A DNA stretch of 64,000 nucleotides from Arthrobacter sp. MYb213 (lineage in GTDB: Bacteria > Actinomycetota > Actinomycetes > Actinomycetales > Micrococcaceae). The stretch covers positions 744,001-808,000 of the forward strand of contig NZ_PCQA01000001.1 in NCBI RefSeq assembly GCF_002979915.1. Direction: 5' to 3'. The notes under the pieces are model-generated. The model had not been told where the DNA came from, ran no database searches, and saw only the letters and a list, made by a program, of their open reading frames with translations. Position numbers and translations under genes: made by a program. Shown here in pieces: positions 1-64,000 of this stretch; within the stretch, counting starts at the first letter, position 1, and each line of letters begins with the position of its first letter.

Positions 1-124
1 AGCGCTGTCCATGTCTGGACCCATTGAGCGTTTGACTCGCCAACCAGGAAAGATTCATCACGAGTCGGTAGTGAACGCTGGACGGGAATTGTCAGACTTG
101 TTACGTATTCAGTCCGAGGGCTAA
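1..124 (+). CDS. IclR-family transcriptional regulator, C-terminal end (partial)
   Basis: An open frame enters from the left edge and ends at TAA 122-124. Its last 40 residues contain ALSMSGPIERLT and a final helix NAGRELSDLL, which match the end of the IclR effector-binding domain. The gene is convergent with thiL, with 14 bases between the stops. In many actinobacteria an IclR regulator (NdgR/LtbR) sits beside the tRNA-Gln/tRNA-Glu/gltX block and is divergent from leuCD. The orientation here fits that arrangement, so this is probably the leucine regulator, although leuCD would lie outside the window. The family call rests on a short tail only. Confidence 0.7.
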   Translation, partial: ALSMSGPIERLTRQPGKIHHESVVNAGRELSDLLRIQSEG

Positions 125-138
125 AATCCAGTAAAGCT

Positions 139-1155
139 CTAACCGAAGTGATCAAAACCGTTTCGGTAATCCAGCTGTTGTCCATCGAGACGAATTGTTG
201 AACGTCGGCCGGTGGTGCGTAGGACCTTTCCAACAACAGTAAATTCCTCAGGAATTTCGGCCTCGGCGGGGAATGTTGCGAGCAGACCAAAGTCTTCTCC
301 GCCGCGCAACACCCACTCCATGGGGTCTGTTTTCAAGAGCGTTGTGGCAGGTTCCAAACGCTGAGCGAAAACCTCAAGTGCCTGCCGGTCTAAGTCGAGA
401 CTGACGCAGCTGGCCTTTGCCAGTCTTCCAGCATCTCGGAGCAATCCGTCTGAAATGTCCATCATTGCGCTTGCCCCTGCTTGTGCCGCACGCGGACCAG
501 ATTCCAAAGGTGGTACCGGCTTGCACTGTGCCTCAACTAAACGAAGTACCGCGCGGTTCCAACTAGTTGAATCGTGGAGCGCATCCAGAAGGGCCAATCC
601 CGCACCAGCGGAGCCTAGCCTGCCTGCAACTGCCAGCAGATCCCCCGGCTTCGCTCCAGTACGCAGGACTTTACCGTGCTCACATTCGCCCAGAACGGTA
701 GTGGTCACAGAAATTTCGGAAGATTTGCTTAAATCTCCGCCTAAGATCGCCAAGCGATCAGCGCCAAGCGACGTAATCGCTCCTGCGATTCCCCGGGCAA
801 ATTCTTTTGCCCATGACAAAGTGACGTCTGTAGGCATGGACAGCGACACGACTGCTCCGGTGGGCACACCGCCCATGGCGTTAATGTCTGAAACATTTTG
901 CGCAATGGACTTCCAGCCAATGTCATAAGCTTTATGTTCGTGACCACTGGGCCAAACTAAACGGAAATCTTGGTCTTGGACAATAGTGTCTACCGAGACG
1001 ACTACTTCGCCCCCGGCCACGCGAAGCGCTCCAGCATCATCCCCTGGGCCGAGCCCGGCGTCCTTGGCATCTAACAGTGGAAGAATCTCGTTAAGAATCC
1101 CCTGTTCGCCAATGTCGCCTACGGTCAAGTTTTTCTCTGTCTGTTGATTAGTCAA
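139..1155 (-). CDS. thiL: Thiamine-monophosphate kinase
   Basis: ThiL phosphorylates thiamine monophosphate with ATP to give thiamine pyrophosphate, the last step of thiamine cofactor synthesis, in the cytosol. The 338-residue length is normal for the family. Visible family features are the N-terminal GPGDDAG metal-binding loop, SVDTIVQDQDFR, the DIGWKSIAQNVSDINAMGG stretch, and MMDISDGLLRDAGRLA in the second half. The ATG start is six bases after the stop of the upstream GTPase gene, so thiL is probably the last gene of an operon with the two GTPases. No thiamine riboswitch is visible in front of it, consistent with a salvage or housekeeping role within this operon. Confidence 0.93.
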   Translation of the reverse strand: MTNQQTEKNLTVGDIGEQGILNEILPLLDAKDAGLGPGDDAGALRVAGGEVVVSVDTIVQDQDFRLVWPSGHEHKAYDIGWKSIAQNVSDINAMGGVPTGAVVSLSMPTDVTLSWAKEFARGIAGAITSLGADRLAILGGDLSKSSEISVTTTVLGECEHGKVLRTGAKPGDLLAVAGRLGSAGAGLALLDALHDSTSWNRAVLRLVEAQCKPVPPLESGPRAAQAGASAMMDISDGLLRDAGRLAKASCVSLDLDRQALEVFAQRLEPATTLLKTDPMEWVLRGGEDFGLLATFPAEAEIPEEFTVVGKVLRTTGRRSTIRLDGQQLDYRNGFDHFG

Positions 1156-1161
1156 AGGCTG

Positions 1162-2805
1162 CTATTCGACTTTCTTCGCCGCACTGGTAATCAGCGACGC
1201 ATAACTGTTGTATTGCTCTAAATGGTGTGATGTTGGATCTACGATAAATCGCCGAACCACTGAACCCACTGAATTTTGAAGATTTTTTAGTGCTTTCCTT
1301 CGCTTCAGTCTAGCGACCATTTTATTTATAAATGACCCGAAGATTCCTAATACTATGCCCAGCAGTACGCCCACGAAGACCATCAAGGTTGGAATCGCGA
1401 ATCCTTCCACGCGCGGAGTCTCTGGAAGATTAAATTGGAAGTAAGCAGCTAAGGCGATTCCTCCCAGCCATAACGCACCGACGAGCGCCACCACGACTCC
1501 AAGCCACTGAACAAATTTTGTCGCCGGCCACCACCAAGACTTCTTTTCGACTCCGAGGGGGCAACTAGCTATGGCAATATCAATTTCGTTTGCTAGTTCT
1601 GTTTTCTGCTCGTGGATGCCGTTCTTGAGTGACTGGGACCAACGTGGCGACAGATCTTCTGTTGCAGTGTTCAGATACTTCACGGCTGCTTGGTCAACAG
1701 CAGCGTTCTCTGCAACTGATAGTTCTGGACGTGACGTGAGCGAAATTTCAGGATTTTCAATTCCGCGGCCAAGATTCATTCGTTTAAGTGGGTCATTACG
1801 CAACCTGGTCAGCCAGCTAGTCAACGGCCACCCGGTGTTAGTCGAAGCACGCAACTTGTACGAGGTCTGGACCGCATCAGCGATTCGGTGGGTACCATGC
1901 GCTTTGGCAATGCTGCGCTCTAGCTCACTCTGTTCCATAATCCCGGGAGGACGAACCTTGGGCACAGCTAGTTCACCGTCCAGCACGCGCAACAATCCAT
2001 CCACGTCTGCGCGCAAGCGTCTGGTTGCCTGAACCTTGTTTTTCAGCGCTACCGCAAATTTATCCCGAACGGCATCTAGGCCTTCGCCCGAACGTGCCGA
2101 GGCCAAAAGAATGGGCACTTGGCCGATTCCTTCATCTTCAAGCAATGTTTTTAATGACGCTTTGACCGGTTCACGGTCACGTTCCGCGATGGTATCAACT
2201 TGGTTAAGCACCACCAAAAGATTTCCGCGTTGGCCAGTCAGTTCACTGAGGTAGCCATGGTGAATCGAAGCATCGGCATACTTCTGTGGGTCAAGGACCC
2301 AGACAAGGTAATCAACTTGTCCTGCCAGCCGTGAGGCAATGAGGTGATGCTCAGTTGAGGTTGAGTCCATATCTGGAAGATCAAGCAGAATAAGTCCTCC
2401 ACCTAGATCTTGAGACTTTTTGGAGTCTTTACCCAAGACCTGAGAACTCAATATATGGCGCTCACTGACTTCTAGCCAGTCAAGTAGTGCGTCAGCGCCC
2501 ACAGGCTGCCAGATGGCGGCCACGGTTTTGGTGGTGGTTGGTCTAATGACGCCGGTTTGTGCTATCTCGGAACCGATGAGCGCATTAAACAGTGAGGATT
2601 TGCCACTGCCAGTGGCGCCAAAGAGTCCTACCACCACATGATCAGCCGAGAGTTGCCGGCGTGCTTCAGCACGTTCAATGATCACCGCGGCTTGGTCAAC
2701 AACCTCGGGTTCAAGATACGGTTCAGCAATTTGCATTGCTGAGACTACCGCATCAATTTGTTCGCTAAGTCCCGTATGTGCACGAGTCACTTTGCGCTCG
2801 CTCAT
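1162..2805 (-). CDS. Dynamin-like membrane-associated GTPase (second of a pair)
   Basis: A 547-residue P-loop GTPase. The G1 motif is GATGSGKSS near residue 64, G3 is DLPDMDST near residue 142, and G4 is NQVD near residue 200. Two hydrophobic segments (about residues 430-455 and 470-490) place the C-terminal part in the membrane. The layout of GTPase domain, helical stalk and membrane segments resembles bacterial dynamin-like or YfjP-type GTPases. Its start codon overlaps the stop of the upstream GTPase gene in an ATGA, so the two are translationally coupled and probably act as a heteromer. No function is established for this pair; a role in membrane remodelling or division is only an inference. 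Confidence 0.8.
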   Translation of the reverse strand: MSERKVTRAHTGLSEQIDAVVSAMQIAEPYLEPEVVDQAAVIIERAEARRQLSADHVVVGLFGATGSGKSSLFNALIGSEIAQTGVIRPTTTKTVAAIWQPVGADALLDWLEVSERHILSSQVLGKDSKKSQDLGGGLILLDLPDMDSTSTEHHLIASRLAGQVDYLVWVLDPQKYADASIHHGYLSELTGQRGNLLVVLNQVDTIAERDREPVKASLKTLLEDEGIGQVPILLASARSGEGLDAVRDKFAVALKNKVQATRRLRADVDGLLRVLDGELAVPKVRPPGIMEQSELERSIAKAHGTHRIADAVQTSYKLRASTNTGWPLTSWLTRLRNDPLKRMNLGRGIENPEISLTSRPELSVAENAAVDQAAVKYLNTATEDLSPRWSQSLKNGIHEQKTELANEIDIAIASCPLGVEKKSWWWPATKFVQWLGVVVALVGALWLGGIALAAYFQFNLPETPRVEGFAIPTLMVFVGVLLGIVLGIFGSFINKMVARLKRRKALKNLQNSVGSVVRRFIVDPTSHHLEQYNSYASLITSAAKKVE

Positions 2806-4574
2806 GCTTTATACCCTCCACCACGTAAAGGCTTCACTTGATTAAGTAGTTCTTGAACAATCTCTGGCTGAAGATGAGCATCAATTTCATTGAGGTACAT
2901 GGAGAGATTCTCATCAATGAGTTCTTGGGTTCGAGATTCGAGCATGGTGCGGGCGCGTGTAGCCATGCGCCTCACCGCGTCTTCACCAAATATTGCTTCC
3001 AACAATTTTTGTCCCACCACTGCAGAGCCTCCAGCGATTCCTACTTCCAATCCTGTGACTCCGGCCGTGGAAGCAAAGACCACCACCATGAGCGCCACCG
3101 CCACACCGTTAACACCGAAAGCAGCGATTCTGGCTGTTTTACGTTTCCCCGCACCTTCACTGCGAATCATTTCCAGCACATCTTTTTGCCAGGCACGGAT
3201 CGTGTCGGCCGCCCTAGTTTCCAGTTCTTTGGGCGGACGGAGGGCAGGCAAAGAAGAGAGAAGTTGGATTCCAATAGGCGTGTTGCGCCAGCTTCGGTCC
3301 ACGTCATGGAATGCATTGGTGATCTCAACAACCAAAACCGCATGAATTCCTGACTCGATGGCATCTTCAACCCGATGAGTTGCCGGTGGCTTGCCACTAA
3401 AGAATGAACCAACTCGGTCACGGATGCGCCCCACTACGCCTTCAATGCCCCGCAGTAATTCTCCGGCCCCGACAAAGTCTTGCCACCGCGCTAAAATCTC
3501 ACCGCGCAATAGCGATCCGTCTTTCAACGCTTCGGTGGTCTTTCCTAAGGTAAATTCAAAGCGTTCGGTGGCAATCTTGGCTAGGGATTGAAGTTGAAGA
3601 TCTTGGTCTTCCGCCTGCTCGCCAAGGGAACGCACATCGTCTTGCAAACGCTTAATGGCGCCTTCAAGAGTCTGTTCGGCAATGCGTTGACGCTCGGCCG
3701 CGTTGGCAGCTAAAGAATTCAGCCATGCTGAAATCGGTTCGAGTCGCTCCCCCGGAATCATTTGTTGTTCATCAAGCGGAACCTCGTTGATGACGTGCAG
3801 TAATTTAGGATCCAAGTTTTTTGCTGCGAGCAGTCTTTGCAGATCCGGAACAATGTCTGTCTCAGCTCCGGCGGGGACGCGGTTAAGTATCACGCAGACA
3901 GTAATTTCCCGCCCGCCCGCTTCGGTGAGCACTTCCCAAGGGATCGCGTCGGCGTACCTATTGGCAGTAGTGACAAAAATCCAGAGGTCTGCAGCGTTCA
4001 GTAGCTGTCCGGCCAGAGCCCGGTTGTCATCTGATACAGAGTCAATGTCGGGTGCGTCAAGAATGGCGAGTCCCCGGGGCACATTGTTGTGCGGTACCAC
4101 CAGTAAAGCGTCATGACGTTCCATACCGTGCCCCTCACTGTAACCGGCACCTTTGAGACGGGTCAGTTCAGGAAGGATCCGTTCATTGGCAAACCACGGC
4201 TCGTCTGCGGGGTTTACCGCGAGTACCGGAGTGCGTGTGGTGGGCCGTACCGCTCCGGAGCGGCTAATACGATCACCGAGAAGTGAATTGACTAACGTTG
4301 ATTTTCCGGCACCGGTAGAACCGCCGACCACTGCAAGAAGAGGTGCATTTAAATTTTTGATGCGTGGTTCGAGATAGTCATTAATCTGGTGCAAGGCTTT
4401 AATGCGCAGTGATTCACCATTCGCATCATGAGCGAGAATGAACTGCAGATTATTCAGTGAGCCTTCAAGCCTGGCTACTCGCTCCAGCAGTTCAATGGCG
4501 TGCGTATCCGGCTCGGCGTTGTCCGGGTTTGTCGATTCCGGCGGTAATGACGTGGACTCCATGAGTCCTATCAT
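2802..4574 (-). CDS. Dynamin-like GTPase (first of a pair)
   Basis: A 590-residue GTPase with G1 GGSTGAGKST near residue 85, G3 LDAPDIDS near residue 175 and G4 NRVP near residue 232. A long alpha-helical region follows, then a hydrophobic segment at about residues 490-525 (VNGVAVALMVVVFASTAGVT). It shares its architecture and a phrase of the SGAVRPTT type after the P-loop with the next gene, so the two look like an ancient duplication. The ATG at 4574 and the ATG four codons later are both possible starts. It is the first gene of the GTPase-GTPase-thiL operon and lies just after the tRNA-Glu terminator. Confidence 0.8.
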   Translation of the reverse strand: MIGLMESTSLPPESTNPDNAEPDTHAIELLERVARLEGSLNNLQFILAHDANGESLRIKALHQINDYLEPRIKNLNAPLLAVVGGSTGAGKSTLVNSLLGDRISRSGAVRPTTRTPVLAVNPADEPWFANERILPELTRLKGAGYSEGHGMERHDALLVVPHNNVPRGLAILDAPDIDSVSDDNRALAGQLLNAADLWIFVTTANRYADAIPWEVLTEAGGREITVCVILNRVPAGAETDIVPDLQRLLAAKNLDPKLLHVINEVPLDEQQMIPGERLEPISAWLNSLAANAAERQRIAEQTLEGAIKRLQDDVRSLGEQAEDQDLQLQSLAKIATERFEFTLGKTTEALKDGSLLRGEILARWQDFVGAGELLRGIEGVVGRIRDRVGSFFSGKPPATHRVEDAIESGIHAVLVVEITNAFHDVDRSWRNTPIGIQLLSSLPALRPPKELETRAADTIRAWQKDVLEMIRSEGAGKRKTARIAAFGVNGVAVALMVVVFASTAGVTGLEVGIAGGSAVVGQKLLEAIFGEDAVRRMATRARTMLESRTQELIDENLSMYLNEIDAHLQPEIVQELLNQVKPLRGGGYKA

Positions 4575-4635
4575 GCCTTATGACAAGTTGAACGCCACAA
4601 GCAACAAAGGTGTCAGGAAAAGTTAAAAAGAAAAA

Positions 4636-4652
4636 CCACGACACTGTCGTGG
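4636..4652 (-). terminator. Rho-independent terminator after tRNA-Glu
   Basis: CCACGAC-act-GTCGTGG is a perfect 7-bp stem with a 3-base loop. On the minus strand it is followed by TTTTTCTTTTT, a strong U-tract. It begins seven bases downstream of the tRNA-Glu 3' end and would end the tRNA-Gln/tRNA-Glu transcript. Confidence 0.9.
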
Positions 4653-4658
4653 ATTTTG

Positions 4659-4731
4659 TGACCCCAACGGGATTCGAACCCGTGTTGCCGCCGTGAGAGG
4701 GCGGAGTACTAGGCCGCTATACGATGGGGCC
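4659..4731 (-). tRNA. tRNA-Glu (anticodon CTC)
   Basis: The minus strand folds into a 73-nt tRNA. The acceptor stem GGCCCCA pairs with TGGGGTC (one G-T pair). The anticodon stem CCGCC/GGCGG encloses CTC, and the T-arm has CGGGTTCGAATCCCG. No CCA is encoded. It follows tRNA-Gln on the same strand and precedes a strong terminator. Grouping with gltX is common in actinobacteria. Confidence 0.96.
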
Positions 4732-4779
4732 GTACGCTAAAGATTTCTCTTCAACTCACCAGATAACTCCGGTGAAGCG

Positions 4780-4851
4780 CTGGGATACCAGGACTCGAAC
4801 CTAGAATGACGGAACCAGAAACCGTTGTGTTGCCAATTACACCATATCCCA
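4780..4851 (-). tRNA. tRNA-Gln (anticodon CTG)
   Basis: A 72-nt tRNA on the minus strand. The acceptor stem TGGGATA pairs with TATCCCA, the discriminator base is G, and the T-arm has TAGGTTCGAGTCCTG. The anticodon arm is ACGGT/TCCGT around CTG, with a T-T mismatch at the last stem pair (31-39). Actinobacteria normally charge this tRNA with glutamate by a non-discriminating GltX and then amidate it, which fits the neighbouring gltX. Confidence 0.95.
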
Positions 4852-4969
4852 AGGTGACTTGGACATTCAGCGAATAAACCTCATTGAGATTTTCGCGTGA
4901 TGCCGTAGCACGAGAATTAACTATACCCAGCTAATTAGGCGCTGACAAATTGAGAGCTAGGGATTAGTC

Positions 4970-5731
4970 TCACTCTAGCGAATTGATGCTTTGACCAATT
5001 AGCGCAGTGAGCTGTTCGAGGTTCGATACGGTGAGAGCCGATTGCGCTGCATGCTTGGACTCGCGGTCCACGAAGATTGCGATAAGTCCGGCATTCTCTG
5101 CGCCCTGTACATCATTTATTGGATTGTCACCCACATACAAGGTTCTACCCGGCGCAGTTTGCAGCTGACTACACCCGGCCAAGAAAGGTGCAGGATCAGG
5201 TTTAGGTGCCCCTGCCGTGTCCGAGCCAATAACTACCGCAAATCCGGACAGTCCGGAACGTACCAGCTTCATTCGCTGATAGGCCTCAACGTTATTGCTC
5301 ACTGCACCATAAGGTATCCCCCAGCTGCTGAGCGCAGCAAGATGCGGCAAGACGTCATCAAATGGTTTCCAAGAATCCTTGACCAGAGTTTCATAGCCTT
5401 CAGCCCAGCGAAGGTAGGACTGCTCAGAAAGTGGTTTGTGCTCTACCAGCTCAAAGGCGCGATTCAAACGCAACTGACGTTGACCGAGGAACGTGACTTC
5501 GCCTGCCATATAGCGTTCATAAGCGCCCGCACCATCATCTGCAAAGTCTTCGGCAATGAGTCGTAACCGCTCGCTAGTAACTCCTTCTAGCAGGTCATCA
5601 ACCATGGCATGAAATGCATCGATTGCTGCGGACCGCAGATCAACGAGTGTGTCATCTATGTCAAAAAGAACACCTTCGATTCCGCCACCCAATCGGGTGC
5701 TGAAATCGAAGGTGTTACCTAATTCGCGCAA
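4970..5731 (-). CDS. HAD-superfamily hydrolase
   Basis: A 253-residue HAD phosphatase-like protein. Motif I is FDIDDTLVD (nucleophile Asp near residue 25), motif II is VSNN near residue 146, and motif IV is YVGDNPINDVQGAENAG near residue 200. The helical insert between motifs I and II is a C1-type cap. The start is 15 bases after the gltX stop, so it is likely co-transcribed with gltX. The substrate cannot be read from the sequence; small phosphorylated metabolites are usual for the family. Confidence 0.85.
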   Translation of the reverse strand: MRELGNTFDFSTRLGGGIEGVLFDIDDTLVDLRSAAIDAFHAMVDDLLEGVTSERLRLIAEDFADDGAGAYERYMAGEVTFLGQRQLRLNRAFELVEHKPLSEQSYLRWAEGYETLVKDSWKPFDDVLPHLAALSSWGIPYGAVSNNVEAYQRMKLVRSGLSGFAVVIGSDTAGAPKPDPAPFLAGCSQLQTAPGRTLYVGDNPINDVQGAENAGLIAIFVDRESKHAAQSALTVSNLEQLTALIGQSINSLE

Positions 5732-5746
5732 GGTGTGATCTACGGT

Positions 5747-7252
5747 TTAGCGTGATTCGCCGAAAGCACGCAGGCGCTTCAAGCTGGACTCGCGTCCCAG
5801 AATTTCCATTGATTCAAACAATGGAGGCGAAACTCGCTTCCCTGAAACTGCAACACGTGCTGGGCCGAAGGCCTGGCGCGGCTTAAGTTCAAGCTCCTCA
5901 ATTAGTTTTACTCGCAGTGCATTCTGAATGTTCTCAGCATTCCATTCCTGGACACCGTCAAGTGCAGCAATGCTCGCGTCTACAACCTCAACCAGGTTGG
6001 CAGGCATTCCCTTCAGAGCCTTCTCTTCAATCTCAATTTCTTCATCAGACTTGAAAAGGAACTCCATCATTTCGGCTGCTTCTCCAAGCAAGCCGATACG
6101 CTCCTGAACCAGAGGTGCAGCCGCGTCTAGTATTTCGTTCTCTCGTGCACTCAATTCGCTACCCACAAGCTGCGCAACCTGCAGATAAGGAACTAGACGG
6201 TCACGGAAGTCCTGTGGCTCAAGCAGACGTACGTGAGTACCGTTGATCGCTTCTGCCTTCTTGATATCGAAGCGTGCTGGGTTTGAGAGCACGTCTTTAA
6301 CATCAAATGCTTCGATGAGTTGATCACGGGTGAAGATATCTTCATCCGCGCTCAGCGACCACCCTAGTAACGACAGGTAGTTCAGCAGGCCCTCGGGGAT
6401 GAATCCGCGGTCACGGTGCAGGAACAGGCTCGACTCAGGGTCACGCTTGGACAGCTTCTTGTTGCCTTGACCCATCACGTACGGCAGGTGACCAAACAGT
6501 GGCATGTACTGTGCGACCTTGATATCAATCAACGCACGGTAGAGCACAATCTGGCGTGGAGTGGAGGAGAGTAGATCTTCACCACGAAGTACGTGGGTGA
6601 TACCCATCAGGGCGTCATCTACCGGGTTCACCAGAGTGTACAGGGGCTGACCGTTGGCACGGACAACCACAAAGTCAGGAATGGTACCTGGTTTGAAGGT
6701 AATGTCTCCACGGACTAGGTCGGTAAAGGTGATGTCATCTTCTGGCATACGAATACGCAGCACCGGTTCGCGACCCTCGGCCTTGAACGCGACAATCTGC
6801 TCTTCGCTTAGTTCACGGTCAAAATTGTCATAACCCAGTTTTGGATCACGGCCGGCAGCCTTGTGGCGCGCTTCGACTTCCTCAGGGGTGGAGTACGACT
6901 CATAGACGTGTCCTGCAGCGCGTAGCTTGGCAATAACGTCCTGGTAAATGTCACCACGCTGGGACTGGCGGTATGGCTCGTGTGGGCCACCGACGTTTAC
7001 GCCTTCGTCCCAGTCGATGCCCAGCCACGCCAAGGCGTCCAGCAGCTGGTTGTAGCTCTCTTCGGAGTCGCGCTTCGCATCCGTATCTTCGATACGGAAA
7101 ATCATCTTGCCCCCGGTGTGCCGTGCGTAGGCCCAGTTGAACAGGGCGGTACGGATTAGGCCAACGTGTGGGGTGCCCGTAGGCGATGGGCAGAAACGAA
7201 CCCGAACCGGGGTTTCTTCGGTCACGGTAGGAATCAGCGATAGATCAGTCAT
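5747..7252 (-). CDS. gltX: Glutamyl-tRNA synthetase (probably non-discriminating)
   Basis: A class I aminoacyl-tRNA synthetase of 501 residues that attaches glutamate to tRNA-Glu and, in organisms lacking GlnRS, to tRNA-Gln. The HIGH-type motif is [18 protein letters not shown] near residue 23 and the KMSKS-type motif is KKLSKRD near residue 265. The C-terminal helical anticodon-binding domain is complete. The two cognate tRNAs lie downstream on the same strand. The ATG start has typical spacing from upstream sequence, and no T-box is seen. Confidence 0.96.
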
Positions 7253-7289
7253 GGTGATTTCATTCTAGTCCTGTTGACCTGTCGGAAGC

Positions 7290-7345
7290 ACAATAGCGCG
7301 CTGGTCTTCGCATCACAATGGATGCGAAGACCAGCGCGCTATTGT
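7290..7345. terminator. Perfect 25-bp stem-loop between the FAH gene and gltX
   Basis: A 25-base arm (7290-7314) is exactly repeated in inverted form at 7321-7345, with a 6-base loop. It lies 28 bases past the stop of the FAH-family gene and 37 bases before the gltX start. There is no long U-tract on the minus strand, so it would be a U-less (I-shaped) terminator or an mRNA stability element. Confidence 0.75.
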
Positions 7346-7373
7346 AAAAACGATCTAGGCTGAGGTCTTCGAG

Positions 7374-8138
7374 TTATCGGCGGAAGACGCTGCGCAGGGT
7401 TCCGATTCCTTCAACTTCAATTTCAACGTTGTCACCTTCAGCTACCAAACCAACACCTGCTGGGGTACCGGTAAGAATGACGTCTCCTGGCAACAAAGTG
7501 AATGCCTCGGAAGCGCGAGCAACCAGGTCATTGACTGACCAGATCATTTCGTTGGTTGATCCATCCTGGCGAACTTCGCCGTTCACGCGGGTAACGATTC
7601 CCACGTCATCTGGATCTGCTAGCTGCGTTTCAATCCATGGACCTAGAGGACATGCCCCGTCAAAACCTTTGGCTCGCGCCCACTGTGGATCTTTACGCTG
7701 TGCATCACGAGCGGTGAGGTCATTGGCCACGGTGTATCCAAAGATCACATCCGCAGCTTTTTCTGCGGGGACATCCTTGCAGATACGTCCAATGACCACG
7801 GCAAGTTCGCCTTCAAAGGAAACTTCTTCAGAGAATGCTGGAAGAGTCACAGGATCGCCGTGGCCGACCACTGAAGTGTTTGGCTTCAAGAACATCAACG
7901 GCTCGTTAGGAACTTCGTTACCAAGTTCTTTGGCGTGTTCGCGGTAGGTGCGGCCGAAACCGATCACCTTTGACCGCGGAATGATTGGGGCGACTAGTCG
8001 TACGTCGTCGAGCTGGTGGGTGACACCGGTGGTCTTAATCCCTTGGAAGAAAGGGTCTCCTGCTAGAACGTGGATGTCGTTTCCGTCTACGACTCCGTAC
8101 ATTGGGTCGCTATCAACTACAAATCTGGCAATGCGCAT
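7374..8138 (-). CDS. Fumarylacetoacetate hydrolase (FAH) family protein
   Basis: A 254-residue member of the FAH / 2-hydroxyhepta-2,4-diene-1,7-dioate isomerase family, cytosolic metal-dependent enzymes that cleave or isomerise beta-diketo or oxo acids. Family features are GFGRTYREHAKELG near residue 60, FLKPNTSVVGHGDPV near residue 82, FEGELAVVIG near residue 107 (metal-ligand acids) and NDLTARDAQRKDPQW near residue 138. A FAH gene directly upstream of gltX is common in Micrococcales. The exact substrate is unknown; FahD1-like oxaloacetate decarboxylase activity is a possibility. The stem-loop after the gene separates it from gltX. Confidence 0.88.
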   Translation of the reverse strand: MRIARFVVDSDPMYGVVDGNDIHVLAGDPFFQGIKTTGVTHQLDDVRLVAPIIPRSKVIGFGRTYREHAKELGNEVPNEPLMFLKPNTSVVGHGDPVTLPAFSEEVSFEGELAVVIGRICKDVPAEKAADVIFGYTVANDLTARDAQRKDPQWARAKGFDGACPLGPWIETQLADPDDVGIVTRVNGEVRQDGSTNEMIWSVNDLVARASEAFTLLPGDVILTGTPAGVGLVAEGDNVEIEVEGIGTLRSVFRR

Positions 8139-8273
8139 ACTTATAAGCCTAGGGCATGTAAATGGCGCTGAATCCTGACTTCTGCTTACTTTTTGATTGA
8201 GTGTCGTGGAATTGATTACCTAAGCAGGTTTTATGCCACTCGTTTATCAGGCTCACGCGCTGGTGAAGTATTC

Positions 8274-10532
8274 CTATATGGTTGCAGTTGCCGTGGGCGC
8301 AGCTTTCGTGGCGCTAGGTCTCGCCGTCTTTGACTGGGAAGCGATGGGTTGCAAATCCAATTCGGCAATCGCAGTTTTCTCAGCGTTGGCAAAGACCTGT
8401 CCGGAGCTTGAAACTGTCAGGCGAGTTCCGAATTGACTCTTCAGCTGTGGGCTACCGATTAATGCACGAGTTGTCGCAGCAAAGTCGACGACTGTAGTCG
8501 TCCCAGCTGCAGTATGCACGGCTTTACCCACACTCTCTAAGACAACCAGGTCAGCGTTCTTCCACCCCGGTCGATAGCTTGTATTGCGAGCGTTGGTTAG
8601 TTGATGTTTTTTGATGAGCTTGCCATTCCTCGGATCCAGCACAGCTACTCCTTCTAAGTCAGCAACTAGGAGCCATCCCGCCATCAGCTTGGGGGCATAG
8701 ACTGCACCACATTTGGCAATAGGCGACACGCTCCACAAGATCGTTCTTGTTGCAATGTCGACTTTGAAGACTTTGGCATTACCTTCGGTATCAGCCAGCC
8801 CATATCCGTTGCGTACCGATGTGGTGCCATAGATGAATTTCTCATCAGCCACGAGTCCAGTGATCGAATGCTTAGGAATAAATCCTTGATCTCCCCCATC
8901 CAAAACCCAGCTAATCTCATCAAGCTGCGGATTAATTGCCCCTAGAACGCCACCAGAACGACCGTATTCTGGGACAGTTCCGAAGAAGACCGTTTTTGAA
9001 TTCTTAGCCCAGGCGAAAATTCTCGATTGTTCGTAGTCAGTCGCTAACCTAGCGATGCGTGAATATCCCTCGGGCTTATCTTTTGCCTTGCTTGTAAGCC
9101 GCACTATATCGGCCGAACCGTATGATCCTATGTACGTCTTTTGAGCATCAAATTCGATCATGCCCTCGATCTGGTTGACCGCGTTTTGCTCTACAGGCGA
9201 AGTCCAGTGTTTCCCAGTTTTGGGGTTAATCGAGGTGACACCGTGGCCCATATAGCCACCAACGTAAATATTTCCGTCTGAATGCGACATAAGAGATTGA
9301 ACAACAAACTCACCGCGGGCCAATGCCACGGTGCTGACAAGTTGAACTGATCTACTGGACAAACGCACCACTTCAATCTGAAGTCCCGTTTTATTCGCAG
9401 AGACAACTACCACCTGAGCGTCCGTGGCATAAATGGATAGTGGCGATCCTCCGGAAAGCTTACTAATAGCTTGCTCGTCCCAAGTTGAACTGCTGGTCGC
9501 ATAGAGCTGGTTGTCGCTCACGTTGTAGAACTGATTTGAATCGGAAATTACTGCAGACGCTTTCCGCCCAGACCACACCCGGTCTACCGTTCCCACCCAC
9601 AAGTTATTTTGCGGGTTCAGCAATAGTTGGCCCGAAACGTCGTCCACAGAAACCACGATCCTGCCTTCTATGGCTTGCAAGGAACTGATAAATCCAGTGC
9701 TTTTAGGCTCCCGAAGCGGAATTTCTAGGACCTTTTGGGGGCTCTTGGCTGAGAATCTAAATACTCGTGGGTTCCGTGACCCTGTACCTAGCCATACGTT
9801 GTCATTTGCATCAACGGCCACACGTCGCACGTAGTCCGTATCGGCAGAAACACGTTCGAATACCCTGATTTTTTTGATATCCGGTGTGTATCTAAAAGCT
9901 GCTCCCAGCGGATAAGTTCCACCCCACACGGTGCCGAGGGAGTCAATCTGCAGATCATAGATAGTTGAAGCGCCAGCCACTTGGCCTAGCTGCGTTACTT
10001 TTGAAGGACGAGATGGCACCCAAACCAATAGGTAATTGCGTGTTCCAAGGTAGAGCTTTTTATTCTTTTTGTCCCAAGCCATCGTTTGGACGCCGCCGTT
10101 ATGACTGTGGGGAATCTCCACAACATGGGCTGGCGAATTCTGGATCGGATTAATAATCTGGAGTTGGTGAGTTGGACCAACAATGCTGACGGCAAGCCAG
10201 GGAATCTCAGACTTCTTCAGACCTGGCAGAGGCACCACTCGGCGAATTTTTGTCGCAGGGAACGCACCCGCATAAAGTCGACGCGCGCCGGAGGTATTTC
10301 TAGTTCGTTGCAGTGATTTCGTTACCGATGGATCACGATTCACCAGAACAGACTTAGGTTCTGGACGAGGAGTTGGTGTGGTCGATGGTTCAGGTGCAGG
10401 CTCTGATGAAGAATCTGTAAACTGTCCATAAATGACTGCGCCTGCAGTTAGTCCCCCGAGTGTGAGAACCACGCGTCGGCTCACATTTTTCACCGTTCGC
10501 TTCTCATCTTCCGCCACTAATTTTCTCCCCAT
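8274..10532 (-). CDS. Exported beta-propeller (PQQ/WD40-like) repeat protein
   Basis: A 752-residue protein with a twin-arginine-like N-terminus (SRRVVLTLGGLTAGAVIYG, residues 18-36), then a Pro/Thr/Glu-rich linker (PEPSTTPTPRPEPK). It is therefore likely exported and tethered or periplasm-facing. The body has repeated blade-like segments such as KKLYLGTRNYLLVW, NVWLGTGSRNPRVF, GNIYVGGYMGHGV and KFIYGTTSVRNGYG, typical of a PQQ-like or two-component-sensor propeller. No enzymatic domain follows. The C-terminus is Ala/Thr-rich. It is a single gene between ilvE and the FAH gene on the same strand, so the function remains unassigned; ligand or carbohydrate binding at the surface is an inference. 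Confidence 0.75.
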   Translation of the reverse strand: MGRKLVAEDEKRTVKNVSRRVVLTLGGLTAGAVIYGQFTDSSSEPAPEPSTTPTPRPEPKSVLVNRDPSVTKSLQRTRNTSGARRLYAGAFPATKIRRVVPLPGLKKSEIPWLAVSIVGPTHQLQIINPIQNSPAHVVEIPHSHNGGVQTMAWDKKNKKLYLGTRNYLLVWVPSRPSKVTQLGQVAGASTIYDLQIDSLGTVWGGTYPLGAAFRYTPDIKKIRVFERVSADTDYVRRVAVDANDNVWLGTGSRNPRVFRFSAKSPQKVLEIPLREPKSTGFISSLQAIEGRIVVSVDDVSGQLLLNPQNNLWVGTVDRVWSGRKASAVISDSNQFYNVSDNQLYATSSSTWDEQAISKLSGGSPLSIYATDAQVVVVSANKTGLQIEVVRLSSRSVQLVSTVALARGEFVVQSLMSHSDGNIYVGGYMGHGVTSINPKTGKHWTSPVEQNAVNQIEGMIEFDAQKTYIGSYGSADIVRLTSKAKDKPEGYSRIARLATDYEQSRIFAWAKNSKTVFFGTVPEYGRSGGVLGAINPQLDEISWVLDGGDQGFIPKHSITGLVADEKFIYGTTSVRNGYGLADTEGNAKVFKVDIATRTILWSVSPIAKCGAVYAPKLMAGWLLVADLEGVAVLDPRNGKLIKKHQLTNARNTSYRPGWKNADLVVLESVGKAVHTAAGTTTVVDFAATTRALIGSPQLKSQFGTRLTVSSSGQVFANAEKTAIAELDLQPIASQSKTARPSATKAAPTATATI

Positions 10533-10618
10533 CCATCACACTCTTGAACAGCGTTAAGACTAGCCGTCCAAGATGAACGGACACTGGGGAATACTCACGG
10601 GTGAACCTACTCTCGAGA

Positions 10619-10660
10619 GCTAAAGGCAGCTTGCTCTGTCTCGCGCAAGCTGCCTTTAGC
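10619..10660 (-). terminator. Stem-loop terminator after ilvE
   Basis: A perfect 16-bp stem (GCTAAAGGCAGCTTGC and its inverse) with a 10-base loop starts 14 bases past the ilvE stop. It has no U-tract on the minus strand, as in many other gene ends in this window. Confidence 0.8.
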
Positions 10661-10674
10661 CGAAGAATGTTGAC

Positions 10675-11769
10675 TTACGCCAAGCGCTCCAACCAACCGT
10701 GACGGTCCTCTACGGTTCCGCGTTGGATGCCTAGAAGTTCTTCACGGATAGACATAGTTACCTCCCCGGCAGGTGCGTTCTCGTCACCAATAAGTTCGTC
10801 GCCGTTCTTGAGCACACCGATTGGAGTGATCACTGCAGCCGTACCGCAGGCGAACACCTCGGTGATCTCGCCACTGGCAATCGAGTCGCGCCATTCGTCC
10901 AACGTAATCTTGCGCTCTTCAACCTTCATGCCGCGGTCTTTGGCCAACTGAATAACCGAAGAACGAGTGACACCTTCTAAGATGGTCCCAGTCAACGCTG
11001 GGGTCACCAATGAACCATCCTTTGTGACGAAGAATACGTTCATTCCACCAAGTTCTTCAACGGCATTGTCATTGAAAGAATCAAGGAAGAGTACCTGCTT
11101 GCAGCCGTTCTCTTCTGCTTCTAGCTGTGCCACAAGCGAGGCAGCGTAGTTGCCGCCGCACTTAGCCGAACCGGTTCCGCCGCGGCCTGCGCGGGCGTAA
11201 TTCTTTGACACCCAAATACCTACTGGCTTTAGTTCTCCGCCGAAGTAGTTTCCTGCTGGTGAGGCAATCACGCGGTAGGAAACCTCGCGAGCTGCACGAA
11301 CACCTAAGAAGGCTTCGGTAGCGATCATGAAAGGACGAAGGTAGAGCGCTTCGCCGTCGCCGCTTGGTACCCAGTCAATATCGGTGGCAACAATCTTACG
11401 CAGTGAATCAACAAATACGTCTTCATCTAGCTGTGGAAGCGCTAGACGTGCGGCTGACTTATTGAGGCGTGCCGCGTTAGCGTGTGGGCGGAAGGTCCAT
11501 ACGGATCCGTCTTCGTGACGGTAGGCCTTGAGTCCTTCAAAGATTTCCTGGCCATAGTGCAGGACTGAGGCAGCAGGATCCATGGCGATGGGGCCGTATG
11601 GCTCAACGCGGGCATCATGCCACTGGCCTTCGCCACCCTCGGCACCAGCGGTCCAGTCAACAACCACTGTATGGTCGGTGAAGAAGTCCCCGAACCCAGG
11701 GTCTGCTAGAACGGCAGCTCGTTCCTCTGCACTCTTACGATTTGATGACAGGTTTTCGGTGAATTCCAT
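10675..11769 (-). CDS. ilvE: Branched-chain amino acid aminotransferase
   Basis: A PLP-dependent fold-type IV transaminase of 364 residues. It performs the last step of leucine, isoleucine and valine synthesis, using glutamate as amino donor. The family signatures are LHYGQEIFEGLKAYR near residue 70, SAKCGGNYAASLVAQLEA near residue 200 (with the PLP-binding Lys) and EELGGMNVFF near residue 238. It is the mycobacterial/actinobacterial (class II) type. It lies downstream of leuB on the same strand, separated by a U-tailed terminator, so it probably has its own promoter. No TCTCA/TGAGA dyad like those at leuB and ilvB is visible at its start. Confidence 0.95.
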   Translation of the reverse strand: MEFTENLSSNRKSAEERAAVLADPGFGDFFTDHTVVVDWTAGAEGGEGQWHDARVEPYGPIAMDPAASVLHYGQEIFEGLKAYRHEDGSVWTFRPHANAARLNKSAARLALPQLDEDVFVDSLRKIVATDIDWVPSGDGEALYLRPFMIATEAFLGVRAAREVSYRVIASPAGNYFGGELKPVGIWVSKNYARAGRGGTGSAKCGGNYAASLVAQLEAEENGCKQVLFLDSFNDNAVEELGGMNVFFVTKDGSLVTPALTGTILEGVTRSSVIQLAKDRGMKVEERKITLDEWRDSIASGEITEVFACGTAAVITPIGVLKNGDELIGDENAPAGEVTMSIREELLGIQRGTVEDRHGWLERLA

Positions 11770-11803
11770 CTAACTCTGGACTTCCTTGCTCAGTTAACGA
11801 AAA

Positions 11804-11836
11804 ACGGGTGCCCCACGCCATTGGCGGAACACCCGT
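11804..11836 (-). terminator. Rho-independent terminator after leuB
   Basis: ACGGGTG and CACCCGT form the outer stem, with an inner GCC/GGC pairing. On the minus strand the stem is followed by TTTTTCG. It lies 52 bases past the leuB stop and just before the ilvE start. Confidence 0.8.
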
Positions 11837-11887
11837 CCGTGGATTTGCTACTCGATTAGCAACTAACCGAGCTACATCACTTTTAGC

Positions 11888-12946
11888 TTATGCCAGTAGC
11901 GCCACAATTGCATCGCCGATTTCGCTCGTGGTGCGGTGATCAGTCAATTCTTGGCGTGAAGTGATCTCTTTTTCGACCGCTTGCTCAACAGAGGCGGCCG
12001 CAGCTGACAATCCCAGGTGCTCAAGCATCAAGGCCACCGAAAGGATTGCCGCGGTAGGGTCAGCTTTCTGTTGACCGGCAATATCTGGTGCCGAGCCATG
12101 GACCGGCTCAAACATGGATGGGTATGTACGATCCATGTTGATGTTGCCGCTGGCTGCCAAACCGATCCCGCCAGTGATTGCGCCAGCTTGATCAGTAAGG
12201 ATGTCTCCAAAGAGATTATCCGTCACAATGACATCAAAACGCGATGGATTGGTAGTCAGGAAGATAGTAGCCGCGTCTACGTGCAGGTAGTCGTGAGTGA
12301 CCTCTGGGAATTCTGGGGCCACCATTTCTACAGTGCGGCGCCATAGGTGTCCAGCGTGGACCAGCACGTTGTGCTTGTGCACCAGGGTCACGTGCTTTCG
12401 TGGACGTGCTGCTGCACGGGCAAAAGCATCACGAACTACGCGCTCTACACCGTAGGCGGTATTCACGGATACTTCAGTAGCAATTTCATGTGGGGTGCCG
12501 GTACGTACCGAGCCGCCGTTGCCTACGTATGGACCCTCAGTGCCCTCACGAACAACGACAAAGTCAATTTCTCCCGGGTTGGCCAACGGGCTTTCAATAC
12601 CTGCATACAGCTTGGCTGGACGAAGATTGACGAAGTGATCTAAGGAGAAGCGAAGCTTGAGCAGCAGTTCACGCTCAATGATTCCCGAAGGGATGCGTGT
12701 ATCGCCAGGAGCGGCGCCCACCGCACCAAACAAGATGGCATCATGCTTCTTGAGGGCTTCGAGAGTTTCAGTGGGCAGGGTCTCCCCTGTTTTGAGCCAG
12801 TGTTCGGCACCCAAGGTGTACTCGGTGAGATCTACCTGTTGGTCTCCACCGTTAGTTACGAACTTCAGGACCTTCACGGCTTCGGCAACCACTTCTGGGC
12901 CGATACCATCGCCTGGAATGACAGCAATATTAATGACGTTTCCCAT
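11888..12946 (-). CDS. leuB: 3-isopropylmalate dehydrogenase
   Basis: It oxidises and decarboxylates 3-isopropylmalate with NAD in leucine synthesis. From the chosen ATG it has 352 residues, starting [19 protein letters not shown] as the family does. Other signatures are [10 protein letters not shown] near residue 125, [14 protein letters not shown] near residue 180 and [20 protein letters not shown] near residue 235 (Mg-binding Asp residues). An in-frame ATG 30 bases upstream (12976) exists but adds residues foreign to the family. It would also start about ten bases from the predicted transcription start inside the operator, so 12946 is preferred. The promoter carries the TCTCA-N5-TGAGA dyad. 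Confidence 0.95.
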
Positions 12947-12977
12947 GCACTCATCATAACCAAGTGAATCCACCATT

Positions 12978-13002
12978 TGAGAACCTATCTCAAATTATGA
13001 GA
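12978..13002 (-). promoter_or_regulatory. Putative operator/promoter of leuB: alternating TGAGA-TCTCA-TGAGA
   Basis: The plus strand reads TGAGA-accta-TCTCA-aatta-TGAGA, three 5-base half-sites with 5-base spacers forming two overlapping dyads. The right-hand dyad TCTCAAATTATGAGA (12988-13002) matches the dyad at ilvB (TCTCATTATATGAGA) in both arms and spacer length. On the minus strand it contains CATAAT, a likely -10 box, placing transcription start near 12987 and a 40-base leader. It is therefore well placed for a repressor. The IclR (NdgR/LtbR-type) regulator at the left edge is one candidate, but this is inference. Confidence 0.65.
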
Positions 13003-13112
13003 TTGATTTCTTTATTGCGTCAAAGAATCTCCAACCGTGGCATGAGGACGCGGATCAAGACGCTAGATAGACTTGAGGTAGAACAGAGCTTTTAAGTACG
13101 CGTGAGGGAAAC

Positions 13113-14324
13113 TTGATTTTCACTAATCCACACCGGCGGTTAGACCGGTGGATTCGGTCCAACCCGGGCCGGATCGATATGTTTGTCGGCGCGGTTTATA
13201 CACTCGTATGCGTTATCTTTTCAGTGGGCATCGGTTTCGGAGTGGGCATAGGCTTTGGGATCAGCATCGCAGCCATAGCCCTACTGCAGTCGGCACCTCT
13301 CATGGTTCGCCGTCGCTGCCCATGGGCAGCAACCATCACCATTGCTGGTGCGCACATTCTGCAGCTCTTCTTCCACGGTGTATTCCTCCCTTCTCAGTTC
13401 TCAGTCCCCATCATGATTTACACCATGGCTGTTTATGGGAAACGCTGGCAATCCTTCGCCACGTTGGGTCTCGGATTTCTCGGAGCCATCCTGGCAACTT
13501 TCAATATTTTTGGTCCCGGGGTTTCGAGTAATAATCACCTGTCTTTCGATATGGTCATTTCATTTGTTGGTTTGGCGTTGGTGGTCACCGTCGCGTGGAC
13601 CTTTGGCGACCTAGCTCGGAGCAGACGACAAACTTTGAACGCCCTGCAGGCTCATGCACAGCGTCTGGAAAATGAGCGATTAATTGAACGTGAATTGGCT
13701 GCCTCTGACGAACGCAATCACATTGCCCGCGAAATGCATGACATCGTGGCACATTCCCTGTCGGTGATTATTACGCAGGCGGACGGTGCACGGTACGCAG
13801 CGGCCCAGGATCCAAAGATTGCTATCGAAACGTTGAAAACGGTCTCAGATGCCGGCCGGTCTTCGTTGCGTGAAATGCGACGCTTGTTAGGCGTACTGCG
13901 CACCGATGAGGAAGTGGAACACCGACCACTTCCTAGCTTGAATAATGTTCCTGAACTCGTTGAGATGTCAGTCAAGTCTGGCCTGCAAGTCTCATTTGAG
14001 GTTCAAGGATCTCCCCGCCGAGCTCTGCCGGCTGGCGCAGAACTCACTGCCTACCGGTGCGTTCAAGAAGCAATCACCAATGTACTGAAGCATGCTGGGC
14101 CACAGGCCAAGGCAACAGTTACTTTGGACTGGACCAGCCGTGGCGTAGAAATCAATGTCACGGATGACGGAACTTGCACCGGCAAACTTGCCATCGACGG
14201 CGCTGGCCAAGGATTACGCGGATTACATGAACGAGTTGCCCTCTACGATGGAACCAGCACAGCTGGTCCACTTTCCGGCGGAGGCTTCTGTGTCTCCGCC
14301 TTCATCCCCTACTCCGAGGACTAA
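13113..14324 (+). CDS. Two-component sensor histidine kinase, NarL/DesK class
   Basis: A 403-residue membrane kinase. Four or more hydrophobic segments lie in residues 20-170, followed by a short coiled linker (ARSRRQTLNALQAHAQRLENERL). The HisKA_3 phosphoacceptor motif is EMHDIVAHSLSVIITQADGAR near residue 206. A compact ATPase domain follows, with AITNVLKHAG (N-box) and GQGLRGLHERVALYDG (G-box). The start is TTG, with GAGGGAAA just upstream; the first ATG further in would lose the N-terminus. The response regulator gene follows after six bases. The signal sensed is unknown; there is no sensor domain apart from the membrane helices, as in cell-envelope stress kinases. Confidence 0.88.
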   Translation: MIFTNPHRRLDRWIRSNPGRIDMFVGAVYTLVCVIFSVGIGFGVGIGFGISIAAIALLQSAPLMVRRRCPWAATITIAGAHILQLFFHGVFLPSQFSVPIMIYTMAVYGKRWQSFATLGLGFLGAILATFNIFGPGVSSNNHLSFDMVISFVGLALVVTVAWTFGDLARSRRQTLNALQAHAQRLENERLIERELAASDERNHIAREMHDIVAHSLSVIITQADGARYAAAQDPKIAIETLKTVSDAGRSSLREMRRLLGVLRTDEEVEHRPLPSLNNVPELVEMSVKSGLQVSFEVQGSPRRALPAGAELTAYRCVQEAITNVLKHAGPQAKATVTLDWTSRGVEINVTDDGTCTGKLAIDGAGQGLRGLHERVALYDGTSTAGPLSGGGFCVSAFIPYSED

Positions 14325-14330
14325 AAACGA

Positions 14331-15020
14331 ATGACCACCACTGAGCCAATCAAAGTTGCCTTGGTAGATGACCAACTTCTGGTACGAAGCGGCTTCCGTA
14401 TGCTCATCAATTCTCAAGATGATATGACTGTAGTTGCTGAGGCGTCTAACGGACGCGAAGCCTTAGCTTCACCTGCCTTGGCTACAGCAGATGTCATCTT
14501 GATGGATGTTCGCATGCCGGAAATGGACGGTATTGAAGCCACTGAGCGTTTACTTGTTTCTCGTGCCGAGGCAATCGATTCGCCACGCGTCATCGTACTG
14601 ACCACTTTTGATATGGACGAGTATGCGTTCAGTGCCATCCAGGCCGGGGCTAGTGGCTTTCTGCTAAAAGATGCCCCACCGGAAGAGCTGCTTGAATCGG
14701 TACGTACGGTCAACCGCGGAGATGCTGTTATTGCACCTTCCACTACCCGACGTCTACTGGATCATATGGCTCCACTGCTGAAGCGCTCCCGACCAAATGA
14801 TGACCCACTAACGGCCGCCGTAGATTCTTTGACTCCCCGTGAACGGGAAGTATTCGGTCATATTGCACTAGGCCGTTCTAACCCGGAGATTGCCATGGAT
14901 TTGTTCCTCTCCGAGGCCACGGTGAAAACACATGTCGGACATATCTTATCTAAGCTAGGCGCTCGTGACCGTGTTCAAGCCGTAGTCGTTGCCTACCAGA
15001 CCGGGGTTGTCAGCCCGTAA
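14331..15020 (+). CDS. Response regulator, NarL/LuxR family
   Basis: A 229-residue DNA-binding regulator. The receiver domain has the acidic pair VDDQ near residue 12, the phosphorylated Asp in VILMDVRMPEMDG near residue 57, a Thr/Lys switch (TTFD, LLKDAPPEELL), and a C-terminal LuxR HTH (LTPREREVFGHIALGRSN, then EATVKTHVGHILSKLGARDR). It is paired with the kinase six bases upstream, so they form one operon. No adjacent transporter or target operon is visible; metG downstream is convergent. Confidence 0.93.
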   Translation: MTTTEPIKVALVDDQLLVRSGFRMLINSQDDMTVVAEASNGREALASPALATADVILMDVRMPEMDGIEATERLLVSRAEAIDSPRVIVLTTFDMDEYAFSAIQAGASGFLLKDAPPEELLESVRTVNRGDAVIAPSTTRRLLDHMAPLLKRSRPNDDPLTAAVDSLTPREREVFGHIALGRSNPEIAMDLFLSEATVKTHVGHILSKLGARDRVQAVVVAYQTGVVSP

Positions 15021-15034
15021 TAACTTCTCTTAAA

Positions 15035-15080
15035 CAACAAGGTCCAAGTTTGGTTTTGATTCCAAACTTGGACCTTGTTG
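15035..15080. terminator. Bidirectional terminator between the response regulator gene and metG
   Basis: A perfect 19-bp inverted repeat (arms 15035-15053 and 15062-15080, beginning CAACAAGGTCCAAG) with an 8-base loop sits between two convergent genes. The plus strand continues ATTTTAGG, a weak U-run. Confidence 0.85.
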
Positions 15081-15090
15081 ATTTTAGGAC

Positions 15091-16641
15091 TTATTTTTCT
15101 TCTTCATACCGTGGGAACACCGGCGCTGGAGCCGGCAGTTGAGTTCCTGGTACCAAAGCGGTTGCAAAGTTTTCGAAATTGCGTGCGGTTCCCTGACCGA
15201 CAGCCAATAGATCAAGCATGCTGGTCATGGTTTGTGGCAACACCGGCTGTAGCAGCAACGCAACCTTGCGCACGATTTCGATGGTGACATAAAGAACCGT
15301 TTCCATACGCGCTGGATCAGTTTTCTTCAGCTTCCAAGGTTCTTGCTCCGCAAAGTATGCATTGGTATCACCTAAGACGTGCCAGACGGCTTCTAAAGCT
15401 CGGCTGAAGTCTTGACGTGCGTACGCCTCACGGTTGAGTTCAAGGAGTTCCGAAGCTGCCGCCAAGATCTGCTCGTCGGCTGGCAAAAGTTCTCCCGGAG
15501 TCGGCACAGCTCCCCCGCAGTTCTTAGCAACCATCGACAGCGAACGCTGAGCGAGGTTTCCAAAGTTGTTTGCGAGGTCACCATTGATGCGCGCAACGAT
15601 AGTGTCGTGGTTGTAGTTTCCGTCGGCACCGAAGGTCACTTCACGCAAGAAGAAGTAGCGGACCTGGTCGAGACCGTACCGTGCAACAAAGTCATCCGGA
15701 GAGACGGTGTTACCCAAGGACTTGGACATCTTCACACCGTTATTGTGCAGGAATCCATGGATCATCACACGCTTGGGGACCGCCAACTTTGCCGACATCA
15801 AGAATGCGGGCCAGTAGATGGCGTGGAAACGTGAAATATCTTTGCCAATGACGTGCACATCTGCAGGCCAGTACTTCTGGAACGAAGCCGAATCAACATC
15901 TGGGAAACCGGCACCGGTCAGGTAATTGGTCAGCGCGTCAACCCACACGTACATCACGTGCTTCTCATTGCCTGGAACAGGGATTCCCCAGTCGAAGGTA
16001 GTACGTGAAATAGAGAGGTCGGTCAGACCGCCTTCTACAAAACGAACAACTTCGTTAAAGCGTGAACGTGGGGCACCAAAATCAGGATTGTCCTCATAGT
16101 GGGCCAAGAGCTTGTCTTGGTATTTAGACAGTCGGAAGAAGTAGGACTCCTCTTCGGTCCAGGTAACCTCGGTGTCGGTTTCCGTGGCGTAACGGATTCC
16201 GTCCTCTCGGACGTCGGTCTGCTCTTCGGTGTAAAACGCTTCGTCACGAACGGAATACCAGCCGGCGTACTTATCAAGATAAATATCGTCATTAGCTTCC
16301 ATCCGCCGCCACAGCTCCTGCGCTGCAGCATGATGGTCAGCGTCACTGGTGCGGATGAAGCGGTCGTAGCTGGTACCCAACTCGTCATTCATGCTTTGGA
16401 AGGCGTCCGAGTTACGCTGCGCGAGCTGTGCGGGGGTAATCCCCTCTTTTTCAGCGGTCTGCATCATCTTCTGACCATGCTCGTCTGTGCCGGTCAAGAA
16501 GAAAACGTCAAACCCGTCCAAGCGCTTAAACCGTGCCATCGCGTCGGTAGCGACTACCTCATAGGCATGCCCAATATGCGGGATGCCGTTTGGGTAGGAG
16601 ATTGCTGTGGTGATGTAAAAGGGTTTCTGCGGAGAAGTCAC
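15091..16641 (-). CDS. metG: Methionyl-tRNA synthetase
   Basis: A class I synthetase of 516 residues that charges initiator and elongator tRNA-Met. The HIGH-type motif is [14 protein letters not shown] near residue 14 and the KMSKS motif is VKMSKSLGN near residue 305. The length and the absence of a C-terminal tRNA-binding extension fit the short actinobacterial form. No zinc-knuckle cysteines are seen in the connective peptide. It is a single gene on the minus strand, separated by terminators from the two-component pair. Confidence 0.96.
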
Positions 16642-16698
16642 GATACAAATTTACCTTAGTCAGTGTTGGAAGCTTGATTCGTTAAAGCGATCATCTCG

Positions 16699-17703
16699 TC
16701 ACATGATTTGATCCAAGTAATCCCAGAAGGCCCCGCGGAGTGTCCGGCGGATCGTTTGCTGATCAGTTTTCCACTCCCCCAAAACCTGAGCACAGTCTTT
16801 CAGCAAGGTGCGGTCAATCTCTGGTGGCAACTGTGGCTTATCTGCAACGAGTTCAACTACTTCGGCTTGCGTTGTACTGGCCAACCAAGACTGAGCCACT
16901 TTGGCACCAATCTCTTCGGCTGCGGTAAGTTCCTTTTGCTCATAGGCTGCCTGTCCGTGGAATCCGGAACGCTCGCTATCTGAGGAATACACCATTTCTG
17001 GTTGCTTCGCGGGCTCCTCGCTTCGAATAGGCTGAGCCTTTTGCGCCAGTAAGGCCGGGGTAGGAATACCCGGTTTCGGAGTTACGGCGGGTTTAGCCGT
17101 CGGAGCAGCGGCAACTAAGGCGGTCTTTACGCAATTGTCCTTGTCCCAATCGATAATCCGAGTAAACGAACTATCTATTATTGAGTCAGGCATGACTTCA
17201 ATTGCGTCTGCGGTCAGCGCTAAATGCTCCGCCACCGAGGCGACGCCTAAGCGACTCTGATCCTTTTGCAGCCCAAGCAAGACTACTTTCATTCCTAAAT
17301 CTTGGGCTTCTTCTACGGCTTCAGCTAGGTCGTCATCGCCAGAAACTAAATACGCAACGGATGCAGATCCATGGCGGGCAACACCAACCAGGTCTAGGGC
17401 TAAGCGAAGGTCAACGCCTTTTTGTTCACCATTATATGAAATACGTCCCAACCGAACTTTAACGCCCGGGATTAGCCCGATACGCTTATGCTGCTCGGTA
17501 AAAAGACCATCTTTCGACGCGTCATACCAATAAACACGTAAGTTATTAAGTCCAGTATTTTTCTTGACGGTTTGAACTATTCCACGAACTAGCGACTCAT
17601 AGTGTGTCGTAAAAGCCGAGCGTAAGGTTGTACCTGCGACCCTGTGCCCGCCTAAAGATAATAAGAACCCGGCATCAACAAATATGGCTGTTTGATTCAT
17701 CAT
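16699..17703 (-). CDS. NYN-domain (PIN-like) protein
   Basis: A 334-residue protein whose first 170 residues form a NYN domain, the PIN-like nuclease fold of the LabA/DUF88 family. It has an N-terminal FVDAGFLLS with the metal-binding Asp, a YWYDAS motif, and AYLVSGDDDLAEAVEEAQDLG, the acidic active-site loop near residue 118. The middle is a Pro/Ala-rich linker. The C-terminal part (from about residue 255) is an alpha-helical module ending in LRGAFWDYLDQIM. Two adjacent Met codons make the start ambiguous by one residue. NYN proteins are proposed RNases; the target here is unknown. Confidence 0.8.
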   Translation of the reverse strand: MMNQTAIFVDAGFLLSLGGHRVAGTTLRSAFTTHYESLVRGIVQTVKKNTGLNNLRVYWYDASKDGLFTEQHKRIGLIPGVKVRLGRISYNGEQKGVDLRLALDLVGVARHGSASVAYLVSGDDDLAEAVEEAQDLGMKVVLLGLQKDQSRLGVASVAEHLALTADAIEVMPDSIIDSSFTRIIDWDKDNCVKTALVAAAPTAKPAVTPKPGIPTPALLAQKAQPIRSEEPAKQPEMVYSSDSERSGFHGQAAYEQKELTAAEEIGAKVAQSWLASTTQAEVVELVADKPQLPPEIDRTLLKDCAQVLGEWKTDQQTIRRTLRGAFWDYLDQIM

Positions 17704-17780
17704 ACTTTTGATACTAGTCAGTACAGCTCAAAGTTTCCTGCTCTAAGGGTGCAGAGCCAATGATTGCCCAGCCCTTAAAG

Positions 17781-17817
17781 TTTGAAAGGCCAGAACGAAT
17801 TGTCCTGGCCTTTCAAA
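17781..17817 (-). terminator. Terminator at the end of the glycan cluster (after wecB)
   Basis: TTTGAAAGGCCAG and its inverse CTGGCCTTTCAAA form a perfect 13-bp stem with an 11-base loop, 9 bases past the wecB stop. Confidence 0.8.
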
Positions 17818-17826
17818 AATGACTAC

Positions 17827-19011
17827 TTAGATGCTCGTTGCGCGCATCATGTCATCAGCGTCAGAGAGTCGAGAATCAAACTCTTCGATACGCTTTCCTA
17901 CGCCAAGAAGCTCAGCGATGGCAGCTACCGTACGCTCAGATGCTTTTCCGTCACCGTATGGGTTGACGGCGGTTGCCATCTCGTCATAAGCGGCGGAGTC
18001 ATTGAGCAGTTCCGAAACCGAATCAAAGATCCGTTGTTCGTCGGTACCGATGAGACGCACAGTGCCCGCGGTTACGGCCTCTGGACGTTCGGTATTCAAA
18101 CGCATCACCAAGACAGGCTTGCCCAAGCTAGGTGCCTCTTCTTGCACTCCACCTGAATCGGTGAGTACCAAGGTCGAGGCATCGATGATGCGGGTGAACT
18201 CGCCGTAAGCCAGTGGCTCGGTGAGCGTGATGTTTGCGATTCCATCAATCTCCGGCAGCAACGCTTCGCGCACTGCTGGGTTTCGGTGCAACGGCAAGAT
18301 GAACTGAACATCCGGTTCGGCTACAGACAGGCGTGCTAGCGCACGTCCAATGCCGCGCATAGGTTCACCCTGGTTTTCGCGACGGTGAGTCGTCACCAGA
18401 ACAATACGCTTACCTGAGTTCACTAGTTCTTCTAGCTGTGGATCGCTAAACGGAACTTTCTTCTCAACGACGGTGAGCAACGCATCAATCACGGTGTTAC
18501 CGGTGATGACGACGTCCATGCTGTTGAAGGTCTCACGCTCAAGGTTTCGCTTGCTCAACGATGTTGGAGCTAAGTGAACACTGGCAACCTGGCTAGTGAG
18601 CTTACGGTTGGCTTCTTCCGGGAATGGAGAGAAGATGTCGTAGCTACGCAGACCAGCCTCGGCGTGCACTACCGGAATTCCGCGGTAGAACGCTGCAATA
18701 GCGCCTGCCGTGGAGGTAGTGGTGTCGCCCTGGACAACAACAGCGTCCGGCTTTTCTTTTTCAAAGATCTCATCCAAACCAGCAATGGTCTTGGTTAACA
18801 AGCCATTCAAAGTCTGGCGAGGCTGAATCACATCTAAGTCATAGTCCGGCGTGATGCCGAACAATTCATTAACTTGATCCAGCATTTCACGGTGCTGTCC
18901 GGTAACAACAACTACACAATCGAAAATGTCAGACTCTTTTAAAGCCTTGACGATCGGAGCAACCTTGATGGCCTCGGGACGAGTGCCATAGATCGGCATG
19001 ATCTTTTTCAT
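17827..19011 (-). CDS. wecB: UDP-N-acetylglucosamine 2-epimerase (non-hydrolysing)
   Basis: It interconverts UDP-GlcNAc and UDP-ManNAc in the cytosol, feeding surface glycan synthesis. The 394-residue length is normal. Diagnostic stretches are IYGTRPEAIKVAPIVKAL at the start, VVQGDTTTSTAGAIAAFYRG near residue 90, VHAEAGLRS near residue 115 and LTDSGGVQEEAPSLGKPVLV near residue 287. It is the last gene of the large minus-strand cluster, 29 bases after wecC. With wecC it makes UDP-ManNAcA, so the glycan probably contains N-acetylmannosaminuronic acid, as in teichuronic acid-type polymers. Confidence 0.93.
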   Translation of the reverse strand: MKKIMPIYGTRPEAIKVAPIVKALKESDIFDCVVVVTGQHREMLDQVNELFGITPDYDLDVIQPRQTLNGLLTKTIAGLDEIFEKEKPDAVVVQGDTTTSTAGAIAAFYRGIPVVHAEAGLRSYDIFSPFPEEANRKLTSQVASVHLAPTSLSKRNLERETFNSMDVVITGNTVIDALLTVVEKKVPFSDPQLEELVNSGKRIVLVTTHRRENQGEPMRGIGRALARLSVAEPDVQFILPLHRNPAVREALLPEIDGIANITLTEPLAYGEFTRIIDASTLVLTDSGGVQEEAPSLGKPVLVMRLNTERPEAVTAGTVRLIGTDEQRIFDSVSELLNDSAAYDEMATAVNPYGDGKASERTVAAIAELLGVGKRIEEFDSRLSDADDMMRATSI

Positions 19012-19040
19012 TTGAATCTACCCTGTCAGATGGAGAGCGA

Positions 19041-20273
19041 TTAGCGCCAAAGACCGCGAGTGTCAATGACTTCCTTGCCAGCAAGAGTGGTTGCTGGAAC
19101 CGACTTGAATTGGTCATGGTCAACCAACAAGGTAACAACGTTTGCTGCTTCCAATGCTTCATCCATCGGAGTCAATACCAAGTTCGAGATGCCTTCGAGC
19201 TTCTTAGGCAACGCCTGAACATGTGGTTCGACTGCCAAGAATTCAATGGTTGGGTTAGCCACTGCAAGCTTGCGAGCAATTTCGATTGATGGCGATTCGC
19301 GCATGTCATCGATATTTGCCTTGAATGCAAGACCCATTACTGCGACCTTGCCGTTGAAGCTGTCAAGCTTAGTAGCTGCCTCAACCTTTTCAATAACCCA
19401 GTTTGGCTTGGCATCATTGGTATTACGTGCCATACGAATCAAGTTTGATTCTTCAGGGGCCGCCGAAACGATGAACCAAGGGTCAACTGCGATGCAGTGT
19501 CCGCCAACGCCTGGGCCCGGCTGCAAGATGTTCACGCGTGGGTGACGGTTAGCTAGGGAGATCAATTCCCACACGTCTATATCCAAACGATCTGAGATGA
19601 CCGAAAGTTCGTTAGCGAACGCAATGTTGACGTCTCGGTAGGAGTTCTCCACAAGCTTCGCCATTTCAGCGGTTTTTGCATCCGTGGTCAAGATTGCTGC
19701 CTGGCAGAAAGTCTCGTAAAGAGCCTTAGCCTTTTCAGCTGCCTCCGGAGTAATGCCGCCAACGATGCGGTCATTGGTGACTAGCTCTTCCATCACGTAA
19801 CCCGGAAGCACGCGCTCTGGGCAGTGTGCAACCAGAAGGCTGTCACTGGTGAGGTCTGGACGCTTAGCCAGCAGGTATTCTGCTAGGTGCTGGGTAGCAC
19901 CTGGAGGGGAAGTCGACTCTAGAATGACGAGCTCGCCACCCTTGAGCTTCGGTGCGATACCATCTGCTGCTGCCTCAATATAAGACAGGTCTGCGGTGTA
20001 GTCAGCGTTGAAGGGGGTAGGAACCGCTACGATATATGCTTCGGCTTCTGGAGTTTCAAAGCTTGCACTGAGCGTTCCTGCTTCTACGGCGGCTGCGACG
20101 AAATCACCCAGGGCTGGTTCTACGAAAGGAACCTCACCTTTGTTGACTGCTTCGACAGTGCGTGGGGTGACGTCTACACCTTTAACGATTATTCCCTTGG
20201 ACGCAAGGATTGCGGCGGTAGGCAAACCGATGTATCCCAAACCGATGACTGCAACTTCTTTAATGCTATTCAC
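19041..20273 (-). CDS. wecC: UDP-N-acetyl-D-mannosamine dehydrogenase
   Basis: An NAD-dependent enzyme that oxidises UDP-ManNAc twice to UDP-ManNAcA. It has 410 residues. The Rossmann motif is VIGLGYIGLPTAA near residue 9, AHCPERVLPG lies near residue 150, the catalytic-domain helix is LVENSYRDVNIAFANELS near residue 210, and the active-site cysteine is in GPGVGGHCIAVDPWF near residue 255. The start is GTG, preceded by AGAAGG. All key residues are intact, in contrast to the related protein at 52840-54201. Confidence 0.92.
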   Translation of the reverse strand: MNSIKEVAVIGLGYIGLPTAAILASKGIIVKGVDVTPRTVEAVNKGEVPFVEPALGDFVAAAVEAGTLSASFETPEAEAYIVAVPTPFNADYTADLSYIEAAADGIAPKLKGGELVILESTSPPGATQHLAEYLLAKRPDLTSDSLLVAHCPERVLPGYVMEELVTNDRIVGGITPEAAEKAKALYETFCQAAILTTDAKTAEMAKLVENSYRDVNIAFANELSVISDRLDIDVWELISLANRHPRVNILQPGPGVGGHCIAVDPWFIVSAAPEESNLIRMARNTNDAKPNWVIEKVEAATKLDSFNGKVAVMGLAFKANIDDMRESPSIEIARKLAVANPTIEFLAVEPHVQALPKKLEGISNLVLTPMDEALEAANVVTLLVDHDQFKSVPATTLAGKEVIDTRGLWR

Positions 20274-20353
20274 TAAAGTGGCTTTCCTTCTGGTACGAGT
20301 GAAATTCTGAATTCTAGAGCTTGCTATTGATCATATACCGCTACTTTTCCCCA

Positions 20354-20385
20354 AGGCGACCAGTAAACCTTATCGCAGGTCGCCT
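20354..20385 (-). terminator. Stem-loop between the glycosyltransferase gene and wecC
   Basis: AGGCGACC and GGTCGCCT form a perfect 8-bp stem with a 16-base loop, 20 bases past the stop of the upstream transferase gene. It may partly terminate or attenuate transcription before wecC-wecB; the minus strand continues TTGGGGAAAA, without a U-tract. Confidence 0.5.
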
Positions 20386-20404
20386 CGGTTGGTAAGGAGG
20401 TGGA

Positions 20405-22150
20405 TCACAACGGTTTATTTATTACCGACCGGTAAACGCTATCTAACTTCTTGGCATTTTGCGACCACGTGCGCGTATTAAGTACGAGTTCCCGACCTGA
20501 ATCACCCATGTCTGCTACTTTTTCAGGGCTCCTCATCAAGTGATCTATAGTCGTCGCCCATTGATCAACATCACTTGAATCTACTAAATAACCTGTAACG
20601 CCATCCTCGATCAGCTCGTTGAGGGCAGGTAAGTCCGAGGCAAGGACGGGAACTCGTGAGGCAAGTGCTTCTACCGGTTTCAATGGTGTTACTGCACGCG
20701 TAACTGCGCTGTCTTTACGAGGCACGACAAACAAGTTTAATGCAGCGTGATACACATGTGCTTTTTCACGCGGTACTCGACCCGTAAATTCGCAACAATT
20801 CGAAATCCCTAGTTCCGAGGCTAGGCGTATGAGGTTTTCTTTATCAGTACCATCACCAACAATAAGGACCTTAAGATTATGGTTAACCTTATGCAGCTTT
20901 GCTACTGCACGAAGCACTGTATCTAGCCCTTCATAGGGAACCAAACTACTTACTGTGCCAACGTAAAATGCATCGATATCCAAGCCAAGTTCATGCCGAG
21001 CAGCAGAACGCTCAACAGGTTCATTGAGAAATTCGTCGCCAATTCCGTTGGCCAAAATCTCAATTTTAGCGGGTTCCACACCAACCGAGATGAGGTTTTC
21101 TTTCATCTGATCGCCAAGGGTAATCACGTAGTCAGCATTCTTGGCTACGTACGCTTCTCGCTCGCGGAAGAGTTTATAACGCTCGGAATTCTCCGCCGAT
21201 TCGGGTCTTGTGGAGAGCCAGGTATCAGCTAGTTGACCGCGAACCTCATATACCCATGGAATCCCGGTAGCCTCAGAGACTGCTTTGACCGCGAGAGCAT
21301 TTGAGAAATCAGTCGTGGTGTGAAGGATTTGTGGTCGGTCACGAATAACCTTCGCCAGTAACTCCTCAGCTTGCTGTTGAATTCTCCCCGACAGATCATG
21401 CTTTGCTCGTGCTGGAATTAATCTTTCGTACGACACCGGCCCGACTTGATCCGTCGAACTCGCTTGGAAGACGCCGATACTTAACGGATAGTTCACTCTC
21501 GTGCAGGCATTAGTTTTCCATCCTTCGTCGGACAGGGCCGACAATGTGGACTGAGTTCTCTGCGCGTATCCGCTGCCGGTGTGAGGAAGTGAGTTGGTAG
21601 CCAAGAATACTACGGAGTCCTTTTCGGCACTTCTGTCATTTGAAAATTGTGTTTGAGGCAGACTCGGTTCAACACCCGAATAAACTTGATATTCAGAGAC
21701 ATAATGTCGTTTTTGCCTATTCGGCGGGATTTTTTCAAGCAAGGAAATTGCCTCGCTCATATTACCTAAGCCCCATTGCAACCGCGCTTTAGCACGAGTT
21801 GTCTCTGGAGAGCTCTTGGATTGCTCCAATAAATCGTTGGCAGTTGACCATTCGCCACTAGCAATGCAAAGATTCGCGAGGAACACTGCTCCTCGTTTTG
21901 TACTCGACTTCTCCAACCACGTCCTGCACGTCGCCTTTAGTCGAACGCTATCGTCGCGAATCATCGCCGAAAATGCAGAAGCTATGCTCCTTTCATTCCC
22001 CAGTGAGAGAATTCTGTCTAATACTTCGACCGGGAAACGTTTTTTGAACTTCCTTGCTACTTGGAGTGCGAAGTAGCTCGGATCATCTGCGAGATTTGAC
22101 ACGACTAAGAAACCGGTATTCGTAATGTTCGATAGCAACTGGTTGCGCAA
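20405..22150 (-). CDS. Glycosyltransferase, GT4 type, with N-terminal helical repeat region
   Basis: A 581-residue protein. Residues 1-170 look like a helical TPR-type region (SGEWSTANDLLEQSKSSPET, GNMSEAISLLEKIP). Residues 185-575 form a GT-B transferase with VVFLATNSLPHTGSGYAQRT, a central YEVRGQLADTWLSTRPES, VGTVSSLVPYEGLDTVLRAV, LIVGDGTDKENL and LKPVEALASRVPVLASDLPALN with the nucleotide-sugar-binding acidic residue. The start is TTG with AGGA seven bases upstream, eight bases after the previous gene. Its transferase part is a close paralogue of residues 240-640 of the 1471-residue protein at 25415-29830. Donor and acceptor are unknown; it probably acts at the cytoplasmic face of the membrane. 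Confidence 0.82.
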   Translation of the reverse strand: MRNQLLSNITNTGFLVVSNLADDPSYFALQVARKFKKRFPVEVLDRILSLGNERSIASAFSAMIRDDSVRLKATCRTWLEKSSTKRGAVFLANLCIASGEWSTANDLLEQSKSSPETTRAKARLQWGLGNMSEAISLLEKIPPNRQKRHYVSEYQVYSGVEPSLPQTQFSNDRSAEKDSVVFLATNSLPHTGSGYAQRTQSTLSALSDEGWKTNACTRVNYPLSIGVFQASSTDQVGPVSYERLIPARAKHDLSGRIQQQAEELLAKVIRDRPQILHTTTDFSNALAVKAVSEATGIPWVYEVRGQLADTWLSTRPESAENSERYKLFREREAYVAKNADYVITLGDQMKENLISVGVEPAKIEILANGIGDEFLNEPVERSAARHELGLDIDAFYVGTVSSLVPYEGLDTVLRAVAKLHKVNHNLKVLIVGDGTDKENLIRLASELGISNCCEFTGRVPREKAHVYHAALNLFVVPRKDSAVTRAVTPLKPVEALASRVPVLASDLPALNELIEDGVTGYLVDSSDVDQWATTIDHLMRSPEKVADMGDSGRELVLNTRTWSQNAKKLDSVYRSVINKPL

Positions 22151-22158
22151 ATGTAGTC

Positions 22159-23334
22159 CTAGCTCTTGTCTACGCGGGTTACGACGTCACTTAGCAACCG
22201 GGCGTATGTTTGGGCAGCATCACGCAGGGATGCGTTTTGCTTGACCCAAAGTGAACCATGATTTTTGGTCTCTAGTTTATTTGGGTTAGACGCTATGCTC
22301 GTAAAATATTCAACAAGTTCTGCGACCGTCTGACCAACAACTTCTCCGGATTGAGCAGTAGTAATTATGCCAGCTGCTTCACCACGCACCATGCCGGTAA
22401 TGTGACGGTCTAGATACAGTAACTCGTAGAGTTTCGACGGTACCGTGTGATCAAAACTAGGCCAATCCGGTCGAAGTGAAACTACGCAGGTATCGGCCCA
22501 CGCGTAATTTTCGAGGACGAGATTTCCATATACTGGTTCCCTGAAATCAACATCTACATCGAGCTCATCAGCAAGTTCTGCCAAACGCCGTTTTTCGGTA
22601 CCGTTACCCACTATTCTCACGGATACCTTATTGCCGAGAATGTTGGCTGCCCGAATAAGAGTTTCTAGACCTTGGCTTCTGCCAATGTTTCCGAGATAGA
22701 GCACCCGCAACGCGTTGGTTCTTGGCACGTTGTCGATAATGACTTCAGGCCGTTCAGTTTCCACGCCATTAGCTATCGTCGCAACATTTTTAACGCCATT
22801 GAGCCGCATCTTGACCGCAAGTCCTCGCGTCACCGTTACCAACAAATCGCTGCGTCTCACGAAATACGCAAGCGCGTGAGAAACCATAGGTTCTAGCCAG
22901 CGCCACTTTAAGACCTGAGATTCCCTCAAAAGATCAGGCCATGCGTCACGTAGATCCACTACGAAAGGAACTCCACGGATTTTGCTGACAATGAATCCGA
23001 CAACGAGTGTTGGCAAGGCCGGGACAGTCGCAATCACTACGTCTGGGCGTGTCGTTTTTAATGCGGCGGGCACACTCAACACTGCATCCACACCATGCTT
23101 AAGCACTTTTCCAACCATGGTTTTAGACTTACGTAGTGACTTATAACGTCGAAGGTGAATTCCAGGGTTGTCCATAGAGGATGGACCTCCCTGAACCGAT
23201 TTGCCCTGCGGTTGGGGAGTAACAACGGTGATCTCATTACCAAGCTTTGCCAGTTCATCTGCGATAACTGACCAACGTCGTTGTGGAGGAGAAATTTCAG
23301 GCGAGAACGAATGAGTCAGCAACATGATTTTCAT
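22159..23334 (-). CDS. Glycosyltransferase, GT4 family (WbuB-like)
   Basis: A 391-residue GT-B transferase. The N-terminus MLLTHSFSPEISPPQRRWS is typical of WbuB-like sugar transferases. Then follow VPFVVDLRDAWPD near residue 123, VTRGLAVKMRLNGVKNVATIANGVE, VLYLGNIGRSQGLETLIRAA near residue 215, IVGNGTEKRRLAELADEL and VPSKLYELLYLDRHI near residue 310, the donor-binding segment. The ATG is preceded by AAGGAG at ten bases. Such enzymes often add amino sugars such as FucNAc or GlcNAc in O-antigen and capsule synthesis, but specificity cannot be read here. Confidence 0.87.
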   Translation of the reverse strand: MKIMLLTHSFSPEISPPQRRWSVIADELAKLGNEITVVTPQPQGKSVQGGPSSMDNPGIHLRRYKSLRKSKTMVGKVLKHGVDAVLSVPAALKTTRPDVVIATVPALPTLVVGFIVSKIRGVPFVVDLRDAWPDLLRESQVLKWRWLEPMVSHALAYFVRRSDLLVTVTRGLAVKMRLNGVKNVATIANGVETERPEVIIDNVPRTNALRVLYLGNIGRSQGLETLIRAANILGNKVSVRIVGNGTEKRRLAELADELDVDVDFREPVYGNLVLENYAWADTCVVSLRPDWPSFDHTVPSKLYELLYLDRHITGMVRGEAAGIITTAQSGEVVGQTVAELVEYFTSIASNPNKLETKNHGSLWVKQNASLRDAAQTYARLLSDVVTRVDKS

Positions 23335-23383
23335 CTACTGCGTACTCCTTGGTCTTCGTATGAAAAATTCGTGCACAAATAAT

Positions 23384-25297
23384 TTAGAAGAAAAGATGCT
23401 TGTCATTGCGTCCAAACCATTGAATCTTACCAGTCGCCGTGAGTTCAGCATCGCTTAGTCCCCAGGTATGGGCTTTTCCGTCCCCGCTACGCATTTGCAT
23501 GAAGTTAAACCGGTCGCTTGAGTAGACGGTTCCGCCTCCGTCAATAACGTCACGCAGGAACTGGGTATCTTCTCCCCTGCTGCGCGACGCAAAGGGCGTG
23601 CTCTTAAAAACAGATGCATGTCCAAGCATCGTTGGCCCCATGACCAAGTTGGTAAATCGGTGCTCGCGTTCAGCAAACCGCAAGAGGGTCGCATCCGAAT
23701 CAGCAAGGTACATGAAGTGAGCTTGTTTACCTACCACAGAGGCACCGCTGTAGCGCAAGGCCGAGACTTGATCAAAGAGATAGTTCGCGCCGTAAAGATC
23801 ATCATCATCCATTTTAGTGATGAAGTCGCCACTCGCCTCCGCGACAGCTGCGTTCAAGCAGTCGCCCAATGACAGCTCTGATGATAATTCAAGAATCTTA
23901 TAGTCTGTAAGATTCGCTTCCAAGGCTTTTGACTTAAACTCTTCATGATCAAGGCTGAATCCATGTGTGACCAGAATAAGCTCGGTATCAACGTTGAGCT
24001 GAGACGCGACGGTGGAAATAATATGGTCTATCTGATGAGGGCGGATCGTTGAAACCACTGCTGAAACCTTTGGGCGCGTGGTCATTGATTCAGCGGAAGC
24101 TACAACCATCGGCAATCCAACAAATGCTTCGACTTCGCGGGCGCGGTGTGCGTAGGTATGTTCGGTCCAGATCCTCCGTTGCCCAAGGTGAACTATACGG
24201 TCACGTAGTTCTGGGCTCTGAACAATACTGCGAATTGCGTTGGCAGCGTCTTCACGGGTTGAGACTTCTAAGACCTCAGATGGGTCAAAGAAGTTTCTGA
24301 TGGCGGCGCTTGGTGCCGATACGACTGCGCTGCCGGCCGCGGTGATCTCAAAAATGCGCCGGGCACACATGCTCGGTGAGTCCACTACTGAGTTTACGTT
24401 GAGGAAAACGTTGTAGTACTTATATGCCGATAGCATCCGGTCATAGTCCAAAGAGCCAACCACATACTGGTCGTATGGAGCCGGGAACTGATACTTCTCG
24501 TCTCCCCCGTGTTGGCGGGAGAAAATATCAACACCGTGAGGGAGTTTGTGGGAAACGTCCGCGGCACCGCCAAGCACGATTTCCATTTGCTCACGACGTT
24601 CCGGAAATTTGTGGGCAAAATACATTCCGGCAAAAGCTACGTCGCGGCGCTCTTGAGTCAGTGAACGGACCGGGTTATGAAAGGCAGGTTGGGCACCGAA
24701 ACTTAGGGATGCCACTCGATCATGGCCTAGCTCGCGTCGGTAATCGTCAATTTTTCGCTCATCAGAAGTCAACACGAAATCAAAAAGACGTGCGCTGTCC
24801 AAAAAATCTTCAAAGTGTGGAGGGTCTTCCTTATTCCAGAAGACCGCAGGAATTTCTTTAGCTTTGAAGGCAGTGACCATCTCGACTAAAGCGGGTCTTG
24901 GCGCGCTCGTTCCAGTGAGATGATACTGCCAGGCTTTGTTGTTCCCCGCCCATGCGGATTCAACGAAGAGCATATCGAAATCTATCTCTTCAAGATGTTC
25001 CTGCCAGTTGGCCGGGGTAATGAAGGTGCAGTCCCATTCTGGCCCCCAAGCCCTTGCGCTAAAGTCGTCTAATATAACGGCAACTTTGAGGGAATTTACC
25101 GACCGCTGGGCTGGTTCGAAAACGACGGGTGGTAGCTGAAGACCAAGGGCGTTCTCTACGTCGGTTTGGAAACTATGGTTAAAGCCGCCCACACGAGATT
25201 CGTAATTACTGCGACGGTACCATTCTTGGAATTGTCGAGGACCACCCTGTCGAAGATGCCACAGTGCTTTTCGAAACTCGCCTAATGCAATTTTCAC
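23384..25297 (-). CDS. Bifunctional glycosyltransferase: CgeB-like module plus GT2 module
   Basis: A 637-residue fusion. Residues 70-395 resemble the CgeB / Glyco_trans_1_2 type: FDMLFVESAWAGNNKAW, IPAVFWNKEDPPHFEDFLDSA, NVNSVVDSPSMCARRIFEI. Residues 405-625 form a GT-A (GT2) domain with VSAVVSTIRPHQIDHIISTV, the metal-binding DDDD motif in ITKMDDDDLYGANYLFDQVS near residue 495, and a C-terminal RGEDTQFLRDVIDGGG. Both active modules therefore seem intact. The start is GTG. The CgeB-like part is paralogous to residues 690-960 of the next protein upstream (25415-29830). It is likely a surface-glycan polymerising enzyme with two activities. Confidence 0.82.
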   Translation of the reverse strand: MKIALGEFRKALWHLRQGGPRQFQEWYRRSNYESRVGGFNHSFQTDVENALGLQLPPVVFEPAQRSVNSLKVAVILDDFSARAWGPEWDCTFITPANWQEHLEEIDFDMLFVESAWAGNNKAWQYHLTGTSAPRPALVEMVTAFKAKEIPAVFWNKEDPPHFEDFLDSARLFDFVLTSDERKIDDYRRELGHDRVASLSFGAQPAFHNPVRSLTQERRDVAFAGMYFAHKFPERREQMEIVLGGAADVSHKLPHGVDIFSRQHGGDEKYQFPAPYDQYVVGSLDYDRMLSAYKYYNVFLNVNSVVDSPSMCARRIFEITAAGSAVVSAPSAAIRNFFDPSEVLEVSTREDAANAIRSIVQSPELRDRIVHLGQRRIWTEHTYAHRAREVEAFVGLPMVVASAESMTTRPKVSAVVSTIRPHQIDHIISTVASQLNVDTELILVTHGFSLDHEEFKSKALEANLTDYKILELSSELSLGDCLNAAVAEASGDFITKMDDDDLYGANYLFDQVSALRYSGASVVGKQAHFMYLADSDATLLRFAEREHRFTNLVMGPTMLGHASVFKSTPFASRSRGEDTQFLRDVIDGGGTVYSSDRFNFMQMRSGDGKAHTWGLSDAELTATGKIQWFGRNDKHLFF

Positions 25298-25346
25298 TTC
25301 TCAACTCACTCTAAAATACTCGCAGGCAGGAATTATCAATATTACA

Positions 25347-25391
25347 ACGCGGTGCGTTCCAGACCCTATTCGGGGATAGAACGCACCGCGT
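25347..25391 (-). terminator. Stem-loop after the 1471-residue glycosyltransferase gene
   Basis: ACGCGGTGCGTTC and GAACGCACCGCGT form a perfect 13-bp stem with a 19-base loop. It lies 24 bases past the stop of the upstream gene, splitting the cluster into two transcription segments or acting as an attenuator. Confidence 0.75.
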
Positions 25392-25414
25392 GAATTTCAA
25401 CTAGGTTTTCCGAA

Positions 25415-28400
25415 CTAGTTCTTTTCGATGACCGCTGTCAGCTGAGCCATGATCTTCTCTACATCGTAATTTTCCACCGTAAACTGGCGTGCTTCCTCGA
25501 CTGAGGTATCCAATCGATCTCGGTTCGAAACAATGTCTGCAATTCGATTGGCAGCAAGTTCTGTATCGGTAAATAGCCATTCCTTAGGGTAAAGCCATTC
25601 GGATCCAGGCCATGCCAAACCAACTGGCAACGCTCTTGAAGCAGCACCATCTGCCAAGGTGAAGTGGAATGACTCAAAATCGCTGGTTGATACTGCTACA
25701 CCAATTTGCTGATACCACTGAGCCATGTCATCGCCCTGAGGATCGAATATTACTGCACCTTGCAGGAGTGGGGAATTCTCGATTCGTGCATACTGAGCAT
25801 CGTAGAATGCCATCTCGTCTTCGCGTGCAGCCATCCAAGGATAATCCTCGGGCCGCTTGCCCTTCACTCGCAAAGTGAATCGTTCATCTTTTGTCCGCAG
25901 CGCTTCCAAGAGGTCCAACACGAGGTCAAAGCGCTTCATTTGTGGAACCATACCCACGAACCCCAGGACAAATCGGGCGTCAGGATCCTTTGGAAGGTCG
26001 AGTTTGCTTGTATCTACCGAGTTCGGGATGACACACGTTTTCTCTTCAGGAATTCCAAATTTTTGGATTGCCATTCCGCGAATTAATTCACTAACGAAGA
26101 TGATAAGATCCACGTTCTTGAACTTGACCTTGTTCGGATAGTCGGTAAACAACTCCTGAGAGTGGAAACGACTAACCAACCGTTGGTTTGCATTGACGTG
26201 CTTCGAGTACCAAGCCAAATTACCCAAGGACCACTCACAGAACACCGTGTCGGCGTCTTCAAGCAGTTGAGAACTCAACTCACTGTCGTGTTGTGCATGA
26301 CCTGCCCACTGATCAACACTCAGCTTGTGGCCATGGCCCTCCACGGACTTCATGATTTGGCCAGCAAACTTGAGGTCATGACCTGCAATCAAAATATTAC
26401 GTTCACCCGTGGTGACGTTCGCCCCTGTGGATGTGGCATGGCTATTTTGCTCTTGCAAGACATTGAATGGACGGCGCAGACGCAGGTGGAATTGACGGGA
26501 TGGATCATTGGCCTGTTCCATCTTTAGTAACGGTGAATCCAGAGACGGCTCATCCTTCAGCCATAAAGAGAGTCCACGAACGTTGAGATCCTGTTCAGAT
26601 GCTTCAACACTGGACGCTCCCCCGTACTCGTATGCGATCAGTAAGTCTTCGAGCAAGTGTGAGTCTCCAAGAACCTTCTCCACCCGGGAAACAGAGACCT
26701 CGGCTTGCCGTGGATTTCCAGGTGCCACACTTTGAATTCCGTAAGACTTCAAAGTATCAATAGCAGCGGAATTTTCCTCCGTCCGTGAAACATATACCTC
26801 ACACGGACGAACGCTAGATGCCAAGATCTGTTCGACAATGTCCTCGTCAAGTGTCTCAAGTTCTAGACCAAGAGTTGGCAGAGTCGGGATTTCAACGGCA
26901 ATTCCAGCCATACGAAGGGCCAACGCTAGACGGTGATGTGCCAGATGCTTCTGGAACGTGATGCGCATGGGTGCCCAAGCATCCATTACACGATCTGCTT
27001 CGCTCTGCATCCATAGAGAAGTAATCAATTCAGATTCTTCTCGGCTACGAACAACAGGTACGGTGCCGTCAAACATCCAGGTCACGCCGAAGCTCTTGCC
27101 GCTAATCAGCGGGGTACCACATGCCGCAATTTCGAAAACTCTACGCGAGAACATAGTCGGCGAACCGTTGACCGAGTTGACGTTGACGTGAACAGGGTGA
27201 GACTTATAAGCCTCAACCATCTGGTCATAAGTCAGACCGCCTTGAACAAACGGCTGAAGAGCTGACGGGAAATTATACGGGGAATCTGGGTTGTCGGCTT
27301 GACGATCGTAGATAGTCAGTCCCTGCTTACGTGCGCCCTCAAGGATCACTCGCAGTTCTTGAGACCGTTCCGCATAGCGTTCACCGTAGTAGGACCCACC
27401 GTAAGCTACCGAATGCGAGTATGGGCGGGTTGAACCCGATGGGTTGTGAATTTCCGCCTGTGCCCAGAATGGAAGGCTACCCAAGGCGCGCATGTAGCCG
27501 CCGCGGTTCTCCCAATAGTCTTCAAGACAATTTGCGTCCGTGGTCAAAACTACGTCAAAGAGCTGCGCTGTCCGGCGGAACCGGTTAAAGTGAACAGGGT
27601 CTTCCTTGTTCCAGAAAATGGTTGGAATACCATTCTCGCGGCAGTACTTTGTCAGAGCGTCAAGATCTGAACACTGATCATCATCGTAGTAACCGACCTT
27701 GCGAGTCCACGTTTCGGAATTGCCCGCCCACGCCGACTCAACAAATAGCACATCGATAGGCTGAGACTGGAGAATCTGGCGCCAGTTATCGGGGGTTGGC
27801 GCAACGAGGTTTACTTCGCGTTTGAGCGTGGAGGTCGTGAATTCGTCGGCAATGATTGCCATACGAATGTCTTTGAGCTTTTTACCTGTGCTGGATCGTT
27901 TCTGAACCGTTCGTACGTGCTCGGTAAATGTCTGAGCGACAATTGGCCAGGTCCTGGTTTCTACTGTCCATTGGCGAGCCCTGCGACCGATGTTCTGGCC
28001 CAACTTAGGATCGCGCGCCAGCTTAGTGATTTGCTCAGTTAATGAATCCACGTTGTCCGCGGCGAAGAGCAGACCTCGTTCCGAATCGGTGCCGAGCAAG
28101 GTAGCAATTGGAGAGACATCCGAGCCGATAACAGGCCGGCCCGCGGCCATGGCTTCAATTGGTTTCAGAGGCGAAACCAACTCGGTCACGATATTGGATT
28201 TGCGAGGGCAGACTACTGCGTCGAAAATCGCAAGGTAGTCGTTGATCTTTTCATTTGGTTCGCGTCCGGTAAATCTAATGCGTTCGTCTAGGCCCAATTC
28301 TGCGACTTGCTGTTTCAACGCAGGCAAAGCCTTGCCGTCACCAACGATCAAAGCACCAATGTGATTGAACTCTTCTGGTAAACCGGCGATGGAATCAACA

Positions 28401-29830
28401 AGAAGGTCCAGTCCTTCGTAGTTGACGAGGCTGCCGGCGTACCCGAGTAGGAACTCTCCAGCTCGTTTTTTAGTAACGACTGAGGAGCGTTCAGCCGGCA
28501 ACGGAACATACTGGAAAATATTTGCGGCGTTAGGCAGGATTGAGATATTCGCTTTGGTCGCTCCGCGTGATATCAGTTCTTCACGGACTTCTTCGGTGAT
28601 TGCGAAAACTTGATCAGCTTCGTTTGCCACGAGTGCTTCAAGATTGCGTGCGAGTTCAAATCGCTCTGAGTTTAGCCAAGTATCGTTGTCAGCTGCCGCG
28701 GTGATTTCCCAGAGCCCACGGACCTCGTAAATAAACGGAATCCCGAGTCGTCGCGCAGCGATGAGTGCTGGTAGTGCAGTGATGTGGTTCGAAGCTGAAA
28801 CGATAACTGCGGGACGATTCATCATCGCTTCGCGCACGTAGATGTCAGCCGCAAGTTGGACAAATTTGTCTAGCGGATCGTCACGGAGTGACACCCCAGG
28901 ATTAAAGTGGGTCTTAACTCCCTGGAAGTCACGGATCAGTCGCTTCTGCGATGGAGCTTTCTTCGTTACCTTAGAATCCCATGGGTAACCCGGACGGGCA
29001 GCTATAAACAGATCCATTCCGGTGTCAATAACAGCCTTGGTGATGCCCGTCGTGCGAGTTGAGTATCCATTGCTGTTGAACTCACCGGTACTGTGTGCAC
29101 AGTACATCACTTTGTCCGATTGCGAGATATATGCCGGCGTGGATGTCCTTGGTGGGACAGAGGGCAATACTTTTAGCAGTCTTGCCTGGCCCATGACCTG
29201 GAGCTGAAGCGGACCAAAATTCTTCGGTGCATCGGGCACGGCAAGAAGCAAGCGTAAAGCATCTGCTGGTTCAGTAATTTTCCCAAGATCACGGTACTTT
29301 TCGACTTCCAGCTTCGCGATTTGCTGGATACTAGGTTCATGGAGTTCACTTGAACTAGCCGACGTAACGGCTGAGTCAGTAGGTGCCAGTTCTTTTTGCG
29401 GGTTAATAGCAGCTACTGGGGTTACCACCGCAGACTTTTTGCTGAATGGGGTTTTTATCCCTCGCGCCGCTCGAACTACCGGATGATCACGTAAATTCTC
29501 ATACGCGAGCTTAAACTTCTCGGCACGTGCATTTTCGTTTGCTAGTTGGGTCTTCAAAGTTGCAGCCATGCGACTGAACTTTTGCCTTTCAACTTCTGTC
29601 CTCTTGATTGTAGTTTGATGTCGAGCAATCAACCCGTTTACTTTAACTAACTGCTTCCGAAGCGTCTCGTTCTCTGCTTTAAATGTCCGGTATTGGGACT
29701 CAAACTTCACCAAATCGGCGAGCATCGCTTGTTCGATGTCCTCGCCGTGTATTTCATATCGCTTGCGAATGGCAAATAACTGGGCCCTAGAAGCCGTTGG
29801 CGAATCAGAACTCTGTCTTGAGGATTTCAA
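25415..29830 (-). CDS. Giant multi-module glycosyltransferase (coiled coil, GT4, CgeB-like, degenerate GT2, GT-B)
   Basis: A 1471-residue protein with five parts. Residues 25-110 are a charged coiled coil. Residues 240-640 are a GT4 transferase (EFNSNGYSTRTTG, YEVRGLWEITAAAD, GSLVNYEGLDLLV, LKPIEAMAAGRPVIGSDV). Residues 655-960 are a CgeB-like module (DVLFVESAWAGNSETW, IPTIFWNKEDPVHF). Residues 975-1125 look like a worn-out GT2 domain without a DxD motif. Residues 1145-1471 are a second GT-B transferase (NILIAGHDLKFAGQIM, FVGMVPQMKRFDLVLDLLEAL). The start is TTG with GGAG eight bases before it. No signal peptide or membrane segment is seen, so it is probably a cytosolic multi-step glycan assembly enzyme. 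Each module has a paralogue elsewhere in this cluster. Confidence 0.8.
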   Translation of the reverse strand: MKSSRQSSDSPTASRAQLFAIRKRYEIHGEDIEQAMLADLVKFESQYRTFKAENETLRKQLVKVNGLIARHQTTIKRTEVERQKFSRMAATLKTQLANENARAEKFKLAYENLRDHPVVRAARGIKTPFSKKSAVVTPVAAINPQKELAPTDSAVTSASSSELHEPSIQQIAKLEVEKYRDLGKITEPADALRLLLAVPDAPKNFGPLQLQVMGQARLLKVLPSVPPRTSTPAYISQSDKVMYCAHSTGEFNSNGYSTRTTGITKAVIDTGMDLFIAARPGYPWDSKVTKKAPSQKRLIRDFQGVKTHFNPGVSLRDDPLDKFVQLAADIYVREAMMNRPAVIVSASNHITALPALIAARRLGIPFIYEVRGLWEITAAADNDTWLNSERFELARNLEALVANEADQVFAITEEVREELISRGATKANISILPNAANIFQYVPLPAERSSVVTKKRAGEFLLGYAGSLVNYEGLDLLVDSIAGLPEEFNHIGALIVGDGKALPALKQQVAELGLDERIRFTGREPNEKINDYLAIFDAVVCPRKSNIVTELVSPLKPIEAMAAGRPVIGSDVSPIATLLGTDSERGLLFAADNVDSLTEQITKLARDPKLGQNIGRRARQWTVETRTWPIVAQTFTEHVRTVQKRSSTGKKLKDIRMAIIADEFTTSTLKREVNLVAPTPDNWRQILQSQPIDVLFVESAWAGNSETWTRKVGYYDDDQCSDLDALTKYCRENGIPTIFWNKEDPVHFNRFRRTAQLFDVVLTTDANCLEDYWENRGGYMRALGSLPFWAQAEIHNPSGSTRPYSHSVAYGGSYYGERYAERSQELRVILEGARKQGLTIYDRQADNPDSPYNFPSALQPFVQGGLTYDQMVEAYKSHPVHVNVNSVNGSPTMFSRRVFEIAACGTPLISGKSFGVTWMFDGTVPVVRSREESELITSLWMQSEADRVMDAWAPMRITFQKHLAHHRLALALRMAGIAVEIPTLPTLGLELETLDEDIVEQILASSVRPCEVYVSRTEENSAAIDTLKSYGIQSVAPGNPRQAEVSVSRVEKVLGDSHLLEDLLIAYEYGGASSVEASEQDLNVRGLSLWLKDEPSLDSPLLKMEQANDPSRQFHLRLRRPFNVLQEQNSHATSTGANVTTGERNILIAGHDLKFAGQIMKSVEGHGHKLSVDQWAGHAQHDSELSSQLLEDADTVFCEWSLGNLAWYSKHVNANQRLVSRFHSQELFTDYPNKVKFKNVDLIIFVSELIRGMAIQKFGIPEEKTCVIPNSVDTSKLDLPKDPDARFVLGFVGMVPQMKRFDLVLDLLEALRTKDERFTLRVKGKRPEDYPWMAAREDEMAFYDAQYARIENSPLLQGAVIFDPQGDDMAQWYQQIGVAVSTSDFESFHFTLADGAASRALPVGLAWPGSEWLYPKEWLFTDTELAANRIADIVSNRDRLDTSVEEARQFTVENYDVEKIMAQLTAVIEKN

Positions 29831-30027
29831 CTAAGATACTCCGTCTACGAAACTGTCACGAATAGTTATAAGTCTACTCAATCGACTGTAGGTTACGCAT
29901 GCAGCATACATTTGTCGGAGCTGCCTTGATCCTTACTAGGGCGTTACTTGCTTGACAAAATATTGAGGAACCTCCAACGACCTCCCACTTCTCGATGCAG
30001 GACTTGTAGAAATCATTGGCTCTATTA

Positions 30028-31851
30028 TCAAGCGTTATAAATCCAAGAACCCGAGAACCAAACACTTGCCGTGAAAGTTCGCCATACATACTTTGCAAAC
30101 TCACGATGCACCGTCGAATAGGTTTGTTCTTCGCCAGAGGCCACGAGATCGACGTTAAGAATAAATTTAGAGTCCAAATGGCTTGCGACGAACGGCCAAT
30201 TGTCAAGTTCAATCAGCTGTTGACATAGGCTCGTGATGAAGGGTTTCGATAGTTCTTCGCCTTCCCCCTCGACTCCATCGAGATCTGGTGCAACTTTACT
30301 TGCACTTGGGAGTTCAACTGGCTGGATGCGCTGATCGTATGAATCACCTGACAGCTCAGCATTGGCTCCCCCACTTTCGAATCTCCAGGACGAACCATGA
30401 AAACTAAGATTCAATGACTCCGGCCAAATCTTTCGTAAAGCGACAAAAAGTGCCTTCTCCGAGACCTTCTCCGCCATTGACAGCCGGTCGCAGATTGCAG
30501 TGACTCGCATATCACTAATCGGATACACGATCTTTGCATCTTGTGCATAGTGATTAATATGCGATTGCATATACCGACCCGAACGAAACTCACGTGCAAA
30601 CAGGTAAAGTTTCTCTAATTCGCTACTCGCTGACACATTTTTACGCCATGACGTAAGGAATTCTCCATGCTGCTCACTTAACGCGCTCCGCAGAATCCCT
30701 GACGATTGCTTCTCTAACATTAAAGTTGTGTATTCAGGTGTGTTCCTTAAGAGCTTCGCCATACCACCTTTCCAAAGTGGCCATTGGCCGAGCGCAATTG
30801 CTTCCCCAAAAAATTCTGGAGCGGCACCTAAATACTGCGATAAATGGGCTTCCGATGGTGGAATTCCCAAGCATCGCTTAATAACATTGGCTGTTCTAAC
30901 TGCAGCGGTGTCACCAATTTCGAAAGATGGTCGTCCAATGTCGTGTCTGATACCAGTTATTGAAGCCAGTTTGGCAGAAAGGTGCGTTTCTAAGTCCGAG
31001 TTCGTGCCGTAAGTGACCGCCCTAACCTCGGCCTCTGTGTTTTTTAGCGCACCCAACAGCATCCTCGAATCTTTCCCCCCACTCAGCCGTAACTGAAGCC
31101 TACGATCCTCCAGTTGCGTAACAGCATCGGCGGTTGAGTCGGTCAAAGCATCAGCCAAAGCTTCGCCGCCTTCAACAGTCGTATGCTCAACAGAAAAATC
31201 TGGCACTAACCCGTGTGGAAAATCAGTTAGGGCTATCTCCCCATCGATTATCTTCAGCGCCCGATCTACGGGCAGTGTAAGAACATCTGCAAAAGGAGTG
31301 TTCCCCTCTAACGAGTATCCATAATTCAAATATTCTAGAAAATATGGATAACTTAGTGATAATCGAGTATCCGAAATTTCAGAGAGAGCAAGCGCGATTA
31401 GCAACGGACGGTTCGATACGAAGTTAAAACCATATTTAGTAGCATAATGAATAGGCTCCAGAGCCGGAGTCGTATTCCATGCAAAAATCCTGTTCATATA
31501 GCGGTCGCCAAACGCCGCACAATAAGTACCCCATATTGGCTTCTGGTACGCCAGCTGACCGCCAATCAGTCGGACGGCAGAGTTGACACCTTGAGCACTA
31601 TGAAAATCGGAAGCGACAGTCCAGTAGTCTCCAGTAGATACTTGGCTTGGAACCTCACGGCCTCTCGACATTGCGAACGTTCCATATTTACTCGCCAAAG
31701 CATGAAGAGTATTATTCATCGACGAGTGACCAATAGAGTAATTCTCAAAATTGGAAAACGTAGTGGATAATAGATTTCCGATAAATTCATTCAGATTGGT
31801 AGTGTCCTTCAAACGTTCTGCCGACGGACTAATGATTAAAAACTCGCTCAT
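30028..31851 (-). CDS. Asparagine-synthetase-like ATP-dependent ligase lacking the glutaminase cysteine
   Basis: A 607-residue protein from the ATG that overlaps the upstream stop (ATGA). Residues 210-480 hold the synthetase fold with the PP-loop LRLSGGKDSRMLLGAL near residue 255, which binds ATP, and DIRHDIGRP-like downstream contacts. The N-terminal half resembles a degraded Ntn domain (WGTYCAAFGDRYMNRIFAWN, YGFNFVSNRPLLIAL). Residue 2 is Ser rather than the Cys nucleophile, so glutamine-dependent ammonia release is unlikely. The family includes amidotransferases of uronic-acid O-antigens and beta-lactam-synthetase-like enzymes. With wecB and wecC nearby, amide or peptide-like modification of a uronic acid is a reasonable inference, unproven. 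The region is AT-rich. Confidence 0.75.
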   Translation of the reverse strand: MSEFLIISPSAERLKDTTNLNEFIGNLLSTTFSNFENYSIGHSSMNNTLHALASKYGTFAMSRGREVPSQVSTGDYWTVASDFHSAQGVNSAVRLIGGQLAYQKPIWGTYCAAFGDRYMNRIFAWNTTPALEPIHYATKYGFNFVSNRPLLIALALSEISDTRLSLSYPYFLEYLNYGYSLEGNTPFADVLTLPVDRALKIIDGEIALTDFPHGLVPDFSVEHTTVEGGEALADALTDSTADAVTQLEDRRLQLRLSGGKDSRMLLGALKNTEAEVRAVTYGTNSDLETHLSAKLASITGIRHDIGRPSFEIGDTAAVRTANVIKRCLGIPPSEAHLSQYLGAAPEFFGEAIALGQWPLWKGGMAKLLRNTPEYTTLMLEKQSSGILRSALSEQHGEFLTSWRKNVSASSELEKLYLFAREFRSGRYMQSHINHYAQDAKIVYPISDMRVTAICDRLSMAEKVSEKALFVALRKIWPESLNLSFHGSSWRFESGGANAELSGDSYDQRIQPVELPSASKVAPDLDGVEGEGEELSKPFITSLCQQLIELDNWPFVASHLDSKFILNVDLVASGEEQTYSTVHREFAKYVWRTFTASVWFSGSWIYNA

Positions 31852-34028
31852 GCCATTTCCTTTCCTTGTATCAGTGAAGCCCACAGTTCCGTTCCTACCG
31901 TTACGTCGTACTTAGAAGCTTGTGACTTTGCTCTTAGCATGAGACTTTCACGAGCTTCTGGATCACGGAGCAATAGGATCGCTTCAGTCATCTCATCCAA
32001 GGAATCGTAAACAAAATCGTCCGAAAAGATCTGTGAAGCGCCCGCTCGTTCCCATACCACAGGGACTGCTCCGCCCGCCATTCCTTCAATCGGGGCTAAA
32101 TGAAAACTCTCCCGTGTACTACTCGATAGAACAACACCTATCTTCCTAAACCACGACCCCATGTCTGGACCGAAATCTTCGAAAACTACAGCTTTTGACA
32201 ACGCTGCGTTAGAGGCAATTTCTGTGAAGAATTCTTCATAAGCGAATCGTTGCAGTCCTTTGTTCCATTCATATGGATATTCCCAAGGCATACGGCCTCG
32301 GATGTGAAGGGTGTAACGATCATCTTCTTGTAGCAGCTTTTTCAGTAGCTTTAACGCTCGATCCGGACGTTTAATAAAAGGAACGATTCCCACGAGACCT
32401 ATGCGGAACTCGGAACCCCTGCTCTTTGGCCTGTCCAGATCAAGGGAGTCGATTAGATTAGGGATCACAGCGATTTTTTCCCGCGGCCAATCCGTTGACT
32501 CTAAAGTCTGCGTCGCGTATAAATCAGATACACATAATACTCGCTCAACGTTATCGATATTTATATTTCTCAGCCAAGCACCACGGAGCTCAAAAGCGTG
32601 TAATCGTATAAAAAGCTTTTGGGAATCCTGAATATTTTGTGAATACCAAACAGCATTCGGTCCCGCCCATTCGCAAATGACAAAATCAGCAGAAGCTAGT
32701 AGCTCTATACTTTTCTTTTCATCATGCTTGTGGAGGCTTTCCCACTTATCAATCGATAATTCAACGCCAGGTAACGCTTCAAAAAACTGGATTAGCTCGC
32801 CAGCAAATTTTAGATCGTGCCCGGCGATGAGTATCTTTGCTGGTTGTTCTTGGTCTTCATAAGAATTGATAATCGGTAAATCACGTTCAAAATAGTTTCT
32901 AAATCGAGTTGCTGCTGCTCGCATCGAATACTGCTTTACACAGTTTCGAACCTTTGAGCGATAACAACGAATCTCGCCACGATTTGCTGATACCACTTCT
33001 ACTAAACTGGAAATATCGTCACGAACGAAGAACGGGTAATCCGTGCCAAAGATTTCTTCATGTGCTCGTGTGCGATTAATTATTGGAGGAACTCCCGAAG
33101 CGGCATATTCCAGCGCCTTAGTAGATATTTCCATACTAGAATCTAGCGCAGAGGTCCGCCACCCAAGACCAAGATCAGCTTTGCGAATTCGTTTCATCGT
33201 CTCAAGACGGCTAAGCCCACCAAGCCATTTAACCTCAGAACCAAATATACTTTTTTCCATCTTTTCGTGCCAACTTGGATCACGACGACTCTGCTGGAAT
33301 TTATTGCCGATCATTGTAATCTCTATGTGTAAGTTCTGCTGCTTAAACGCATTTGGGAGCGATAACATTTCATAGGTTTTCCAATCTTCGGCAAACTTTC
33401 CTGCATACACCATCTCAACCGGTGAATTCGGTTCGAGATTCGCCTCAACTACGCGGTCATCATACTCATCAAAGTAAATATCAGGAACCATCGGTAACAT
33501 TAAACGCGTTTTCCCCGCTGCTTGCGGACATAACGCTTCGAGATATGCACGCGATTCTTCTGTCTGAGAGAATAATCGATACGCCCGATCTGATATTAAT
33601 CTCAGATCAGATAGTGCCTGGTCCGTAACTTTGTCGATCGGGAAAGGTAAGTCCGTAACATAGAGCCAAGATTTATGATGTAGTTTATCGGACATCGCTA
33701 GGAACTTGCACACAGTCATGCCACGCGCAATAATCGCGTTGAAGCGAACAGTTGAATCCAGTCCAAGTATCCGCTGTGCCGCTTTACGAGGGCTTAATGA
33801 AACTTCTTGATTTTCCGACGTTAGCTCTGATGGCGCATGAAGCACAAAATTTTCGTTTTCTCGAAGTGCAGCAAGTGAATCATTTTTCAGCACCTTCGTT
33901 TTAAGTAAGACATGCACTTCAGCGTCGGCCAACAATAAAGCTTCGGAAATTGACGTGAGCCAAATGGCTGAACCGTCAATGATGTTCAAATTTACGTCAC
34001 CGTAAACCAGTATCTTCCGTTTGCTCAT
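31848..34028 (-). CDS. Tandem double GT-B glycosyltransferase
   Basis: A 726-residue protein made of two GT-B units. Residues 1-370 contain KILVYGDVNLNIIDGSAIWL, EMVYAGKFAEDWKTYEML and KALEYAASGVPPIINR, a GT4-like transferase. Residues 395-726 contain AKILIAGHDLKFAGELIQFF, FVICEWAGPNAVWYSQNI, RIGLVGIVPFIKRPDRALKLL and ESFHLAPIEGMAGGAVPVV. This second unit is clearly paralogous to the C-terminal unit of the 1471-residue protein. It follows the membrane coiled-coil gene by one base and overlaps the asparagine-synthetase-like gene by ATGA, so the three are tightly coupled. Substrates are unknown. Confidence 0.82.
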   Translation of the reverse strand: MSKRKILVYGDVNLNIIDGSAIWLTSISEALLLADAEVHVLLKTKVLKNDSLAALRENENFVLHAPSELTSENQEVSLSPRKAAQRILGLDSTVRFNAIIARGMTVCKFLAMSDKLHHKSWLYVTDLPFPIDKVTDQALSDLRLISDRAYRLFSQTEESRAYLEALCPQAAGKTRLMLPMVPDIYFDEYDDRVVEANLEPNSPVEMVYAGKFAEDWKTYEMLSLPNAFKQQNLHIEITMIGNKFQQSRRDPSWHEKMEKSIFGSEVKWLGGLSRLETMKRIRKADLGLGWRTSALDSSMEISTKALEYAASGVPPIINRTRAHEEIFGTDYPFFVRDDISSLVEVVSANRGEIRCYRSKVRNCVKQYSMRAAATRFRNYFERDLPIINSYEDQEQPAKILIAGHDLKFAGELIQFFEALPGVELSIDKWESLHKHDEKKSIELLASADFVICEWAGPNAVWYSQNIQDSQKLFIRLHAFELRGAWLRNINIDNVERVLCVSDLYATQTLESTDWPREKIAVIPNLIDSLDLDRPKSRGSEFRIGLVGIVPFIKRPDRALKLLKKLLQEDDRYTLHIRGRMPWEYPYEWNKGLQRFAYEEFFTEIASNAALSKAVVFEDFGPDMGSWFRKIGVVLSSSTRESFHLAPIEGMAGGAVPVVWERAGASQIFSDDFVYDSLDEMTEAILLLRDPEARESLMLRAKSQASKYDVTVGTELWASLIQGKEMA

Positions 34029-34029
34029 T

Positions 34030-35190
34030 TTACTTCACCTGTTCTTTTAGAAACATCTGCAAATTCCGCGGCAAGGTTAAGTCTGCGTCAACGGCCCAGT
34101 CCTCTTCGAAGTCCGAGGTGGTTATGCATGAATCAACTCTGTTTTGTAAGCTAGTTGAGAATGTATTAGCCGAATGCACGCTTCCTACTAAGAAAGAAAA
34201 TCCTTGTTTCTCTCTAGTAAAGGTGATGAGGTCAGATAACGCTTGGTAAATACGTGTTCCTGACGATGACAGAGAAGATGCCCAAAGACCGCTTTCCAAG
34301 ACCGAAGCTTCAATAATCAAGATAGGTATGCTGCACGTTTCATCGTCAGTAAGGATGTTGTTTATTACATGAGTCCCCAGAGAAGGGTGAAGACTAACTG
34401 GCTTTTTACCCAGATTTTCGAAAATAAATGCTTTAATTTCTGGGCTACCAATAACAAATGGCGTTAGAACAGGCTTACCGGCCAATCGATTGTAGATCTT
34501 TCGCGTCCGCTCCGGATCTTCTTGAACACTCGCAGCACCACGCCCAAAAAGGCTTCGTACGTTGCTCGTCAACGTATTGGCGCTGGTCTCACTTCTGAGT
34601 GGCGCCGAAACAGACACAGGCCCAATTTTAGATTGGATTCCCGAAACGTCTCGGGCAAGTTTTTCTAGGGCTAAACGGTTAAGAGTATCACTCGAATCAA
34701 TTAGTGATTTTACATTCCTGTTTGATTCCTCCAGAGAATCTGAAAAACTTTTAGATAAATACCCTAATTCATAAGTTATTTTATTTTCGATAATGTACTG
34801 ACGTTGTTGAGTTTTATTTAATTCATTTACAAAAGATTCCTCCAAATATTTCCTATTTAGAGATACCGCACTTTCGACCCCTTCGCTTATGCTGGACCGA
34901 TGCGAAACGATTGAAGATTTCAATTCTTGAATTTCAGAATAAACATGCGACGTTAAGCCACCTAGCCTCTCTAAGTCCTTTTTCATCACCCCATCGATTC
35001 TTCTGGATAAATATGATTTATCCAGATTAATTTGTACCAATAGTATAATTGCGGATAAAGAAATTAAAACGCAAATTATAGCGGTTGAAAAATTAGAAGT
35101 TACAGTGGCGATAACCAAGAATGCTACCACCCCAAGAAAAGCGAGTGTACATGCGAATAGTCGCGTTTTTCTATCTAAATACCGAAACAT
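34030..35190 (-). CDS. Membrane-anchored coiled-coil protein with CgeB-like C-terminal domain
   Basis: A 386-residue protein not matching a characterised family I recognise. Residues 11-31 and 33-53 are two transmembrane helices. Residues 60-190 are a polar, heptad-like coiled coil (VMKKDLERLGGLTSHVYSEI, LNKTQQRQYIIENKITYELG). A Pro/Ser hinge follows. Residues 245-386 form an alpha/beta domain in which IPILIIEASVLESGLW and SCITTSDFEEDW resemble the LFVESAWAG...W and VLTTDANCLEDYW stretches of the CgeB-like modules nearby. It may therefore be a membrane scaffold that recruits or positions the cytosolic transferases; this is inference from architecture. Base composition is notably AT-rich. Confidence 0.6.
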   Translation of the reverse strand: MFRYLDRKTRLFACTLAFLGVVAFLVIATVTSNFSTAIICVLISLSAIILLVQINLDKSYLSRRIDGVMKKDLERLGGLTSHVYSEIQELKSSIVSHRSSISEGVESAVSLNRKYLEESFVNELNKTQQRQYIIENKITYELGYLSKSFSDSLEESNRNVKSLIDSSDTLNRLALEKLARDVSGIQSKIGPVSVSAPLRSETSANTLTSNVRSLFGRGAASVQEDPERTRKIYNRLAGKPVLTPFVIGSPEIKAFIFENLGKKPVSLHPSLGTHVINNILTDDETCSIPILIIEASVLESGLWASSLSSSGTRIYQALSDLITFTREKQGFSFLVGSVHSANTFSTSLQNRVDSCITTSDFEEDWAVDADLTLPRNLQMFLKEQVK

Positions 35191-35270
35191 TAATTACCCC
35201 TTTCATATATTCGTTATCGAAGTACGTGGTTCGATAAATTGTAAGCTAAAGTAAAATGGATTGTTATGTT

Positions 35271-36209
35271 TCAAACACCTTGGTTGGATGACCAAGACTT
35301 GAAAAATTCTCCAGCGTAGGTTTTGCTGGGAGATTGCACGAAATTCAACTCGTACAGGGCCGAATTCCACGAGCGCGGATTTTTTGCCGCGAATACAGCT
35401 CGTAGAATTCTCCTAAATAGATCCACTGGCGGCGCGATGTGCCCTGGTCCCCAATCGTCCAATAATAAGAATAGATTGTTTGGAGATGTATCCAGACCGC
35501 GGACCCAAGGCGCCAAATGCCTATCGCGATGATGACCATCTCGAATATTCTGTAAATATGCAATTTTATTGGGGAAACCATCACGATATAACTTGGTAAG
35601 ATCGCTGGTGATATTTACGTTATCAAGATCTAATGAGTCCCATGCCATTTCTGTATAATTGTCAACTGCGAACTTTGTATAGTTACCGATTTTTGTTTGC
35701 GGATTTGCAACGAGCGCTAAGGACTCGGGGAATAAATAAGAGTAATAGAGGGCTGCAAAGCCACCACCTGATGCGCCAAAGAATATAAGTTTTTCGGCAG
35801 TTCTCACACTGCTCAAAATATGACGGATCACTCCGGGAAGCTGTATCTGCAATCGTTGATGTTGATTCCCCGCAAACCATGCTAATTCAAGACCAAGGGC
35901 GAGAGAGGGATCGGATACGGCAATTATGTTGGCATCCAGTCCTTCCATCATGCTCATCCCAGAAAACACAGGATATGATTTCCAAGTCTTGGACTGCGCG
36001 GCATGAAAAATCACAATTGTGTTTTTGGACCCGCGATCTTCGAAATAAACGTCTAGGTACCCGGTTCCATACTTTATTGTTGAAATGCCTGGGAGCGCTT
36101 CTTGAGAGAAAAATGACTGAAGACTGGAATAATCGTTTTGTTTGAATGAAAACCGTGCTAAGTTGCGCGCTAGTTTTTTCTTCTGAATCCCATTTACATT
36201 CTGGTTCAT
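35271..36209 (-). CDS. Alpha/beta-hydrolase-like protein with intact nucleophile elbow
   Basis: A 312-residue protein with an alpha/beta-hydrolase core. A strand with IFHAAQSKTWKSYPVF is followed by LIFFGASGGGFAALYYS near residue 145, the nucleophile elbow with Ser. A late Gly-His (GPGHIAPP, near residue 265) could supply the catalytic His, and RDGHHRDRHLAPWV precedes it. There is no signal peptide, so it is likely cytosolic. The start ATG overlaps the stop of its paralogue upstream. In a glycan cluster, an acyl-transfer or esterase role on the sugar chain is plausible, comparable to Asp2-type enzymes. The gene is AT-rich relative to flanking housekeeping genes. Confidence 0.62.
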   Translation of the reverse strand: MNQNVNGIQKKKLARNLARFSFKQNDYSSLQSFFSQEALPGISTIKYGTGYLDVYFEDRGSKNTIVIFHAAQSKTWKSYPVFSGMSMMEGLDANIIAVSDPSLALGLELAWFAGNQHQRLQIQLPGVIRHILSSVRTAEKLIFFGASGGGFAALYYSYLFPESLALVANPQTKIGNYTKFAVDNYTEMAWDSLDLDNVNITSDLTKLYRDGFPNKIAYLQNIRDGHHRDRHLAPWVRGLDTSPNNLFLLLDDWGPGHIAPPVDLFRRILRAVFAAKNPRSWNSALYELNFVQSPSKTYAGEFFKSWSSNQGV

Positions 36210-37093
36210 AACGATAGATTCCTAATATTAATGGTGCTCAGGTCTCGGCTAAATGTTCGCAAAATATTATTAATAGTGCGTGCGTAAGCCCCTCTGGATT
36301 CTTTCTGGAAGTCCGCCAAGATCAGTATGCGGTCCTCGCCAAATCGGTTCTCGCCCTCCGTTAGCTCTTTTCCGGTCGTACCGAGCCAAAAGTTCTCGGC
36401 ATTCAGGCGTGCAATTGGGTTAGTGATCTGATGCAGGCAAAGAAGCCTTCTCGGCGATTTAAGAGTTTCTAGGCTGATAATATTGGTTCTAATCTTGCCG
36501 TTAGTTCTATACATACTGAATTTCTTCCAGTCTGGCTTCTCAAGCGCAACACGGGAAAAGCCAAATACAGCACCTAAGAACGGTTTAACTAGTGACGGTG
36601 GTGCATCATATAGGTCAGTGTGCGCGTCCCATGTCATTACACTTGCTCTCCCCTTGAATTTACGGCCGAATTCGAGTGCGGCGAAACCTCCTCCATTGCC
36701 ACCTGCGAAAATGATCTCTTTATCGAGCATCCGTTGCAATGATTTGAAAACATCCGTCAAACTGTCTTTGAAAGAGTCACCGGGTTTGCCCGTATACCAG
36801 CCTAATTGAAGTTCTGTTAATTCCTTTAAAGTCGAATCCGCTACCGCCACGACTGGTAAATCCTCGTCCAAGAAACTACCGAATGCTCTTCCAGGCCAAG
36901 CAATCTCATCTTTTATTTTCTTGGCCCCGCCAAAAAGTACAATCAATGAACTATACGCTGAATCAAAAACTGCCTTGTTGATTTTAATTTCAACGCTGTT
37001 CCCATTCAGTAAATTAATGGAATGAATCCCAATTAGACCTCTCGCTGCATTCTCAAATTCGTCAAGGCTATCCCACACATGAACTATGTTCAT
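36206..37093 (-). CDS. Alpha/beta-hydrolase-like paralogue with the catalytic Ser replaced by Asn
   Basis: A 295-residue protein aligned by eye with the next gene: VVAVADSTLKELTELQLGWY versus IIAVSDPSLALGLELAWF, and IIFAGGNGGGFAALEFGR versus LIFFGASGGGFAALYYS. The residue at the nucleophile position is Asn, so it is probably a non-catalytic partner or uses different chemistry. It is the first gene of the cluster; GAGGAA lies eight bases before the ATG. The ATGA overlap with its paralogue suggests equimolar synthesis and a heterodimer. No membrane segment or signal peptide is seen. Confidence 0.6.
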   Translation of the reverse strand: MNIVHVWDSLDEFENAARGLIGIHSINLLNGNSVEIKINKAVFDSAYSSLIVLFGGAKKIKDEIAWPGRAFGSFLDEDLPVVAVADSTLKELTELQLGWYTGKPGDSFKDSLTDVFKSLQRMLDKEIIFAGGNGGGFAALEFGRKFKGRASVMTWDAHTDLYDAPPSLVKPFLGAVFGFSRVALEKPDWKKFSMYRTNGKIRTNIISLETLKSPRRLLCLHQITNPIARLNAENFWLGTTGKELTEGENRFGEDRILILADFQKESRGAYARTINNILRTFSRDLSTINIRNLSL

Positions 37094-37165
37094 TTAACGC
37101 TTCCTCGGGTTGAACTACTGTATCGCTACTGATGTAATTTTCTTGTAAAATCTTACCCCGGAGGA

Positions 37166-37217
37166 TGCCAAAGGCTTGGTAACCAAACGGTTAAGTTTGA
37201 TTACCAAGCCCTTGGCA
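37166..37217 (-). terminator. Stem-loop terminator after serA
   Basis: A 17-base arm (TGCCAAAGGCTTGGTAA) repeats in inverted form with one mismatch at 37201-37217, 33 bases past the serA stop. It separates serA from the glycan cluster that starts at 37093. Confidence 0.8.
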
Positions 37218-37249
37218 ATTTTCGCGTTTAGTTACTCTATGATTTCTCT

Positions 37250-38848
37250 CTAACGTTCCGCTAGATCAATTTCCCGCGCAATGCTTGCACCAATGGCTGT
37301 TCCAACAACGTCAAGCACACCGCTAGGAAGTGCCGAATCGATATTGATGACGGCTACTGCTTCCGCACGGTTCTCATCACGCGCTACCTGCATGCCTGCA
37401 ATGTTGATGCCTTGCTCCCCTAGCACGTTGCCCAGTGAACCGACAACGCCTGGACGGTCAGCGTAGCGAACAATGATCATGTGATCCGTAATGGGGATTT
37501 CAATCTCGTGCCCGTTGATACCAACGAGCTTTTCAATCTGCTTTGGACCAGTCAAGGTACCTGCAACGGCAAGTTGGGTTCCTTCATTGGTGGCGCCCTT
37601 GATGGTCAGCTGGTTGCGGTACTCAGGTGAATCGGCAGTAGTAACCAGACGAGTAGCCACACCACGCTGCTCGGCAAGCACTGGAGCGTTGACATAGGAG
37701 ACCTGATCCGAAACAACGTCCATAAAGACGCCCTTCAAAGCGGAGAGCTCAAGTGCCTTGACATCAAGGGATGCAATCTCGCCAGCAACAACTACGTCAA
37801 TGCTGGTCAACGAGCCGGAGGTCAGGGCATTGAAGATACGTCCAAGCTTCTCCATGAGTGGGATACCTGGGCGAACGTTCTCGTCAATGACACCGCCAGC
37901 AACGTTGACAGCGTCTGGCACTAGTTCGCCAGCCAGTGCGAGGCGTACCGACTTAGCTACAGATACGCCAGCCTTTTCCTGGGCTTCATCCGTGGAAGCG
38001 CCCAGGTGTGGGGTGACCGTGACATTCTCAAATTCGAAGAATGGAAGGTCGGTGCTTGGCTCGGTGACGAAGACGTCAATGCCGGCGCCGGCAATTTCTT
38101 CATTCTTCAATGCTTCATACAGCGCGTCCTGATCTACCAGACCACCACGGGCCACGTTGATCACGTAGGCGCTCTTCTTCATCTTGCCAAAGGCTTCCTT
38201 GCCCAACATGCCCAGAGTCTCTGGAGTCTTTGGCATGTGGATGGTGACGAAGTCCGCCTGCGCCAACAGTTCATCAAGGGTCACCAAGGTGACGCCCAGC
38301 TGGGAGGCACGTGCCGGGGTGACATATGGGTCATAGGCAATGACGTCCATACCGAAGCCCTGCAGGCGTGCTGCAACCAAGGCACCGATGCGGCCCAAAC
38401 CGATGATGCCGGCCTTCTTCTCGAACAGCTCAATTCCGGTGAACGAGCTGCGCTTCCACGCTCCGCTCTTCAACGAGGCATTAGCGGCAGGAATACGGCG
38501 GGCCAGAGATACGATGTGCCCCACGGTCAGTTCCGCTGCCGAGATGATGTTTGAGGTTGGAGCATTGACTACCATGACACCGGCCTGCGTGGCGGACTTG
38601 ATGTCAACGTTATCTAGGCCAACGCCGGCACGGGCGATAACCTTCAGGTTCTTGGCGGCGGCGATTGCCTCGGCATCTACCTGGGTTGCAGAGCGCACCA
38701 GAATGGCGTCTACATCTGCAATTGCTTCGAGCAGCTGGGAGCGGTCTGCTCCGTCTGTCTGACGAATTTCAAAGTCGGGACCGAGCGCAGCGACAGTTGC
38801 TGGGGATAGTTGTTCGGCCAGAAGTACGATTGGCTTGTTGTCAGACAC
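37250..38848 (-). CDS. serA: D-3-phosphoglycerate dehydrogenase
   Basis: The first enzyme of serine synthesis. From the chosen GTG it has 532 residues, the long actinobacterial form with an intervening domain and a C-terminal ACT domain (IIVRYADRPGVVGSLGNVLGE near residue 460) that senses serine. The NAD site is GIIGLGRIGALVAARLQGFG near residue 145, the catalytic Arg and Glu lie in NVARGGLVDQDALYEAL and the active-site His in VTPHLGASTDEAQEKA. The start VSDNKPIVLLAEQLSP is the family-typical N-terminus with AAAGGTG upstream. An in-frame ATG 69 bases upstream would add a tail inside the regulatory palindrome and is rejected. Confidence 0.95.
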   Translation of the reverse strand: MSDNKPIVLLAEQLSPATVAALGPDFEIRQTDGADRSQLLEAIADVDAILVRSATQVDAEAIAAAKNLKVIARAGVGLDNVDIKSATQAGVMVVNAPTSNIISAAELTVGHIVSLARRIPAANASLKSGAWKRSSFTGIELFEKKAGIIGLGRIGALVAARLQGFGMDVIAYDPYVTPARASQLGVTLVTLDELLAQADFVTIHMPKTPETLGMLGKEAFGKMKKSAYVINVARGGLVDQDALYEALKNEEIAGAGIDVFVTEPSTDLPFFEFENVTVTPHLGASTDEAQEKAGVSVAKSVRLALAGELVPDAVNVAGGVIDENVRPGIPLMEKLGRIFNALTSGSLTSIDVVVAGEIASLDVKALELSALKGVFMDVVSDQVSYVNAPVLAEQRGVATRLVTTADSPEYRNQLTIKGATNEGTQLAVAGTLTGPKQIEKLVGINGHEIEIPITDHMIIVRYADRPGVVGSLGNVLGEQGINIAGMQVARDENRAEAVAVINIDSALPSGVLDVVGTAIGASIAREIDLAER

Positions 38849-38890
38849 GGGTGTGGCACCTTTGCGATTTCTTGGGCTGATGCTTGCATA

Positions 38891-38914
38891 TTGGTGATCG
38901 TTGATGATCACCAA
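38891..38914 (-). promoter_or_regulatory. 24-bp inverted repeat in front of serA
   Basis: TTGGTGATC-gttgat-GATCACCAA has perfect 9-bp arms and a 6-base spacer, about 43 bases before the serA GTG. A possible -10 (TAGGCT or TAGAAG on the minus strand) lies just upstream, so the repeat is placed as an operator or a 5'-leader hairpin. Confidence 0.55.
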
Positions 38915-39474
38915 CATCTTCTAGCCTAGCGCCGTGGAGGCGCAGATACCGTTGAATTTACGCATATTACGTAGCTTCTTGACGACTTTGTGAAAACTTT
39001 CACTAAGCATATAGACTAGTGAGATTCCTTCAAGGCCCTCGACTAGATGAGCTCTTTTTATTTGGTAGATGATGGCATCTCGCCTCGACTCTAGACCGAA
39101 TACAAGGCTTTTTTCGGGGTTGATATGTACCGCACCGGGCTGGAGCAAGCACGGCTTAAAGTTTTGGTTCCCGGACCTCGATCCAGCAAATAAGTTGTGA
39201 TTCGACCGCCCAAGGCCCTGCCGTGGCAGTTAGTTTGTTAGATCCAGCCACGTTAATGTTCCAAAGGCCTTCAGATACACGCTTTCCTTCCAATGAGCCA
39301 TGCCGCAACCGCCGCAAGGATTAATACTCTGGGCATCGCACCTCCATTCCAGTGTGCAATTTAGTGGTCCCAGAGACCATGAATGATCCACCAAAACGTC
39401 ACATTTAAAAACGACTCGCCATTTTGGTTGGCAGTTTTGAAGAATCAGTTGTACGCTAATGCCAAATACATGCA
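38915..39474. other. Intergenic stretch with no supported gene
   Basis: About 560 bases between serA and the pilus locus. Short open frames exist on both strands but lack a ribosome-binding site or family resemblance. The stretch is AT-rich from about 39200. It probably holds the divergent promoters of serA and the pilus operon. Confidence 0.5.
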
Positions 39475-39626
39475 AGGACCTTGGGGGGTCCGCAATGTAC
39501 TTGGGGAAAATCATTCGCTCTTGGGGTTCGAATGAATTTTGTGCTTTCTGAAGCACAACTTAAGTAGTTGTTCCTCGCCAGGGTCCACAAAAATTGGGGT
39601 TTTTGTGTTTGGCAAATATGTTGGGG
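39475..39626 (+). promoter_or_regulatory. Array of TTGGGG boxes and hairpins in front of the pilus adhesin
   Basis: TTGGGG occurs at 39481, 39501, 39521, 39594 and 39621. The first three are exactly 20 bases apart, and the last is 140 bases (7 x 20) from the first. Three copies sit between inverted arms: GGACC-TTGGGG-GGTCC (39476-39491), CATTCG...TTGGGG...CGAATG (39512-39534) and CACAAAAA-TTGGGG-TTTTTGTG (39587-39607). The second and third place a start codon in the 3' arm, five bases after the G-run (ATG 39532, GTG 39605). Two tiny upstream frames, 39495-39551 (18 residues) and 39532-39567 (11 residues), have G-rich sites. This looks like leader-based control of pilus expression. Confidence 0.45.
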
Positions 39627-42574
39627 ACAAATCTGGGCACCGTAAGAACGGTAATTGCTCGGATACCAAGTCTTGGCGCTCTAGAGCTGCGAAGCACAAC
39701 AATTCTTTTCGGGCATTTTTCGGCATTTCAGCTAGCGCCGCGTTAGTCGTATCTCTGGCCTTCGCCGGATCATTTGCACCAGCTTCAGCCACATCTATTG
39801 GTGACGTTCCATCGGGAACTAATCTGGCTACCGCATCTGCGAGCCCCGCCCCAATAGAAACTTCGCCTACGCCTGTTCCACCTTCGCCATCTCAATCGCC
39901 GTCCGAGCTCAAATCGAAGTTGGTAACCCCAACCGTACTAGCAACCCCTACGGTTGAGGCGTCTGAAGTTTCTGCCGAGACTCCTAGCGCTGCCCCAAGC
40001 TCGCCAGCTGCCGCACCAAGCCAAGAACCGAAGGCTTCAGTAGAGGCTACTGTTCCGGAACCTTCACCGACGAAGATCAAACCTAATCCACTCGTCGAGT
40101 CTCCGACAGCAGAACCTTCGGAATCATCGACTCCTTCAATTTCACCAACGCCGATTGACAGCAAGAGCCGCCTGCTGATGGCTGCGGGCGCAATTTGTGC
40201 TGATTATCAGGAAAATTCGGTCCTAATCGGTGGGTTCGAAATCGATGGCAACCTTTGTGCGAACTCAACTACCAATGATGATTGGACTACCGTTTCTGGG
40301 CAACCAGCAAAAAGTGATAATTACGGCAGCCTCGATCTGACTCAGTTCACCGAGGGAGCTTCCGAATCCAACTGGCCTTGGAATATCGGACAGATTGAGG
40401 GCTCCGGCCCCGGAAACGACAAATCTGACGTTGGCAATGTGTACGCCTACTCCACCGCAGTCGGTGGCGATGTGTTGGCTTATCTTGGATTCGAACGAAA
40501 TAAGAATAATGGATCCGTTCAGTACGTTGTGGAGCTTAATAATAGAGCCAACACCACTGGGCCCATTCCTAACCGCACGACCGGCGATCTGCGAATACAA
40601 GTACTTCAGGACGGAAACAGTGCACTCACATTTGTTTCTGCTCATACATGGCTATCGACGGGAAATTTATCAGGATCCTGGGTACCGCTCAATAGTCTTG
40701 AAGGTTTTGTCGGTAGAACTAACGTCACCAAGAAAATAAGCAGCTTCCAAGGCCTAGTGGATGCCATGGACGTAAAAATGTTTGGCGAACTTGCAATCAA
40801 CCTCACTGACCTTTTCGAGGGTTCGAGTAGGCAATGTAGCGGTAACTACGGATTCGTAAACATTCGTTCGGCAGCTTCCCCCGGTGAAGAACCTTCATTG
40901 AAGGACTGGGTTGCGCCGATTTCCCTAGATATCCCTAGTACTTGCGCAAGCGTTGTTGTCGAAAAAAAGTGGGTCATCGACGGCGAGCCATTCGACAACG
41001 GTGACCAACCAGAAGATTTCCAGGCCACATTGAATCTAACTGGACGGTCGGCGGCCCAATTCGGCGAGACCTATTCAACCAGAGACGATGGTTCTTCCTA
41101 CGAGGTACCTAATGTCGTAGCCATTGGCGAAACCGTCACCGGTCTTCCTGCTGGTTGTACGAACGTTTCATCTGGTGACCTTGGAGAAAAGACATTAGCA
41201 CCAGGTATCAACCGATACACCGTCACGAATACCGTCACTTGCACGACTTTGACTCTGAAAAAGAACGTCGTTGGCGAGGCCGAGGCATCAGCATGGACTT
41301 TGACTGCTAGTGGTCCAACTAATCTTTCAGGTATTACCGGTAGTTCTGCAGTCAGCAACTCGGCTGTCACTCCTGGTCCTTACACCATCGGTGAAAAGGA
41401 TGGCCCGACTGGCTACGAACTCACCGACGTGAGTTGTGTTGGTGCCACCGTCAGCGATACCAACAGCATCACGATCACTGCAGGTAGCAAGGTTACCTGT
41501 ACCTTGACCAACACTCAGCAGGTAGACCTGACTGTCACTAAAACTTGGATCGTCAATGGCACCGAGTACGTTCACGGCGACCAGCCAATCGGCGATGCCG
41601 CTCTCACCATCGATGACAAAACTGCCACCTTCGGGGCAACCAGCACCGGTCACCTGATCGGCGACAAAGTGAACATCGCCGAAACAATGACCGGTACCAT
41701 ACCGGCACTGTGTGAGGTCACCAGCTCAACTATCGCCGGCGTTGACGGTTTAGCAGCGATTCACACCATGACCGGGACACCAAAGCCCAACGTGGTTGAC
41801 ATCGTGAACACCGTTGACTGCGTCCAGCAGCTGACTTTGATCAAGGATGTTGATAATAAGGCCTTCGCCGGAACGTCGACCGAAGCTGATTGGACGCTGA
41901 GCGCGACTGGCGACGGCGAAGTTATCACCGGCAAAACCGGAGATACCAGTATTACCGAGGCTGCGGTCAGTGTAGGAACCTACGCACTTTCCGAAGACGA
42001 ATCTACCCCCGGTTACCAAGCGGGTACCTGGGCTTGTGAAGGTACAGGAGCAGCCGACGGTGCCAACATCAAGTTGGAGCTAGGTCAGGAAGCCACCTGC
42101 ACCATCGTGAATACCGCTCTTCCTGGTTCAGCTACTTGGACCAAGACCAACGTAGCCGGTGATCTGCTTGCCGGCGCGGAATGGACCGTTACCGGTCCAT
42201 TGGGCGACAATTCCGAAACCATCGTTGTCACGGACTGCATCGCGACCGGTTGTACCGGCCCCGATATGGATCCGGCGAAGGGCAAGTTCGCACTCGAACA
42301 GCTCAAATGGGGAAGCTACACGCTCGAAGAAACCACGGCTCCCCCGGGCTACATCAAGGACACCAAGGTGTATCCGTTCGATGTCGCCGGCAAAACACTT
42401 AACGTTGAGCTCGCTGCGATTACAAATAAGCAGCAAGCTGGTCCCACACTTCCACTGACCGGTGGAATTGGGCGAGATCAGATTTATCTCCTCGGAGGCG
42501 GCGTCCTAATTTTGGGGCTGGCCATACTCGGCGGAAAATCTCTGCGAATCCGTCGAAACCGAAACCTCGGCTAG
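39605..42574 (+). CDS. LPXTG-anchored pilus adhesin / ancillary pilin
   Basis: A 989-residue surface protein from GTG 39605 (G-run five bases upstream); an in-frame TTG at 39539 is an alternative. A long signal peptide ends at AFAGSFAPASA near residue 62. A Pro/Ser-rich linker follows (about residues 75-185), then a globular N-terminal adhesin region (about 195-430), two copies each of a KxWxxxGxxxxxGDQP module and an SpaA-like GYE/GYQ module, a final Cna_B-type domain (YTLEETTAPPGY, with the E-box Glu) and the sorting signal LPLTG, membrane helix and RIRRNRN tail. Cna_B domains usually carry Lys-Asn isopeptide bonds. It is the first gene of the pilus operon and probably the tip or minor subunit. 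Confidence 0.85.
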   Translation: MFGKYVGDKSGHRKNGNCSDTKSWRSRAAKHNNSFRAFFGISASAALVVSLAFAGSFAPASATSIGDVPSGTNLATASASPAPIETSPTPVPPSPSQSPSELKSKLVTPTVLATPTVEASEVSAETPSAAPSSPAAAPSQEPKASVEATVPEPSPTKIKPNPLVESPTAEPSESSTPSISPTPIDSKSRLLMAAGAICADYQENSVLIGGFEIDGNLCANSTTNDDWTTVSGQPAKSDNYGSLDLTQFTEGASESNWPWNIGQIEGSGPGNDKSDVGNVYAYSTAVGGDVLAYLGFERNKNNGSVQYVVELNNRANTTGPIPNRTTGDLRIQVLQDGNSALTFVSAHTWLSTGNLSGSWVPLNSLEGFVGRTNVTKKISSFQGLVDAMDVKMFGELAINLTDLFEGSSRQCSGNYGFVNIRSAASPGEEPSLKDWVAPISLDIPSTCASVVVEKKWVIDGEPFDNGDQPEDFQATLNLTGRSAAQFGETYSTRDDGSSYEVPNVVAIGETVTGLPAGCTNVSSGDLGEKTLAPGINRYTVTNTVTCTTLTLKKNVVGEAEASAWTLTASGPTNLSGITGSSAVSNSAVTPGPYTIGEKDGPTGYELTDVSCVGATVSDTNSITITAGSKVTCTLTNTQQVDLTVTKTWIVNGTEYVHGDQPIGDAALTIDDKTATFGATSTGHLIGDKVNIAETMTGTIPALCEVTSSTIAGVDGLAAIHTMTGTPKPNVVDIVNTVDCVQQLTLIKDVDNKAFAGTSTEADWTLSATGDGEVITGKTGDTSITEAAVSVGTYALSEDESTPGYQAGTWACEGTGAADGANIKLELGQEATCTIVNTALPGSATWTKTNVAGDLLAGAEWTVTGPLGDNSETIVVTDCIATGCTGPDMDPAKGKFALEQLKWGSYTLEETTAPPGYIKDTKVYPFDVAGKTLNVELAAITNKQQAGPTLPLTGGIGRDQIYLLGGGVLILGLAILGGKSLRIRRNRNLG

Positions 42575-42642
42575 ACCCACAATTTTTACCAACCACGCTG
42601 AACTTGGGTAGGCGTACAACCACTCGCATATAAGGAGTAAAC

Positions 42643-44067
42643 GTGTTCACGCAACGCAGACTCGGCAAATTGATTGCCGGAGCAAGTGCCATGGCACTTG
42701 TTGGGATGGGGCTCATTGGGGTGAGCGCCGCATCCGCCGATGAGGTCACAAGTCCGGTGGTCACCGACATCGTCAAGGGTACTAAGGGAAGTATCACGGT
42801 TCATAAATCTTCCGCAGCTACGGGCTTACCCGGTGACGGCACCCTGCTTGATCCCGATCCGGGCGCGGGCAAAGGTCTGGTCGGCGTTGAGTTTACGCTG
42901 CAGCCAGTGCTTCACGGCGGAAACGCGATTGATCTAAGCACGGCAGAAGGGTGGGAACTAGCTGAAGCTCTACCGACGGACGCCGCCGGCGGAACGCTTC
43001 CCACCGGTTACACTCTGGGTACAGAGTCAACACAGCTCACCGGAACCTCGGGTACTGCAACCTTCGGCGATCTGAATCTGGGACTTTACCTGGTCACGGA
43101 AACCGATTCCGGTGACAACCTGATCAAAAACGCTGTGGCACCGTTCTTCGTGAGCATTCCATATCCAAACGCTGATGGGTCATGGAACTACGCAGTTCAG
43201 GTTTATCCAAAGAACGTTTTGGACACAATTGAACTGACCAAGACCGTAGACGACACTGCGTTGCTCCTAGGTGACGAAGTCACTTGGACCCTAACAACTG
43301 CCGTGCCTGATGCGGCTCTGCCGTACAAGTCGTTCACCTTGACCGACAACATGACTGCCAACCTGAAGTTCATTTCTTGGGAGTCGGTCTCGATTGGAAC
43401 CGCAGCTTTGGTTCCAACCACTGACTACACTATCTCGGCAGACAACGCCACGATCACCTTTACCGCAGCCGGGCTAGCCAAGCTTGATGCTGCCGGTGCG
43501 ACCAACGTGATCGCCGTGCTGAAGACCGAGGTTATTGAGATCCCGGCTAATGGCAAGGTCGAGAACACCGCGACCGTGACCATCAACGGCACTCCCGATG
43601 AGGATTCGACCAACACCAACTTGGGCACCCTACAGCTGGTCAAGAAGAGTGAAAGCACCGATGGTGGGTTGCTTGATGGCGCAGAGTTTGAGCTCTACGG
43701 CACGGCACCTAATGCCGATGGCACTGCTTCCGGCCCGGTTATTGCTACGGGTACCACCGTTGATGGAAAAGTTACCTGGGAACTACACCTAGGTATTACC
43801 ACTGATACGACAGAAGACTACTGGGTCAAGGAAATTAAGGCTCCAGTAGGGTACGTGCTTCCAGCCGACCCGTGGTCAGATAAGCTCACGGTGACCGCCG
43901 GCCAGATCGAGATCAATACGATCACCAACCACAAACCTGAGGGACCGGACCTCCCCCTAACCGGTGCTTCGGGAACGGTGCTGTTCACCATGGCTGGTAT
44001 TGGCCTGATGGCCGCTGCCGGTGGTGCAGTACTCGTGAAGCGTCGTCGTTCACGGATGCAGAGCTAG
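42643..44067 (+). CDS. Major pilin, SpaH/EbpB-type isopeptide-forming LPXTG protein
   Basis: A 474-residue shaft pilin. The signal peptide ends near SAASADE (residue 34). The pilin motif is VQVYPKN near residue 192, whose Lys is joined by sortase C to the LPXTG Thr of the next subunit. The E-box is YWVKEIKAPVGY near residue 405, the sorting signal LPLTGASG near residue 440, then a membrane helix and KRRRSRM. Internal Cna_B-like domains are expected to be stabilised by isopeptide bonds. The start is GTG with AAGGAG seven bases before it. It lies between the adhesin and the class C sortase and is followed by a strong terminator. Confidence 0.93.
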   Translation: MFTQRRLGKLIAGASAMALVGMGLIGVSAASADEVTSPVVTDIVKGTKGSITVHKSSAATGLPGDGTLLDPDPGAGKGLVGVEFTLQPVLHGGNAIDLSTAEGWELAEALPTDAAGGTLPTGYTLGTESTQLTGTSGTATFGDLNLGLYLVTETDSGDNLIKNAVAPFFVSIPYPNADGSWNYAVQVYPKNVLDTIELTKTVDDTALLLGDEVTWTLTTAVPDAALPYKSFTLTDNMTANLKFISWESVSIGTAALVPTTDYTISADNATITFTAAGLAKLDAAGATNVIAVLKTEVIEIPANGKVENTATVTINGTPDEDSTNTNLGTLQLVKKSESTDGGLLDGAEFELYGTAPNADGTASGPVIATGTTVDGKVTWELHLGITTDTTEDYWVKEIKAPVGYVLPADPWSDKLTVTAGQIEINTITNHKPEGPDLPLTGASGTVLFTMAGIGLMAAAGGAVLVKRRRSRMQS

Positions 44068-44101
44068 CCCGCATTCCGTTTGACGCCGCAACGGTAATGA
44101 G

Positions 44102-44142
44102 AATGGTGGGAGAACTAAGCATTGCTTGGCTCTCCCACCATT
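44102..44142 (+). terminator. Rho-independent terminator after the major pilin gene
   Basis: AATGGTGGGAG and CTCCCACCATT form an 11-bp stem with a 19-base loop, followed by TTTCTTTT. It probably lowers expression of the downstream sortase relative to the pilin. Confidence 0.9.
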
Positions 44143-44188
44143 TTCTTTTAGCAAGTTCAACTACCCTGAGACATCATAGGTAAACATC

Positions 44189-45091
44189 ATGAGTTCTACC
44201 CTCAGTTCCACGCTTGAGCCTCCCGCATCACGGCCTCAGCGCTGGCGTGTGCCTGTCTCAACTCTGCTCATTTCCATCGTCTTCCTGGCTGGTACCGGCA
44301 TGCTTCTCTATCCACATGTGGCCAGCTGGTTCGCCCAGTACAACCAATCCAAGATCATCAATGAGATCTCCTCGGAAGTTACCCACGAGGGTGGAACACA
44401 AATTGCCGATGAACTTCAGCGAGCCCATGACTATAATCGCGAGTTGGTCGGCGGCGGACTGTTGGCTCCGGGAAGCAACGTCCCAACCAGTGACGGCGCA
44501 GTCAAAGTCGATACCGAATACAACTCATTGCTGAATGTCAACAGTGAAGGGCTCATTGGCCGGCTGCGTGTGCCTTCGGTTGATATTGATCTGCCCATCT
44601 ATCATGGCACCGACGCTGAGACGCTAGAAAAAGGGGTGGGTCATCTACAGGGCACTGCACTTCCCGTAGGTGGACAGTCGAGGCACACCGTGCTGACCGC
44701 GCACCGTGGGCTACCCGAAGCAAACCTCTTCAATGATCTGCCTAAGGTAGAAATCGGCGATACCTTTAGTATCGAGGTTTTTAACCAGGTAATGACGTAC
44801 CGAGTCACCGAAACTCAAACGGTTGAACCGGATGAGACTAAGGCATTGACTCCCCAGTTTGATAAAGACCTCGCCACTTTGGTCACCTGTACTCCCCTAG
44901 GGATCAATACGCACCGAATGTTGGTCACCGGCGAACGAGTACACCCCACTCCCCAAGCAGATATTGATGCGCTCGGCTCAGTACCCGAGATCCCGGGTTT
45001 CCCGTGGTGGAGCGTTTGGCTCGGCGCAACACTGCTAGTGCTCAGCCTGTGGGTCTACGTTGCGGGCCGCCCGCGAAAGACTCGGGCCTGA
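44189..45091 (+). CDS. srtC: Class C (pilus-polymerising) sortase
   Basis: A 300-residue cysteine transpeptidase that links pilin subunits. An N-terminal membrane helix (LLISIVFLAGTGMLLYPHVA, about residues 27-46) and a C-terminal helix (WSVWLGATLLVLSLWVYVAG) flank the catalytic domain, the class C layout. The catalytic His is in TVLTAHRGLPEANLF near residue 170, the Cys in TLVTCTPLGINTHRMLVTGER near residue 232, and the final Arg in the same segment. The lid region lies around residues 90-115. It serves the adhesin and pilin genes directly upstream. Confidence 0.92.
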   Translation: MSSTLSSTLEPPASRPQRWRVPVSTLLISIVFLAGTGMLLYPHVASWFAQYNQSKIINEISSEVTHEGGTQIADELQRAHDYNRELVGGGLLAPGSNVPTSDGAVKVDTEYNSLLNVNSEGLIGRLRVPSVDIDLPIYHGTDAETLEKGVGHLQGTALPVGGQSRHTVLTAHRGLPEANLFNDLPKVEIGDTFSIEVFNQVMTYRVTETQTVEPDETKALTPQFDKDLATLVTCTPLGINTHRMLVTGERVHPTPQADIDALGSVPEIPGFPWWSVWLGATLLVLSLWVYVAGRPRKTRA

Positions 45092-45256
45092 GCGAGAGAG
45101 TTACAGATTCCTCAGCGGTGCTGATGAATCCAAGCAAATGGTATTTCGATGAGTAGCGCACTGCCTAGCTCGTCACTACGCAGGCGACAGGCTTTGCTCG
45201 TTGCGCCAGACAGTATAAGTATTGACTCGATTACTGTTTTTTGAGAGCTCAAGTGG

Positions 45257-45616
45257 TTGATCAGACGATGCATGTGGGAACAACCTGCTAAAACTAGCAA
45301 TGCTCGATCTGTCCGACGAAGATTACTAGGCATTCTCTTGACCGTCATACTAATCACGACCTCCCAAGCAGTTTTCATGCTCGAATCTAGCATTGGAGCG
45401 AAGAGTCAATTTGGGTATATTTCAAATCTGATGGTGCACCAAAATTCCCTCGTCCAAGAAAACGCGGACCTTATCTTGTTAAACGAGGTGAATGAATCCG
45501 TTATCGAAAGATACAGGGAAGACAACAAATCCAATGTGGACCATAAGCCACTTGGTCCGATTCCAATTCCCACCGGTCATCTGGGGAGTGGAAACCCGAA
45601 TAAAGCCTTTACTTGA
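45257..45616 (+). CDS. Possible small membrane protein
   Basis: A 119-residue open frame (TTG start, or ATG at 45272). It has a basic N-terminus (SVRRR), one hydrophobic segment LLGILLTVILITTSQAVFML (about residues 24-43), then a hydrophilic tail ending in PIPIPTGHLGSGNP. The composition is protein-like, but there is no clear ribosome-binding site and no family recognised. It might be a remnant of a larger membrane gene after the sortase. Confidence 0.3.
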   Translation: MIRRCMWEQPAKTSNARSVRRRLLGILLTVILITTSQAVFMLESSIGAKSQFGYISNLMVHQNSLVQENADLILLNEVNESVIERYREDNKSNVDHKPLGPIPIPTGHLGSGNPNKAFT

Positions 45617-45909
45617 GCCGTGCTCCTGAAATAATTCCTTATCGCGAAACACCGTGACCTGAAGAACTCCAGCCTTCTGCACTTGCTGAAACGGACTGCG
45701 TAGGCATCAGGCCAGATCCATAACGACCTCAAAAGCATGGTGACTCGAACAAAGTTTGCTTTCTTCTCTACCATCAGTAGCGGAGCGATAGCACTAATCT
45801 CATGGGCTCTCTGACTCATAGTCGAATTAATACGATGCTCGTACTTTCCGCTTGAATCTCATACTATAATCAGATTTTGGGACCACGGAGTCCCGTACTC
45901 GGACCGAAA
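45617..45909. other. Intergenic stretch, no gene supported
   Basis: About 290 bases with only short, unconvincing frames on both strands. The right half is AT-rich and precedes the lysine-rich protein gene, so it should hold that gene's promoter; I could not define -35 and -10 boxes confidently. Confidence 0.4.
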
Positions 45910-45931
45910 ATTCATTGGGGAAAAATTGAAT
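45910..45931 (+). promoter_or_regulatory. TTGGGG ribosome-binding hairpin of the lysine-rich protein gene
   Basis: ATTCA (45910-45914), TTGGGG (45915-45920), AAAAAT, then TGAAT (45927-45931). The 5-bp arms enclose the G-run, and the TTG start codon (45926) is five bases after GGGG, partly inside the 3' arm. The layout is the same as at the pilus adhesin start (39587-39607). Confidence 0.45.
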
Positions 45932-46531
45932 AAACTCGCTCAGCGCGCGCTTGCTCTCATCGCGACCGGCGCACTCGCCTTCTCAGGTATCAGCGCGGCT
46001 ACTGCCGCTTCGCAGCCGTCTGCTATTCCGACCATTAGTGTCTCCGCCGCTAAGAAAACGCCGGCCGTCTCAATCAAGAAGATCGGGACCAAAACGGTCA
46101 AGGGTTCGGCGAAAGCAACCATTAAGCCTAGCTACTCCAAGGCGAAGAACGTAAAAATCAAGTCCGCGCTCTTGAGCGTGACTAAGGGCAAGAAGTCAGT
46201 GGCCAAGAACAAGAAGTCGGTCAAGCTTGCAGCTGGCACGTACAAGGTCACCACCTCGGTCAAATACCAGCTCAAGGGTAAAACCTCGACGGTGAAGAAG
46301 ACTCAGACCTTGCTGGTCAAGAAAGCCGTCACGAAGAAGTCGGTGAAGATGAACGGCAAGGTCAAGAATTGTCCTGCTGGCTACCCGGTGAAGGGAAACC
46401 GTACCGGTAGCAAGAATGAGTGGAAGTACCACGTGAAGGATCAGCGCTTCTACAACATCACCAAGCCAGAAGAATGCTTCAAGACCGCTTCGGATGCTCG
46501 CAAGGCCGGCTACCGCGCGTCAAAGATCTAA
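45926..46531 (+). CDS. Secreted lysine-rich protein with small C-terminal Cys domain
   Basis: A 201-residue protein with a TTG start. A signal peptide (LAQRALALIATGALAFSGISAATAAS) ends near residue 28. Residues 40-145 are very Lys/Ser/Thr/Val-rich and beta-like (SVKLAAGTYKVTTSVKYQLK), resembling a single Ig-like surface domain. The C-terminal 50 residues contain two Cys and the pattern YHVKDQRFYNITKPEECF...AGYRASK. This is seen at the C-terminus of various secreted actinobacterial proteins, where it probably serves as a wall-binding or stabilising module. The high positive charge suggests binding to teichoic or teichuronic polymers or DNA. It is monocistronic with a strong terminator. Confidence 0.75.
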   Translation: MNKLAQRALALIATGALAFSGISAATAASQPSAIPTISVSAAKKTPAVSIKKIGTKTVKGSAKATIKPSYSKAKNVKIKSALLSVTKGKKSVAKNKKSVKLAAGTYKVTTSVKYQLKGKTSTVKKTQTLLVKKAVTKKSVKMNGKVKNCPAGYPVKGNRTGSKNEWKYHVKDQRFYNITKPEECFKTASDARKAGYRASKI

Positions 46532-46576
46532 CACTTCTTATGAAGCCCGTATCACTCGGCGCATGACACAAAAATA

Positions 46577-46612
46577 AACTCGGCTACTTCCCCAAAAGGA
46601 AGTAGCCGAGTT
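46577..46612. terminator. Bidirectional terminator between the lysine-rich protein gene and ilvC
   Basis: A perfect 15-bp stem (AACTCGGCTACTTCC and its inverse) with loop CCAAAA, followed on the plus strand by CATTTTATTT and on the minus strand by TATTTTTG. It serves both convergent genes. Confidence 0.9.
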
Positions 46613-46650
46613 CATTTTATTTGTTGGTGATTACGTGTGTAACGCGGAGC

Positions 46651-47694
<1,044 letters not shown>

Positions 47695-47746
47695 TTAGGT
47701 TTTCTTCGACAAAGAAGTGTGTTGTTAAAAGTGTATTTGGTAGTGC

Positions 47747-48265
47747 TTAGGCGGAAAGGGTTTTCAGTGCCCTGTCGCTCATCGATTTAGCTCCGCGTCC
47801 CACGGCCAAGGTACCGGCCTGGACAATCTCGCGGATGCCAAATGGTTCAAGGACCGCCAGCAGTGCATCGATCTTTCCGGCGTTACCGGTAGCTTCGATG
47901 ACCAGTGAATCCTGCGCCACGTCGATGACGGAGGCACGGAAGAGCTCGGCGGCCTGAGTCACCTGCAGGCGCGTTGCTGCGTCTGCACGGACCTTGACCA
48001 TGATGTGATCGCGTTGCACCGAGGTTTCCGGTAGCAACTCCACGATCTTGATGACGTTGATCAGCTTGTTCAGCTGCTTGGTGACCTGCTCCAGGGAATC
48101 CCCTTCGGCGTCAACCACCACGGTCATGCGGCTAATTCCCTCAATTTCGGTGGGACCCACCGCGAGCGAATGAATGTTGAATGCGCGGCGGGCGAAGAGG
48201 CTGGCTACTCGGGTGAGTACGCCGGGAACGTCTTCGACAAGTACCGACAGCGTATGCTTTGCCAT
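47747..48265 (-). CDS. ilvN: Acetolactate synthase small (regulatory) subunit
   Basis: A 172-residue regulatory subunit that activates IlvB and confers valine feedback inhibition. It has an N-terminal ACT domain (LSVLVEDVPGVLTRVASLFARR, then FNIHSLAVGPTE) and a C-terminal ALS_ss_C domain (LEPFGIREIVQAGTLAVGRG). It starts three bases after the ilvB stop, so it is translationally coupled, as usual for this complex. Confidence 0.96.
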   Translation of the reverse strand: MAKHTLSVLVEDVPGVLTRVASLFARRAFNIHSLAVGPTEIEGISRMTVVVDAEGDSLEQVTKQLNKLINVIKIVELLPETSVQRDHIMVKVRADAATRLQVTQAAELFRASVIDVAQDSLVIEATGNAGKIDALLAVLEPFGIREIVQAGTLAVGRGAKSMSDRALKTLSA

Positions 48266-48268
48266 GTT

Positions 48269-50152
48269 CTAGTCTTCCTCTTCCCAGACTGGGGTCATAC
48301 CCTTAGCGATTTGAATCTGATCATTGCTCACTCCTGATGGGACCATTGGCCACACCATGGAATCAGCGGAGACCACGAAGTCAATCACTACCGGACGATC
48401 ATTGATTTCCAAGGCCTTTTGGATGGTCGCGTCGATGTCCTCGTCGCGTTCACACCGCAGGCCCACACAACCGTAGGCATCTGCCAGCTTCACGAAGTCA
48501 GGCACTCGTGCGGTTCCGTGACCGGTGTTCAAATCGGTGTTGGAGTAGCGCGAGTTGTAGAACAGCGTCTGCCACTGGCGAACCATGCCCAGCGAGGAGT
48601 TGTTGATGATGGCAACCTTGATAGGGATCTGGTTGATGACGCAAGTGGCCAACTCTTGGTTGGTCATCTGGAAGCAACCGTCTCCATCAATCGCCCACAC
48701 CACACGGTCTGGCTGGGCTACCTTGGCGCCCATTGCTGCAGGTACCGAGTAGCCCATGGTGCCAAGGCCTGCGGAGTTCAGCCATGAGCGCGGACGCTCA
48801 TACTTCACGAACTGCGCCGCCCACATCTGGTGCTGGCCCACGCCGGCGACATAGACCGCCTCTGGACCGGTCAGTGCGCCGATCCGTTCAATCACGTTCT
48901 GTGGAGCCGAAAGCCCATCATGAGTTTCGGTGTAACCAATCGGGTAGGTATCACGCAGACGGTTGAGCAGTGCCCACCAGCCGGTGAGATCCTGTGGCTT
49001 GTCGGTTTCAAAACGCGTAGCGCAGGCTTCTTGTAGCTGCGGGATGATTTCATCCAGCGAACCAACTATGGGCACATCCGCAGTGCGGTTCTTTGAAATT
49101 TCGGCCGGGTCAATATCGGCGTGAATCACCTTCGCGTTAGGGGCGAAGGATGGAAGTACTCCGGTGACGCGGTCATCAAAACGTGCGCCCAGAGTAATCA
49201 GCAGGTCTGATTGCTGTAAGGCAGTTACCGCGGACACCGCGCCGTGCATGCCAGGCATGCCGACGTGCTGCTCGTGACTATCCGGGAACGCACCGCGTGC
49301 GGTCAGAGTAGTGACCACCGGGGCGTTGATGAACTCGGCAAAAGCCTTCAGCTCCTCATGCGCGTTGGCCTTGATCACGCCACCACCCACGTAGAGCACC
49401 GGACGGTTTGCGCTAGCGATCAGCTTGGCGGCTTCACGCAGCTGCTTGTTATGCCCCTTGGTCACCACACGGTAACCGGGGATGTCCACCTTCGGTGGCC
49501 AAGAGAACGTCATGTCCCCCTGCTGGGCATCCTTGGTGATATCTACCAGCACCGGACCGGGACGTCCGGTCTGTGCGAGGTAGAAGGCACTTGCCATAAC
49601 TCGTGGAATTTCTTCTGGATTTGTCACCAAAAAAGCGTGCTTGGTAATTGGCATCGTGATGCCAACAATGTCCGCTTCTTGGAACGCGTCCGAGCCAATA
49701 AATGCGCTGTGTACCTGGCCGGTAATTGCCACCATTGGAACCGAGTCCATGTTGGCATCTGCTAGCGCGGTGACGAGGTTGGTTGCACCCGGACCGGAGG
49801 TGGCAATACAAACGCCCACTTCACCGGAAACCATGGCGTAACCCTGTGCGGCGTGGCCTGCACCCTGTTCATGGCGAACCAAAACGTGATTAATTTTGGT
49901 CGAATCCATTAGTGGATCATAGGTAGGAAGGATGGCCCCACCTGGTAATCCGAAGACGTCCTTGACGCCTAGTTCTTCCAACGAGCGGACGATGGCTTGT
50001 GACCCCGTCATCTTTGTGGGAGCGACGATATTATTCGGACCCTGTACCGGGTTCGAAGCTTCCACGACGGAAGAGACAGCGGTGGCGGCATCCTTTGATC
50101 GATTGATTGATTTCGCAACCGAGGCCGGATTGGCTGGTGTTGAGTTGCTCAT
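48269..50152 (-). CDS. ilvB: Acetolactate synthase large subunit
   Basis: A ThDP-, FAD- and Mg-dependent catalytic subunit that condenses pyruvate with pyruvate or 2-oxobutyrate. The chosen ATG gives 627 residues, with AAGGAAAGGG five bases before it. An in-frame start 60 bases upstream lies inside the attenuator and is not supported. Signatures: [14 protein letters not shown] near residue 72, the catalytic Glu in [16 protein letters not shown], and the ThDP/Mg motif [21 protein letters not shown]. The N-terminal 50 residues are a disordered Ser/Ala-rich extension typical of actinobacterial IlvB. Expression is controlled by the leader peptide and attenuator upstream. Confidence 0.96.
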
Positions 50153-50189
50153 CGGGACCCTTTCCTTTTCTATCTCTTCGTTAGCGCAT

Positions 50190-50266
50190 AAAAAACGCCC
50201 CGCGGCCGTCACTGTTGACGAAAGGGGGCTGGCGCGTTACCGACGTTCTGTCCTAGTGGACAACGT
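50190..50266 (-). promoter_or_regulatory. Transcription attenuator of ilvBNC
   Basis: Right after the leader-peptide stop, the transcript can form a hairpin at 50243-50266 (ACGTT, GTCC, loop, GGAC, AACGT, with a 2-base bulge). Further on, a terminator-like G/C-rich stem (about 50194-50238, with AACGC/GCGTT at its base and CGTC/GACG at its tip) is followed on the minus strand by TTTTTT (50190-50195). This hairpin-plus-U-tract arrangement between a BCAA-codon leader and ilvB is the classic attenuator design. Confidence 0.75.
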
Positions 50267-50267
50267 T

Positions 50268-50315
50268 TCAGGCTTCGCGCCTGATAACTAGTAGAACCTC
50301 GATGGTTGTTTGCAT
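50268..50315 (-). CDS. ilv leader peptide (15 residues)
   Basis: ATG at 50315 to TGA at 50268 encodes MQTTIEVLLVIRREA. Six of the seven residues from position 5 to 11 are Ile, Val or Leu (I-E-V-L-L-V-I). Ribosome stalling at these codons when charged tRNAs are scarce would alter folding of the attenuator that begins two bases after the stop. A GGTGGAG sequence lies 12 bases upstream as a weak ribosome-binding site. Leader peptides of this kind are known in front of ilvBNC in Corynebacterium and of ilv operons in enterobacteria. Confidence 0.8.
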   Translation of the reverse strand: MQTTIEVLLVIRREA

Positions 50316-50364
50316 ATCTCTAGTTTTCTCCACCCGGAGGGAAAGAGCAACTGGAGACCCCTGT

Positions 50365-50383
50365 CATCTCATTATATGAGATG
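50365..50383 (-). promoter_or_regulatory. ilvB promoter with overlapping operator dyad
   Basis: CATCTCATTATATGAGATG is a near-perfect 19-bp palindrome. Its core TCTCA-ttata-TGAGA has the same arms and spacing as the leuB dyad. On the minus strand it contains TATAAT (50376-50371), a consensus -10, giving a start near 50364 and a leader of about 50 bases before the leader peptide. No good -35 is seen. A protein bound here would block RNA polymerase directly. Confidence 0.7.
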
Positions 50384-50389
50384 AATGTC

Positions 50390-50421
50390 CATTGGTTGGA
50401 CGCGTTGGCGTCCAACCAATG
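50390..50421 (-). terminator. Stem-loop terminator after ilvD
   Basis: A perfect 14-bp stem (CATTGGTTGGACGC and its inverse) with loop GTTG, 18 bases past the ilvD stop and just upstream of the ilvB promoter. Confidence 0.85.
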
Positions 50422-50438
50422 ACTTTTACAAGTTCTTC

Positions 50439-52142
50439 TTAGCCACAGTAGGCGCCGGTTGACGCCGAGTTGACTAGTTTGACGTACTTGCCGAGCACGC
50501 CGGTGGAGAATTTAGCCGGTAGTGGTTCCCAGCCAACCTTGCGAGCTTCCAGCTCGGCAGGATCAACCAGTAGGTCAAAGCTACGCGCGTCAATATCCAC
50601 GCGGATCTTATCCCCATCCTTGACGAAGGCGATTGGCCCACCGTCAACGGCTTCCGGAGCGACGTGTCCAATACATAAACCGGTGGTTCCTCCGGAGAAG
50701 CGACCATCGGTCAGTAGCAACACATCCTTGCCAAGTCCCGCGCCCTTGATGGCACCGGTAATGGCAAGCATTTCGCGCATCCCTGGTCCACCCTTTGGCC
50801 CTTCGTAGCGGATGACCACGACGTCCCCTGCATGAATTTCGCCAGCATCCAATGCCGCCAGTGCACCCTGCTCGCGTTCAAACACGCGGGCGGTACCCTC
50901 AAAAACGTCAGCATCAAAGCCCGCGGACTTCACCACAGCGCCTTCCGGCGCCAGCGAACCATGCAGCACGGTCACACCGCCGGTCTTGTGGATCGGATTG
51001 TCCACGGCGCGAAGGATCTTGCCGTCTGGATCTGGTGGAGCAATATGCGCCAAGTTTTCTGCCATCGTCTTGCCGGTGACGGTCATGCAGTCCCCGTGCA
51101 ACAGTCCAGCATCTAGCAGTGCCTTCATGACCACCGGAACACCGCCGATACGGTCCAAGTCATTCATCACGTAGCGGCCAAATGGCTTCAGGTCCGCTAG
51201 GTGCGGAACCTTGTCACCAATGCGGTTGAAGTCTGACAGGCTCAGTTCAACTTCGGCTTCGCGGGCAATGGCCAGCAGGTGGAGCACCGCATTGGTGGAA
51301 CCACCAAAGGCCATCATCACGGCAATGGCGTTTTCAAAAGCTTTTTTAGTCATGATGTCGCGGGCACGGATACCCTTACGCAGCATCTCCACGACGGCCT
51401 CGCCGGACTTGTGCGCGAACATGTCGCGGCGGCGGTCCGGGGATGGTGGGGCAGCCGAGCCAGGCAGGGACATGCCCAGCGCCTCGCCAATGGATGCCAT
51501 GGTGTTGGCTGTGTACATGCCACCGCAGGCCCCTTCGCCCGGGCAGATGGCACGTTCAATACGGCCTAAGTCTTCTTCGCTCATCTTGCCGGCGGCGCAA
51601 GCACCCACCGCTTCGAAGGCGTCAATCAGGGTGACATCTTTTTCGGTGCCATCTTCTAGCTTGACCCAGCCGGGCATGATGGAACCGGCGTAAAGGAATA
51701 CCGAGGAAAGATTGAGTCGGGCTGCGGCCATCAGCATGCCCGGTAGCGACTTGTCACAGCCAGCTAGCAGGACCGAACCGTCGAGGCGCTCGGCCATCAC
51801 GACGGTTTCTACCGAGTCGGCAATGACTTCGCGGGAAACCAGCGAGAAGTGCATTCCCTCATGGCCCATGGAAATACCATCGGAGACCGAGATGGTTCCG
51901 AACTGCATGGGGAACCCTCCCCCAGCATGAACACCTTCTTTGGCGCCTTGCGCCAAGCGGTTCAGCGAAAGGTTACAAGGGGTAATTTCATTCCACGAAC
52001 TGGCAATGCCAATTTGCGGTTTAGCGAAGTCATCGTCTCCCATGCCGACCGCACGCAACATGCCGCGTGCTGGGGCAGCGTGGATACCATCGGTGACCAC
52101 ACGTGAACGTGGTTTGATATCTGGGGCTGTATCCTGGCTCAT
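50439..52142 (-). CDS. ilvD: Dihydroxy-acid dehydratase
   Basis: An iron-sulfur enzyme that dehydrates 2,3-dihydroxy-3-methylbutanoate and its homologue in valine, leucine and isoleucine synthesis. From the chosen ATG it has 567 residues and begins [19 protein letters not shown], then [20 protein letters not shown] as the family does. [39 protein letters not shown] and [20 protein letters not shown] are signatures with cluster-binding Cys. A longer in-frame reading to 52313 lacks homology and is rejected. A TAGAAT -10 lies seven bases before the ATG, so the mRNA is probably leaderless. Confidence 0.96.
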
Positions 52143-52155
52143 ATTTGAGATTCTA
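52137..52155 (-). promoter_or_regulatory. Leaderless promoter and third TCTCA/TGAG dyad at the ilvD start
   Basis: On the minus strand TAGAAT (52155-52150) is followed by CTCAAAT and then the ATG at 52142, placing the transcription start at or next to the start codon. TCTCA-aata-TGAGC (52150-52137) overlaps both, resembling the leuB and ilvB dyads but with a 4-base spacer and one changed end base. A possible -35 TTGTCC lies at a long 19-base spacing. Confidence 0.5.
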
Positions 52156-52229
52156 GTAGTCAATATGACCAATTGGACAACCCATGACGCGACAATGACA
52201 TATTTCGCTATGCGAGGAGACTGATCAAT

Positions 52230-52721
52230 TTGTCCATCAAAGTCGGTAGAGTGGAAGTTATGGACCCACGCCCAGACGAAAATCCTACCGACCACGTCAA
52301 GCGCCTCCTCCACGAGGCCTTTGACTCACAGATCCCAAACTTCGCCAGCTATAACTTGGTGGCAGGTACCGGCATCGCCGGATCGGGAGGCTTGAAGGTC
52401 ATTGGATATCGACGTCAGCCAGCGGAACTAGTCCTCGCACCGGTTTCTTCAACCAATCTTTCAGCCTCAGAAGCGGCCATCACCATTAACAACACCAACG
52501 TGAATCAGCTGGCGCTGCTCAACGATGGTGGTTATGAAGTTGCTACGTCCACCGGACGCGTATTCCGTTTCGCTATCCCGGGCACCCCAAGCATTGACGT
52601 ACATGTTGATGATGCGGTCAGCGTTGGCGCGGTCATTGATCAAGAAATTGATGCGCGAGATTTCGCGGATTTCATGGATCACTTCATGAATACCATCGAG
52701 GGTACCGAAAGCTTCGTTTAA
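52230..52721 (+). CDS. Conserved protein of unknown function
   Basis: A 163-residue soluble protein, divergent from ilvD. The TTG start at 52230 is favoured because GAGGAG lies ten bases upstream; an ATG ten codons later is an alternative. The sequence has [16 protein letters not shown], a Ser/Ala/Asn-rich beta-like middle and an acidic C-terminal helix [17 protein letters not shown]. No signal peptide, membrane segment or catalytic motif is recognised. It is a monocistronic unit with a very stable terminator. Confidence 0.6.
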
Positions 52722-52747
52722 ACGACTTTCTTTTTGACTGCAAACAG

Positions 52748-52786
52748 CGATGTGGCGCAACGACCTATAGTCGTTGCGCCACATCG
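52748..52786. terminator. Bidirectional terminator, perfect 17-bp stem
   Basis: CGATGTGGCGCAACGAC and its exact inverse with loop CTATA lie between convergent genes (52721 and 52840). Confidence 0.85.
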
Positions 52787-52839
52787 GTCTTCAGACGGAG
52801 TTCACCGCACCGTCAAAGCTTCGCTTGGACCAAACCGAG

Positions 52840-54201
52840 CTAAAGTGACACGGAGTTTAGTAATCCCTTGGCCCGGTAGGTCCCATCAATCACCGTGTCG
52901 AGGTTGCTGATCCATGACAGGTCTAGTCGGGTGTGCACCGTATGTACAAAGATCAGATCTGCACCGAAGTCACGCGGGTTCGGATATCCCGACACATGGA
53001 ACTCCCCCAGAATTATGGGTCCAGCAAAGTGATGATCATGGAATCCAACGTCGGCCCCTGATCTCAGCAACAAATCCATGACTGCTAGCGCTGGCGAGCC
53101 AAATAGGTCCGCGGTGTCGGTGTGATTGGACAAGCCGATGACCAACACTTTTGAGGCGGAGAGCTCTTTGCCCAAATCCGCGAGCACACGCGCGCAACGT
53201 TCCACTACCAGCGACGGACGCCGTTTATTGGAGGCCATCGCCGCTTCAAGCACAGGAAACTCGACATCATAGGTCTCTGATTGGCTGAGCAAATGATGCG
53301 GGTCAAAGGGTAGCTCGTAACCACCTGTGCCCGAGCCTGCAGTGAAGCCCAAAGCGTCATCAGGATTAAGATTGGCCGAATCCAGTACCTCTGCGATGGA
53401 AATGTCGTGCGCCGAGCAGGCTTGCGCAAATTCGTTAGCCAGCGCGGTATTCACCGCACGGTAGGCCGTTTCGAAGAGCTTGGTCATCTCGGCGGCTTCA
53501 AGGCCATTAGTACGTTGTACTTTTACTACTCCACGTCCAAAAAATTTCACTGCGGCTTCCCGGCACAAGTTGGTGTAACCACCGACTAGTCGTGGCGCAT
53601 GAATATTAATCGGATGAGGTAAGACCGTGTCAGCTCGTTCTGGACTGAAGGCCACCTGAATATCGATGCCTGGCTCCAAGGAACGTTTGCGCAAAGGCTC
53701 CACAATCAGTTCGCGCGTACCACCGGCATATGTTGTCGTGGTTAACACGATGAGCTGGCCTGGTGACGCCGCGTTCACCACGAGGTTGCAGGCATGGCGC
53801 AGAGGTAAATAGTCTGGGGCATCATTTTCAATTAATTCTGTAGGTACGCAGATAATGACCACTGCTGCTTTTGAAAGCTGTGCCTGGTTGGCGGACAGCT
53901 TCAGCAGGTGTGTGTCCATTGCGTGAGCGATCCGCTTGTTTTCGAGCAAAGTCAAGCTCGTAGACCCACTGGCGACCTCTGCAAGTCGGGACTCAGAGAC
54001 ATCAAAACCGAGCATCCGATCTTTGTAGATGCAATGCTTTTGAAGGGTCCGTAATCCAACCGGTCCCAGACCGACCACGGCGAGGTCATACTCAAATTTA
54101 TTGTCTCCGTGCGGATGCTCGAGAACTAGTTTATGCGCCAAGGCTCCGGTACCGGCTATGCCTGGCAGTCCGGGTATTCCCAAAATATTCCGTACAGTCA
54201 T
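52840..54201 (-). CDS. UDP-glucose/GDP-mannose dehydrogenase-like protein lacking the catalytic cysteine
   Basis: A 453-residue protein from the ATG at 54201, preceded by TTGGGGG seven bases upstream; a longer in-frame reading has no homology. It has a Rossmann motif VVGLGPVGLRTLQK near residue 42, VAFSPERADTVLPH near residue 165, and KLFETAYRAVNTALANEFAQ near residue 220 with the Lys and Asn of the active site. The segment aligned with GGHCIAVDP of true enzymes reads GGYELPFDP, so the nucleophilic Cys is absent. It therefore cannot use the usual thiohemiacetal route and may be a one-step dehydrogenase, a decarboxylase-like enzyme or a regulatory homologue. It is an isolated gene. Confidence 0.75.
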   Translation of the reverse strand: MTVRNILGIPGLPGIAGTGALAHKLVLEHPHGDNKFEYDLAVVGLGPVGLRTLQKHCIYKDRMLGFDVSESRLAEVASGSTSLTLLENKRIAHAMDTHLLKLSANQAQLSKAAVVIICVPTELIENDAPDYLPLRHACNLVVNAASPGQLIVLTTTTYAGGTRELIVEPLRKRSLEPGIDIQVAFSPERADTVLPHPINIHAPRLVGGYTNLCREAAVKFFGRGVVKVQRTNGLEAAEMTKLFETAYRAVNTALANEFAQACSAHDISIAEVLDSANLNPDDALGFTAGSGTGGYELPFDPHHLLSQSETYDVEFPVLEAAMASNKRRPSLVVERCARVLADLGKELSASKVLVIGLSNHTDTADLFGSPALAVMDLLLRSGADVGFHDHHFAGPIILGEFHVSGYPNPRDFGADLIFVHTVHTRLDLSWISNLDTVIDGTYRAKGLLNSVSL

Positions 54202-54988
54202 GATGATTCCCCCAAGAAGTCTCCAAGATACCGTCCAGAATACTACGGTGACGCTACTTTGATTAGGACAGGCCAAGCGTCGGCACAGATTCTTCTCTGC
54301 ACTCCCCCAAAAAGTGCACAGTGCATTCATGCTGAGCCAAAAATAATTGCTGGCCTGTCCTGACAATTAGTTTCACCCTGTGGGCCGCTGGTTAGCTAGT
54401 GCGCAGGGTTGAGACTACAGAAAACCCCAACAGGAAGTCAGAAGTGTGGGGTTAACCCCACATCAAGTGCAGGCAGCTGGAGACCATTTGGAATATTATC
54501 TTGCGAACTGGCGTCATTTGATGATGGACAAAGCTTTCCCAAAGTACAGGTCCCTTCCGGCACGAGTGCAGAAAAATTATATTCTGAGCGCTGTAGAACA
54601 TCGCCAAATACTGTCGTTACGGCTGCAGTTGTTCTTTACGTGGTCGTCACTCCTAGCGTGTCCGTGGCTTCTTGCGATGCGCTCCCACTAGTCACGAGAA
54701 TGTTTACGAAGTCTATTCTTTGCTGGAATTTCTTCTTAGGTATTAATGGAATCCATGAATAGTTTCCGAAACAATACGGGATTCTTTCTTCGTATTCGCC
54801 GCTACGTCGTATTGTTAGACTAGTTAGTCATAAAATGACCGACTAGGTATCGCTGGGGAGCGTCACCTACACTCGCAAAGGTTCATCACTTTTGGACCTG
54901 ATCTATGTACTTTGGGGAGTACCAGAATTGTTGTATTTGAATCCGTATTCCGTGACGTGGCGCTATCGGCATTGGTCGGAACGTCCCT
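54202..54988. other. Long divergent intergenic region with 18-bp palindrome and TTGGGG dyad
   Basis: About 790 bases without a convincing gene, between the UDP-sugar-dehydrogenase-like gene (minus) and the LuxR-type regulator (plus). It contains a perfect palindrome at 54445-54462 and the dyad GTACT-TTGGGG-AGTAC at 54907-54922. The right half is AT-rich. Short frames at 54409 and 54446 have odd composition and no ribosome-binding site. Confidence 0.5.
54445..54462. promoter_or_regulatory. Perfect 18-bp palindrome, putative operator
   Basis: TGTGGGGTTAACCCCACA is fully self-complementary. A third half-site AACCCCA occurs 22 bases to the left (54423-54429), giving alternating half-sites. It lies between divergent genes and may bind the regulator encoded at 54989-57637 or another dimeric repressor. 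Confidence 0.55.
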
Positions 54989-57637
54989 ATGCGTAACCGA
55001 CAAATACTTCTTGAAAAGCTAGAAAAATTCACCCAAGGACACCGCGACAGAGTTGCCATCGTTTCTGGTGGACCCGGCTTGGGAAAATCCTGGGTCCTCG
55101 AACAGATCGGTTTGCGACTCGAGGGACAAACCCACAGGTTTATACGTTCAAGCAAACACGATTCGGCCTGGCCTTTGTCAGGATTATTGTCATTTATTTC
55201 GGCTATCCCGCTGAAGCTATCACCAGAGATCTCCGGACTCATCCCTGACTCCACAGATTCCGAGGTGGACCGTTATCGGATCGCGAAGGCTCTGCTTCAA
55301 GAGCTCACCGAGAAAATTGAACCGGACACCGTATTCCTCGTAGACGATTTAGATCTCATGGATCCAGATAGTCAACGGATACTTGGATTTCTTGCAAGTC
55401 GTTTGCAGGGTAACCGCGTAAGTTTTATCGCCACCATCAATTCGTCAGCGTCGCCCGAGGCTTTCGATGTCTTCCAACGCTTTCATTTAGAGCTCATGGA
55501 TTCGCTCTCCCTGAAGCAGATAGCTACAGCAGAAAGTACCGCTGGGCTCCAAGAGTGCGTCGCAGAAATCTTGGTTTATTTTGCTCCCGGAAACCCTGGG
55601 ACGTTATTAGAGCATGTTCGGTCTTTGTCGGAGGCACAAAAGTCGAATCAGGAGCCGTTAACACTTCCCTACCATCCGCGAAACGAGTCTTCATCCACGC
55701 TGCGCGCCTTGGAGGAGTGCTTTACTCCAACTCAGATGACTGCGCTGAGATACATCACGATTAGCCCGGTACTTCCGTACGACGTGGCCTTGAAACTTCC
55801 TGAAGTCACCGAGCACGATCTCCGTGAGTTGGTGAACGCCGGTATCGTGACATTTCGTCAAGAGTTTCTAAACCTTCCAAATACCCCGATACGTAGCCAT
55901 TTATTCTGGAGTATCGGTTCTTTGCAACGCCGCCAGATGCATCAGCTGATTTCCGAAGCCGCTAACTCAATCGAGCTTAAGCTCTATCACCAAAGCCGAG
56001 TTGACGATTCGCAGATCCCTTCGTGCCAACTTATTCGTGGCTCCATCAGCTTGGTTGTCGCCGGTCTAATTCATACAGCTATTGAAATCGTCGAATGGGC
56101 CTTATCTCGACTCGGTACTGAGCACCCAGTGCCAGAACTACTGCTGTTCGTGCAGCAACTTATACGCAGTGGACAGCTGGGCATCGCTTGGCGCTATCTC
56201 AAGTATGCGGGTAGTTTCACTTTGACACCCGACGAGAAGCTCCGGTTGCTAAACCATGAGGTAGAACTTCGCGTTCTTGAAGGTTCCATCATCCCCACGT
56301 CCAGTATCCAAAGTGCGGTTGAAGAGCATCATGTAAATAACCTCGCACTCAGCGCAAATCTGATGAGCGTGAGCGCCCTTGCCCTGTGCCTCGATGGAAA
56401 GCTTGATGAAGCACACACAGATTTGCAACATGCCCGAAGATTGTTTTCCGAAGCTAAAACCGCACCAAGTCTACGTTTCCAACACGCCCAAGTAGTCCAT
56501 GACTCGTATACCGGAAATCAAGCCTCGGTGATGTCCAGTTACCAGTCGGTGATCCAGAGAAAAACAGCCGATGTTAATGGCATCACATCCCTGACTGTCG
56601 CCTCGGCGCTCTCGACGCTTGGCTACCATGAACAAGCGCGCACTGTACTCTTACCGCTGCTGGATGGGGCGAATACCGAGGTCGTTTACCAATCCTTAGG
56701 GCTACTCTACGAAGCCCAGTTTGCTATCACTGCCCATGATGTCCCGCGCGCTTTAAGAGCGGTAGAACGCTGGAATGCCTCTTCCAGTGTCGACTTGATG
56801 CGTCCGCTCCCAAGTATCATCAACGCCTGGTATTGGATCATGAAGGACCGTGCCGATAAGGCTGGCCCAGTTCTAGATGCCTTGCGCCCCTTCGTGATAG
56901 ATCAGCTGCCCTCAATTTATTCCACTCTCGTCACCGAGCTTCAAGGGTTACAAGCGCTGATGAGCGCCCGGTTTGATGAAGCCATCACGTACTTTCAGCA
57001 GACGCAACTGGCATATGGCGAGATTGTCAGTATCCATTACGTCGAAACCTGTGTGAATCTCATCGAGGCTCTTTCCTGTGCACATCGTGTCCAAGAAGCC
57101 GCCAATGAGTTCAGGGCTATTCAATCTTTGATGGCTAGAATTTCGAGCCGGCATGCAAAGATGTTGATGCTTCGTGCTCAAGCAATCGCATTGCCCGGCG
57201 ATATTTCTTTCGTTCGTTTCCAAGCACTACTCGACATGTGGCAACCCTCCGACGGCCAACTTGAGCTCGCTAGAATCCACCACTGCTTTGGAACCCGGTT
57301 GCAAACCGCTGGCCGGCAAGAGCAGAGCGTTGAACAACTTTCCGTTGCGCGCACCATCTATCGAAATATTGGTGCCTTAGGCTGGGCGCAAAGGGTCGAA
57401 TCTCAACTCTCAAACTTTACCGCTAGCACCCCGGAAGACACTTATTTCAAGATGCTCTCCACCGACGAGGCTCAGGTTGTCGCTATGGTTCGAAAAGGCA
57501 TGACTAATAAGGAAATCGCCGAAGAATTGTTCATCACGGTTAGTGCCGTGGAGGCTAGGCTGACACGACTATTCCGCAAAACCGGTACACGTAATCGACA
57601 ACAGCTCTCGGCGCATTTTGCCTCACCCTCGAACTAG
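54989..57637 (+). CDS. Large LuxR-family (LAL/MalT-type) ATP-binding transcriptional regulator
   Basis: An 882-residue regulator. The N-terminal AAA/NTPase domain has Walker A SGGPGLGKSW near residue 26 and Walker B TVFLVDDLDLMD near residue 110. A long helical TPR-like sensor region spans about residues 330-800. The C-terminal LuxR HTH contains EAQVVAMVRKGMTNKEIAEE and FITVSAVEARLTRLFRKTG. LAL proteins bind a small inducer and activate nearby operons. Candidate targets are the divergent gene at 52840-54201 or distant genes. The ribosome-binding site is weak. A 22-residue upstream frame from TTG 54929 ends across the start codon. Confidence 0.88.
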   Translation: MRNRQILLEKLEKFTQGHRDRVAIVSGGPGLGKSWVLEQIGLRLEGQTHRFIRSSKHDSAWPLSGLLSFISAIPLKLSPEISGLIPDSTDSEVDRYRIAKALLQELTEKIEPDTVFLVDDLDLMDPDSQRILGFLASRLQGNRVSFIATINSSASPEAFDVFQRFHLELMDSLSLKQIATAESTAGLQECVAEILVYFAPGNPGTLLEHVRSLSEAQKSNQEPLTLPYHPRNESSSTLRALEECFTPTQMTALRYITISPVLPYDVALKLPEVTEHDLRELVNAGIVTFRQEFLNLPNTPIRSHLFWSIGSLQRRQMHQLISEAANSIELKLYHQSRVDDSQIPSCQLIRGSISLVVAGLIHTAIEIVEWALSRLGTEHPVPELLLFVQQLIRSGQLGIAWRYLKYAGSFTLTPDEKLRLLNHEVELRVLEGSIIPTSSIQSAVEEHHVNNLALSANLMSVSALALCLDGKLDEAHTDLQHARRLFSEAKTAPSLRFQHAQVVHDSYTGNQASVMSSYQSVIQRKTADVNGITSLTVASALSTLGYHEQARTVLLPLLDGANTEVVYQSLGLLYEAQFAITAHDVPRALRAVERWNASSSVDLMRPLPSIINAWYWIMKDRADKAGPVLDALRPFVIDQLPSIYSTLVTELQGLQALMSARFDEAITYFQQTQLAYGEIVSIHYVETCVNLIEALSCAHRVQEAANEFRAIQSLMARISSRHAKMLMLRAQAIALPGDISFVRFQALLDMWQPSDGQLELARIHHCFGTRLQTAGRQEQSVEQLSVARTIYRNIGALGWAQRVESQLSNFTASTPEDTYFKMLSTDEAQVVAMVRKGMTNKEIAEELFITVSAVEARLTRLFRKTGTRNRQQLSAHFASPSN

Positions 57638-57695
57638 CTCGCAACCTCGTTGGCAGTTGAAACTTTGCAAGCAAGAACTTGCGCGAAGTGCGCAC

Positions 57696-57709
57696 TTGAT
57701 CAACGTCAA
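57696..57709 (+). promoter_or_regulatory. Crp/FNR-type box upstream of the decayed metal cassette
   Basis: TTGATcaacGTCAA fits the FNR/Crp-family palindrome TTGAT-N4-ATCAA with one mismatch. It lies 94 bases before the copZ-like pseudogene, and a truncated Crp/FNR gene is found at the end of the same cassette, suggesting autoregulation in the intact ancestor. A terminator hairpin lies between box and gene, so the link is uncertain. Confidence 0.4.
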
Positions 57710-57739
57710 GGAGAATATTTCGGCTCGTGGATACGCTCA

Positions 57740-57775
57740 GGAGCAATAGTTGTAAACCATTCCAACTATTGCTCC
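57740..57775 (+). terminator. Terminator after the LuxR-type regulator gene
   Basis: GGAGCAATAGTTG and its exact inverse CAACTATTGCTCC form a 13-bp stem with a 10-base loop, followed by TTCTCTGTATT. It is about 100 bases past the regulator stop. Confidence 0.8.
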
Positions 57776-57803
57776 TTCTCTGTATTGAGCGAAAGGTTTC
57801 ACC

Positions 57804-58040
57804 ATGTCTGAGACAACTGCAAATACCCACACACTGCTCCGTGCCGAAGGCTTCTCCTGCCCCTCGTGCGTATCCAAAATCGAGAAGTAGGTTGGCCGGC
57901 TCGATCGCGTTGAAAAAGTTCAGGTGCACTTGACCTCGGGACGCGTTGAAGTAGACCAAGACCCAGCCCAAACCTCAGTTGAACAACTCGTTGCCGCAGT
58001 GGGCAATGCAGGATATAAGTCCCAGGTCTCGGCCTTCTAA
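57804..58040 (+). pseudogene. CopZ-like heavy-metal-binding chaperone with internal amber stop
   Basis: From ATG 57804 (AAAGG seven bases upstream) the frame reads LLRAEGFSCPSCVSKIEK, then TAG at 57888-57890, then VGRLDRVEKVQVHLTSGRVE and SVEQLVAAVGNAGYKS to TAA at 58040. Apart from this single stop it would be a 78-codon HMA-domain metallochaperone with the CxxC metal site. One base change removed the last two thirds of the protein, so it is most likely non-functional unless the stop is read through. Confidence 0.85.
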
Positions 58041-58075
58041 TCCCCTATCGATAATTCACAAAGGCCGGCGGGCTC

Positions 58076-58215
58076 GTGAAAGCGCTTGGCAAGTTCAGGT
58101 GCGGAAACTAGTTTATTCCGGTGGTTTCTGGCCTGCTAATTCTTCTCTCCTTCCGTGTTCAGTACCTGTATGCCGGGCAGTGGTACGCCACGCTCACATC
58201 CACGCGGGTGGTTTG
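58076..58215 (+). pseudogene. 5' fragment of a metal-transporting P-type ATPase
   Basis: A GTG at 58076 starts VKALGKFRCGN, TAG at 58109-58111 interrupts, and the frame continues PVVSGLLILLSFRVQYLYAG, then QWYATL. This resembles the first membrane helix region of ZntA/CopA-type metal ATPases. The rest of a roughly 650-residue pump is missing; the sequence runs straight into the Crp/FNR remnant. The position directly after a copZ-like gene supports the identity. Confidence 0.6.
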
Positions 58216-58670
58216 CGGCCACCGAGTACTCCCACCAGGCAGGACATGCATTTACCTTGTCCAACGCACTGATGCTCGCCGGCGCCATCGTGGAGCTAGT
58301 CCCCCAGATGGATCGTTTAGCCGAGGTGGTACAACGTCATGCAAGTATCGGGTTGCGCATGCTTCAAGATGTCAGCCGCCGCTTGGGCGAAACAGAATCT
58401 CGTTTGGCTACGATCTTTTCCGCAGATGGCAGTTCCCGCCTGGCAGATTATTTACCTTCACTTCCAGCGGTGACGACTACCCAGCACGTGTTGGGAGTAG
58501 TACTTCCGTTAGCAAAGAAAGACATAGCCTCGCAGTTGGACACCATTCGAGAGTCGATTAGTCGTCAGTTACGTTCGCTGAGTGAGGCCCGGGTCATCGT
58601 TCAAGGACGAGAAAACCGAATCACGTTGCTTGATATTGATGCGTTAAGCGAACTGAGCAGCGCGCTATAA
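58200..58670 (+). pseudogene. Crp/FNR-family regulator, 5'-truncated
   Basis: The frame ending at TAA 58670 encodes GWFAATEYSHQAGHAFTLSN, the late part of a cyclic-nucleotide-binding-like domain. It continues through the dimer helix (RHASIGLRMLQDVSRRLGET) and a winged-helix domain with KKDIASQLDTIRESISRQLR and VIVQGRENRITLLD. The first half of the effector domain is absent and the upstream part of the frame is in the ATPase fragment, so a deletion fused the two genes. An in-frame GTG at 58155 could still yield a 171-residue protein with an intact HTH, so residual DNA binding is possible. Confidence 0.7.
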
Positions 58671-58673
58671 AAC

Positions 58674-58709
58674 TTCTGCGTACCAACCAGTAGTGGTCGG
58701 TACGCAGAA
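58674..58709. terminator. Bidirectional terminator between the Crp/FNR remnant and the AlaDH-family gene
   Basis: TTCTGCGTACC and GGTACGCAGAA form an 11-bp outer stem with an inner ACC/GGT pairing. It lies between convergent genes. Confidence 0.8.
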
Positions 58710-58749
58710 AACAGCCTCAGATTTCAGCTATTCACAGGCGCAAGAGTTC

Positions 58750-59901
58750 TTAAGCTGGCAACTGGTGTGGATAGTTCGCATCACGGTGCTGAAATTCCAA
58801 GATGGCCGGATTCTTGATGATGCCGTCCTGAATTTCAATGGCGCGCTTAAGGGTCTTGTTCTCGCTCCAGGCCTGCGGCCCGGCGAGCACCACGTCGAGG
58901 AACGGCAACAATCCGTCGCTGATTTCCCAGCTGGCCGAGTTCCACAGGTATGAGGGCGAGTGGTCCACCGCGTAATAGTTGATGTTCTTTCCCACGCTGA
59001 ACATTGGATCAGCAAAGGTGGTCGGCTTAGCCCATTCGAAGCCCATCCCTTCATCACAAGAGACATCAACGATCAGGCTTCCTGGGGCAAAGGCACCCAG
59101 TTCTTCGGTACTTAGATACATCAGTGGTGCATTGGGATCTTGCAGGGTGCAGTTGATGACCATGTCGTGTTCGGCCAGGAACGGAGCCAATGGCACCTTG
59201 CCGGTATCGGTGGTCACTTCGCCCAGGTTGGGACCGTCATCGTGTTCGAACTGCACCATGTCCACCGCGTGAATGGGTGATGCCACGGCCGCCACGGCGC
59301 GCGAGGTGAGTACCTTGATTTCATTTACACCGTGCGCGCGCAAGGCGGTTACCGCACCGCGGGCGGTCGCGCCGAAACCAATGACCACCGCGGATAGCCG
59401 GCGTCCGTAGTCTCCGGTCACCCCACATAGTTGCATGGAATGAAGCACCGAAGCATATCCGGCTAGCTCGTTGTTCTTGTGGAATACGTGAAGTCCAAAG
59501 CTTCCGTCGGCACCCCAGTGATTCATCGCTTCGAAGGCGATGAGCGTCAGTTTCTTATCTACCGCCAGCTGGGTGAGTTCTTGATCCTGTACGCAGTGTG
59601 GCCAGCCCAAAAGGATCTGACCTTCACGCATTTCTTCGAGGTCGCCATGTTGCGGCTTAGGTAGCAACACGATATCTGCGGTTTTCATGATTTCGCTTCG
59701 TGAGGCAATTTTGCCTACCAACGGTGCGAGTTGTTCGTCATCGATGCCGCATGGGAGCCCGTAACCGGTTTCAACCATCATTCGTTTGCGAAAGCGCTCC
59801 TCGATGCGCTCAAAGTGCATCGGGTGGATCGGTAAACGCCGTTCATCGGTCTTCTGTGAAGTTGCAATGACACCCAGTGACAGGTCATTTGTCGAATTCA
59901 T
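58750..59901 (-). CDS. AlaDH/PNT-family dehydrogenase, probably N5-(carboxyethyl)ornithine synthase-like
   Basis: A 383-residue NAD(P)-dependent enzyme of the alanine dehydrogenase / transhydrogenase family. The N-terminus LGVIATSQKTDERRLPIHP has the substrate-binding Arg. MREGQILLGWPHCVQDQEL near residue 95 resembles carboxyethylornithine synthase more than classic alanine dehydrogenase. The dinucleotide-binding loop is VVIGFGATARGAVTAL near residue 180. The C-terminal half has IVDVSCDEGMGFEWAKPTTF. These enzymes condense pyruvate with an amino acid or aminate pyruvate. The start MNSTNDLSLG (59901) is favoured over a longer reading whose extra residues have no homology. It is a single gene before idi. 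Confidence 0.72.
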   Translation of the reverse strand: MNSTNDLSLGVIATSQKTDERRLPIHPMHFERIEERFRKRMMVETGYGLPCGIDDEQLAPLVGKIASRSEIMKTADIVLLPKPQHGDLEEMREGQILLGWPHCVQDQELTQLAVDKKLTLIAFEAMNHWGADGSFGLHVFHKNNELAGYASVLHSMQLCGVTGDYGRRLSAVVIGFGATARGAVTALRAHGVNEIKVLTSRAVAAVASPIHAVDMVQFEHDDGPNLGEVTTDTGKVPLAPFLAEHDMVINCTLQDPNAPLMYLSTEELGAFAPGSLIVDVSCDEGMGFEWAKPTTFADPMFSVGKNINYYAVDHSPSYLWNSASWEISDGLLPFLDVVLAGPQAWSENKTLKRAIEIQDGIIKNPAILEFQHRDANYPHQLPA

Positions 59902-60033
59902 GCGTTGTTTTCTCTTTCTTTGTGGAGCAGGCCACAATAGACCACCCCATACAGCTCACGGTACAGTGCCGTACCAAACGCCAGACTTATAGCGACGTAC
60001 TTGAGCTGTTGGGGTGGAGAGAAAAACGCGAAC

Positions 60034-60552
60034 TTACACTGTGGGCTGTGGTGAGAACTGCGCGAGTTGTTCTACTACCCATGGGCTAAATGCCCAAGGG
60101 GTTTGTGCCACCGAGGCTTCGAGGTTCTGCACCTCCACCCACTGATAATCCATGACTTCATCCGGATTAGCCGTCAGTTCATTATCCAGCGTTGCAACGA
60201 AGACTGGACAACGTTCGTTTTCCACGATTCCCGAGGCATCCACGGCACGGTAGGCAAAGTCCGGTAGGACTACGCTCGGATCGATGATCCGTGCGCCTAG
60301 TTCATGTGCTGCGTGGCGGCGTACCGCTTCTTCTATTGGTTCGCCGGGCATGGGGTGGCCGCAGAAGGAGTTGGTCCAGACTCCTGGCCAGGTGAGCTTC
60401 GACAGTGCCCGTCGGGTGACCAGCAATTGTCCTTGAGTATTAAAGAGATAGCAGGAAAACGCCTGATGTAACGCGGTGTTTTCGGTATGCACCAATTCCT
60501 TGGGACATGCGCCAATTGGTTCGCCGTCCTCGGAAAGCAAGATGACGTCCAT
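60034..60552 (-). CDS. idi: Isopentenyl-diphosphate delta-isomerase, type I
   Basis: A 172-residue Nudix-fold isomerase that converts IPP to DMAPP and so supplies the carotenoid pathway next door. The active-site Cys is in TNSFCGHPMPGEPIEEAVRR near residue 65, and the catalytic Glu is in GIVENERCPVF near residue 115. The type I form is usual in actinobacterial carotenoid clusters. The start lies 32 bases after the crtEb stop on the same strand, so it is likely the last gene of the crt operon. Confidence 0.94.
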   Translation of the reverse strand: MDVILLSEDGEPIGACPKELVHTENTALHQAFSCYLFNTQGQLLVTRRALSKLTWPGVWTNSFCGHPMPGEPIEEAVRRHAAHELGARIIDPSVVLPDFAYRAVDASGIVENERCPVFVATLDNELTANPDEVMDYQWVEVQNLEASVAQTPWAFSPWVVEQLAQFSPQPTV

Positions 60553-60584
60553 GAAGTGAGCACTTCCTTAGCTTGATTGTTCGC

Positions 60585-61445
60585 CTAGGCGAACATGGTG
60601 GTGTAAATAATTAGCATAGTAAGCAAGAAGCCACAGAGGTAATTGACCCACAGGAATCTCTTCCATGCGCGGTTGACTTCTTGAGAATTTGCATCGCTTA
60701 CCCGGATGTATGGAAGCGCATTGAGTAGGTACGGGATGACCAGTAACGCGGCGGCCGCCGAGGGCCATTGGAGTCCAAGAACCAGTAATCCACCGCCCAA
60801 AAGGTAGGCAATTAAAACCAGATGCAAGGTCAATCTTGCGCCGAGTACGGTGGCAATTGATCCGAGTTGTCCTTCACGGTCAGGGATGATGTCTTGGATG
60901 GCTCCCAGTGCGTGGCTTGCCATTCCCCAGAGCAAGAATGCACCGAAGACGCACCACTGGGCACTTCCCACCGTGCTTCCCGCGAGCACCCAGCCATAAA
61001 TTGCTGGCGAGAGAAAATGTATTGAGCTGGTTAGTGAGTCAAGGCCAGGTCGTTCTTTGAAGCGCAACTTCGGTGCGCTATAGGCAAGGACCGCAAACAA
61101 ACTAACCAGCAAGATGATATTTGAGAGCGCCGTGCCACCCAGCATCAGTGCCACGACAAAAGGCAGGGCACTAAGCAGACTGGCGACAAGAATCATGCGA
61201 TGTTTGTTTTTGGATAACAGTGCTCCTTCAATGCCTCCCTTGCGTGGATTACGCAGATCAGATTCATAGTCAAAAACGTCGTTGACCCCATACATGACCA
61301 GGTTGTATGGAAAAAGGAAGAACACCGTACCAACCACCAGAAGCCAGTCGATTTGTTGTCCGGCAATCAGGTAGGCGGCTGCGAAAGGGTAGGCGGTGTT
61401 CACCCAGGACACCGGGCGGGAGGTCGCTAAAATAGCCCGGATCAT
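60585..61445 (-). CDS. crtEb: Lycopene elongase (C50 carotenoid prenyltransferase)
   Basis: A UbiA-superfamily membrane prenyltransferase of 286 residues, starting MIRAILATSRPVSWVNTAYP. It adds two C5 units to lycopene to give flavuxanthin, the step specific to C50 carotenoids. The Asp-rich motif is GVNDVFDYESDLRNPRKGG near residue 55 and the second is IQDIIPDREGQLGSIATVLG near residue 185. Seven or more hydrophobic helices are visible. The ATG overlaps the crtYf stop as ATGA; a longer in-frame reading has no support. Confidence 0.93.
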   Translation of the reverse strand: MIRAILATSRPVSWVNTAYPFAAAYLIAGQQIDWLLVVGTVFFLFPYNLVMYGVNDVFDYESDLRNPRKGGIEGALLSKNKHRMILVASLLSALPFVVALMLGGTALSNIILLVSLFAVLAYSAPKLRFKERPGLDSLTSSIHFLSPAIYGWVLAGSTVGSAQWCVFGAFLLWGMASHALGAIQDIIPDREGQLGSIATVLGARLTLHLVLIAYLLGGGLLVLGLQWPSAAAALLVIPYLLNALPYIRVSDANSQEVNRAWKRFLWVNYLCGFLLTMLIIYTTMFA

Positions 61446-61768
61446 TTCGCCGCCTCCTTGTGTACAGTTGGTTTGCCGCCAAAGAGCCACCACAGCGCAG
61501 GCATCAAAAGAATCGCGGCTAGCGGGTAGAGGAAGTCCTCTATAGGCGCTCGTCCTACATACAGGCCAAGCAATGTTTGCTGCCCATAATCAAAGAGCCC
61601 TACGGCAATCATCAGGTTGTCGAAAATCGCGGTGAGCACCAGCATAATCACCAATGCCATCCCGAGTACGGCGAGCGCCTGACCGTAAGGAATTCGTTTG
61701 ACCAGCAGGACTATGAGCAAAAGCAATGCCGCTGCGGCGACAAACCAGAATCCCATTTCAAGAAACAT
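61442..61768 (-). CDS. crtYf: C50 carotenoid epsilon-cyclase subunit
   Basis: A 108-residue integral membrane protein with three hydrophobic segments and the lycopene-cyclase-domain motif APIEDFLYPLAAILLMP near residue 75. With CrtYe it forms the heterodimeric cyclase that closes the rings of the C50 product (decaprenoxanthin or related). It overlaps crtYe by 11 bases and crtEb by 4, so all three are translationally coupled. Confidence 0.93.
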   Translation of the reverse strand: MFLEMGFWFVAAAALLLLIVLLVKRIPYGQALAVLGMALVIMLVLTAIFDNLMIAVGLFDYGQQTLLGLYVGRAPIEDFLYPLAAILLMPALWWLFGGKPTVHKEAAK

Positions 61769-62108
61769 TGTGACCTCCGGTAGTTATTCCTTTGTTCCTG
61801 CGCAGCGTGCGGCGCACTACCGGTAATCCGGTAACCACCACCATGGTGGAGTAGCACAGGAATATCAGGAAGAAGACTTCTTCCAGCGGCAGTTGTTCGC
61901 CCACCATGATTCCTGTCATCAGGTGTGAATCTCGGTGCAGGAAGATCCCCTGGCTAATGGCCAACACGTCCCACAAGAGGAAAAACGCCGTACCCAGAAT
62001 CAGGCTCAATACTGCGGCCAGCGGCTTAGCAAAAATGAAAAGCTTAAAGCGCGCATCGATGAGGGCCATACAGGCAAGCAACCCCAGCAAGATCAGTAGA
62101 TAAATCAT
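61758..62108 (-). CDS. crtYe: C50 carotenoid epsilon-cyclase subunit
   Basis: A 116-residue membrane protein with three hydrophobic helices (MIYLLILLGLLACMALIDAR at the start) and the family motif GIMVGEQLPLEEVFFLIFL near residue 62. It is the partner of CrtYf in a two-chain lycopene cyclase. The ATG at 62108 overlaps the crtI stop as ATGA, which decides the start over a longer reading. Confidence 0.93.
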   Translation of the reverse strand: MIYLLILLGLLACMALIDARFKLFIFAKPLAAVLSLILGTAFFLLWDVLAISQGIFLHRDSHLMTGIMVGEQLPLEEVFFLIFLCYSTMVVVTGLPVVRRTLRRNKGITTGGHNVS

Positions 62109-63694
62109 AGTTTCACCCCGTGCTTCTGCGCCCACCAGGTCTCATCAATGGCTCCCGGAGTATTGATGCCGTTGACCGCCTTGGCGGCAAGTTCCCCGCT
62201 GATCAGACACATGGGTACGCCGATACCTGGGCGTACCGAGCTTCCGGCAAAGTAGAGTCCAGATACTTTGTTGCTGCGGTTTTGTGGGCGTAAAAATGCG
62301 CTTTGCCCCAGGGTGTGTGCCAGTCCTAAAGCAGAGCCTTGGTAGGCACCGTACTGGGTGGCGAAGTCTGCTGGTCCAATGCTCTGTCGCACCACAATGC
62401 GCTCTCGCAGGTCTGGGATCTTGGCCCACTGCGCCAATTGGTCAATAGCCGCATCAGCTACCCGTTCCACCATTGGATCTCCTTGCCCGTCTGCTCCCCC
62501 GCTACCCCATTGCGGTAAGGCCGGTGCCGGGATCAAGATGAAGAGATTTTCGTGTCCTTCCGGAGCAACGGAGGGATCGGTGGCGCTGGGTTTACACACG
62601 TAGATGCTGGTGTGCGTCGCGAGGTCGCGTCCTTCATGGATTCGTGCGAAGTTATCGTCCCAGTCCTTGGTGAAGAATAGGTTGTGGTGTTCGAGTTCTG
62701 GAAGGTCACCGGTGATACCTAAGCAGAGCAGTACCGCGCTTGGTCCAGGGTCTTTGGACTTCCACGTCTTCGCTGGGTAGGTATGTAGCGAGGGGTCTAA
62801 TAGTTCGCCTTCAAGGTGGTGTAGGTCTGCCGCCCCAATCACCACATCGGCTTCAATGCGTTGCATTCTTCCTACAGAATCAACCCAGCGCACAGCTTCC
62901 ACCGCGGTCTCCGGGCGCCGCCCAGTTTCAATTTTGGTAGCTGTTGCTCCCAGCTTGATTTCTACTCCACGGCTTTGCGCGAGCTCCCCCATCGCATCGG
63001 CGAGCGCCGCGAATCCTCCCATAGGGTATTGCACCCCTTGGGTGAGATCTAAGTGGCTCATCAATTGATAGAGAGCTGGGGTGCGCCGCGGGCTGGAGCC
63101 TAGGAACACCGCCGGGTAACCAAGGATCTGGCGTAGTTGTGGATTGCGGAAGCGTTTGGCTACATAGCCTTGCAAGTTATTTGTCAGCAATGAAGCCAAG
63201 GTGAGCGCGTGGCGTGCTATCGCCGGGCGTACCAGGCCCTTCAGGGTGTTGAAATCGTCGTAGAGAAAATGATCTCGGGCAAGTCTGTAGCCGGTCGCAG
63301 CCCGGTCCAAGTATTTAGCTAAGGCAGGGGCAGAGCCTGGTTCCAGTTGCTCAAAGAGATCCTGTACTTGTGTGCCGGTCCCTACGTCTACCGGACTGTT
63401 ATGACCTTCAAAGAAGGTTCGGTATCCCACGGGAAGCTGACGAAGATCCAGGTGCTGCTCCACACTGGAGCCCATGAGCTTGAACCAGTGGTCAAAGACC
63501 TCGGGCATGAGGTACCACGAGGGCCCGGTATCAAAGTTGAAACCTTCGCGGTGTAGCCGTCCGGAGCGACCGCCTAAGCTGGCGTGCTGTTCAAGCAAAG
63601 TTACCTGGTGTCCGCTGGCAGCCAGTAGACCGGCACTGGCCAGTCCGGAGAACCCTCCGCCAATCACCACGATGCGCGAAGACGTTGTGCTCAT
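62105..63694 (-). CDS. crtI: Phytoene desaturase (lycopene-forming)
   Basis: An FAD-dependent desaturase of 529 residues that converts phytoene to lycopene in four steps at the membrane. The dinucleotide-binding motif is VVIGGGFSGLASAGLLAASG at residue 9, GGRSGRLHREGFNFDTGPSW follows near residue 42, and the C-terminal FAD signature is YFAGSSVRPGIGVPMCLISG near residue 485. It overlaps crtB and crtYe by ATGA at both ends, so it is the centre of a coupled operon. Confidence 0.96.
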   Translation of the reverse strand: MSTTSSRIVVIGGGFSGLASAGLLAASGHQVTLLEQHASLGGRSGRLHREGFNFDTGPSWYLMPEVFDHWFKLMGSSVEQHLDLRQLPVGYRTFFEGHNSPVDVGTGTQVQDLFEQLEPGSAPALAKYLDRAATGYRLARDHFLYDDFNTLKGLVRPAIARHALTLASLLTNNLQGYVAKRFRNPQLRQILGYPAVFLGSSPRRTPALYQLMSHLDLTQGVQYPMGGFAALADAMGELAQSRGVEIKLGATATKIETGRRPETAVEAVRWVDSVGRMQRIEADVVIGAADLHHLEGELLDPSLHTYPAKTWKSKDPGPSAVLLCLGITGDLPELEHHNLFFTKDWDDNFARIHEGRDLATHTSIYVCKPSATDPSVAPEGHENLFILIPAPALPQWGSGGADGQGDPMVERVADAAIDQLAQWAKIPDLRERIVVRQSIGPADFATQYGAYQGSALGLAHTLGQSAFLRPQNRSNKVSGLYFAGSSVRPGIGVPMCLISGELAAKAVNGINTPGAIDETWWAQKHGVKL

Positions 63695-64000
63695 TTAGTA
63701 CTCCAAGGAATAGTCGCGAGCACGGCCTTGAAGGTAAGCAAGGCCTTACGCGGTGTTGAGACCGAGATCCGCCTGGTCAGCAGCTCCCGTGCCGGGGTGT
63801 TATCTATTTGCCTGTTAAGTTCGGCAAATAAGTCGTGGGCTATACGTACCGCTCGTGCAGCACTGGGCGCGAGCAGGTTAATACCTTCTCGCGCTATTGC
63901 CAGGTCTGCATTGATCTGTGCGACTAGTTCATCCTTCTTGGCTTCGCTAAATGTGTTGGCAGCGGCGCCAGGGAAATAATTACGGCCCAATTGTTGGCTA
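63691..64000 (-). CDS. crtB: Phytoene synthase, C-terminal part (runs off the window)
   Basis: The C-terminal 102 residues are present; the frame is open to the right edge (SQQLGRNYFPGAA upstream of the listed part). AARAVRIAHDLFAELNRQID and RRISVSTPRKALLTFKAVLA match the end of the squalene/phytoene synthase family, which joins two GGPP molecules into phytoene. The two DxxxD substrate motifs lie in the missing part. It overlaps crtI by 4 bases. A crtE (GGPP synthase) gene is expected further right. Confidence 0.88.
   Translation of the reverse strand, partial: SQQLGRNYFPGAAANTFSEAKKDELVAQINADLAIAREGINLLAPSAARAVRIAHDLFAELNRQIDNTPARELLTRRISVSTPRKALLTFKAVLATIPWSTK

What the first reader, a model, noticed from the sequence alone, without database searches (positions are those of the whole stretch)
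17827..37093. 19-kb same-strand glycan cluster with paired hydrolase-like proteins and no visible exporter
The cluster encodes UDP-ManNAcA synthesis, five big transferases, an asparagine-synthetase-like protein, a membrane coiled-coil protein and two hydrolase-like proteins. I see no ABC exporter, Wzx/Wzy, initiating phosphoglycosyltransferase or ligase. Either export genes are elsewhere or the sugar is put on a protein or lipid by a different route. The combination of gene types is not one I recognise.
Basis: partly seen in the sequence, partly recalled or inferred. Interest (0 to 1): 0.7.

Follow-up and report, generated by a model that had tools for sequence, protein, structure and literature searches.

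The report
Cell-wall sugar-polymer cluster, exporter nearby

Summary
In detail: eleven genes on the minus strand, 17827-37093, between a NYN-domain gene (next to metG) and serA, with no exporter, initiating enzyme or ligase among them. The rest of the genome largely solves the puzzle. A TagGH-like ABC exporter and an adjacent LCP ligase gene lie 41 kb away. Of 295 sampled family genomes, all 99 with the core transferase (23384) also have the exporter permease; in 50 of 63 non-genus genomes with comparable positions the two lie within 3 kb. In this genus (Glutamicibacter, inferred) the gap is 39-47 kb.

Best reading: a teichuronic-acid-like wall polymer containing ManNAcA, with a conserved core (17827-29830) and a low-GC variable half (30028-37093). 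Protein 35271 belongs to a family that Pfam and NCBIfam barely detect, sharing the Gln-extended Ser-Asp-His active site of the capsule O-acetyltransferase CsaC, which its describers thought unique. Protein 36206 is a paralogue that has lost all five catalytic positions. The trio is not a conserved block. Cluster: new variant of a known kind. The acetyltransferase family is the more interesting part.

The parts
17827..19011 (-). wecB/mnaA-type non-hydrolysing UDP-GlcNAc 2-epimerase (core)
   Evidence: TIGR00236 E 5.3e-137; 85-98% identical in 8 genus-mates
19041..20273 (-). wecC-type UDP-N-acetyl-D-mannosamine dehydrogenase, gives UDP-ManNAcA (core)
   Evidence: NF008286 E 1.8e-167, 557 bits over cut-off 459
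20405..22150 (-). GT4-type glycosyltransferase (core)
   Evidence: PF00534 E 1.3e-33; homologues in core sites
22159..23334 (-). GT4-type glycosyltransferase, WcaI-like (core)
   Evidence: PF13579 E 1e-13; NF007640 E 3e-17, below its cut-off
23384..25297 (-). two-domain glycosyltransferase (Glyco_trans_1_2 + GT2), marker of the core; in 99 of 295 family genomes
   Evidence: PF13524 E 2.5e-21, PF00535 E 2e-5
25415..29830 (-). 1471-aa glycosyltransferase with several GT domains
   Evidence: PF13692, PF00534, PF13524; 86% in G009 (L083), 79% in G004, 67% in G015
30028..31884 (-). divergent PP-loop ([ST]GGxDSR) protein of asparagine-synthetase type; predicted carboxyl-activating/amide-forming enzyme (weak); start of the low-GC variable half
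   Evidence: SGGKDS motif; profile match E 2.2e-6, E 1.5e-7 with it held out of training; fold prediction failed, pLDDT 31.6
31848..34028 (-). two-domain glycosyltransferase (variable half)
   Evidence: PF13524, PF13692, PF00534
34030..35190 (-). membrane-anchored coiled-coil-like protein of unknown role, rare (character read by eye)
   Evidence: no family; match in 2 of 295 genomes; 40.5% GC
35271..36209 (-). CsaC-like alpha/beta-hydrolase-fold O-acetyltransferase (predicted): S147, Q171, D224, H227, H257
   Evidence: model pLDDT 91.5; Foldseek ranks CsaC first
36206..37093 (-). paralogue of 35271 with the catalytic positions replaced (N, H, N, A, S): predicted pseudoenzyme
   Evidence: found by 35271 alone at E 4.4e-5; family profile with it held out of training E 5.1e-35
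16699..17703 (-). NYN-domain gene: conserved flank of the variable site
   Evidence: 17 of 17 genus-mates
37250..38917 (-). serA: other conserved flank of the variable site
   Evidence: 17 of 17 genus-mates

Best explanation
The cluster directs cytoplasmic synthesis of an acidic, ManNAcA-containing wall polysaccharide (teichuronic-acid-like). Shown by sequence: WecB and WecC to make UDP-ManNAcA, five glycosyltransferases, and elsewhere in the genome a WecA-like initiator, a TagGH-like ABC exporter and LCP ligase genes. Inferred: WecA starts a lipid-linked chain, the large transferases extend it in the cytoplasm, TagGH (41 kb away) exports it and an LCP enzyme attaches it to peptidoglycan, or the chain is added to wall teichoic acid made by the locus beside TagGH. 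[quoted passage not shown] 36206 is a catalytically dead copy that may hold substrate or pair with 35271. 30028 probably activates a carboxyl group, possibly that of ManNAcA, to form an amide (weakest step). The half 30028-37093 is a probably imported, variable decoration module at a chromosomal site where genus members carry different surface-polymer genes.
For: Exporter: ABC2_membrane at 725482-726327 with a TagH-like ATPase beside it and an LCP gene adjacent (726472-727533). Of 295 family genomes, 99 (this one included) have 23384 and all 99 have the TagG homologue, against 87 of the 196 without 23384 (Fisher p 1.5e-26, which ignores relatedness). Outside the genus, 63 of 90 genomes had both positions on one contig; in 50 the gap is under 3 kb, 49 of them 865-958 bp. 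In the genus 9 of 9 gaps are 39-47 kb. Initiator: a WecA-like and a MraY gene; no PF02397. One-locus relatives: L131 has GT homologues, a DUF6270-fused ABH gene, DUF6270, wecB, wecC, LCP, TagH and TagG; L092 has wecB, GT homologues, TagGH, DUF6270 and ABH. 35271: model pLDDT 91.5; CsaC chains at Foldseek ranks 1, 2, 4, 5, 6 (E 2e-7 to 7e-7) and chain B of the Gap123 complex (taken to be the Asp2 homologue, recalled) at 20. A family profile aligns CsaC S114 and Q138 with S147 and Q171 (E 0.38 alone). Gln at S+24, His at D+3 and an aromatic residue at S-35 agree with the residues named in the CsaC paper (PMC7501274, section 12). Complete S/Q/D/H/H in 60 of 76 domains with letters at all five. 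Control: after GxSxG, Pro-Gln at S+23/24 in 50 of 96 cases inside the family and 0 of 175 in other ORFs of the same loci; Gln alone at S+24 in 54 of 96 and 7 of 175. Variable half: GC 0.442 against 0.517-0.563 in 57 overlapping same-length stretches elsewhere in the window; the best relative of 35271 seen is in Corynebacterium (48%), with 40% in a family member (G018) and about 30-34% in genus-mates.
Against: No chemistry exists. CsaC is only narrowly ahead of esterases in Foldseek (rank 3 is S-formylglutathione hydrolase, E 3.7e-7; 636 matches with E <= 0.001), so an esterase remains possible. 35271 has Phe112 where CsaC has Tyr79. The sequence match to CsaC alone is not significant; that to Asp2 is better (E 0.0014). 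The TagG, TagH and WecA assignments are below the curated NCBIfam cut-offs. That this polymer uses TagGH is inferred from co-occurrence; the exporter stands with teichoic-acid genes and may serve only those. 13 of the 63 comparable non-genus genomes have a wider gap (7 of them in genus g23) and 27 of 90 had no comparable position. ABH genes also occur in genus sites without the ManNAcA core. No background rate was measured for glycan genes near random genes. Wzx and Wzy families were not searched genome-wide.
Confidence: 0.7

Rival explanations
1. The sugars are put on a protein in the cytoplasm, as in accessory-Sec glycoprotein systems, and the Asp2-like proteins take part in its export.
For: 35271 matches Asp2 profiles weakly (PF16929 E 9.7e-6; TIGR03712 E 3.9e-5); an LPxTG surface protein is encoded close by at 39539-42574.
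Against: Only one SecA match in the genome. Asp2 scores below both curated cut-offs. Asp2 has Leu at the position of Gln171. Several relatives sit with TagGH and wall-polymer genes; I did not look for Sec genes near them.
Confidence: 0.06
2. The cluster makes short chains that are attached to wall teichoic acid made by the locus 20-40 kb outside the window, as in the Streptomyces teichuronic-acid/teichoic-acid hybrid (utr locus), and TagGH exports the hybrid. This is a variant of the best explanation, not its opposite.
For: The exporter stands among Glyphos_transf, TarS_C1 and CDP-alcohol transferase genes. PMC13274773 (passages and section 9) describes such a hybrid with a 4-O-acetylated ManNAc3NAcA end and strongly varying loci.
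Against: Outside the genus 23384 sits within 3 kb of TagG in 50 of 63 comparable genomes, which fits an independent polymer. The genes that would attach it to a polyol phosphate are not identified.
Confidence: 0.3
3. 35271 and 36206 are ordinary esterases or degraded remnants that happen to lie in the cluster.
For: The alpha/beta-hydrolase fold is common and many esterases match the model; 36206 has lost its catalytic residues.
Against: 35271 and 59 other domains of 76 keep the CsaC-type Gln and His with the triad. The domain is fused to DUF6270 in five proteins scanned and to heparinase-like or GT2 domains in others. 28 of 33 actinobacterial loci have at least one core glycan, exporter or DUF6270 gene in the fetched flanks (no background rate measured).
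Confidence: 0.2

Closest known systems
CsaC (SacC), capsule O-acetyltransferase of Neisseria meningitidis serogroup A (PMC7501274; passages and section 12 read)
   Same: alpha/beta-hydrolase fold; Ser-Asp-His triad with Gln at S+24 and His at D+3; acts in a polysaccharide locus; CsaC's substrate is a ManNAc polymer, the window makes a ManNAc-derived sugar
   Different: 13-15% identical in the Foldseek alignments; 35271 has Phe for Tyr79 and is longer (312 aa against 255 in the PDB chain); activity untested; 36206 lacks the active site
Asp2 of the accessory Sec system (PMC5578698; passages read)
   Same: Best sequence match of 35271; a glycan O-acetylating enzyme with a Ser-His-acid triad
   Different: One SecA only in this genome; Leu at the Gln position; below curated cut-offs. 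[quoted passage not shown]
Streptomyces utr locus, TUA-WTA hybrid (PMC13274773; passages and section 9 read)
   Same: ManNAc-derived uronic acid, several GTs, predicted O-acetyltransferase, strong locus variation between species
   Different: Utr uses ManNAc3NAcA synthesis genes and TarS/TarM-like transferases; the window has WecB/WecC and other GTs. Utr proteins were not compared by sequence here
Micrococcus luteus teichuronic acid, [ManNAcA-Glc]n (PMC3005890; passages read, abstract included)
   Same: Micrococcus is in the same family (recalled); ManNAcA-containing wall polymer
   Different: Its synthetase is a complex of ~52.5 and ~54 kDa subunits; genes were not compared here
Bacillus subtilis tua operon
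   Same: Uronic-acid wall polymer as a concept
   Different: Recalled: uses a PF02397-type TuaA and a Wzx/Wzy-like route; no PF02397 match in this genome

Membership tests
CsaC-type polysaccharide O-acetyltransferase | alpha/beta-hydrolase fold | tested here: met
   35271 model pLDDT 91.5; CsaC is the first Foldseek match
CsaC-type polysaccharide O-acetyltransferase | Ser-Asp-His triad plus Gln (S+24) and His (D+3) | tested here: met
   35271: S147, D224, H257, Q171, H227 by sequence alignment; geometry in the model was not measured
CsaC-type polysaccharide O-acetyltransferase | Tyr79 positioning the Gln | tested here: not met
   35271 has Phe112; Tyr in 65 of 91 family domains. So only 'CsaC-like' is claimed
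CsaC-type polysaccharide O-acetyltransferase | Acetyl-CoA-dependent acetyl transfer to a polysaccharide | not testable with these tools
   needs biochemistry
CsaC-type enzyme (36206) | Catalytic residues | tested here: not met
   N, H, N, A, S at the five positions; the only one of 92 domains without Ser
Accessory Sec Asp2 | Curated family score | tested here: not met
   25.4 against 28 (Pfam), 22.9 against 210.75 (NCBIfam)
Accessory Sec Asp2 | Second SecA in the genome | tested here: not met
   one SecA_DEAD match
Accessory Sec Asp2 | SecY2, Asp1, Asp3 and a serine-rich repeat adhesin | not tested
   not searched
Teichuronic-acid-type locus | Genes for a nucleotide-activated uronic acid | tested here: met
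   WecB and WecC equivalogs over cut-off
Teichuronic-acid-type locus | Repeating polymer bound to the wall | not testable with these tools
   needs wall chemistry
ABC-exporter-dependent wall polymer | TagGH/Wzm-Wzt exporter in the cluster | tested here: not met
   not matched in 17827-37093; present 41 kb away
ABC-exporter-dependent wall polymer | Exporter co-occurs with the core in related genomes | tested here: met
   99 of 99
Wzx/Wzy-dependent wall polymer | Wzx flippase and Wzy polymerase | tested here: inconclusive
   none among cluster ORFs; not searched genome-wide
Asparagine-synthetase-like (30028) | PP-loop motif and N-terminal glutaminase Cys | tested here: inconclusive
   SGGKDS present; no Cys at the start of the protein; fold failed

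The most novel reading that the evidence does not exclude
A family of CsaC-like polysaccharide O-acetyltransferases that Pfam and NCBIfam barely detect, marked by the Gln-extended triad once thought unique to CsaC, is a shared decoration toolkit of surface polymers in Actinobacteria and several Gram-negative groups. It travels with DUF6270 and PP-loop amide-forming enzymes and is swapped as low-GC modules into a fixed chromosomal site. The dead member 36206 is a specificity or scaffold partner of 35271.
Probability: 0.35. Interest if true: 0.6.

Novelty: new variant of a known kind. Interest (0 to 1): 0.42.

Why it matters
It turns a seemingly exporter-less glycan cluster into an ordinary wall-polymer pathway whose exporter has been separated from it, which warns against judging such clusters by neighbours alone. 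The more useful part is the enzyme family: if 35271 acts as CsaC does, dozens of unannotated proteins in actinobacterial and Gram-negative surface-polymer loci become predicted O-acetyltransferases with a testable five-residue signature. The variable site between the NYN gene and serA would be a natural system for how wall polymers diversify, as reported for Streptomyces targets of umbrella toxins (PMC13274773, section 9).

Tried and rejected
Rejected: accessory Sec system (one SecA; Asp2 below cut-offs). Rejected: the trio as a conserved block (34030 in 2 of 295 genomes). Rejected: 34030 C-terminus as part of a GT-B domain (HMMER E 0.045 for its relative, against 0.31 for an unrelated control, and nothing for 34030 itself). 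Led nowhere: fold of 30028 (pLDDT 31.6); its PDB sequence search (best E 0.048, a nuclease); PDB search with the PP-loop family. ABH genes are not strictly tied to ManNAcA: wecB or wecC (>= 45% identity) lie in the fetched flanks in 17 of 33 actinobacterial and 5 of 11 other loci. Two profile scores first taken from searches in which the protein itself could enter the training were repeated with it held out: 36206 went from E 4.5e-51 to 5.1e-35, 30028 from 2.2e-6 to 1.5e-7. Literature: CsaC with Asp2 and O-acetyltransferase, 0 papers; DUF6270, 0 papers; in the rows listed I saw no title or abstract start that describes this cluster, but the lists were cut (for example 12 of 1,771) and only the open-licence library was searched.
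Full report
What is there. The window holds eleven minus-strand genes at 17827-37093, as described. They encode WecB and WecC (UDP-ManNAcA supply), five glycosyltransferases, a PP-loop protein (30028), a membrane protein (34030, by eye) and two alpha/beta-hydrolase-like proteins (35271, 36206). The genome is very probably a Glutamicibacter: a same-genus genome, G009, has a contig of the same length (271,783 bases) as the Glutamicibacter ardleyensis record that carries L111.

Where the exporter is. In the same contig, 710-728 kb, lies a teichoic-acid-type locus with CDP-glycerol-type polymerases, a TarS_C1 protein and a CDP-alcohol transferase. Within it are a TagH-like ATPase (724605-725525) and an ABC-2 permease (725479-726327), with an LCP ligase gene adjacent (726472-727533). 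The NCBIfam scores for TagH and the permease are below the curated cut-offs; the LCP domain is above. The two other ABC2_membrane matches in the genome look like a DrrB-type efflux protein and a YhgE/Pip protein. The genome has one WecA-like gene (below cut-off) and one MraY gene, four LCP matches, one SecA and no PF02397 initiator.

Is the exporter tied to this cluster? I searched 295 sampled family genomes, this one included, for the core transferase 23384 (E <= 1e-60) and for the permease (E <= 1e-25). 99 have the transferase and all 99 have the permease; of the other 196, 87 have it. Of the 90 transferase-bearing genomes outside the genus, 63 had both on one contig with printed positions: in 50 they are under 3 kb apart (49 of these 865-958 bp, one 2,195 bp), in 11 they are 9.9-52 kb apart and in 2 they are 65 and 80 kb apart. 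For 27 no same-contig distance could be made: in 23 because the position list was cut, in 4 because the two lie on different contigs. In the genus all 9 are 39-47 kb apart. All 17 genus-mates have exactly one permease match. So the cluster lies apart from its exporter in this lineage, and also in another genus (g23: 7 of the 13 wide gaps).

The site. The NYN gene and serA flank the cluster. All 17 genus-mates have both; in 15 both lie on one contig, with about 8.6 to 51.5 kb between them. The five-gene core (17827-25297) is found next to the NYN gene in 8 of 17: G003, G004, G006, G008, G009, G012, G013 and G015. In the fetched sites 25415 has its full counterpart only in G004, G009 and G015. 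The others hold different content, several with teichoic-acid-type polymerases. The half 30028-37093 has GC 0.442; 57 overlapping stretches of the same length elsewhere in the window lie between 0.517 and 0.563. Iterated profile searches with 34030 or 30028 found only themselves in the fetched stretches, genus sites included; the distant PP-loop link of 30028 came from the other side. This half is a variable, probably imported module.

The hydrolase-like proteins. 35271 and 36206 belong to one family: 35271 alone finds 36206 at E 4.4e-5, and a family profile trained without 36206 scores it at E 5.1e-35. A profile search of the fetched loci gave 95 domain rows. At the nucleophile 91 of 92 rows with a letter have Ser, at D224 82 of 89 have Asp, at H257 77 of 78 have His, and Gln171 is Gln in 81 of 91. 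60 of 76 rows with letters at all five positions have the complete S/Q/D/H/H set; 7 have Arg for Gln, 6 have an S-Q-S-D-H pattern, 2 differ only at H227, and 1 is 36206. The AlphaFold model of 35271 is confident (pLDDT 91.5) and its first PDB match is CsaC, narrowly ahead of esterases. The CsaC paper reports S114, D198, H228 with H201 and Q138, held by Y79, and says the Gln contact 'appears to be a unique element of CsaC' (PMC7501274, section 12). The spacing agrees: Gln at S+24, His at D+3, aromatic residue at S-35 (Phe in 35271, Tyr in 65 of 91 rows). The family profile aligns S114 with S147 and Q138 with Q171, although that sequence match alone is not significant (E 0.38). Asp2, the better sequence match (E 0.0014), has Leu at the Gln position. 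As a control, Pro-Gln follows GxSxG at S+23/24 in 50 of 96 cases inside the family and 0 of 175 elsewhere in the same loci; Gln alone at S+24 in 54 of 96 and 7 of 175.

36206 has Asn, His, Asn, Ala and Ser at the five positions. Nine of its best relatives in 295 genomes were fetched and all nine keep SQDHH, as does its paralogue in this genome at 703310. It is therefore most simply a derived dead copy, the only one among the rows examined. Whether it pairs with 35271 is inference.

Wider setting. One genome-contig scan gave 44 loci: 33 in Actinomycetota and 11 in Gram-negative groups (grouping is mine by organism name). In the 33, at least one core glycan, exporter or DUF6270 gene lies within the fetched flanks in 28, DUF6270 in 20, wecB or wecC in 17 and TagG or TagH in 10; in the 11, the figures are 7, 3, 5 and 0. 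Flanks are at most 10 kb and sometimes shorter, so these are lower bounds; no background rate was measured. The domain is fused to DUF6270 in L131, L117, L100, L130 and L134, to heparinase-like domains in L040 and L105 and to a GT2 domain in L035. This genome has a second set (703310, 704328 PP-loop, 706236 DUF6270, 706948) near the teichoic-acid locus.

Mechanism and limits. Sugar supply, presence of initiator, exporter and ligase genes, and the active-site signature are shown by sequence. The order of chain building, use of this exporter, wall attachment, acetyl transfer and the amide step of 30028 are inferred.

Noticed in passing
window 39539-42574 (+): LPLTG-anchored protein with SpaA-type prealbumin-like repeats and a Pro/Ser/Thr-rich start, next to serA.
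   Followed up: no
G000:C1 702-728 kb (L031, L032), outside the window: Second modification set (two CsaC-like proteins, a PP-loop protein, DUF6270) near a teichoic-acid-type locus with the TagGH-like exporter and an LCP ligase gene.
   Followed up: partly
L131:9320-10951, L117:9770-11779, L100:7388-11122, L130:9992-11977, L134:9944-12277: Fusions of DUF6270 with the CsaC-like domain, pointing to a joint function for DUF6270.
   Followed up: partly
L114:10824-12329, L099:2742-4160, L125:11985-13421: A second subgroup of the family with a GSKG elbow, resembling CsaC's SSKGG, encoded beside large GT25415-like transferases.
   Followed up: no
L065:13134-14636, L067:16888-18405: CsaC-like domain followed by a hexapeptide-repeat acyltransferase-like stretch (read by eye); these have Arg for Gln171.
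   Followed up: no
L056:5713-7625 (G015): The counterpart of 23384 is split into two overlapping frames, so it may be broken or a sequencing error; wecC of the same site is split too.
   Followed up: no
L100, L105, L107, L109, L117: Gram-negative loci (Aliarcobacter, Acinetobacter, Lysobacter, Accumulibacter, Pseudoxanthomonas) carrying wecB and/or wecC with relatives of the window's transferases; each was fetched by a match to the CsaC-like family, though my ORF calls show no intact one in L107.
   Followed up: partly
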